A stretch of DNA of 42,802 nucleotides. It comes from an uncultured Flavobacteriaceae bacterium (lineage in GTDB: Bacteria > Bacteroidota > Bacteroidia > Flavobacteriales > Flavobacteriaceae). Location of the stretch: the NCBI GenBank assembly GCA_947497145.1, contig CANMFQ010000031.1, positions 1 to 42,802 of the forward strand, given 5' to 3'. The translations under genes and the position numbers were made by a program. The notes beneath the pieces were generated by a model, which ran no database searches, was not told the origin of the DNA, and saw only the letters and a program-made list of their open reading frames with translations. Shown here piece by piece: positions 1 through 42,802 of this stretch (within the stretch, counting starts at the first letter, position 1; each line of letters opens with the position of its first letter).

Positions 1-3000
1 ATTGACTGTCATACCATCATGCCAAAACGTCGAATTAAAAGGGTTTAAAACGCCTCCATCGTAAACTTCAATACCACCAATAACTGCTGTTACAGTTGTT
101 TTACAAGCTCTTTCATCTACATCTAAAATACCATCGTTATCACTATCTAAATCACAAGCATCACCTACGCCATCGTCATCGGTATCAGTAACAAATGAAT
201 AATTATTAGCATCACTACAACATTCGGTATCTAAACTTCCTTTTTGTGAGTCTCCTATAGTTTGTCCTGTTCCTGAAACTGTTGGAATACCATCGCTATT
301 GACAGCCGTTCCTAAGTTTTGCTCTACGCCTGTTGAAGAAATACCATTATAATTAGCACCTGTGTTTCCACTAGGTAAACTTGATGTTACTAAATTTGCA
401 TAAGCTATGTCTGTTGCTCCGCCTTCTATGGCATCTGGACAACCATCGCCATCGCTGTCTAAATCTAAGTGGTTTAAAATTCCATCATTATCTGTGTCTG
501 AAATAGCATCACAAAACTCAAAATTAATAAAAGAAACCCCATAAGTTTCTGTAGTTGAAGGGTTAAAACTACCACTTGCGGCACCTTTAATTGCCTCTGT
601 TTTAATTTTAAAATTAGTAATCTCCAATAAAGTATTGGGTGGTCCATCTATAGTATATTCTACTAAAACCCAATTCCCTGCACCAAGTGCTGTTTTATGA
701 GCATTTGTAAATGTAAAAGAACCGGTATATGTAGCTGTAGTTGTATTTAATTCTATTGTAGGGTTAGAATTATAACTTCCCGCAGCTGTTGCGCCTCCGG
801 CTCTAGCGAAATAATAATAACTCATTTTTAATTTTCCACCCTCACCTACAAATATCTTTTTAGGTGTATTATAGGTATAGGTTAAAAAACTATCTCCATT
901 ACCAGTATCATATCCATTTACAAAAACATTTGGTGCATCGGGTGAGGGTGAACCCGAAGGAGATTGCATAGCAATATAATTTGTATTAGAAGACAAAGCA
1001 TTTGTTGCTCCGGTCGTTGAAATGGTTCCTTCCTCCAAATCGACCGTAGTTTTTCCATAGATATAACAAGGGCTTTCAACTTCATCCAATATCCCATCGT
1101 TATCACTATCTAAATCACAAGCATCACCTACGCCATCGTCATCGGTATCAGTAACAAATGAATAATTATTAGCATCACTACAACATTCGGTATCTAAACT
1201 TCCTTTTTGTGAGTCTCCTATAGTTTGTCCTGTTCCTGAAACTGTTGGAATACCATCACTATTTACCGTAGTTCCTAAGTTTTGCTGTACGCCGGTTGTA
1301 ACTAATCCATTATAATCTGTTCCTGAGTTTCCGCCAGGTAGTGTTGATGTTGCTAAATTAGAATACGCAATTGACGTTGACCCACCTTCTATAGCATCAG
1401 GGCAACCATCCCCGTCGCTGTCAAGGTCATACACATCTAAAAGACCATCGTTATCTGTATCACAAAAGTTACTTCCTAACAAAGAGTACCCAATCCAGTC
1501 ACCTGAGTTTATCATATTGGTTGTAACTACAAACTCTGTAATTATCATAGTACTTACTCCTTGAATAATTATCTCTTGGTTATCGATAGCTCCGGGTTGT
1601 GGATCAATTTTACTTGTTGATGCATCGTAATTCATAGGCGGTCTCCCAGATACATACGTAATACCTGGTACACTTTCAAATAAATTACCTGCAGGCGTGC
1701 CTCCATTTATAGTAACGTCAAAAGAACCTCCTGGTGAAGATAAGTAATCAAAATCACGAACATGAAAAGCAATTTCATTGGCAGGGACACCTGGCGTAAA
1801 AGTAACCTTATATTCAAATACTCCTGTTTTGGTAACAGCAGGTTCTGCTCCTCTATCTCCTGAATTAATATAATAGCCTACTTGACCATCGGTGAACGTA
1901 TCAGCAGCAGTATAGGTCGTTGTTGCCGATGGGTGTGAAAATTCTACATCAATAATACTTGATGAAGCACCGATCCAATTACCATCGGTGTTTTGAGATA
2001 TATAACCACGGCAGTCCTCAGCTAAATCTAAAATACCATCATTATCATCATCTAAATCACATTTATCTCCTATATTATCATTATCAGTATCTATAACATA
2101 GGCGTAGTTTATTGCGTCAGTACAACACTCGGTATCTACATTAAAATTTTGTGCATCTCCTACGGTTTGTTGGGAGTCATTTGTTGCGGTATTGCCATCT
2201 AAATCTGGTGTACCATTTAAATTTGATGAACTTCCTAAATTTTGTTGTACTTGTACAGCTACACCGCCATAATTGGGGCCACTATTACCTCCAGCTAAAG
2301 TAGGTGCTGGTGTTAAATCAGCATAGGCATAAGTTCCTCCTCCTTCAACCGTATCAGGACAACCATCACCATCACTATCTAAATCTAATCTGTTTGGAAT
2401 ACCATCATTATCATCATCGCAATAACTGCTGCCTAATAATGAATATATAATGGTATCTCCTGGTCTTAAGTCTACAGCTTTAATTTTTAATTCGGTAATT
2501 AGGGTTGTGCCTACACCAGCAATCATAAGATTTTGGTCTTGAGCGTTACCTACTTGAAGTATTTCACTACTTGAAGCATCATACTTCATTGCCGGACGTG
2601 TTGCAGAATAAATTATATCCGATGGAGCTACAAATGTATTCCCTGCGGGGATACCTCCATTAATACTTACTTCAAAATGACCTTTATAGTAAGATGCATT
2701 ATAATCGTAATCGCGTATGTAAAATGCTATTTCATTTGCTGGAACAGCAGGTGAAAATGTAACTAAATATTCTGTTGGGCCATTAAAAGGAACTGCCAAA
2801 TCGCCTCCTCTAGAACCAATATAATATCCTGTTTGGCCATTGTTAAAGGTGTAAGATCCATAAGAATTAACATTAGGTCGAGTAACATCAATCGTACTGG
2901 TTGATTTCCCTATCCAAGAACCATCTGTATTTTGTGAAATAAAGCCTCTACACTCTTCATTCAAATCTAGTATACCATCATTGTCATCATCTAAATCGCA

Positions 3001-4578
3001 ATCATCACCAATACCGTCATTATCGCTATCAGTTACCGCTGGATAATTATGAGCATCAGGACAACAAATTGAGTTTGCCTTATTTTTTGAGTCTCCAATA
3101 GTTTGACCTGATCCTGCACTGAGTGGAATACCCATTTTGCTATTATCATTTTCTTCTACGTTATATCCTAAATTTTCTTGTACTCCCATCGTAGCAGTTC
3201 CATCATAATTTGATCCCGAGTTTCCTCCTGGCAAACTGGATGTCACTATAGTTGTATAATTGAAACTACCCCCACCTTCTACGGCATCAGGACAACCGTC
3301 TCCATCACTATCAAGATCAAAACGATCAACAATACCGTCGTTATCGGTGTCTATATCAGCACCAAGAATTTTGCCAGTAATTCTGACATCATAGTTAGCT
3401 CCATTCGGATTTGAACCAGTATTAGTAACGTTATTTAATAGCCTAAGGGAATTAATACCTTCTGGAAACTTTACAACATAAGAAAAACTACCAGAACTAC
3501 TACCACCTACAACTGCCAAACCATTTGATGAGCGAAGGTTTGATCCAGAAGTAAAATCAGCAGTATTAAATGTATGTCTTTGATCATTAACCCAAAGCTC
3601 AAATTGCTCACCAGAACTCAAAGCCGATCCGTTAATTGTAATTTCAGTAACAGGTTTACTAAAAGCAAAATCTAACCAATCATCTAGATTCCCATTAGGT
3701 CCATAAGAAGGGTGGTCAGTAATTACATAACCTTCGGGAGTACCATATCGCTGAATTTGAGGTTTCGTTGATGTTGGATTCGCATTCAGTCTATTCTGAT
3801 TATCAGAGGTAATTATTGATGTAACAGAGCCACCACCAGATGCCGTAAACGTTTGTGTTACAGGTAATGCTCCTCCATTAGTTGCAGTAAGTCGACCCGC
3901 AGTGGCTCCCAATGCCGCTGATACACGACCTTCATCCTCATCTAAAATACCATCATTATCATCATCTAAATCATACGAATTAACTATGCCATCGCAATCA
4001 TAATCTTTAGAATAAGCCGTTCCAAAATTAGCACATTGCAAACTGTATTTATATTCATGCATACCACGAACTACATAATTTCCAATTTCTAAATTCCAAT
4101 CACCACTAGCGCCCGTAATATTTGTTGAAGCGTTTACTTGAAGCTCCAGATACTTTTCTAAATATTGTATCGCTTGCTTTCCTTTTTTCCCTTTAGCAAA
4201 CTCACAACCATAAATATTAATAGCTTTAAACATTGATGTTTGAAGCTGCATTTCTTTTCTTAAAAAAGAAGCTATTTCTTGAGCCTTTAACCATTTACCA
4301 TTTATAAACAACTCCCCCTCACGACCATGTGAAAATAGATGAAATATAGTTTTTGGTTGATTTGTTTCTATATTCACTAGCAACTCTTCTTTGCTTGATA
4401 GCGTACTGTCAATAAAAAAATATTCAGAAATTGAATCGGTTATTGAAGAATTTTGGTTGCTTCCCGTATCAGCATATATAACGCCGTATATAGACATAAA
4501 AAAAAATAGCACGATAGCTTTAACCAAAAACAGCTTAGAGACAAATAAATTTGTAAAGGGACAAATAAAGGTTTTCAT
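1..4578 (-). CDS. Giant secreted DUF4347/TSP3-module protein, N-terminal part (3' end beyond window)
   Basis: Open reading frame of 1526 codons without a stop, continuing past the left edge. The start is the ATG at 4576-4578. It is followed by a basic/hydrophobic signal peptide (hydrophobic core about residues 16-34, likely cleavage after Ala36 in VIYA-DTG). Residues ~52-165 form a DUF4347 domain with FSHG (His84) and IYGC (Cys125). From residue ~190 onward, Asp-rich TSP3-type modules ([12 protein letters not shown] ... [11 protein letters not shown]) alternate with inserts of 150-200 residues; four complete modules and one further insert start are visible. Two inserts belong to the 'NTDGSWIG' family, also present in the neighbouring giant gene, and part of this gene is ~97% identical at DNA level to that gene. 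By analogy with its neighbours I infer a T9SS type B sorting domain at the unseen C-terminus. The leader has no clear ribosome-binding site, as is usual in Bacteroidota. The likely role is a cell-surface adhesin or filament; the exact ligand is unknown. Confidence 0.93.
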   Translation of the reverse strand, partial: MKTFICPFTNLFVSKLFLVKAIVLFFFMSIYGVIYADTGSNQNSSITDSISEYFFIDSTLSSKEELLVNIETNQPKTIFHLFSHGREGELFINGKWLKAQEIASFLRKEMQLQTSMFKAINIYGCEFAKGKKGKQAIQYLEKYLELQVNASTNITGASGDWNLEIGNYVVRGMHEYKYSLQCANFGTAYSKDYDCDGIVNSYDLDDDNDGILDEDEGRVSAALGATAGRLTATNGGALPVTQTFTASGGGSVTSIITSDNQNRLNANPTSTKPQIQRYGTPEGYVITDHPSYGPNGNLDDWLDFAFSKPVTEITINGSALSSGEQFELWVNDQRHTFNTADFTSGSNLRSSNGLAVVGGSSSGSFSYVVKFPEGINSLRLLNNVTNTGSNPNGANYDVRITGKILGADIDTDNDGIVDRFDLDSDGDGCPDAVEGGGSFNYTTIVTSSLPGGNSGSNYDGTATMGVQENLGYNVEENDNSKMGIPLSAGSGQTIGDSKNKANSICCPDAHNYPAVTDSDNDGIGDDCDLDDDNDGILDLNEECRGFISQNTDGSWIGKSTSTIDVTRPNVNSYGSYTFNNGQTGYYIGSRGGDLAVPFNGPTEYLVTFSPAVPANEIAFYIRDYDYNASYYKGHFEVSINGGIPAGNTFVAPSDIIYSATRPAMKYDASSSEILQVGNAQDQNLMIAGVGTTLITELKIKAVDLRPGDTIIYSLLGSSYCDDDNDGIPNRLDLDSDGDGCPDTVEGGGTYAYADLTPAPTLAGGNSGPNYGGVAVQVQQNLGSSSNLNGTPDLDGNTATNDSQQTVGDAQNFNVDTECCTDAINYAYVIDTDNDNIGDKCDLDDDNDGILDLAEDCRGYISQNTDGNWIGASSSIIDVEFSHPSATTTYTAADTFTDGQVGYYINSGDRGAEPAVTKTGVFEYKVTFTPGVPANEIAFHVRDFDYLSSPGGSFDVTINGGTPAGNLFESVPGITYVSGRPPMNYDASTSKIDPQPGAIDNQEIIIQGVSTMIITEFVVTTNMINSGDWIGYSLLGSNFCDTDNDGLLDVYDLDSDGDGCPDAIEGGSTSIAYSNLATSTLPGGNSGTDYNGLVTTGVQQNLGTTVNSDGIPTVSGTGQTIGDSQKGSLDTECCSDANNYSFVTDTDDDGVGDACDLDSDNDGILDEVESPCYIYGKTTVDLEEGTISTTGATNALSSNTNYIAMQSPSGSPSPDAPNVFVNGYDTGNGDSFLTYTYNTPKKIFVGEGGKLKMSYYYFARAGGATAAGSYNSNPTIELNTTTATYTGSFTFTNAHKTALGAGNWVLVEYTIDGPPNTLLEITNFKIKTEAIKGAASGSFNPSTTETYGVSFINFEFCDAISDTDNDGILNHLDLDSDGDGCPDAIEGGATDIAYANLVTSSLPSGNTGANYNGISSTGVEQNLGTAVNSDGIPTVSGTGQTIGDSQKGSLDTECCSDANNYSFVTDTDDDGVGDACDLDSDNDGILDVDERACKTTVTAVIGGIEVYDGGVLNPFNSTFWHDGMTVN
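121..3990 (-). repeat. TSP3-type modules with inserted domains in the left giant gene
   Basis: Four complete scaffold modules occur at roughly 2959-3357, 2026-2428, 1082-1471 and 121-511. A short opening TSP3 segment lies at ~3940-4010. Each module starts with a DxDNDGI...[12 protein letters not shown] calcium-binding stretch. It continues through GGN.G..Y.G, GVQ.NLG, GIP..AG.GQ and (usually) TECC, and closes with [11 protein letters not shown]. The inserts between modules differ. The inserts at ~1472-2025 and ~2429-2958 are related to each other, with NTDG.WIG near the start and YSLLGS..C at the end. Confidence 0.85.
2026..2996 (-). repeat. Segment duplicated in the neighbouring gene (partner 24244-25214)
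   Basis: This covers one complete TSP3 module plus its NTDGSWIG-type insert. It matches 24244-25214 at a constant offset of 22,218 bases with no indels. I counted about 28 substitutions in ~971 bases by eye, so roughly 97% identity. Similarity falls off sharply just beyond both ends, which fits a recent duplication or gene-conversion tract between the two genes. Confidence 0.85.
4084..4425 (-). other. DUF4347 domain of the left giant gene
   Basis: This covers residues ~52-165 and aligns end to end with the N-terminal domain of the 11,605-residue neighbour. Shared landmarks are [39 protein letters not shown] and GDW.LE. His84 (of SHG) and Cys125 (of YGC) are 41 residues apart, the same spacing as in the neighbour. 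The pattern matches what I know as DUF4347, a domain found at the N-termini of very long bacterial repeat proteins. A His-Gly/Gly-Cys pair after predicted beta strands is reminiscent of caspase-fold proteins; that link is inference. Confidence 0.75.
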
Positions 4579-4908
4579 TTCAGTTTAAGGGGAACTATAA
4601 CTTTGGTTAAATGGAAATCAAAAACAACGACAAAAATTAGTTTTGGTTAAACTCGCTTCCTTCCACATTGATAAAAATAAAATAGATCACAACAGCATTA
4701 AAAAAAATGTTGTCAGCCCTTGCTTGAACCCTGTCAAAGTATATAAACGTGATGTTTGATGCGTATTTGAAGCCTTAATTTACAAGAATTTCGATCCTTT
4801 ACAGCGCAAAAATGACGTTGTCTAAACCCACTATTATTCTAAAAAAAATCAGTTTTTAAGATCTTATTAAGCGCAGTAATTCAATACAACCTAAGGCAAC
4901 CCAACAAA
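4579..4908. other. Intergenic leader of the left giant gene
   Basis: This AT-rich stretch has no credible open reading frame. It should contain the promoter of the minus-strand gene starting at 4578. A weak Bacteroidota-like -7 element (minus-strand TAATTTTTG, plus 4631-4639; consensus TAnnTTTG) is present, but I see no convincing -33 element. The 10-mer TTTGGTTAAA occurs twice in direct orientation at 4602-4611 and 4642-4651, exactly 40 bases apart. It occurs once inverted inside the signal-peptide codons at 4519-4528. Function unknown. Confidence 0.4.
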
Positions 4909-5001
4909 CTATCGATTTACATAGAAATAACCCGTTTTTGACATAGCCTCTCGTCTTCTTTCATATAATAAATTACATTTAAAATTTGCCCAACTAGTCA
5001 T
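4909..5001 (-). pseudogene. Remnant of a T9SS type B sorting-domain C-terminus
   Basis: Reading the minus strand up to the TAG stop at 4909-4911 gives an end of SKTGYFYVNR. This parallels [10 protein letters not shown] at the end of the giant gene and the same ending in the third gene. The ~36 bases next to the stop match the giant gene's last codons (5215-5250) at about 75% by eye. Upstream codons keep a hydrophobic strand (KCNLLYE) but no longer show the rest of the domain. The reading frame is closed by a stop at 5080-5082. It lies downstream of the giant gene's terminator, so it is probably not expressed. The best reading is the tail of a fourth, deleted paralogue; chance similarity over so short a stretch cannot be fully excluded. 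Confidence 0.55.
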
Positions 5002-5062
5002 ATTTTGTAGACGAAGGTATAATAAAGAACAAAAGTAGTTTCCTTGAATGTAGTACCCCTAT

Positions 5063-5105
5063 AAAAAAAAGAAATCAAATCATTATTTACACATGATTTG
5101 ATTTC
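5063..5105 (-). terminator. Intrinsic terminator of the giant gene
   Basis: A perfect 13-bp inverted repeat (GAAATCAAATCAT at 5071-5083 and ATGATTTGATTTC at 5093-5105) encloses a 9-base loop. On the minus strand it is followed directly by eight T residues (5070-5063). It lies ~107 bases downstream of the giant gene's stop codon. The stem is AT-rich but long, as in many Bacteroidota terminators. Confidence 0.85.
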
Positions 5106-5211
5106 CTTATAAGTGATTAATATGCTTAGTTAGCCCTTCAAATTTTGAGATCTCGAAACTAATTAAAGTGATATAAAATACCAGCTTTAACATAAAATTG
5201 ATTCTCAAAAA

Positions 5212-6589
5212 TTATCGCTCTACATAGAGATAACCAATTTTTGATCTACCCAAACCTTCTTTGTTAACATAGTATATTACGTAATAATATACGCCTGCGG
5301 GTAATCTATCTTCTCGCTTAATTACTGCTCTACCAGTAGAAATACCTGAAAAGGCATTGGTTTTATTATCATATCCTTCGGTTTCGTATACCAAAACACC
5401 CCATCTATTATATATTCTTACCGTATTCTCAGGATACAACTCAATATAGCGAATATAGAAAACACCTCTTTCTGTGTCTGGAGAAACCAAATCATTAATA
5501 ATTTCTATATCACACACTACTCCTGATGGTGGTGCACCACCTATAGAACTACAGGCATCTAAAGGATCAGTACCAACAATCACTTCTTCGTAGTCACTAA
5601 TACCATCTCCATCTGTATCAGCATTGGTAGGATCAGTTCCTATTGTGGTCTCTTCACCGTTTGTCAATCCGTCTCCATCACAATCGGCAGCATTCCATGA
5701 TTCACTTACTCGCTCAATATCTTGGCTTAATTCAGCATAATCACAACCATCAAGGGGGTCGGTGCCATTTATAATTTCTTCCCCATTGGTTACACCATCA
5801 CCATCTGTATCCCCATTAACATTACAATGATCTGCTGAACTATCTGGATCACATGAGTCTTTTGGATTTGATATGCTGTTTGGTATTGCATCGGTGCTTG
5901 GATCATCAATATTATACATTTCTTCGCCATCGGTAAAGCCATCTCCATCTGTATCAGGGTTCTTAAGATCGGTACCTATTTCTGACTCCTCTCCATTCGA
6001 TACCCCATCAGAATCACAATCTAAGGCTAGCCATTCAGCACTTGGATTACTATCCTGATGTCCTACTAACCAGTTACATGCATTAATGGGGTTGGTATTA
6101 TCCATTGCCTCCTGACCATTCAATACTCCATCACCATCGCAATCTAAATTATTCCAATCTTCATCTGGTTGAGAATCTTGATGAGCTAATACAAAATCAC
6201 ATGCATCCAAAGGATCTGTGTTATCCATAGCTTCTTGACCATTACTTACTCCGTCATGATCACAATCTAAGGCTAGCCATTCAGCACTTACATTTGCAAT
6301 AATTTGACTAGATGGGTCATAGTCACAAGGGTTTCTTAAATTCGTTCCATCTATAATTTCTTGACCATCACTAACTCCATCTCCATCAATATCACAATCT
6401 GCGCCTGAATTATCAGGGTCACAAGCATTGGTTGGACTAGAAGTACCGTTCGGTATTAATGTTGTATTTGGATCATCTATATTATTAACTTCTTCTCCAT
6501 CAGTTAAACCATCGCCATCAGTATCTGGATTTTCAGGATCAGTTCCAATCAATGCTTCTTCAGAATTGGTTAAGCCATCGCCATCAAGA
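5212..6589 (-). repeat. 3' block shared with the third gene (partner 40742-42119)
   Basis: It matches 40742-42119 at a constant offset of 35,530 bases without indels. I counted about 30 mismatches over ~1378 bases, so ~98% identity. Similarity ends within ~12 bases of the stop codon on one side and at ~6589 on the other. This is consistent with gene conversion or recent duplication of a whole C-terminal cassette. Confidence 0.88.
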
Positions 6590-9500
6590 TCACATTCCGC
6601 TCTTGAATTATCTGGATCACAAGAATTTAATGGATCAGATGTTCCGTTCGGTATTGCAACAGTGTTTGGATCATCTATATTGTTAACCTCTTCACCATCA
6701 GTAAATCCATCACCATCAGTATCAGGATTATGCAAATCGGTACCAATAGCAACTTCTTCTGAATTTGTTAAGCCATCACCATCACAATCTGTAGCATTCC
6801 AGTCAACACTGGTATTTGCTAATACTTGACTATTTGGATTATAATCACAACCATCTGATGGACTGGTATTATCGATAATTTCTTGACCATTAGAAACACC
6901 ATCTCCATCATCATCACAATCAGACCTATCTATTATTACTGTTATCGTATCAGTAGCAGTACACCCTGTATTTGGATTTGTTGCTGTTAACGTATAAGTA
7001 GTTGTATTAATTGGATTTGCATTTGGATTTGCAATATTAGTTGCACTCAATCCTTGTGCTGGACTCCATGAATATGTGATATTACCCACAGCTATCATTC
7101 CTATTTGTTTACCTGTTGGATTATTTAAACACGTTTTGGTGAAACCCTCTCCAGCCTCAACTGTCGGCGCTATTATATCTTGCGTAATCACCACTGTATC
7201 CGTTGCTGTACAACCGTTATCATCATCTGTTACTGTTAACGTATAGGTACCAGGAGCACTGATGGTTGGCGTGGCACTGTCTTCATCACTATCAATTGTA
7301 CCATCAGCTGTTGTCCATAAATATTCTAAGGTGCCTTGTCCTGTGCCTGAACCATTTAACATAAGTGTGGTTGTACTACAAGTCAGTTCGGCCGTTGCTC
7401 CTGCTTCTGCTGTTGGGGCAGTAACATCTTGCGTAATCACTACCGTATCCGTTGCTTTACAACCGTTATCATCATCTGTTACAGTAAGAGTATACGTACC
7501 CGGAGCACTGATGGTTGGTGTGGCTGTGTTTGCTCCACTATCTATAACACCTCCACCCGTAGCTGCCCATGCATATTCTAAGGTGCCTTGTCCGGTGCCT
7601 GAACCATTTAACATAAGCGTGGTTATACTACAAGTCAGTTCGGCTGTTGCTCCTGCTTCTGCCGTTGGGGCAGTAATATCTTGCGTAATCACTACCGTAT
7701 CCGTTGCTTTACAACCGTTATCATCATCTGTTACGGTTAGGGTATACGTACCCGGAGCACTGATTATTGGTGTGGCACTGTCTGCACCACTGGCTATAAC
7801 ACCTCCATTCGTAGCTACCCATTCATATTCTAAGGTGCCTTGTCCGGTGCCTGAACCATTTAACATAAGCGTGGTTATACTACAAGTCAGTTCGGCTGTT
7901 GCTCCTGCTTCTGCCGTTGGGGCAGTAATATCTTGCGTAATCACTACCGTATCCGTTGCTTTACAACCGTTATCATCATCTGTTACGGTTAAGGTATAGG
8001 TGCCCGGAGCGCTGATGGTTGGTGTGGCTGTGTTTGCACCACTGGATATAACACCTCCATCCGTAGCTGCCCATGCATAGCTTAGTGTACCCTGCCCTGT
8101 GCTGCCTGAACCATTTAACATAAGTGTGGTTGTACTACAAGTCAGTTCGGCTGTTGTACCTGCTTCTGCCGTTGGGGCAGTAATATCTTGCGTAATCACT
8201 ACCGTATCTGTTGCTGTACAACCGTTATCATCATCTGTTACGGTTAAGGTATAGGTGCCAGGAGCGCTGATGGTTGGCGTGGCACTGTCTTCATCACTAT
8301 CAATTGTACCATCAGCTGTTGTCCATAAATATTCTAAGGTGCCTTGTCCCGTGCCAGAACCATTTAACATAAGTGTGGTTGTACTACAAGTCAGTTCGGC
8401 CGTTGCTCCTGCTTCTGCTGTTGGGGCAGTAACATCTTGCGTAATCACTACCGTATCCGTTGCTTTACAACCGTTATCATCATCTGTTACGGTTAAGGTA
8501 TAGGTGCCCGGAGCGCTGATGGTTGGTGTGGCTGTATTTGCTCCACTGGCTATAACACCTCCACCCGTAGCTGCCCATGCATAGCTTAGTGTCCCTTGTC
8601 CTGTGCCTGAACCATTTAACATAAGTGTGGTTGTACCACAAGTCAGTTCGGCTGTTGCTCCTGCTTCTGCCATTGGGGCAGTAATATCTTGCGTAATCAC
8701 TACCGTATCTGTTGCTTTACAACCGTTATCATCATCTGTTACGGTTAGGGTATACGTACCCGGAGCACTAATGGTTGGTGTGGCTGTGTTTGCACCACTA
8801 GCTATAACACCTCCATCCGTAGATGCCCATGCATAGCTTAGTGTCCCTTGTCCTGTGCCTGAACCATTTAACATAAGTGTGGTTGTACCACAAGTCAGTT
8901 CGGCTGTTGCTCCCGCTTCTGCCGTTGGGACAGTAATATCTTGCGTAATCACTACCGTATCTGTTGCTGTACAACCGTTATCATCATCTGTTACGGTTAA
9001 GGTATACGTACCCGGAGCGCTGATGGTTGGTGTGGCACTGTTTACACCACTGGCTATAACACCTCCACCCGTAGCTGCCCATGCATAGCTTAGTGTCCCT
9101 TGTCCTGTGCCTGAACCATTTAACATAAGTGTGGTTGTACTACAAGTCAGTTCGGCTGTTGTACCTGCTTCTGCCGTTGGGGCAGTAATATCTTGCGTAA
9201 TCACTACCGTATCTGTTGCTGTACAACCGTTATCATCATCTGTTACTGTTAAGGTATAGGTGCCAGGAGCGCTGATGGTTGGCGTGGCACTGTCTTCATC
9301 ACTATCAATTGTACCATCAGCTGTTGTCCATAAATATTCTAAGGTGCCTTGTCCCGTGCCAGAACCATTTAACATAAGCGTGGTTGTACTACAAGTCAGT
9401 TCGGCCGTTGCTCCTGCTTCTGCTGTTGGGGCAGCAGCATCTTGCGTAATCACTACCGTATCCGTTGCTTTACAACCGTTATCATCATCTGTTACGGTTA

Positions 9501-12500
9501 GGGTATATGTACCCGGAGCACTGATGGTCGGCGTGGCAGTGTTTGCACCACTGGCTATAACACCTCCATCCGTAGATGCCCATGCATAGCTTAGTGTCCC
9601 TTGTCCTGTGCCTGAACCATTTAACATAAGTGTGGTTGTACCACAAGTCAGTTCGGCTGTTGCTCCTGCTTCTGCCGTTGGGGCAGTAATATCTTGCGTA
9701 ATCACTACCGTATCCGTTGCTTTACAACCGTTATCATCATCTGTTACGGTTAGGGTATATGTACCCGGAGCGCTGATGGTTGGTGTGGCTGTGTTTGCAC
9801 CACTAGCTATAACACCTCCATCCGTAGGTACCCATGCATAGCTTAGTGTCCCTTGTCCTGTGCCTGAACCATTTAACATAAGTGTGATTGTACCACAAGT
9901 CAGTTCGGCTGTTGCTCCCGCTTCTGCCGTTGGGGCAGTAATATCTTGCGTAATCACTACCGTATCCGTTGCTGTACAACCGTTATCATCATCTGTTACG
10001 GTTAAGGTATACGTACCTGGAGCACTGATGGTTGGTGTGGCACTATTTACACCACTGGCTATAACACCTCCACCCGTAGCTGCCCATGCATAGCTTAGTG
10101 TCCCTTGTCCTGTGCCTGAACCATTTAACATAAGTGTGGTTGTACTACAAGTCAGTTCGGCTGTTGTACCTGCTTCTGCCGTTGGGGCAGTAATATCTTG
10201 CGTAATCACTACCGTATCTGTTGCTGTACAACCGTTATCATCATCTGTTACTGTTAATATATAAGTGCCAGGAGCACTGATGGTTGGCGTGGCACTGTCT
10301 TCATCACTATCAATTGTACCATCAGCTGTTGTCCATAAATATTCTAAGGTGCCTTGTCCGGTGCCAGAACCATTTAACATAAGCGTGGTTGTACTACAAG
10401 TCAGTTCGGCCGTTGCTCCTGCTTCTGCTGTTGGGGCAGTAATATCTTGCGTAATCACTACCGTATCCGTTGCTGTACAACCGTTATCATCATCTGTTAC
10501 GGTTAAGGTGTAGGTGCCAGGGGCACTGATGGTTGGTGTGGCACTGTCTTCATCTCTATCAATTGTACCATCAGCTGTTGTCCATAAATATTCTAAGGTG
10601 CCTTGTCCTGTGCCTGAACCATTTAACGTAAGCGTGGTTGTACCACAAGTCAGTTCGGCTGTTGCTCCTGCTTCTGCCGTTGGAGCAGTAATATCTTGCG
10701 TAATCACTACCGTATCCGTTGCTGTACAACCGTTATCATCATCTGTTACGGTTAGGGTATATGTACCCTGAGCACTGATGGTCGGCGTGGCAGTGTTTGC
10801 ACCACTAGCTATAACACCTCCACCCGTAGCTGCCCATGCATAGCTTAGTGTGCCTTGTCCTGTGCCTGAACCATTTAACATAAGTGTGGTTGTACTACAA
10901 GTCAGTTCGGCTGTTGTGCCTGCATCTGCCGTTGGGGCAGTAATATCTTGCGTAATCACTACCGTATCCGTTGCTGTACAACCGTTATCGTCATCCGTTA
11001 CGGTTAAGGTATAGGTGCCAGGAGCACTGATGGTTGGCGTGGCACTGTCTTCATCTCTATCAATTGTACCATCAGCTGTTGTCCATAAATATTCTAAGGT
11101 GCCTTGACCTGTGCTGCCAGAACCATTTAACGTAAGCGTGATTGTACTACAAGTCAATTCGGCTGTTGCTCCTGCTTCTGCCGTTGGGGCAGTAATATCT
11201 TGCGTAATCACTACCGTATCCGTTGCTGTACAATCATTATCATCATCTGTTACGGTTAAGGTGTAGGTACCAGGGGCACTGATGGTTGGCGTGGCCGTGT
11301 CTGCCCCACTATCTATGGTGCCATCAGCTGTTGTCCAGGCATAATCTAAGGTGCCTTGTCCTGTACTGCCAGAACCATTTAACATAAGCGTGGTTATACT
11401 ACAAGTCAGTTCGGCCGTTGCTCCTGCTTCTGCTGTTGGGGCAGTAATATCTTGCGTAATCACTACCGTATCCGTTGCTGTACAACCGTTATCATCATCT
11501 GTTACGGTTAAGGTGTAGGTGCCAGGGGCACTGATGGTTGGTGTGGCACTGTCTTCATCTCTATCAATTGTACCATCAGCTGTTGTCCATAAATATTCTA
11601 AGGTGCCTTGACCTGTGCTGCCAGTACCATTTAACGTAAGCGTGGTTGTACCACAAGTCAGTTCGGCTGTTGCTCCTGCTTCTGCCGTTGGAGCAGTAAT
11701 ATCTTGCGTAATCACTACCGTATCCGTTGCTGTACAACCGTTATCGTCATCCGTTACGGTTAAGGTATAGGTGCCAGGGGCACTGATGGTTGGTGTGGCA
11801 CTGTCTTCATCACTATCAATTGTACCATCAGCTGTTGTCCATAAATATTCTAAGGTGCCTTGTCCTGTGCCTGAACCATTTAACGTAAGCGTGGTTATAC
11901 TACAAGTCAATTCGGCCGTTGTGCCTGCTTCTGCAGTTGGAGCAGTAATATCTTGCGTAATCACTACCGTATCCGTTGCTGTACAACCGTTATCATCATC
12001 TGTTACGGTTAAGGTATAGGTGCCAGGGGCACTGATGGTTGGTGTGGCACTGTCTTCATCACTATCAATTGTACCATCAGCTGTTGTCCATAAATATTCT
12101 AAGGTGCCTTGTCCGGTGCCTGAACCATTTAACATAAGTGTGGTTGTACTACAAGTCAGTTCGGCTGTTGTGCCTGCATCTGCCGTTGGGGCAGTAATAT
12201 CTTGCGTAATCACTACCGTATCCGTTGCTGTACAACCGTTATCGTCATCCGTTACGGTTAAGGTATAGGTGCCAGGAGCGCTGATGGTTGGCGTGGCACT
12301 GTCTTCATCACTATCAATTGTACCATCAGCTGTTGTCCATAAATATTCTAAGGTGCCTTGACCTGTACTGCCAGAACCATTTAACGTAAGCGTGGTTGTA
12401 CTACAAGTCAGTTCGGCTGTTGCTCCTGCTTCTGCCGTTGGGGCAGTAATATCTTGCGTAATCACTACCGTATCCGTTGCTGTACAACCGTTATCATCAT

Positions 12501-15500
12501 CTGTTACGGTTAAGGTGTAGGTACCAGGGGCACTGATGGTTGGCGTGGCCGTGTCTGCCCCACTATCTATGGTGCCATCAGCTGTTGTCCAGGCATAATC
12601 TAAGGTGCCTTGACCTGTACTGCCAGAACCATTTAACGTAAGCGTGGTTATACTACAAGTCAATTCGGCCGTTGCTCCTGCTTCTACCGTTGGGGCAGTA
12701 ATATCTTGCGTAATCACTACCGTATCAGTTGCTGTACAACCGTTATCGTCATCTGTTACTGTTAAGGTGTAGGTGCCAGGAGCGCTAATTATTGGCGTGA
12801 CCGTATTTGCCCCACTATCTATGGTACCATCAGCAGTTGTCCATACATAATCTAAAGTACCTTGTCCTGTGCCCGAACCATTTAATGTGAGCGTCATTAT
12901 ACTACAAGTCAGTTCGGCTGTTGCTCCTGCTTCTGCCGTTACAGTATTTACTGTTAATGTAGCTTCTGCCTCTTCACCACAAATATTACCTTCATTTGTA
13001 AAAGTCACTTTATAAATGTTGCCATTCATACTACTAGTAACATTTGTCAATTCTAAAGAAACGGTTTCACCACTTGCGGCAACTCCAGATTCTCCCGAAA
13101 TATTGGTGTATTCTGTGCCTCCAGCAGTTTTAAAAGACCACTGGTAATTCACATTTGTACTGGCTGTTGCCGTAGGAGTATTGCCTGATACAGCGGTTGC
13201 AGAAGCTACAGCCTCGAAAGTAACATTTTCTCCTTTACATACTTCTTTATCGGTTGGAACAGTATCTATAGAAACATCCATTCCCTCTTTGAAGGTGTTT
13301 AAACCTGATTCCGTTTTTGATGGTATCGTTGTATATGCATCATTTGTTGCATTAACACCAGCTGAAATCACTAAACCATTCGTATTTACTTGAGCATTAG
13401 ACAATGTAGGGGTGTCTATTCCATAAATACCAGTATCATCGCCATCTGCACTTTTATCGTTATACGCTTCATCTGCATCAGAGCAACCATCACCATCACT
13501 ATCTAGATCTAAATGATTTGGAATTCCATCTCTGTCAGTATCCTGCTTACTTAAAATTTGCACCTCACCAAGACTTAGAACTCCAAAACCAGATTGTTGT
13601 ATTCTAATATATCTACCCGATCTATTGACAGCCCGTGTTGTAGGGAAGCCTGCTTGCGAAGTTTCATGTATATCTAATACGCCAGGCTGGTTCTGCGTTG
13701 CGGTGACATCTTTAGACGTAAAGGGTACATCTGAAACAAAAATATGATAATCTTTTAGTCTATATTGACAACAACTACTTCTATTGTACACATTGATAGC
13801 ACTAATATATTCTACACTACCTAAATCTATTCCCCACCATTGATTATCTAAAGCTTCTGTATGAGAGAAATTAGTTAAATCTCCATCAATAGCTTTATAG
13901 GCAAGCCAAGGCGTTGTAGATTGAGATGTAGTACCTGATAAGGCAATATTATCGGTACTGGTTTCATTCTCATCTAAAATACCATCATTATCATCATCTA
14001 AATCGCAATCGTCTCCAATATTATCTCCATCACTATCAACTATGTATCCATAATTACCAGCATCTGTACAACATTCAGTATCTGTACTTCCAATTGTTGA
14101 ATTACCTACATCTTGTCCTACTCCTGCACTTATTGGTATTCCATCACTATTTACTGAAACACCAAGATTTTGCTGTACACCTGTTTTTGAAATTCCATTG
14201 TAATTTACTCCCGAGTTTCCGCCAGGCAGACTTGATGTACTTAAATCACCATAGGCAATTGCTGTTGACCCACCTTCTATGGCATCGGGGCAACCATCAC
14301 CATCGCTATCTAAATCTAAATAATCAGGAATACTATCTCCATCAGTATCTATTTCTGGATTACAAATAACAGAAAGTTTTATACTCATTGAATTTACATC
14401 GAACTCCTCTAAATTTGAAAATCTAAGTATAGCTGTAGTAACTGCGTGTGTAGATGTTACGGTATAACCTGTTTTTTCGACAGGCAACTCAATATTTCCT
14501 GCACCACTATTTGGTGTAAATGTTATTGTTGGCCCTGTGTTTTCTCGTATGTTTATACTATTGTTACCGGGGTTATAAACATCAAAACTACCCGTTGGAA
14601 CAATCAGCTTAAACACATCGGAAGACCCGTGTGTACCTAATGCTGAAGTTCCAGGATAACTCAATTGTACTTTTACAGGTTTATCAAAAGTATAAATTAC
14701 TTGAAAGTAATTTGCGGTATTGCCTTCGTTTGTAGTTGTATAGTCAGTGCTCACCACTCCTGAAGCATAGCCATTAAAATTAGATGAAGCAGCTAATTCA
14801 GGATGAGATAACGCTATTGTTGGTGTTAATATTTCTCCATTAGAAAGTGTTGTTGTCGCTGGAGTACCGATAACAGCTGAGCCTTGAATATTACTATTAT
14901 CAAAACTTACTGCAATACAATTATCTTGCTCATCAACATCTAAAATACCATCATTATCATCGTCTAAATCACAATCATCTCCAATATTATCACCATCATT
15001 ATCATTTATATACGTATAATTTCCTGCATCTTTACAGCATTCGGTATCCGTACTTCCTGTTTGTGAATCACCAACAGTTTGGCCCGTATCTACAATAATT
15101 GGAATACCTAATTTAGCAGGGTCTATTTTTTCTACAACATTTCCTAAATTTTGTTGTACACCTATTGTAGCAATTCCATAATAAGTTAAACCTGTGTTTC
15201 CTCCTGGCATACTAGAATCGATCAAGCTCGCATAGGCTATTTCAGTGGAGCCAGCTTCTATAGCATCAGGACAACCATCGCCATCACTATCTAAGTCTAA
15301 ATGGTTTGGTATTCCATCGCCATCAACATCTTGATGTAAAATTGAATATCCACAGAAATGAATATCATCAATACCTGTTGAAGTTGCCGTACCTGAAGTG
15401 CTGGTTGCATTATAAAGGTAGAAACGCAATGTATAAATTGTATTCGGCTGTAGTTTTATGGAAGATAAATCTTCATTAACGGTATCAAAAATAGCTGTAT

Positions 15501-18500
15501 TACCTCCTGGTGGCACAACTTTATTTGCTGCTAACACCGTGCTAGTTATAAAATTGTCTTTTGATATTTCTAAAGCATACGTAAATCCTGCCTGCGTTCT
15601 TCTAAAGCTAATTTTATCTGTAACAAAGGGATATGTACCAACTGATATTTGAGACTCTATATACTCATTTTGTGATTTAGATTCGCTCAGGTTTGTAGCA
15701 TTTAAATCATTTACATTTAAAGCGCTATTTATTCCGTGAACTCCTGGATAACTAATTGAAACACCAGTACCTGCTGCTATATCTGAAATAACCTTACCAT
15801 TGGCACCAGAATCTGCTGCATAAGGATCTGCCGCATCGTTAAAATTCCAAACAATACAATCTAAAGACTCTGCATACCCCTCATCAGTATCTAAAATACC
15901 ATCATTATCATCGTCTAAATCACAGCCATCACCAATACCATCACTATCGCTATCTGTTAAACCAGTATAGTTAGTAACATCTTTACAACATTCAGTATCA
16001 GTACTTCCTTTTTGTGAATCACCCACAGCTTGTCCTGCATCTACACTAATTGGGACACCCAATTTAGTAGGATCTGTTTCTTCAACGGTAGTGCCTAAAT
16101 TTTGCTGAATCGTAGTTGTTGAAATGCCATTATATCCTGCACCAGTATTTCCTCCTGGCATAGTGGAAGTAATTAAATCACTATAGGCAATTTCAGTTGA
16201 ACCACCTTCAATAGCATCTGGGCAACCATCGCCATCACTGTCTAAATCTAAATGATTTGGAATACCATCATTGTCTGTATCATAACATACATAGCCATTT
16301 AATGTAGCTGCGCTGATATAAAGCCCAGCAACATGCGGATTTGAATCTATTACTATTGTTATGGTATTGCTACCTGCTTGCCATCCTTTAGTAATTGTAA
16401 TATCTGAAACCGCTGAAAATGATGATGAAAAACTTCCATTTGAGATTCCATTAACCAATACATCAACAATAGTATCATCTGTTGCTAGAGTAAGCGTGAC
16501 ACTCAAATTTTGTTCATTAAAGTTAACTGGAATATTGATAGCACTATTTGAATATTTTAAACGTACATTATCTGATGTAAGGCCGTTTACTACTGTTGAT
16601 TCATTAATGGTATTATCTAAATCAGCATCCTTGTGATCTCCTAAGGCGTTAGGTGCACCTAAGCTCGTAAAATCAAAGCTAATCCAATCATCTGTAGTAA
16701 CCCAAAGGCTAGGATATAAATTACCTGATTGAATAGCATTTTGTGAGCCATTAATCATTGGAGTGGCATAATTTGAATAAGGTGTCCATTCTACCATCCA
16801 ATTGCTATCGTTAGCACCGATAGCATTTCCTCCAGTAGCAACATTATTCAATGGAATATTGGTTTGCGTACATTCGTCAGTATCTAAGATACCATCATTA
16901 TCATCATCTAAATCACAATAGTCACCAATGCTGTCGCCATCACTATCAACAAACAACGTACTTGCTGCGCTACAAGAATCACATTGCGGTCCTTGTTGTG
17001 TATTATCTCTTGATGTTCCGATAGCATACGATGTTCCTGAAGCTATACCATTACTATTTACAGTATGTAGTATCGTATTTATGCTATTATCACTATTAAG
17101 ATCATCATAGGTGTAAGAGCTTGATGCCGATTCTAATGCATCAGGACAACCATCAGCATCACTGTCTAAATCTAAATAATCTGGCGTTCCATCGCCATCT
17201 GTATCTTGATTTAAAATTGTATATCCACAGAATTGTATATCATCAATACCTGTTGAAGTTGACGTACCAGAAGTACTGGTTGCATTGTAAAAATAAACCC
17301 GTAATTTATGTATGGTATTGGGTTGTAACGTTATATCTGAAAAATCTTCAGTAACGATATCAAAAATACCTGTGTTACCCCCTGGTGGCACAACTTTATT
17401 TGCTACGAGTACGGTGCTTGTTACAAAATTATCATTTGATATTTCAAGAGAATAAGTGTATCCGGCTTGGGTTCTTCTGAAAAGAAGTTTATCTGCAACA
17501 AAAGGATTTACACCCACCGATATTTGAGACTCTACATACTCATTTTGTGATTTAGATTCACTTAGGTTGGTAGCATTTACATCAGCTATATTTAAGGCAG
17601 CACTTATTCCGTGAACCCCTGGAGAACTAATTGAAACTCCAGCACCTGCTACTATATCAGAAATAGACTTACCGTGTGCACCCGAATTTGCTTCATAAGG
17701 ATTTGCTGCATTATTAAAGCTCCAAACAATACAATCTGAAGGCTCTGAATACCCTTCATCAGTATCTAAGATACCATCATTGTCATCATCTAAATCTTCA
17801 TAATCATTTACGCCATCATCATCTGAATCGGTACAATTTGAGACGTTTTTATCTTGCGATGTGTTAATAGCTTGCCCTCCATTGGCAATAATAGGTACTC
17901 CATCATCGTCAACTGTAGTTCCTAAATTTCTAATTACAGGATTAACTCCTGAAATTCCAGAAAAACTAAGACCTGTATTACCTCCCGGCATACTAGAGGT
18001 TACCAATTTATTAGCTGGAATACCCAGCCCTCCTTCTAAGGCATCTGGACATCCATCGCCGTCGCTGTCTAAATCAAAATGATTTGGAATACCGTCACTA
18101 TCAATATCGTAAACATCTGGAACGCCATCTGAATTATCGTCTGTATAATCAGTAGGAGAACCATCGGTTCCTGTTCCGTTATCAGTTGTATCTAAATAAT
18201 TAAGCATTTCATCCCCATCTTCGTCCCCAAAAGGATTATAACTAGGATATTCATCAGTATCTAAAATACCATCATTGTCATCATCATTATCACAATTATC
18301 ACCAACACCATCATTATCAGTATCTACAACATAGTCATAGTTTGCAACATCTTTACAACACTCGGTATCTACAGCAAAATTTTGGGAATCTTCAATCCCT
18401 TGCTGCGAATCACTTGATGCCGTATCACCATCTAAATTTGGTGTGCCATCTATATTTGACGAAACGCCAAGATTTTGTTGAACATTGGTACTTCCTCCTT

Positions 18501-21500
18501 CAAAATTCTCGTTTATTACTAAATCTGCGTATTGATAGTCACCAGCACCTTCTACTGCATCAGGGCAGCCATCTCCATCACTATCTAAATCTAAATAGTT
18601 TGAAATACCATCAGAATCGGTATCACAATAAAAGTTTCTGACAGCCCTAATTGAAATCGTTTCATTCGTGTTAAGATTGCTAACCATCGTAAACTTCATT
18701 TCTCCTAAAAGAGCATTAGCTGATGATTTTATGGTAAATGCAGTAACCCCGCCTGATATTTTGTAACGGAGCCCTGTTATAGGATTACTCGATACATATT
18801 CTACTATTCCGCCAGATTCAGAAACAATTAATAAGTCATTGTGATCAGTTATTAAATCACCGCTATTTGAAGCATTGATTGTTTCATAAATTTTAACATC
18901 AAATTCCCATATATTGCTTGATCCTATATTTGAAAATCTGTAATACGATTCTCCTACAAATTTACCTGTACTAGTTGTTTGCTCTTCTAAATGATTACGA
19001 ATGTCTATATTACCTAAGGAGCTACCCGCTATTTCTCCATCGGCAAAAAAGATAGCATTAAAACCATCACCTACAGAAGATACATGTCTTATATTTTCGT
19101 AAGAGATACTTCCGCTTTGGGCTACTGGGCTTGTTGGGTAAGTTAAGCCAGATGCGCTACCACTTTTTACAGAAAGATCTGTTGATTCACTTATACTACC
19201 ACCTGTTAAATTTTCAAAGCCACAATCTTTTTCATCGGTATCTAAAATACCGTCGTTATCATTATCTAAATCGTTGTAATCATTAACACCATCGCCATCA
19301 GTATCGGTACAATTTGAAATTCCTTTATCTAAAGAGTTGCCTATATTCTGCGAACCATTAACAACGAGAGGTACTCCATTAGCGTCAACGGCCTTACCCA
19401 AGTTTTCTATTACAGGAGCGACACCTGAGTTTCCTGTAAAATCGACGCCTGTATTTCCGCCAGGAATGCTAGAGTCTACCAATTGACTTTCTAAAATAGC
19501 ATCTCCACCTTCCATAGCATCAGGGCAACCATCACCATCACTATCAAGGTCAAGGCTGTTTGCAATACCATCGTTATCGGAATCAAAACGCATACATAAT
19601 TCTAAATTACCTAACACAAAGCGAGAAGGGTATTCAGGATCTATACCTACTGGATTACCTATACCTGATGATGCCTCTATAACTATTTTCTTTAAAAGCA
19701 CTCCATCACTACTCGCTGTTAACCAATGACTTTGATCGCTATCAGGAGCGTAAACATCTGCATTAGCATGATAATATCCATTAGCATCTTGCGTAAGCGC
19801 TGAACCAGGAGTTAGGGTTAACGGCACTATGTTATCTGTTATATCTAAGCCATATACTTTGACGGCGTCCATAAAACCAGTATGGCGATCTATATCTTTG
19901 ATAGCGAAACTTTCTAATGCTACTTCTTCTGTAAAATTAAAAGTGAAAAACGCTTTTTCATTAGAATCGTTTGCTAAAAGATCTTCCCATTCAATATTCA
20001 TAACCAATCCATATGGATTTGCAAAATCTCCATGTAATGAGCCTGCCGAAGAACCACTATTAAACACCGAAGTAAAGGCTACACCTATTCCGGTGTTACT
20101 TAAATTAGGCAAAGTGAAATCTGATCCATACGTATCTGAAAAATTCCAAATTACACCTGCACCCGAACCACAAGCACCTTCATCGGTATCTAAAATACCA
20201 TCATTATCATCATCTAAATCATTATAATCATTTACCCCATCACCATCGGTATCGGTACAATTTGATACTGTTTTATCTATTGACGACCCTACAGACTGCC
20301 CGCCATTAACAACCATAGGAACACCATTTGCATCAACCGTAATGCCTAAATTCTCTACTACTGGTGAAACTCCTGGATTACCCGTAAAGCCGGCACCTGT
20401 ATTTCCGCCAAGAAGATTAGATGTAAATAATTGACTTTCTAATACACTATTACCTCCTTCAATACCATCAGGACAACCATCGCCATCACTGTCTAAATCT
20501 AAATAATTAGGAATACCATCGTTGTCTGTATCGCCAGTACCTTCAACAGAATCTAAAATACCATCATTATCATTGTCTAAATCAAAATCATCAACCACTC
20601 CATCACCATCAACATCTGAACAAGATGAGTTTGTTACGTTTTGAGAAACACCAATATTTTGCCCTGACCCTGCTGCGATAGGCACTCCGTATGTTGGACT
20701 ACCAGGGGTTGTATCAACATTATTTCCTAAATTACGTATTACCGCGTCAGTAACAACACCTGAATAAGATGGAGTACTTCCGTCGTTATTATTACCGCCA
20801 TCAATGGTAGAATTTACCAGTTGCGAATCTACAAAAGGACCATCTCCTTCAATTGCATCTGGACAACCATCACCATCACTATCTAAATCTAAGCTGTTGA
20901 TAAGACCATCATTATCGGTATCAAGAGGGGTGCATAAGTCTAAGTTTCCAAGAATAAACTTTGAACCAAAAGACGGTGTTGTCCCAACAGGACTGCCGAT
21001 ACCTGCTGAAGCTTCTACAACAATTTTCTTTAAAAGCTTCCCATTACTACTCACTGTCATCCAATGATTTTCATCGCTATCTGTAGAGTTATATTGAATT
21101 GCTGAATGATAGAAGCCATAAGTATCTTGGGTAAACACAGAGCCAACAGTGATGCTTAAAGGTATTATATTATCATTTACATCTACGCCATAAACTCTAA
21201 CAGCATCGATAAAACCTTGTGTCGCAGAAACATCTAAACGATCTATATCTTTTATTGCCAAATTCTGCAAAACAACCTCTTCGCTAAAATCAAAAGTTAA
21301 TGCCACTATTTCATTAGGATCAGTTGTATAGGTATCTTCCCAATTAATAGCAACAACGTAACCTTCTGCACTATAGGTGCCATTATAGCTAATGGGCGAA
21401 GAACCACTATTAAAGGCCGAAGTAAATGACATGTCTATTTCGGTGCCATTTAAATCAGTTAAATTAAAAGTAGTTCCATACGTATCGGAATTATTCCAAA

Positions 21501-24500
21501 TTATATTCGGACTTGTTCCACATTCACCATCCAAAGTGTCTAAAATACCATCATTATCATCATCTAAATCATAATAATCAGCTATTCCATCTCCGTCTGT
21601 ATCTGTACAACTAGAACTTGTTTTATCAGTAGCAGTGCCTACAGCTTGCCCTCCATTAGCAACCGTCGGTATACCATTAGCATCTACTGTATTTCCTAAA
21701 TTTGCCTTTACAGGTGAAACACCTGGGTTACCCGTAAAACCAGTACCTGTATTTCCTCCAGGCAAGTAAGAATTATACAATTGATTTTCTCCAATACTAG
21801 CCGCTCCTTCAATAGCATCAGGACAGCCGTCACCGTCACTATCTAAGTCTAAATGATTAGGAATACCATCATTATCAGTATCATTTTCTTTACATAAGGT
21901 TGAAATCCGCAAGGTGACACCTCCTTCACTCCCTGTTGTTGTAGCTGTAAAACTTACTATAGGCGTCTTAAAAGAAAAGCTTATTGCCCCGCCAGAGCTA
22001 GAAGCTCCAACAAATACATTATCATTTGTGCCAGAAACATTAACGTCAGTAGTTGCATGTACCACCGGGTAAACTGGGTTTCCATCAGTATCATACCCTA
22101 CTATTGTTTGTTCTTCAACATCACTAAGGTCTACTATTTCATACATACTACCTACTTCAGCCTCAATTGGGCTAAATGCCACTGTAGCACTAGTATTTGT
22201 TGTGTTTAAAGCAACTTGAATGTAACCAGCTGTTTGAGAAAAAGTATTATTATCGGCTACAGAAGTTACTGTACCAGTAATACCATTTGTAGCGGTAAAT
22301 GCCTCAGAAGTTGACGTTGTTGGTGGTGTGGCATTGTTCCATGTTGGAACAGTACATGATTTTTCAACTGTATCTAAAATACCGTCGTTATCATCATCTA
22401 AATCATCACTATCACTCACGCCATCGCCATCTGCATCTTCACAAGATGAAGTTTCTTTATTTGTTGAAGCACCAACACCTTGCCCAGCTCCTGCAATGGT
22501 AGGAACTCCGTATACTGGGCTACCAATAGTGGTGGTTACATTGTTTCCTAAATTACTAATCACCGCATCAGTAACTATTCCTGTATACCCTGGTGCGCTT
22601 CCATCGTTATTATTACCGCCATTAATTGTGGTTGCATCTTCTAATTGCGAATCGGTATACGAACCATCACCTTCAATAGCATCAGGACAGCCATCGCCAT
22701 CACTATCTAAATCTAAGCTATTTATTAAACCGTCATTATCTGTATCAAGTGGCTTACATAAATCTAAGTTTCCTATTATAATTTTTGATCCAAAATCTGG
22801 TGTTATTCCTACTGGGCTACCGATACTTGCAGAAGCTTCTACAATAATTTTCTTTAAAAAGATACCATTACTATGTACTGTTATCCAATGATTTTGATCA
22901 CTATCTAAAGAATTAAACTGTATTGCCGAATGGTAAAAACCATAAACATCTTGCGTAATAGCTGAACCAACTGTTGTATTTAAAGGTATTTTACTACCGT
23001 TTATATCTTCTCCATAAATTTTAACAGCATCAATAAACCCTTGTGTAGCGCTTACATCTAAACGATCTATATCTTTTATTGAAAAATTGTTTAAAGCAAC
23101 CTCTTCGCTAAAATCAAAAGTAAACACCACTGTTTCATTAGGATCTGCCTTGATAATATCTTCCCAGTTAATAGCAAGAACGTACCCTTCAGCACTACCG
23201 CTACTATTATAACTAATAGGACTAGAACCACTATTAAAGGCAGTGCTAACTGCTACATCTACTCCCGTATTGTTTAGGTTTGTTAAATTAAAGTTTTCTC
23301 CATAAGTGCCTGAATTATTCCAAATTATATTTGGACTTGCACCACAAGCGCCATCATTTGCATCAAGAATACCATCGTTATCATCATCATTATCACAATT
23401 ATCACCAATACCATCATTATCGGTATCAATAATACTTGGAAAATCTGCAGCATTAGTACAGCATTCTGTTGTATTACTATACTCTTGTGAATCTCCTACA
23501 TTTTGCGATTCATTGTCTGTATTAGTTCCCACTAAATTTGGCGTACCATCTATATTGGATGAATTTCCAAAGTTTTGCTGCACATTGGTGCTTCCGCCAT
23601 CTATATTCGTATCTGTAACTAAATTTGCACTCGTATAATTACTATTTCCATCTCCCTCTATTGCATCAGGGCAGCCGTCTCCATCACTATCTAAGTCTAA
23701 ACTATTTATGATGTTATCATTATCAGTATCAAGTATTTCACAAATAGATAGCAGCTCATAAATGACATCATCTGATGTTCCTATTGTAGTGCTTTCCCAT
23801 TTTTTTATAGGCGTATTAAATGTAAATGTTACTGTACCCGTATCGGTTGTACCTACAAATTGATTATTATTTACTCCTGATATATTTATATTATTGCTAG
23901 TGGTAACAACGGGGTATATCCTGTTGTTATTTTCATCATAACCTACAACCTCTTGCTTTTCGGTTGCACTAATATTAAATATCTTATAACTAGACCCTAC
24001 AGGTACTATATTTTCATAAACTACTGTAAAAATAGTATTACCATTGCCTCCGCCTAAATTCACACTAATATTAGAAGAAGAGGCTCCATAAGTTGGGCCA
24101 GGAGAATCAAAATCTCCGTCTCCAGCAACCAAGTTGATTGTTCCTCTAGCGCCGTTAGTTGTAAAAAATTTGGCTACCAAATTGCCATCTGATGGGGTAT
24201 CTGAAATCCAAACTGGCACTTCACAACCGCCCAATTCATCAACATCTAAAATACCATCATTATCATCATCTAAATCGCATTTATCTCCTAGATTATCATT
24301 ATCAGTATCTATAACATAGGCGTAGTTTGTTGCGTCAGTACAACACTCGGTATCTACACCAAAATTTTGTGCATCTCCTACGGTTTGTTGGGAGTCATTT
24401 GTTGCGGTATTGCCATCTAAATCTGGTGTTCCATTTAAATTTGATGAACTTCCTAAATTTTGTTGTACTTGTACAGCTACACCGCCATAATTGGGGCCAC

Positions 24501-27500
24501 TATTACCTCCAGCTAAAGTAGGTGCTGGTGTTAAATCAGCATAGGCATAAGTTCCTCCTCCTTCAACGGTATCAGGACAACCATCACCATCACTATCTAA
24601 ATCTAATCTGTTTGGAATACCATCATTATCATCATCACAATAACTGCTACCTAATAATGAATATATAATGGTATCTCCTGGTCTTAAGTCTACAGCTTTA
24701 ATTTTTAATTCGGTAATTAGGGTTGTGCCTACACCAGCAATCATAAGATTTTGGTTCTGTACGTTACCTACTTGAAGTATTTTACTACTTGAAGCATCAT
24801 ACTTCATTGCCGGACGTGTTGCAGAATAAATTATATCCGATGGAGCTACAAATGTATTCCCTGCGGGGATACCTCCATTAATACTTACTTCAAAATGACC
24901 TTTAGAGTTAGATGCATTATAATCGTAATCACGTACAAAAAATGCTATTTCATTTGCTGGAACAGCAGGTGAAAATGTAACTAAATATTCTGTTGGGCCA
25001 TTAAAAGGAACAGCCAAATCACCTCCTCTAGAACCAATATAATATCCTGTTTGCCCATCGTTATAGGTGTAAGATCCATAAGAATTAACATTAGGTCGAG
25101 TAACATCAATCGTACTCGTTGATTTCCCTATCCAAGAACCATCTGTATTTTGTGAAATAAAGCCTCTACACTCTTCATTTAAATCTAGTATACCATCATT
25201 GTCATCATCTAAATCACAACTATCGCCAATACCATCATTATCGCTATCTAAGACACTAGGAAAATCAGCTGCATTTGAACAACATTCGGTATCATTACTA
25301 CCTGATTGCGAAACACCAATGGCTTGGCCTGTTCCTGCACTAGTTGGAATACCATCAGTATTCACTGTAGCACCTAAGTTTTGTTGTACCCCTACTGCTG
25401 AAATTCCAGAATATGTTGCCCCTGAGTTTCCGCCTGGCATGGTAGAAAAACTTAAATTAGCAGCGCTAATGGAAGTAGCACCACCTTCAATAGCATCAGG
25501 GCAACCATCGCCATCAGAATCTAAGTCTAAGCTGTTTGTAATACCATCGCCATCGGTATCGCAAATTTGTCTGCCAAAAAGAGAATAAGCGATAGCATCT
25601 TTAGGAGTATTTAGGTTTACCCCTACTATTTTAAACTCTGTTATTAATTCTGTACTCATCCCTTCTATGAGTATAGCTTGATCTTCAACAGCTCCTGTAC
25701 TGGTAATTTCGCCCGTTACATTATTAAAATCTAAGGTTGTAGCATAGCCATAATCTACTTTTTGAAATAACCCTGCAGGAGTATTACCTCCATTCACAGT
25801 GATTGTATACAATCCTTCGTCAGATCCAAATTGGCCATCTAAATCATCTATATAAAATGCCATTTCATTAGCAGGAATACCGGGTGAGAATGTAACAATA
25901 TAGGTCATATCACCATCTGTTCTGTACCGCTGACCTCCTCCAGAATTATTAATATAATAATTGTTTTGATTACTACTTAATGTTTGCACTGCAGTTTGTG
26001 GGCCTACATTTAAAGTTCCTATCAAGGTGACATCTATAGTACTATTTGTTTCTCCTATCCAAGAACCATCTGTATTTTGAGCTTTAAAGCTTTTGCATTC
26101 TTCATTTATATCTAAAATACCATCATTATCATCGTCTAAATCACACGCATCACCAATACCGTCATTATCCGCATCTATTATCCACGGATAATTAGTTGCA
26201 TCTTTACAGCACTCGGTATCTCTGCTTCCAATTTGCGCATTCGCTACGGTTTGGCCTGCTCCTGCAATTGTTGGTACGCCATCAGTGTTAACCGTAGTTC
26301 CCAAATTTTTCTGTACGCCATTGGGATAAATACCATTGTAATTAGCACCTGAGTTTCCGCCGAGCATACTTGATACACTTAAGTTTGCATAGGCTATTGA
26401 AGTTGAACCACCTTCTATAGCATCAGGGCAACCATCTCCATCACTGTCTAAATCTAAGCGATTTGGTATTCCATCACCATCTATATCGGTATCACTAATA
26501 ATTTCTAACTCTCCAAGGCTTAAAATTCCTGCTTGAGATTGTTGTACACGAACATATCTTCCTGTTCTGTTAACGTTAATAATTGTTGGGAAACCTGCCT
26601 GCGTAGTTTCATGAATATCTAACACATCTGGTTGCCCCTGTGTGGTGATAATATTTGTAGAAGTAAAGGGTACATCAGATACAAAAACATGGTAATTTTT
26701 TAATCTATTTTGACAACAATTAGCTCTATTATAGATATTGATAATACTAATATCTTGTACACTACCTAAATCTATTTCCCACCATTTATTAGGTGTAGTA
26801 TCAGCGCCATTTGTGTGTGTTAATGTTTTCAAGTTTCCATCAATAGCTTTATCAGCCGTGTAAAAAGAGGAATAATCTGAAGATTGGGTTGCAGTACCCA
26901 ATGGAGCAATATTAACAGGACTATATTCGTCCGCATCTAAAATACCGTCATTATCGTCATCTAAATCACAATCATCACCAATGCCATCACCATCACTATC
27001 GGTTACAGAAGGATAACTATCAGCATCAGTACAGCAATTGGAGTTTGCGCTAGCGTCTGCTGCGTCTCCAACAGTTTGTCCGGTCCCTGCACTTGTAGGA
27101 ACTCCTAATTTAGCAACATCGGTTTCTTCAACGGTTGTTCCTAAATTTTGCTGTACGCCAACAGTTGAAGTTCCTTTATAATCTGTACCTGAATTTCCAC
27201 TAGGCATCGTTGATGGCACTAAATCTGTTGCATCAAAACTACCGCCGCCTTCTACCACATCGGGGCAACCATCGCCATCGCTATCTAAATCTAAATGATC
27301 TGAAATACCATCCTTGTCGGTATCCTTATCATAACAAACATATTTGGTATTTTTATCGGTAAGTATGATGTCTTCAATGACTTGACTTGTTGTATAACTA
27401 GTAACCACTAATTTATAATTGGATTTCACTGCTTGGTATTGCTTTTTAACAACGCCGTTTATTTTAGCAATTAAATACCCATTTTCGTCAATGTCAATTG

Positions 27501-30500
27501 TATATACATCCCCTAGAACTTGAGTTTGATAAAAAGACCATATTTCAGCATTAAAATAACCATATACACGCCCAGTAGAGAATGAAAAGAACTTTTCAGC
27601 TTTATCATTATAACTGTTTGTCTTTTCTGCATCTGAAGTAGATATCAAGCCAAACATCGTATTTACGTTGTTCTTTTGAAATTTAAACTCTAAGTGTATT
27701 GGTAGTTCAAATTCTTCGTTGGAGTATGAACCTTTCCACCCTCCCGTATAATTTGTGGTAATACTATTACTTGTTTTCGCACCAATGGCTGTTCCATTAA
27801 ATGTTAATTCATTAATATTTTCTTCAAAACCGCACCTTTGTCCTTCATCAGTGTCTAAAATACCATCGTTATCGTCATCTAAATCACAACTATCTCCAAT
27901 ACCATCATTATCACTGTCTTTTACTGCTGGGTAGTTTACAATATCAGTACAACAATTAGAGTTTACGCCAATATTATCTGAATCTGCAACAGTTTGTCCG
28001 GTTCCTGCTGTAGTAGGCACACCTAATGTTGCAGGGGCTGTGCTTACACTTGTTCCTAAGTTTTCTTGTACGCCAAGGGTGGAAGTTCCATTGTAATTGA
28101 TTCCTGTATTTCCTCCTAGCATGCTTGAGGTTACTAAATCTGTTGCAGAAAAACTACCTCCACCTTCTACTACATCAGGACAACCATCGCCATCACTATC
28201 TAAGTCTAAATGGTTTGGTATTCCATCGTTATCAGTGTCTTTTGCAAGATAATGGCTCTCAGTATTATAAAACCCTACTAATACCATTACATCATTAGAG
28301 GTATTATTACTTCCACTAGGTGCTCTATCACTTATTGAAATAGCCGTAGTAGTGCTTGTTGCCGTAAATGACCCTCCAAAACTTTTCCAATTACCAATTC
28401 CTGGTACAAAACCATCATATGGGGTTGGTAAAACTGGGGTAAAAGCTACGCCATCTGCATAGGCTTGAAGATGTGAATGAGTAGTTGTTGAAGCCGCATT
28501 AAATGGAGCTGTTGCCCAAAATTCAAGGGTATATGTCTCTCCAGGAACAGTACTCATCATTAAAGTACGCGCATCTCCATAGCTCACATCATTAAGTTCA
28601 AAATATTCAAATGTTCCTGGAGCCTCTCCCCTTGGACCTGCAATATTTTGACTCCAAGAATTAACACCTGACTTACAGGCATTTGCACCTCCAACACTTC
28701 CGGCTGCCCAATAACCACAGTCATTATATAAGGCTGAAGAAATAGGTGCAGGATCCATTTCATCAACATCTAAAATACCATCATTATCATCATCCAAATC
28801 ACAACCATCAGCAACACCATCGGCATCACTATCTAATACAGCTGGATAATTTGCTGAATCTGCACAACAATTTGAATTTGCAGTAGCATCTGTTGAATCT
28901 CCAATAGTTTGCCCTGCTCCTGCGCTTGTAGGAACCCCTAGTTTAGCAACATCGGTTTCTTCAACGGTTGTTCCCAAATTTTGCTGTACACCAATAGGGG
29001 AAGTTCCGGTATAATCTGAGCCTGAGTTTCCACCTGCCATACTTGATGACACCAAATCTGTAGCAGTAAAACTACCTCCACCCTCAACAGCATCTGGGCA
29101 ACCATCGCCATCACTATCTAAATCTAAATAATCATAAATACCATCATTATCAGTATCAGGCCCATAACAAGCATATATCGATTTTTTAGAGGTAAGCTTA
29201 ATATCTTCAATTACCTGACTTGCTGTATAACTAGTAACAACCAATTTATAATTGGATTTGACTGCCTGATATTGCTTTTTAACAACACCGTTTATTTTGG
29301 CAGTTAAATACCCATTCTCATCAATATCAATTGTATAAACATCACCTAAAACTTGTTGTTGATAGAAAGAATACGTTTGACTGTTAAAATAACCATATAA
29401 GCGACCACTAACGTATGAAAAGAACTTTTCAGATTTATCATTGTAATTGTTTGTCACCTCTGCATCTGTTGTAGAAATTAAACCAAACATGGCACTTACT
29501 TTCCTCTTTTGAAGTTTAAATTCTAAATGTATAGGCAATTCAAATTCTTCAATAGAATACGAAGAATTATACCCCCCGGTATTAGCTGTAGTAATGCTAT
29601 TTATTGTTTTGGAGTCAATTGATGCTCCATTAAATGTTAGTTGCTTAATATTTTCCTCTAAACCACATTGTATTCCCTCATCTGTATCTAAAATACCGTC
29701 ATTATCATCGTCTAAATCACAATCATCACCAATGCCATCATTATCGCTATCCATCACTGATGGAAAATCATCTGCATTAGAACAGCAATCAGAGTTTGCG
29801 CTAACGTCTTGTGAGTCTCCTATAGTTTGCCCAGTAGCAGCAGCTGTAGGAATACCCAATGTCGCTGCGGCTGTACTTACGTTTGTTCCTAAGTTTCTTT
29901 GTACGCCTGTTGTTGTTATTCCAACATAATTTGCTCCTGAATTTCCACCTGGCATAGTTGAGGCTGCTAAAGCTGCTGCATCAAAACTACCCCCGCCTTC
30001 TATAGCATCAGGGCAGCCATCGCCGTCACTATCTAAGTCTAATCTATTTGGTATGCCATCTTTATCTACATCACATAATGGTGAACCAAATATTTCAAAA
30101 AATGTCGTATTACTTAATGTTGATTCTGATAAATTTTCAAAAGAAATTGAAACTATTTCTGCATATGGATTAGCATCAAATACTATAACTCCCCCTCCTT
30201 GCTTTGATGTATCACTATCTGTATTATCGATTACATGGTATCCATTAGCATCAACTGTAGCAACAACCTGTACAGCGTAATTTTGCCCCGGACTAGTAAT
30301 ACTTGCAAAATAAGCACTTTCTAAATCTGTATGCTCCGATGGGTCTTTAACTGTAAATGGTGCATTGTTAACTATTGTTCCATCAGAATAGACTATGGTA
30401 AAGTTTCCATATAACACATTTTGATTACGCAAAGAATAAACCCCAAAAGAGACATTTGTTAATGGTGTGCTAAAATTATACGTATTTCTTTCTCCTTTAT

Positions 30501-33500
30501 TACTTGCATCATTATTTGAAGAGGCTGATGTCAATTGTATGGTTGTAGTACTTGGAAAAGATGTTCCGCAGTATGTTTTTGTACTATTTAGATACCTGTC
30601 ATAAGCCAATTCATCAGTATCTAAAATTCCATCATTATCATCATCTAAATCACAACCATCTCCAATACCATCATTATCACTATCAATTACAGCTGGATAA
30701 TTAGCTGCATCTTCACAACATTCGGTATCATCGCTACCCATTTGTGAATCGCCAGCAGTTTGACCCGCACCTGCAATGTTAGGGATACCATCACTATTTA
30801 CTGCATTTCCTAGGTTTTGCTGTACGCCTGTTAAAGCAATACCGCTATAATCTGCTCCTGAGTTTCCACCCGGAAGACTTGAAGTCACTAAATTTGAGTA
30901 TGCGATTGACGTTGAACCTCCTTCTATAGCATCTGGGCAACCATCACCATCTGAGTCTAGGTCTAGGCTATTAACAATGCCATCACCATCAATATCTGAA
31001 CTACAAGTAAATGAACCTGGTTCAGAAGAAGCTGAATCTTCAAAAAGCCTTATTCCATCCAAAGCCATATACTCGTAATTAAAACCAGTGCCGTCATTAT
31101 GAATCGAAAACATAAGCACTTGTGTAGTCGCTGTGGCGGTAAATGTCATGGTCTCTTCTATCCAAACTTGGTTTCCTTGACCTTTATAGTCCATTGCTTT
31201 ACTAAAAAAGATTTCTGAACCAAATTGCACCTCCCATTTGGCTTTTTGACTTACACTAACCGGTGTATTACCGTCTACACCCGCATTGGCTTGATAAAAT
31301 TTTAATTGATAAACGGTTCCTACGGTAAGACCGGTAATGTTAGTTTCAAATGATTCAGAGCTATTAGCATTGTTTACCCAACCCCCAACAAAAACACCTC
31401 CATCTGGTGAGGGTGGCATTCCGTCTGCAGCTCCTCCCCAAGTCCCAGAACCCGTTAACGGCATGGGACTTATCCATGAGTCTGGAGACTGCGATGAATT
31501 AACCCAACCAGAATTAGCACTTATATTACTATTGTAAACATCATTGGATGCAACCGGTGCTAGGGTTTCAAAAGTACCATCAGCAGCAAAATTAAATGGT
31601 ACAAATTGCGATCCAACACACTCATCAGTATCTAAAATACCATCATTATCATCATCTAAATCGCATGCATCTGCTATGCCATCATCATCAGTATCTATTA
31701 AAGTTACAGCAGGATAATTATCCGCTTCCTGACAACAAGCAAAATTATTACTGAGGTTTTGTGCTCCTCCAACACTTTGTCCTGCACCGGCACTAGTAGG
31801 TATACCATCTTCATTTACTGTAGTACCCAAGTTTTGTTGTATTCCAACTGTAGCTGTACCATTATACCCTGCACCAGAGTTTCCACCGGGCATTGTTGAT
31901 GTGCTTAAGTTTGTATATACTAATGCCGTTGACCCACCTTCTATGGCATCGGGGCAACCATCACCATCGCTGTCTAGATCTAAGTGATCAAAAATACCAT
32001 CGCCATCGGTATCTTGATTCGTTTCAGAACCAAGAGCTACATGATAAGCGGCTGCATTTCCCGCACTTCCTTGATACACACGACTAAGTAATGAAATACT
32101 ACTAATTCCATTAGGGTCATATATCGTATAATAACCTCCCGAAGCACTATGAGCAATGGTTCCTCCACCAGTACTATCTTCAATATTCATAGTAGAAGTC
32201 ATATTTGCAGGATCAAAGACATGGAAGTTTGTACTTCCGTTAAGAATTAAACTAAACCCTTCACTAAAAGTAGCATTAAATTCTCCTAAATGATCATTAA
32301 AAACTGCTCTTACACGCAAATATTTTTGTGGTACATCAAAACTATAATCAAAACGTTGTACACCATTAACAGGTTGACCATTGTTAGTTCCTGTGTTGTA
32401 TAAATACCCATCTATACTAGCAGCTGAATTATAAACTACAGTAGCTGAACCACCAGTATAATTAGCCGTTACATTAACCGTTGCTCCATCTAATAAAGTT
32501 GTAGGTGTATTATATGATACACCATTATTTAATGTACTAGGCATATTAAGTTTGGTATAATCGATACCTATATTACCTTCATCTACATCTAAAATACCAT
32601 CATTATCATCATCTAAATCGCAATCATCGCCTATACCATCACCATCGGTATCAGTTATTGCAGGATAATTTTCTGCATCTTTACAACATTCGGTATCTGT
32701 ACTTCCTGTTTGTGAAGCACCAGCGGTCTGTCCTGTTCCTGCACTTGTTGGAATACCATCAGCATTGACTGTATTTCCTAAATTTTGCTGAACGCCTGTT
32801 GATACGATTCCATTATATCCTGTTCCTGAATTTCCACCAGGTAAACTTGATGTACTTAAATTAGCATACGCTATTGATGTTGAACCACCTTCTATGGCAT
32901 CAGAGCAACCATCGCCATCGCTATCTAAATCTAAATAGTTTGGTATCCCATCGTTATCTGTATCTAAAACTGGATCGCCACAAGATGTCATTTTTAATGA
33001 TGGTCCTTCAGCTGCCATATTTTGTGTCCAAGATTGCTTCCAATTAATAACTGTTGCACTTCCGGCAGGTAAGGCTGATTTAGGAGTTAGTTTAATTTGA
33101 AAATCTGGCGTTCCACTACCAACAGTGTATGTTGTATTTGGCAATAATTCATCACCGTCATTTAAAGCTGCCACATTATTAGATGGATCAATAATATAAG
33201 CAGTATATAATGATGAATCAAAATCTATGATAAAGTCAGTAAAATTAGTTTGATTAGGGAAATATTGTGATCGAGGATCAAAAACCATTTCAAAATAGGC
33301 ATTATCAGTTCCTGAATTGCTTACCGTAAAATCTAAATCTAAATTTGGTGCTGAAATGACTACTGTATTATAAGCTTCGCTTCCTGTAGTTCTTAAATTA
33401 CCATCAAAAGTAGTATTTGGACTATTTATGGAGATTCCTACCGCAATCATTTCAGAATTCATTCCTGAAAAATTCACCGTTTTAGTAGTATTATCTGTAC

Positions 33501-36500
33501 TGGTAATACTCATGTCTTCGCAAACTAAATCGGCCATTTCATCGGTATCTAAAATACCATCATTATCATCATCTAAATCACAACCATCTCCTACGCCATC
33601 ACCATCGCTATCTGTAATTGACGCATAATTACCCGCATCACGACAACATTCAGTATTTGCACTTCCTGTTTGTGAATCACCAACGGTTTGTCCTGTTCCT
33701 GCTATCGTTGGAATACCATCACTATCAACAGTAATTCCTAAATTTTGCTGTATGCCTGTTGTTGAAATACCATTATAGTTAGCACCTGAGTTTCCACCTG
33801 GTAAACCTGATGTACTTAAATTTGCATACGCTATTGATGTTGAACCACCTTCTATGGCATCAGAGCAACCATCACCATCGCTATCTAAATCTAACTGATT
33901 GGGGATGCCGTCCTTATCTATATCACAATCTACAACTACGACAGGGGTAACTATTGCAGCGAAACTACTTGACGCTGAATTATTCTGTAAAACTTGAAAA
34001 GAAACCTTTTTTATTCCATTAGTATACAGATTAGGTAAATAAAGAAAATCTATAGTTCCATCTCCTTGTTGCGGATCTTCTGCATTAGACGCAATAGCAT
34101 GCTTTCCTGCAAACTCTATTTTATCAAGTCTTAAAGGGTCTTTTAATTTGAAATCAACATTATTTAATACTGTTCCATCATTTAAGGTTACAACAAAATT
34201 TCCTATTACTGTTTTTGTAATACTACTTGATATCTTAAGACTTTTAAAATCTAACTCTAAGTTTCTTATTTCACTATCAAAAGTAATAGCATAAGAGAAT
34301 GGTGCTGTTAACGTAGCATCGTTGGCTTCTTCAAAGAAAAATCCTGAGCCATCATTTGTTTTAATAGTTCCTCCTGTTGTTGAAAATGTGGCTGTTCGCA
34401 ATGTGCTTCCATTTACAACATATGTAGCTTGTGTATCAGATAACTGGGTAAACACTAGCATTTCATTGCATTCAACACTATCTAATATACCATCATTATC
34501 ATCATCTAAATCGCATACATCATTTATACCGTCACCATCTGAATCTGTAGCTGTAGGATTACCGTCTGTACTTGCATTGTCTGTACAAGGCTCATTACAT
34601 TTTGTAGTATCTAATTTATCTGTAACTGTTGCTGCATTTGCTTGTCCTGTTATTTCTGTGCCAGATGCTATACCACTTGTTACCATTAACGGAATACCAT
34701 TGGTATTTGATGCTGTGCCAAAATTCTCTCTTACCGCATCGGTAACTATTCCTGTATAAGTACCTGTTGTACTTCCGTCGTTATTATTACCCCCATCCAT
34801 TGTAGTGGTTGTTAACTGACTTTTTGAAAATTCACCTGCTGCTTCTATGGCATCGGGGCAACCGTCACCATCGCTGTCTAAGTCTAAATGATTGAAAATA
34901 CCATCATTATCTTCATCACAGTCAAGAGCATTTTGACCTATCCCTATATTTTTCACATTGGCTCCTAGTGCCGCAACTATAGTATTACTAGCTTCTGGCC
35001 AGGCTGTGGTTTGTAATGGCGTTCTTGTGCTATATAATTTATGATTACCTGAACTCTCAGGATCCAATATATCTAATATGTAAAAATTCCCTTCAGAAAC
35101 TGCAATATCATCGATATCATCTGGTGATATAGATAAATCCCCTTGATAAGTCCAACCAATAGCAGGATCTTTAGTTAAGAAAAGCTGAGCAGTTCCGGCA
35201 TTATTAAATACATGATAAAAAACACCATTATCAACTGCCAAATTATTTACCCCAACCCCTACACTTGAATTTCCTAAAGAAGTCCAGTTATCTCCAAAAT
35301 CGGTGCTTTTAAATACCGTTCCATTAGAATGATAATATAAATTTCCTTTGTCAACAGCAATATTTTCAACTGTTGAAGCAATTCCTGTTTCAGCATATAC
35401 AGGTGCTCCATCTCCATCGACATCAATTATACTGCTTTCAAAACTAGATTTATACAAAAACCTATCTGAGTCATATAAGTGATATACATGTGATATTAAA
35501 TCTTCACATTCACTTTGGTCTAAAATACCATCATTGTCATCATCTAAATCGCAGGCATCGCCTACGCCATCATCATCAGAATCGGTTACAAAACTATAGT
35601 TGTTAGGCTCTTTACAACAGGCTGTAGCTGTGCTTCCTATTTGTGAATCCCCTGCTGTTTGCCCTATACCTGCGGCTGTTGGTATTCCATCAGCATTTAC
35701 TGCAGTTCCTAAATTTTGCTGTATGCCTGTTGCTACAATACCATTATAACCCCCACCTGAATTACCTCCTGCAAGACTTGAAGTGCTTAAATTTGCATAG
35801 GCTATTGACGTTGAACCGCCTTCTATAGCGTCAGGACAACCGTCACCATCACTATCTAAATCTAAATGATTGGGAATACCGTCATTATCTGCGTCATTAC
35901 ATATGTAGCCATTTAAGGTAGCTGCGCCAATATAAAGCCCTGTTGTACCCGACCCTGATTCAATTACTATTGTTACTGTATTATTTCCTATTTGCCACCC
36001 ATTAGTTAGTATAATATCTGTTTCTACATTAAAGGGAGCGGAAGGATTTCCATTTGAAACTCCATTAACCAATACATCAATAATAGAATCATCTACTGCA
36101 ACTGCTAAAGTGACGCTCAAATTTTCATCATCAAAAGTAGCTGGTATAGTGATATTGCTATTTGAAAACTTTAAGCGAACTCTATCTGATGTAGGGCCAT
36201 TTACTGCTGTTTCTTCACCATTTGTATTGTCTAAATCAGCATCATTGTGATTTCCTACACCATTAGGCGGGCCTAAACTAGAAAAATCAAAGCTAATCCA
36301 ATCATCTGATGCAAACCACAATCCCGGGGCTAGATCTCCTGATTGAATAGCATTTTGTGGGCCAGTAATAAGTGGAGTAGCAAAATTTGAATAATGAACC
36401 CATTCTACAGACCAATTTGCATCATTATCACCAATCGTGTTGCCTCCTGTAGTAGTGTTGTTTAAAGAAATACTTGTTGCGGAACATTCTTCGGTATCTA

Positions 36501-39500
36501 AAATACCATCATTATCATCATCTAAATCGCAGGCATCGCCTACGCCATCGTCATCAGAATCGGTTACAAAACTATAATTATTAGGTTCTTTACAACACTC
36601 GGTATCAGCACTTCCTATTTGCGAGCTGCCTACTGCTTGCCCTGCTCCTATAGGTGTTGGTATTCCATCAGCATCTATTGCGGTTCCTAAATTTTGCTGT
36701 ACACCTGTTGCAACAATACCATTATAGCTCGCGCCTGAATTACCTCCTGCAATACTTGAAGTACTTAAATTTGTATAAGTAATTGACGTTGACCCACCTT
36801 CTATGGCATCGGGGCAACCATCGCCATCACTATCTAAATCTATACGGTTTGGAATATCATCACGATCGGTATCCAAATCTTCAAAAATTTCAACCTCAGC
36901 AATATGCAATCTATCAATGCCAGATAGTTGTATTCGTACATACCTACCCGATCTATATACGTCAATAACCGAAGGGCTACTCGCTTGAAGTGTTTTATGA
37001 ATATCTAACACACCTGGTTGAACCTGTACGGTTGCTAAAGTTGTATTGGTAAAAGGCACATCTGATACTAAAACATGATAATCAGATAATTTTTCTTGAC
37101 AACAATCACTCCTATTATAAACATTGATAAAACTAATATTTACAACACTGCCCAAATCTATCTCCCACCATGCATTGGCATCTGCTCTTGTTTGGGAAAA
37201 ATTATTGAAATTTCCATCTGTTGCGTTACCTGCAGGGTAAGCATCATTAAAATTTGATGATTCAGTTGCAGTACCCGTAAGTGCAAAATTAACAGCGCTC
37301 GCTTCTTCAACCGTATCTAAAATACCGTCATTATCATCGTCTAAATCACAACCATCTGCAATATTATCTCCATCTGTATCTGGTATACCAGCATACGCAT
37401 TGGGTTCAGGGCAACACTCGGTATCTTTACTTGCTGCTTGTGATTCGCCAATGCCTTGGCCTATGCCTGCACTTGTTGGAACACCATTACTATTTACGGT
37501 AGTTCCTAAATTTTGCTGTTCACCAGTTTTAGAAAGACCATTATAATATGTCCCAGTATTACCTCCAGATATACTAGATACTGTTAAGCTTGAAGCCGTT
37601 AAATTTGCACCACCCTCAATAGCATCTGGGCAACCATCACCATCACTGTCTAAATCATGTTGATTTTCTAGTCCGTCACCATCAATATCACAATCCACTT
37701 GGAATCGTGGAATTACTTGCTCACTAGTACTAGATGACCCATTTAGACTGTAAACAGTATACCCCATTGACTTAATCCGTTGGGTTCTGTCAACACCCAA
37801 TAGCGTAAGATCACCTTCACTACTGGCAGAGCAAGCCACAGAATAAATACCATCTGCCTCGGTTATTTTTGTTAATCCTGTATTATTGGTAATAGAAATA
37901 TCTAAGTTTGATATTCTTTTCCCATTTTCATAGGTAATATAAAAATTGCCAAACTTTGCATTTGCATCATTCTCCCTTAAATACCAATCTATATTGTCAT
38001 TTGCTGGCCATACAGGATGATCAAAATCTATATTAATTTCTTTTCCTATAGCATCGGCATCTCCTAGATGCCAAAAAAGTCTATAATTTGTATATTTATT
38101 TCGTAATTGTGCTTTGGTTTTTACCACTCTAGTACCATTCACTGCATTTATAGTAGCGGTATGCCATGGTATCACTGCGGTGGTAATAATAGGTGATTTA
38201 CAAATTTCATCGACATCTAAAATACCATCGTTATCATCATCTAAATCGCAATCGTCGCCAATAGTATCACCATCAAAATTTACGAATAAGGTACTATTTG
38301 AGTTGCAAGAATCACATTCAATAGCCTGTGTAGCATTATTTGTAGAGGTCCCAGCTCCATTGGTTGTTCCTCCTGGTGATCCGTTAGAATTTATGGGATA
38401 GGATGCTATATTTATGCGACCTTGTTTGTCTAAATCATAAAATGTATACGTACTTGAATTTGCTTCTAAAGCATCAGGACAGCCATCGTTATCACTGTCT
38501 GTATCTAAATAATTAGGTGTTCCATCATTATCAGTATCTTGAGGATTGCTTGGATCTGACCCAACTTCTACACTATCTAAAATACCGTCGTTGTCTGAAT
38601 CTAAATCGTATTGATTTATCATACCATCACCATCTGAATCTATTTTTGAAATGGTATAGCTATTTAAAAAACTTGGATATATAGACCAATAATTTGCAGG
38701 TACCGAACCACTTACCGGAGGCGTATCTATTACATTAAACACATAATAAGATGCCGTTTTTTGAAAATTATCAAAAGTAAAATATGGAGAATGATGTTGC
38801 CAATCTCCAGCCATATTAACATATACATTAGATATACTAGTATCTACACCTTCAGAAATAGGCGTAAAATGAGACGCATTGCCTATTGAATTTCCTCCAT
38901 CAGGATCATTTACTAAAATAGAACCTACACCCGATGGCGAAGATGGATTTGCACTAATTATGGCTGCTTCATCATGAGTTGGATTATTAGTAAAATTAGA
39001 CCAAGATCCTGGTTCACTCCAAGCCAAGCCATCTCTAGGGCCACTTGATCCGTTAGAAACGGATGAATATAGAAAAAATCTGAATTCTTTTAATTCAAAA
39101 GGCCTATTAGAATTCGTAGTGGTAAAAACCACTTCTGACATCGTATTGTTTTCTGTTTCGCCTTCAATATATGGATACCCAGAATTAGTCGTAAAATTAG
39201 TAGCTGCAACTGCTGTTGTATTACTTCCTGCATAAATATCAACATTAAAAACACCAGCTGGATAAAAATATCCACTTGGGGAGGTAAATTCAGCATTACT
39301 CATTCGCATACCATTTACTCCATCCGGAACAGTACCACCGTTAGAGACTCGAGCACTTGCAGGAATCACTGTTTGATCAATTAAATTCACATAAATAATT
39401 TCTCTTTCTTCATTGACATCTAAAATGCCATCGTTATCATCATCTGAATCTAAATCATTACAAATTCCATCGCTATCAAAATCATCTTTTGGTAATGTTC

Positions 39501-40029
39501 CTCCTGCTATTCCAGCGCATGTTTGTAAATTATAAGGGTAATTTAAAACTTCAATTTTAGGTTTTACATTACCGACTTCTAAGACCCAGTCACCATCTTT
39601 ACCTGTAATGTTTGTTGAAGCGTTAACTGCTAGTCCTAATGCATTTTCAATATAGTTAACCGCTTCTTTTCCTTTTTTGCCTTTAGCGAATTCACAACCA
39701 TATATATTGAGGTACAAAAATGTTGTATGTTGAATACGCAATGTTGAATTTAAAAACGTAACAATCTGTGCTGCATCTAACCATTTGCCGTTTATTAACA
39801 ATTCACCTGAACGACCGTGAGAGAATAAATGGTAGGTATTCTTTTGATTGGTATTTTGTATACGCTTGGCTAATACCGTCTTTTTGTGAAGTGATGCGTC
39901 GATATAATAGTCTGAACCATTATCATTATTAGAATTTGAATTATGCGCATGTAGGTCTATTACCAATAGGTATAGCACTACGCAGAGTAAAGCGCTTAAT
40001 TTTTTTAAAATAAAAAGATTTTTTTTCAT
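5212..40029 (-). CDS. 11,605-residue T9SS-exported modular surface protein
   Basis: A single uninterrupted frame starts at ATG 40027-40029, after a weak AAAAGG, and stops at TAA 5212-5214. The protein is about 1.2 MDa by rough estimate. Domain order is: signal peptide (1-~28, cleavage near LHA); DUF4347 (~41-155; His71, Cys112); 29 TSP3-type modules with variable inserts (~171-8868); Ig-like domain (~8922-9029); 23 near-identical PKD-like repeats (9030-10954); one divergent PKD-like repeat (~10955-11038); Cys/Asp-rich TSP3 segment (~11039-11505); CHU_C/type B sorting domain (11506-11605). Inserts include three F-type-lectin/discoidin-like domains and one Asp-box domain. It is probably exported by Sec and then T9SS, anchored or shed at the surface, and stiffened by calcium. 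I infer adhesion or glycan binding as its role. It has paralogues on both sides in the same orientation, and its own terminator (5063-5105) suggests a monocistronic unit. Its long near-identical repeats could conceal assembly error, although the frame stays intact throughout. Confidence 0.95.
5215..5514 (-). other. T9SS type B (CHU_C) sorting domain of the giant gene
   Basis: The last 100 residues contain [40 protein letters not shown] and [12 protein letters not shown], the W/FxG strand, LPAGxYYY and the terminal GYLY are the standard marks of the gliding-motility-associated C-terminal domain that targets proteins to the type IX secretion system. Confidence 0.92.
5515..6916 (-). repeat. C-terminal Cys/Asp-rich TSP3 segment of the giant gene
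   Basis: Residues ~11039-11505. Repeated patterns are [45 protein letters not shown] and CDPDNS. Two near-identical sub-blocks carry [13 protein letters not shown] and [13 protein letters not shown]. The regular Asp and Cys spacing suggests a calcium- and disulphide-stabilised rod presenting the sorting domain. It is nearly identical to the third gene up to ~6589. Confidence 0.85.
6917..7167 (-). repeat. Divergent 24th PKD-like repeat
   Basis: It has the same framework ([12 protein letters not shown] ... [10 protein letters not shown] ... [23 protein letters not shown]) but clearly diverged sequence. It ends directly at the TSP3 segment ([17 protein letters not shown]). It probably represents the ancestral end unit that was not homogenised with the rest. 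Confidence 0.75.
7168..12942 (-). repeat. 23 near-identical PKD/SprB-like tandem repeats
   Basis: Twenty-three units of 83-85 residues (249-255 bp) cover residues 9030-10954. The unit reads [43 protein letters not shown] and [14 protein letters not shown]. Two Cys per unit probably form a disulphide. Two main versions differ in the centre: [17 protein letters not shown] and [17 protein letters not shown]. One unit has NDC in place of NGC. This pattern is typical of PKD-like repeats in T9SS-exported Bacteroidota adhesins. The strong antisense open frames across this region are by-products of the repeats. Confidence 0.92.
12945..13265 (-). other. Ig-like domain linking the TSP3 array and the PKD-like array
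   Basis: Residues ~8922-9029, with features [44 protein letters not shown] and [14 protein letters not shown]. The paired Cys and the central Trp are typical of Ig-like domains in Bacteroidota surface proteins. It occurs once, exactly at the junction of the two large repeat regions. Confidence 0.65.
13546..13960 (-). other. F-type-lectin/discoidin-like domain, copy 3
   Basis: Residues ~8690-8829, just before the last TSP3 module. It shows [29 protein letters not shown] and [10 protein letters not shown]. The His lies 27 residues before the motif Arg, as in the F-type-lectin pattern HX26RXD, but the Asp is replaced by Ser. The fold assignment is good; sugar binding is uncertain. Confidence 0.75.
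24244..25214 (-). repeat. Segment duplicated in the left gene (partner 2026-2996)
   Basis: Module plus NTDGSWIG insert of the giant gene, ~97% identical and gap-free relative to 2026-2996. The flanking modules on either side of this block are much less similar to those in the left gene. Confidence 0.85.
26493..26925 (-). other. F-type-lectin/discoidin-like domain, copy 2
   Basis: Residues ~4369-4513, closely related to the copies at 36885-37302 and 13546-13960. It has [29 protein letters not shown] and GRYVRVQQS. The Asp of the F-type-lectin RxD motif is Asn here (RAN). The nearest upstream His is 30 residues before the Arg, so fucose binding is less certain. Confidence 0.75.
27335..27850 (-). 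other. Concanavalin/SPRY-like insert (family with 29158-29680)
   Basis: The insert begins [15 protein letters not shown] and ends KYVCYDKD, with Cys at both ends. Its partner copy lies two slots away at ~29158-29680 ([15 protein letters not shown] ... IYACYG). The central [20 protein letters not shown] resembles the strand pair of SPRY or laminin-G/concanavalin-like sandwiches (GDvi.v.vd....l.f..NG). This is a fold guess from pattern only; no ligand can be inferred. Confidence 0.4.
34918..35517 (-). other. Asp-box (BNR-like) insert domain
   Basis: Residues ~1505-1704, bracketed by Cys near the start (SECED) and at the end (LDCDED). It contains STDFGDNW at ~35283-35308, a full match to the Asp-box pattern SxDxGxxW of sialidase-like beta-propellers. 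Repeated strand-like segments ([42 protein letters not shown]) suggest propeller blades. It is too short for a complete six-blade sialidase, and catalytic residues are not evident, so a structural or binding role is more likely. Confidence 0.6.
36885..37302 (-). other. F-type-lectin/discoidin-like domain, copy 1
   Basis: Residues ~910-1049. Hallmarks are the start [41 protein letters not shown] and [17 protein letters not shown] and GRYVRIQ are typical of F5/8 type C (discoidin-like) sandwiches. [10 protein letters not shown] fits the RxDx4(R/K) part of the fucose-binding motif of F-type lectins, with the CC pair also seen there. The His expected 27 residues before that Arg is Gln in this copy. 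Confidence 0.75.
39565..39909 (-). other. DUF4347 domain of the giant gene
   Basis: Residues ~41-155 include [43 protein letters not shown] and GDWVLEVG. His71 and Cys112 are 41 residues apart, as in the left paralogue. It directly follows the signal peptide, so it would be the free N-terminal tip after export. Whether it is catalytic is unknown. Confidence 0.75.
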
Positions 40030-40741
40030 GCCTTTTAATACATTCTATAGAAAGACTGTATATGTATTTTTTACCAGATACTATTTCCATCACCATACAT
40101 ATTTGTACATCAAATTTTGAAAAACAAAGACGAAATGAATGTAACAGTAATACCTATAGATGAAGTACACCAAAAGAATCCTATTAGTGCATTTCAACGA
40201 CTATTTCTATATTTTTAGCGAAATTAAGTAATATATGTAGTAATTAACCTACAATTGATGTAAATATTGCCTTCTTTGTGGTTAATTAAGAAAAAGGTGT
40301 TGTATTAGCCTAAATACCTGATGTTGAAGTAGTAGAAGTACATTAACTAACAATTATTAAAAAATACCCTAATATATAATGGGATTTATCTACGCTATAA
40401 ACCTATTGACACTGCTAGTCACATATCATATAGTGACAGTATGATAATACTAAAAATGTAGGTTTTCACATGGCATGAGAATAAATATCGTTATCCTTTA
40501 ATAATGATTAAGTTACATTTTTTATTTCTGTTTAATGATACTGATTTCTTAAGGTTACTCTGTTAAACCAGTTACTAGTTAGTAGCAATAAGGTTAGCGT
40601 AAAAGTGTCAATAAATACGATATAAAATCTCGTCCATATGCGGAGATACAGCATACAGTTACGTATCAGAATAACAAAAGCTCCTATAATTAGTCAAACC
40701 AAAAGGGGTAAGGCCCAAAAGAAAAGTTGTCTCTCAAAAAT
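40030..40741. other. Intergenic region upstream of the giant gene
   Basis: 712 AT-rich bases without a credible open reading frame, RNA gene or mobile element. It should hold the promoter of the giant gene. I could not find a convincing TAnnTTTG/TTTG promoter on the minus strand, nor a clear terminator for the gene ending at 40742. The only sequence similarity to the other intergenic region is a TCTCAAAAATT stretch beside the stop codon. Confidence 0.5.
40418..40437. promoter_or_regulatory. Candidate operator-like palindrome
   Basis: GTCAC-N10-GTGAC dyad with near-symmetrical ATAT runs inside. Arm length and spacing resemble sites for dimeric helix-turn-helix regulators. It lies ~390 bases upstream of the giant gene's start codon, with no promoter identified nearby. 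It could be chance in AT-rich DNA. Confidence 0.2.
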
Positions 40742-42119
40742 TTATCGATCTACGTAGAGATAACCAATTTTTGATCTACCCAAACCTTCTTTGTTAACAT
40801 AATGTATTACATAATAATATACGCCTGCGGGTAATCTATCTTCTTGCTTAATTACTGTTCTACCAGTAGAAATACCTGAAAAGGCATTGGTTTTATTATC
40901 ATATCCTTCGGTTTCGTATACCACAACACCCCATCTATTATATATTCTTACCGTATTCTCAGGATACAACTCAATATAGCGAATATAGAAAATACCTCTT
41001 TCTGTGTCTGGAGAAACCAAATCATTAATAATTTCTATATCACACGCTACTCCTGATGGTGGTGCACCACCTATAGAACTACAGGCATCTAAAGGATCAG
41101 TACCAACAATCATTTCCTGGTAGTCACTAATACCATCTCCATCTGTATCAGCATTGGTAGGATCAGTTCCTATTGCGGTCTCTTCACCGTTTGTCAATCC
41201 GTCTCCATCACAATCGGCAGCATTCCATGATTCGCTTACTCGCTCAATATCTTGGCTTAATTCAGCATAATCACAACCATCAAGGGGGTCGGTGCCATTT
41301 ATAATTTCTTCCCCATTGGTTACACCATCACCATCTGTATCGCCATTAACATTACAATGATCTGCTGAACTATCTGGATCACATGAGTCTTTTGGATTTG
41401 ATATGCTGTTTGGTATTGCATTGGTGCTTGGATCATCAATATTATACATTTCTTCACCATCGGTTAAGCCATCTCCATCCGTATCAGGGCTCTTAAGATC
41501 GGTACCTCTTTCTGACTCCTCTCCATTAGACACCCCATCAGAATCACAATCTAAGGCTAGCCATTCAGCACTTGGATTACTATCCTGATGTCCTACTAAC
41601 CAGTTACACGCATTAATGGGGTTGGTATTATCCATTGCCTCCTGACCATTCAATACTCCATCACCATCGCAATCTAAATTATTCCAATCTTCATCTGGTT
41701 GAGAATCTTGATGAGCTAATACAAAATCACATGCATCCAAAGGATCTGTGTTATCCATAGCTTCTTGACCATTACTTACTCCGTCATGATCACAATCTAA
41801 GGCTAGCCATTCAGCACTTACATTTGCAATAATTTGACTAGATGGGTCATAGTCACAAGGGTTTCTTAAATTCGTTCCATCTATAATTTCTTGACCATCA
41901 CTAACTCCATCTCCATCAATATCACAATCTGCGCCTGAATTATCAGGGTCACAAGCATTGGTTGGACTAGAAGTACCGTTCGGTATTAATGTTGTATTTG
42001 GATCATCTATAGTATTAACTTCTTCTCCATCAGTTAAACCATCGCCATCAGTATCTGGATTTTCAGGATCAGTTCCAATCGATGCTTCTTCAGAATTTAT
42101 TAAGCCATCACCATCGGAA
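40742..42119 (-). repeat. 3' block shared with the giant gene (partner 5212-6589)
   Basis: ~98% identical and gap-free relative to 5212-6589. Upstream of 42119 the two genes diverge: this one continues with 198-bp repeats, the giant gene with different TSP3 units and the PKD-like array. Confidence 0.88.
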
Positions 42120-42802
42120 TCGCAGTCTGCACCTGAATTATCTGGATCACAAGCATCAATTGGATTAGATATGCCATTTGGTTTTTTTTCTGTGGAAGGA
42201 TCGTCTATATTATGAATTTCTTCTCCATCGGTTAAGCCATCACTGTCGGAATCCGCATTGTTTGGATTCGTTCCGTTTGCTGTTTCTTCGGCATTCGTTA
42301 AACCATCTCCATCGGAATCACAGTCTAAACCTGAACTGTCAGGATCACAAGCATCCGTTGGGTTGGATGTGTTAGTTGGTATTAATGTTGTATTAGGATC
42401 ATCAACATTATTCACTTCTTCGCCATCGGTTAAGCCATCACTGTCGGAATCCGCATTGTTTGGATTTGTTCCGTTTGCTGTTTCTTCGGCATTCGTTAAA
42501 CCGTCTCCATCGGAATCGCAGTCTGCTCCTGAACTGTCAGGATCACAAGCATCCGTTGGGTTGGATGTGTTAGTTGGTATTAATGCTGTATTAGGATCAT
42601 CAACATTATTTACTTCTTCGCCATCAGTTAAGCCATCACTATCGGAATCCGCATTGTTTGGATTCGTTCCGTTTGCTATTTCTTCGGCATTCGTTAAACC
42701 ATCTCCATCGGAATCACAGTCTGCTCCTGAACTGTCAGGATCACAAGCATCCGTTGGGTTGGATGTGTTAGTTGGTATTAATGTTGTATTGGGATCATCA
42801 AC
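40742..42802 (-). CDS. Third giant T9SS type B protein, C-terminal part (5' end beyond window)
   Basis: The frame is open from the right edge to the TAA at 40742-40744, giving 686 residues. An internal ATG at 42413-42415 lies in the middle of a repeat and is not the true start. The visible protein is Cys/Asp-rich TSP3 repeats ([32 protein letters not shown]) ending in a CHU_C/type B sorting domain ([15 protein letters not shown] ... [10 protein letters not shown] ... IGYLYVDR). Its last ~460 residues are almost the same as those of the giant gene. The N-terminal half is not visible; by comparison with the neighbours it may have a signal peptide and a DUF4347 domain, but that is inference. It is in the same orientation as its paralogues, 712 bases upstream of the giant gene. 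Confidence 0.93.
40745..41044 (-). other. T9SS type B (CHU_C) sorting domain of the third gene
   Basis: The last 100 residues differ only slightly from the giant gene's sorting domain. They keep [23 protein letters not shown] and GYLYVDR. Confidence 0.92.
42209..42802 (-). repeat. 198-bp tandem repeats (66 residues), three copies to the window edge
   Basis: Copies at 42605-42802, 42407-42604 and 42209-42406 are almost identical. The anchor GGATCATCAAC recurs exactly every 198 bases. The unit reads [20 protein letters not shown], then [37 protein letters not shown] and LTDGEEVNN. More diverged copies follow below 42208. The array probably continues beyond the window. Confidence 0.9.

Follow-up and report, generated by a model that had tools for sequence, protein, structure and literature searches.

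A giant Flavobacteriaceae protein, probably a surface adhesin, with TSP3 connectors and cysteine-bracketed, apparently exchangeable cassettes

The window, i.e. the whole 42,802-nucleotide stretch of DNA that was analysed, contains a giant ORF of 11,605 aa. We read its product, with reasonable though not full confidence, as an array of binding domains that is exported by the T9SS, stapled by disulphides and subject to shuffling: a giant surface protein, most likely an adhesin. Near-constant TSP3 connectors, for which calcium binding is expected from the family, would alternate with exchangeable cassettes, some of which at least appear to have sugar-binding folds. On statistical support, a disulphide would close most cassettes, joining a Cys directly in front of the first strand to one directly behind the last, and cassettes would be copied as units between giant genes.

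Architecture of the giant ORF and its neighbours

The giant ORF was segmented by motif anchors (entry D[LN]D[DN]DNDGILD, exit D.D.D.DGC.D), yielding 28 TSP3-flanked segments, of which 26 are cassettes (143-211 aa) and two are short linkers. A segment is called bracketed when a Cys lies at most 17 residues from the entry and another at most 8 from the exit. Amino acid i of the giant ORF starts at 40029-3(i-1).

5212..40029 (-), giant ORF (complement), 11,605 aa
39559..39903 (-), DUF4347 domain at aa 43-157, close to the N terminus (PF14252, 63.1 bits, cut-off 24.6)
13972..38538 (-), 28 scaffold units, each made up of exit TSP3, linker and entry TSP3, in alternation with cassettes (alignment A1)
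7150..12987 (-), PKD-like repeats in an array with a period of 83-85 aa; its limits were read off the sequence and are approximate
5221..5499 (-), C-terminal CHU_C domain (T9SS type B; PF13585, 68.2 bits, cut-off 27)
1..4578 (-), left gene, which has its start and continues beyond the contig end; four cassettes (unbracketed 3352-3939; bracketed 2419-2964, 1462-2025 and 499-1083); N terminus like that of the giant ORF by eye
40742..42802 (-), right gene, present only in its 3' part, with a TSP3-like tail and a CHU_C domain

37690..38214 (-), c01, bracketed, one additional Cys
36874..37314 (-), c02, F5/8C fold, contiguous CC, unbracketed
35896..36495 (-), c03, bracketed; Cadherin-like, 25.2 bits, barely above the cut-off of 24.2
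34918..35517 (-), c04, bracketed
33925..34479 (-), c05, bracketed
32965..33546 (-), c06, bracketed; near-identical copy on contig C54
32014..32586 (-), c07, without Cys; close copies on contigs C35 and C41
30997..31629 (-), c08, bracketed; resembles choice_anch_C weakly (24.8 bits against a cut-off of 120)
30073..30618 (-), c09, bracketed
29158..29685 (-), c10, bracketed
28240..28767 (-), c11, unbracketed, two Cys near the entry
27325..27852 (-), c12, bracketed
26488..26934 (-), c13, contiguous CC, BLAST relative of c02
25561..26109 (-), c14, bracketed
24637..25182 (-), c15, bracketed; used in both AlphaFold models
23731..24243 (-), c16, bracketed
22747..23361 (-), c17, bracketed
21883..22371 (-), c18, bracketed
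20923..21537 (-), c19, bracketed
20533..20550 (-), slot c20, linker without cassette
19585..20187 (-), c21, bracketed
18625..19239 (-), c22, bracketed
18109..18258 (-), slot c23, only a 50-aa linker
17206..17763 (-), c24, bracketed
16282..16881 (-), c25, bracketed
15331..15888 (-), c26, bracketed
14350..14937 (-), c27, bracketed
13543..13971 (-), c28, contiguous CC, BLAST relative of c02, H-X26-R-X-S-X4-R

The scaffold belongs to the TSP3 families (PF02412 / PF18884): at a cut-off of 25 bits, the TSP_3 profile reached 55.2 bits on a two-cassette stretch (24244-26487) and TSP3_bac 199 bits on the C-terminal part of the giant ORF, while a single scaffold alone (15.2) and a 2,620-aa stretch (21.6) stayed under it. 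Alignment A1 has 27 invariant columns. The sequence-only reading had described a scaffold that barely changes. At the protein level this holds (median identity 50%, range 29-85%, from 370 BLAST rows for 378 pairs), but not for the DNA, where four-fold sites of flanking scaffolds are mostly 33-69% identical in the compared pairs, with three higher. In the PKD-like array PF18911 matches 23 stretches, and repeat starts number 22 by one motif and 23 by a shorter one. The N-terminal segment at about aa 210-470, beyond the 28 segments, has no Cys. An NCBIfam search with eight cassettes, one scaffold and the N-terminal part gave matches under cut-off throughout, and a PHROGs search of one stretch gave no match. 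In this repetitive region the assembly (198 contigs) may be partly wrong.

Regarding export, the C-terminal CHU_C domain makes the giant ORF a T9SS type B substrate, and translocon and carrier genes are present in the genome, with SprA_N on contig C2 and 11 PorP_SprF matches. None of these 11 lies on contig C31 beside the giant ORF; this contig ends within both neighbouring genes. Positions 40723-42319 are 94% identical in nucleotides to the 3' end of the giant ORF.

Bracketing cysteines and cassette folds

Cysteines at both ends of about 22 of the 28 segments had been noticed initially, and by the defined thresholds the layout was borne out in 21 of them; it also recurs in three of the four cassettes of the left gene, for which it had likewise been claimed. 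The values 17 and 8 were chosen after the window had been seen, and loci of other genomes served as the later check. In 20 of the 21 bracketed segments there is no further Cys. Unbracketed are c02, c13 and c28 (F5/8C-type, with contiguous CC), c07, c11 (zero-based Cys positions 16 and 30) and the two linkers, c20 and c23. In the own genome the bracket was present in 72 of 100 segments, with a mean of 0.9 and a maximum of 5 in 500 shuffles of the Cys positions; a chance origin was thus rejected. At loci of other genomes it was present in 121 of 169 segments (shuffled mean 2.2). These counts omit segments below 80 or above 400 aa (6 own, 80 other), and c01, included among the 28, is missed by the stricter pattern of the own-genome, parity and co-occurrence counts. 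Cys frequency in the 100 own-genome segments is 4.5% in the first 17 residues, 9.1% in the last 8 and 0.23% in the interior.

In the initial BLAST clustering, 86 segments were linked into a single family owing to the scaffold that some of them contained. Removal of segments with internal TSP3 pairs reduced 269 segments to 241 cassettes in 110 BLAST families. Both bracketing Cys occur in 188 of these cassettes, neither in 35, the entry Cys only in 13 and the exit Cys only in 5 (Fisher p 5e-26); by family majority the numbers are 80, 17, 10 and 3 (p 2e-10). Among the 18 cassettes that are one-sided at the chosen thresholds, L048, L104 and L117 narrowly miss the threshold, and L055, L072, L075, L108, L109 and L142 contain just one Cys. 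All seven members of the c07 family lack the staple.

The cassettes belong to unrelated families, as had been stated, and bracketed ones include F5/8C, PA14 and L-type lectin folds. In a Pfam search of 17 window cassettes two scored above cut-off, c02 alone being of a lectin-like fold (PF22633 65.4 bits, PF00754 50.1 bits; label F5/8C / NedA-like). BLAST assigned c13 and c28 to the same fold group. Their motifs are RSSCCQYR with H-X26 in c28, RANCCQNR with H-X29 in c13, and RSDCCQEK with no His in range in c02. One own-genome cassette resembles a beta-propeller. The L-type lectin PF18483 has no match in the window's own genome; at related loci it was found between TSP3 motifs (L048 130.1 bits, L050 117.1 bits, cut-off 78.3), in a scan that covered two of the eight members of that BLAST family. 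Most scanned cassettes have no Pfam match above cut-off, and sugar binding, judged from fold, would apply to a minority.

Structure prediction was carried out on c15. AlphaFold gave a poor model of scaffold-c15-scaffold (439 aa, 6 rows, mean pLDDT 44, pTM 0.36) and a middling one of c15 with short flanks (215 aa, 6 rows, mean pLDDT 64.4, pTM 0.67). In the latter model, the first strand, 17-21, begins directly after Cys16 and the last strand, 182-192, ends directly before Cys193, with pLDDT below 50 right around both. Foldseek returned no PDB match at E <= 0.001 for either c15-based model; the best match was CBM86 for both (2.3e-3, 5.7e-3), followed by other carbohydrate-binding modules, MAM and discoidin-type folds and also unrelated beta proteins. 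These matches are no more than a hint of a jelly-roll fold. PDB sequence searches gave no match for A2 and A6 (E <= 1) or for c15 with scaffold (0.1), and the 21 matches for A4 look chance-like (best E 0.15).

The staple could simply be an inherited, ordinary N-to-C disulphide that stabilises secreted beta-sandwich domains, unrelated to the scaffold or to force. We hold this for a real possibility, though not the favoured one. It fits with the presence of unstapled cassettes in the same scaffold and with the outer pair being found also in 8 of 25 L-type lectins without TSP3 flanks, which weakens the notion of a staple peculiar to the TSP3 context; in 14 of these 25 there are instead three other Cys, of which one, judged by eye, lies in the last strand. 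However, the outer pair recurs in at least three unrelated folds, and all 13 L-type lectins with TSP3 flanks have it, compared with 8 of the 25 others (p 6e-5, uncorrected for kinship, with sets that may share species). The 13 comprise eight from alignment A10 and five more; the comparison covered 30 of 43 match rows, those with loci, their 25/5 split and pair classes were judged by eye, and L168, with a TSP3-like motif only downstream, was classed as non-TSP3.

Pairing of the bracketing cysteines

The initial proposal was that a disulphide clamps the base of each inserted domain, so that foreign domains can be accommodated anywhere in the stalk. Its first half fared well, as the bracketing cysteines behave statistically as a mutual pair. 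The second half did not: the staple is not what permits accommodation, because unstapled cassettes and empty slots occupy the same scaffold. The scaffold does not need the staple, which 7 of the 28 segments lack, nor, given the L-type lectins above, is the staple confined to this scaffold.

The bracketing cysteines most likely pair with each other, because they co-occur within cassettes and scaffold Cys counts are even. The odds ratio between entry and exit Cys of the same cassette is 414 in the own genome and 27 elsewhere. The number of scaffold Cys is even in 96 of 96 own-genome units (81 with four, 12 with two, 3 with six) and in all 69 found at other loci (60 with two, 9 with four). Furthermore, both Cys are lost or gained in concert in one PA14 family, one F5/8C family and one unnamed family; in the c02 family, eight members have CC and no bracket, and two have the bracket and no CC. 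As to conservation in homologues, which had been named as a check, the bracketing Cys are invariant in three family alignments (13/13, 5/5 and 5/5), while in two others one or both positions shift.

Bonding to scaffold Cys had been raised from the start as an outcome that would speak against a clamp; the Cys concerned here are those of GCPD, TECC and GDxC. The nearest entry Cys lie only some 15 residues past the scaffold GDxC, but the parity, co-occurrence and concerted-change tests favour mutual pairing: scaffold Cys are even in the 96 units with or without a following bracketing Cys, and the window's six short scaffolds lack both the second TECC cysteine and that of GDxC. This pairing is already disfavoured, and we consider it unlikely. 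Intermolecular bonds between neighbouring adhesins are very improbable, as the concerted presence inside one cassette favours an intramolecular pair. Least probable, and likewise already disfavoured, is a bond from the exit Cys of one cassette to the entry Cys of the next across the scaffold: of 66 adjacent own-genome pairs 41 have both, but this is near independence, with an odds ratio of 2.1 (p 0.29) where the value inside a cassette is 414; at other loci it is 5.1 (p 0.09), against 27. VKOR, searched as a disulphide source, had no match in the genome; the same search was positive in 3 of 14 control genomes.

Cassette exchange, mechanical reading and known systems

Cassettes appear to move as units, as ready-made copies between genes, because the DNA of some cassettes is near-identical to that of a copy while the scaffolds around them differ; this is new here. 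In the case of c06 and its copy on contig C54, the cassettes are 98.1% identical in nucleotides (96% at four-fold sites), the flanking scaffolds 79% (58-59% at four-fold sites). In the case of the C47 pair, nucleotide identity is 97.4% and the flanks share 35-39% aa identity. The joints would lie in or near TSP3-motif DNA, because DNA identity falls at the cassette edges. Across 96 scaffolds, mean identity is 90.8% for the 33-nt entry motif and 82.7% for the exit motif, and 72.1% and 57.6% for the adjacent DNA, in an ungapped comparison. A special DNA conservation of the joints was discarded: protein constraint accounts for much of it, because, beyond a certain preference for GGT and ATT, codon choice in the motifs stays near the bias seen in general.

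Mechanically, we infer that the staple would tie both cassette ends at one point, so that the force pulling on the stalk would pass through the staple and the binding domain would stay folded. By analogy, it would act like the first-to-last-strand isopeptide and ester clamps of Gram-positive adhesins. A broader and rather doubtful extension is that the TSP3 scaffold is a general Bacteroidota socket for any compact domain with adjacent ends, that the staple shields this domain from load, that conserved TSP3-coding DNA is the recombination joint and that one genome holds a shuffling library of about 100 displayed domains.

The main reading yields a testable prediction on load bearing by giant adhesins. 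In addition, a Cys just after DGILD with a Cys just before DxDxDGI marks the borders of uncharacterised candidate binding domains. Covalent clamps of adhesin domains are known from Gram-positives, where they are isopeptide and ester bonds within Ig-like folds (PMC8382745 and PMC10619420, as excerpted). If our reading is true, Bacteroidota reached the same mechanical solution by disulphides, in several unrelated folds and with cassette exchange in addition.

According to the excerpted text of PMC8382745, Spy0128 is kept from extending at forces up to 800 pN by an isopeptide bond that joins its first and last strands; an ester bond has this effect in a Cpe0147 stalk domain, in which a substituted disulphide kept mechanical stability. 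Those clamps sit in stalk domains of one Ig-like fold, whereas here natural Cys pairs of a T9SS protein would clamp candidate ligand binders of several unrelated folds. The Mobiluncus mulieris adhesin (7,651 aa with 51 Ig-like domains, whose first and last strands are linked by ester and isopeptide bonds; PMC10619420, as excerpted) is likewise giant and cross-linked inside its domains, but has one Ig-like fold, and its disulphide is described as linking strands 2 and 5, not the ends.

SprB of Flavobacterium johnsoniae, a gliding adhesin, is given in part of PMC12635249 as a type B T9SS substrate with carrier SprF. The likeness lies in the CHU_C C terminus and the genomic SprA and PorP/SprF; the present chain is a TSP3 scaffold array with swappable cassettes. 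For F-type lectins, the text available from PMC5712786 gives a contiguous Cys82-Cys83 at the fucose site of eel agglutinin AAA and a motif of the type H-X24-R-X-D-X4-(R/K) with contiguous Cys. Eight own-genome cassettes contain R-X-(D/N/S)-C-C-X-X-(R/K), seven of them with a His 26-29 residues upstream, but His spacing and Asp are not strict, and Pfam places c02 in F5/8C / NedA-like. Finally, for the CshA/B NR2-like adhesive domains, the available part of PMC10952558 describes new adhesins arising by domain shuffling; there one mutable fold is placed at adhesin tips, whereas here many families fill up to 26 slots of one chain.

The giant gene and the distribution of its scaffold

The window is an entire contig, C31, from a draft genome of 5.1 Mb in 198 contigs, and carries three genes:

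5212..40029, minus strand: giant ORF, complete, 11,605 aa
1..4578: left gene, similar to the giant ORF, start only
40742..42802: right gene, 3' part only, its final 1.6 kb matching the giant ORF's end at 94% identity

From the N to the C terminus, the giant ORF consists of a DUF4347 domain, TSP3-flanked segments, a PKD-like array, a TSP3-rich tail and a CHU_C domain, the latter being a T9SS type B signal at the C terminus. T9SS genes are present in the same genome (SprA and 11 PorP/SprF matches). The PKD-like repeats are arranged in tandem with a period of 83-85 aa; they are closely similar to each other and form a long array at about 7150-12987, and at 8001-12000 G+C rises to 47-48% with a strong AT skew, compared to 34-39% in windows off this array. 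The 94% identity between the 3' ends covers 40723-42319 in the right gene and about 5194-6789 in the giant gene, so neighbouring giant genes may have their ends homogenised.

The TSP3 connector unit, here called the scaffold, separates 28 segments of the giant ORF, namely 26 cassettes of 143-211 aa and two short linkers. A scaffold profile gave 146 matches in this genome, in ORFs on contigs C23, C31, C35, C41, C11 and C45 among others. Of 199 genomes sampled from the same family, 136 were matched, most of them over the generic TSP3 part alone (E about 1e-5 to 1e-9), and few full-profile matches had E below 1e-15. The other loci named in the following are the best 80 of 203 matches in a single scan, and thus a selection that leans towards close relatives; Kordia, Chryseobacterium, Polaribacter, Aquimarina, Tenacibaculum, Saprospiraceae and Cytophagaceae are found among these 80.

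Paired behaviour of the bracketing cysteines

The sequence-only reading had counted about 22 of 28 segments with a cysteine close to the entry and another at the exit. We found a cysteine within 17 residues of the entry and another within 8 of the exit in 21 of the 28, and 20 of these 21 contain no further cysteine. The left gene, for which the same layout had been claimed, follows the rule in three of four cassettes. For wider statistics, segments of 80-400 aa were counted. In this genome (n=100), 72 had both cysteines, 23 neither, four the entry and one the exit cysteine only; the corresponding numbers for 169 segments at 67 other loci, taken from the best 80 of 203 matches, were 121, 26, 9 and 13. 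When cysteine positions were shuffled 500 times, the mean number of bracketed segments was 0.9 in this genome and 2.2 at other loci, with maxima of 5 and 7. After removal of 28 segments with internal TSP3 pairs, 241 cassettes remained in 110 BLAST families, of which 80 were mainly bracketed, 17 mainly without bracket and 13 had one cysteine (other loci again from the best 80 of 203). The bracket pattern is therefore real, and wider than could be seen from the window.

Four lines of sequence evidence agree on a pairing between entry and exit. Firstly, both cysteines are strongly associated within one cassette, with odds ratios of 414 in this genome and 27 elsewhere (among the best 80 of 203 matches); the association of an exit cysteine with the next entry cysteine was not significant (2.1, p 0.29 in this genome; 5.1, p 0.09 elsewhere, same 80 matches). 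Secondly, pairing with scaffold cysteines instead, which had been named as the alternative, is not what scaffold counts point to. All 96 scaffolds of this genome that fit the search pattern have an even number of cysteines (81 four, 12 two, three six), independently of the presence of adjoining bracket cysteines, as do all 69 pattern-fitting scaffolds of the named loci among the best 80 of 203 matches. Within the scaffold, the second C of TECC and the cysteine of GDxC are absent together in the six short scaffolds of the window, which suggests that these two pair. Thirdly, three families, one PA14, one F5/8C and one other, show both bracket cysteines changing together, by loss or gain; single changes also occur, in families 10 and 28. 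Finally, both are invariant in three family alignments (13/13, 5/5 and 5/5). In two other alignments the entry position shifts, in one of them together with the exit position.

Cassette families, exceptions and probable copying

The bracketed cassettes belong to unrelated families, as proposed from the sequence: Pfam identified L-type lectins (130 and 117 bits against a cut-off of 78.3, both in related genomes), a PA14 cassette (57 bits, cut-off 24) and F5/8C cassettes (52.8 and 45.7 bits, cut-off 28.2). In the case of the window, 15 of 17 cassettes searched had no Pfam match over the cut-off, and the remaining nine cassettes are BLAST relatives of those searched. The bracketed c03 gave a borderline Cadherin-like match; c02, as well as c13 and c28 via BLAST, are F5/8C cassettes, all three unbracketed. 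A cassette at L134:1210-2007, in the same genome, matches lactonase-like beta-propeller families over the cut-off and lacks cysteines; hence not all cassettes are beta-sandwiches. L-type-lectin-family cassettes in which the entry cysteine is the first residue after DGI.D were seen at L050, L076, L077, L091, L109 and L125 (only L050 Pfam-scanned), in records of Chryseobacterium, Epilithonimonas and Aquimarina; the L076 record, titled as a Bifidobacterium breve MAG, looks mis-binned.

The exceptions to the bracket explain themselves in part. The family of c02, c13 and c28 comprises ten F5/8C-type cassettes in this genome, eight with contiguous cysteines and no bracket, and two with a bracket and no contiguous cysteines. 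All eight carry R-X-(D/N/S)-C-C-X-X-(R/K), with a histidine 26-29 residues upstream in seven, a pattern that resembles the motif with which F-type lectins bind fucose. The window members resembling this fucose site are:

13543-13971: c28, F5/8C-type, contiguous cysteines
26488-26934: c13, F5/8C-type, contiguous cysteines
36874-37314: c02, F5/8C-type, contiguous cysteines

In an F-type lectin, the sugar is contacted by a disulphide between two adjacent residues, Cys82 and Cys83 (PMC5712786). By this analogy, the lone disulphide of these cassettes probably serves a putative binding site. Other exceptions are the c07 family (seven members, no cysteine) and the c11 family (four members, two cysteines near the entry). 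Two slots of the scaffold, at 20533-20550 and 18109-18258, have no cassette; their anchors are 17 and 61 aa apart, and they look either emptied or never filled. Locus L126 has a similar slot of 6 aa.

Near-identical cassettes lie in diverged scaffolds, according to nucleotide and four-fold site comparison:

Window 32965-33546
L134:2386-2967
L137:409-996 and L137:1375-1962

Over 582 nt, cassette c06 matches its copy on contig C54 at 98.1%, and the flanking scaffolds match at 78.6 and 78.7%. In one gene of C47, two cassettes share 97.4% of their nucleotides, and their flanks 65.3 and 69.9%. At four-fold sites these pairs agree at 96 and 98% and their flanks at 47-59%, the C47 flank values resting on just 15 and 16 sites. 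On the diverged side, identity drops within roughly 30-90 nt of the cassette edge (8 pairs profiled). Other pairs share one flank besides the cassette, e.g. c15 and its left-gene copy, with a downstream scaffold at 98.1% and an upstream one at 71.6%. Near-identical cassettes may also arise from assembly error in such repeats. Comparison of the cassettes with their diverged flanks argues for copying of cassettes as units, in cassette-sized events, and for a scaffold held constant mainly by selection on the protein.

The putative clamp and known systems

AlphaFold gave a mean pLDDT of 44 for a whole unit, and of 64.4 (pTM 0.67) for a cassette with short flanks, predicted as mostly beta. In the latter model the first strand (17-21) starts directly after entry Cys16 and the last (182-192) ends directly before exit Cys193, with pLDDT below 50 on both sides around the bracket cysteines. 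For both models the best Foldseek match was a carbohydrate-binding module, with no match at E <= 0.001. Termini are adjacent in legume lectins and discoidin domains, and joined by a disulphide in the C domains of coagulation factors. A disulphide between the bracket cysteines, as the sequence-only reading had proposed, is probable and, at the level of sequence, well supported by the statistics of their pairing. No VKOR match was found in this genome, though the giant ORF alone has 225 cysteines; disulphides do occur in the envelope of F. johnsoniae, where one links SprF to GldK (PMC12635249).

We then considered whether this staple belongs to the TSP3 scaffold. A search for L-type lectins across 298 genomes of the same family gave 43 matches, of which the 30 with a given locus were examined. 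The outer pair is present in 13 of 13 TSP3-flanked lectins (five from the search and eight of a family alignment), compared to 8 of 25 without TSP3 flanks; of the latter, 14 have three other cysteines, one of them in the last strand as judged by eye, and three neither (Fisher p 6e-5, with classes by eye, kinship uncorrected and sets that may share species). The staple is thus tied to the scaffold only in part: it accompanies the TSP3 context and occurs outside it as well. That a clamp allows foreign domains to be fitted anywhere in the stalk, as also proposed, was too strong a claim, because unclamped domains and cassette-less slots share the same scaffold.

If disulphide-bonded, the staple would shield the putatively glycan-binding cassettes from load, by analogy with clamps from first to last strand that give mechanical stability. 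According to PMC8382745, Spy0128 is inextensible via an isopeptide bond between these strands, an ester bond likewise prevents extension of Cpe0147, and a substituted disulphide preserved its stability. TSP3-scaffolded cassettes with bracketing cysteines were not described in the titles and abstract openings covered, a scope with most subscription journals and all bioRxiv preprints outside it, which is a weak sign of novelty. Covalently clamped adhesin domains are known, with isopeptide or ester bonds as in Spy0128 and Cpe0147; in contrast, the cassettes of the giant ORF would combine a disulphide clamp, several folds and a shuffling T9SS array, and it is this combination that would be new.
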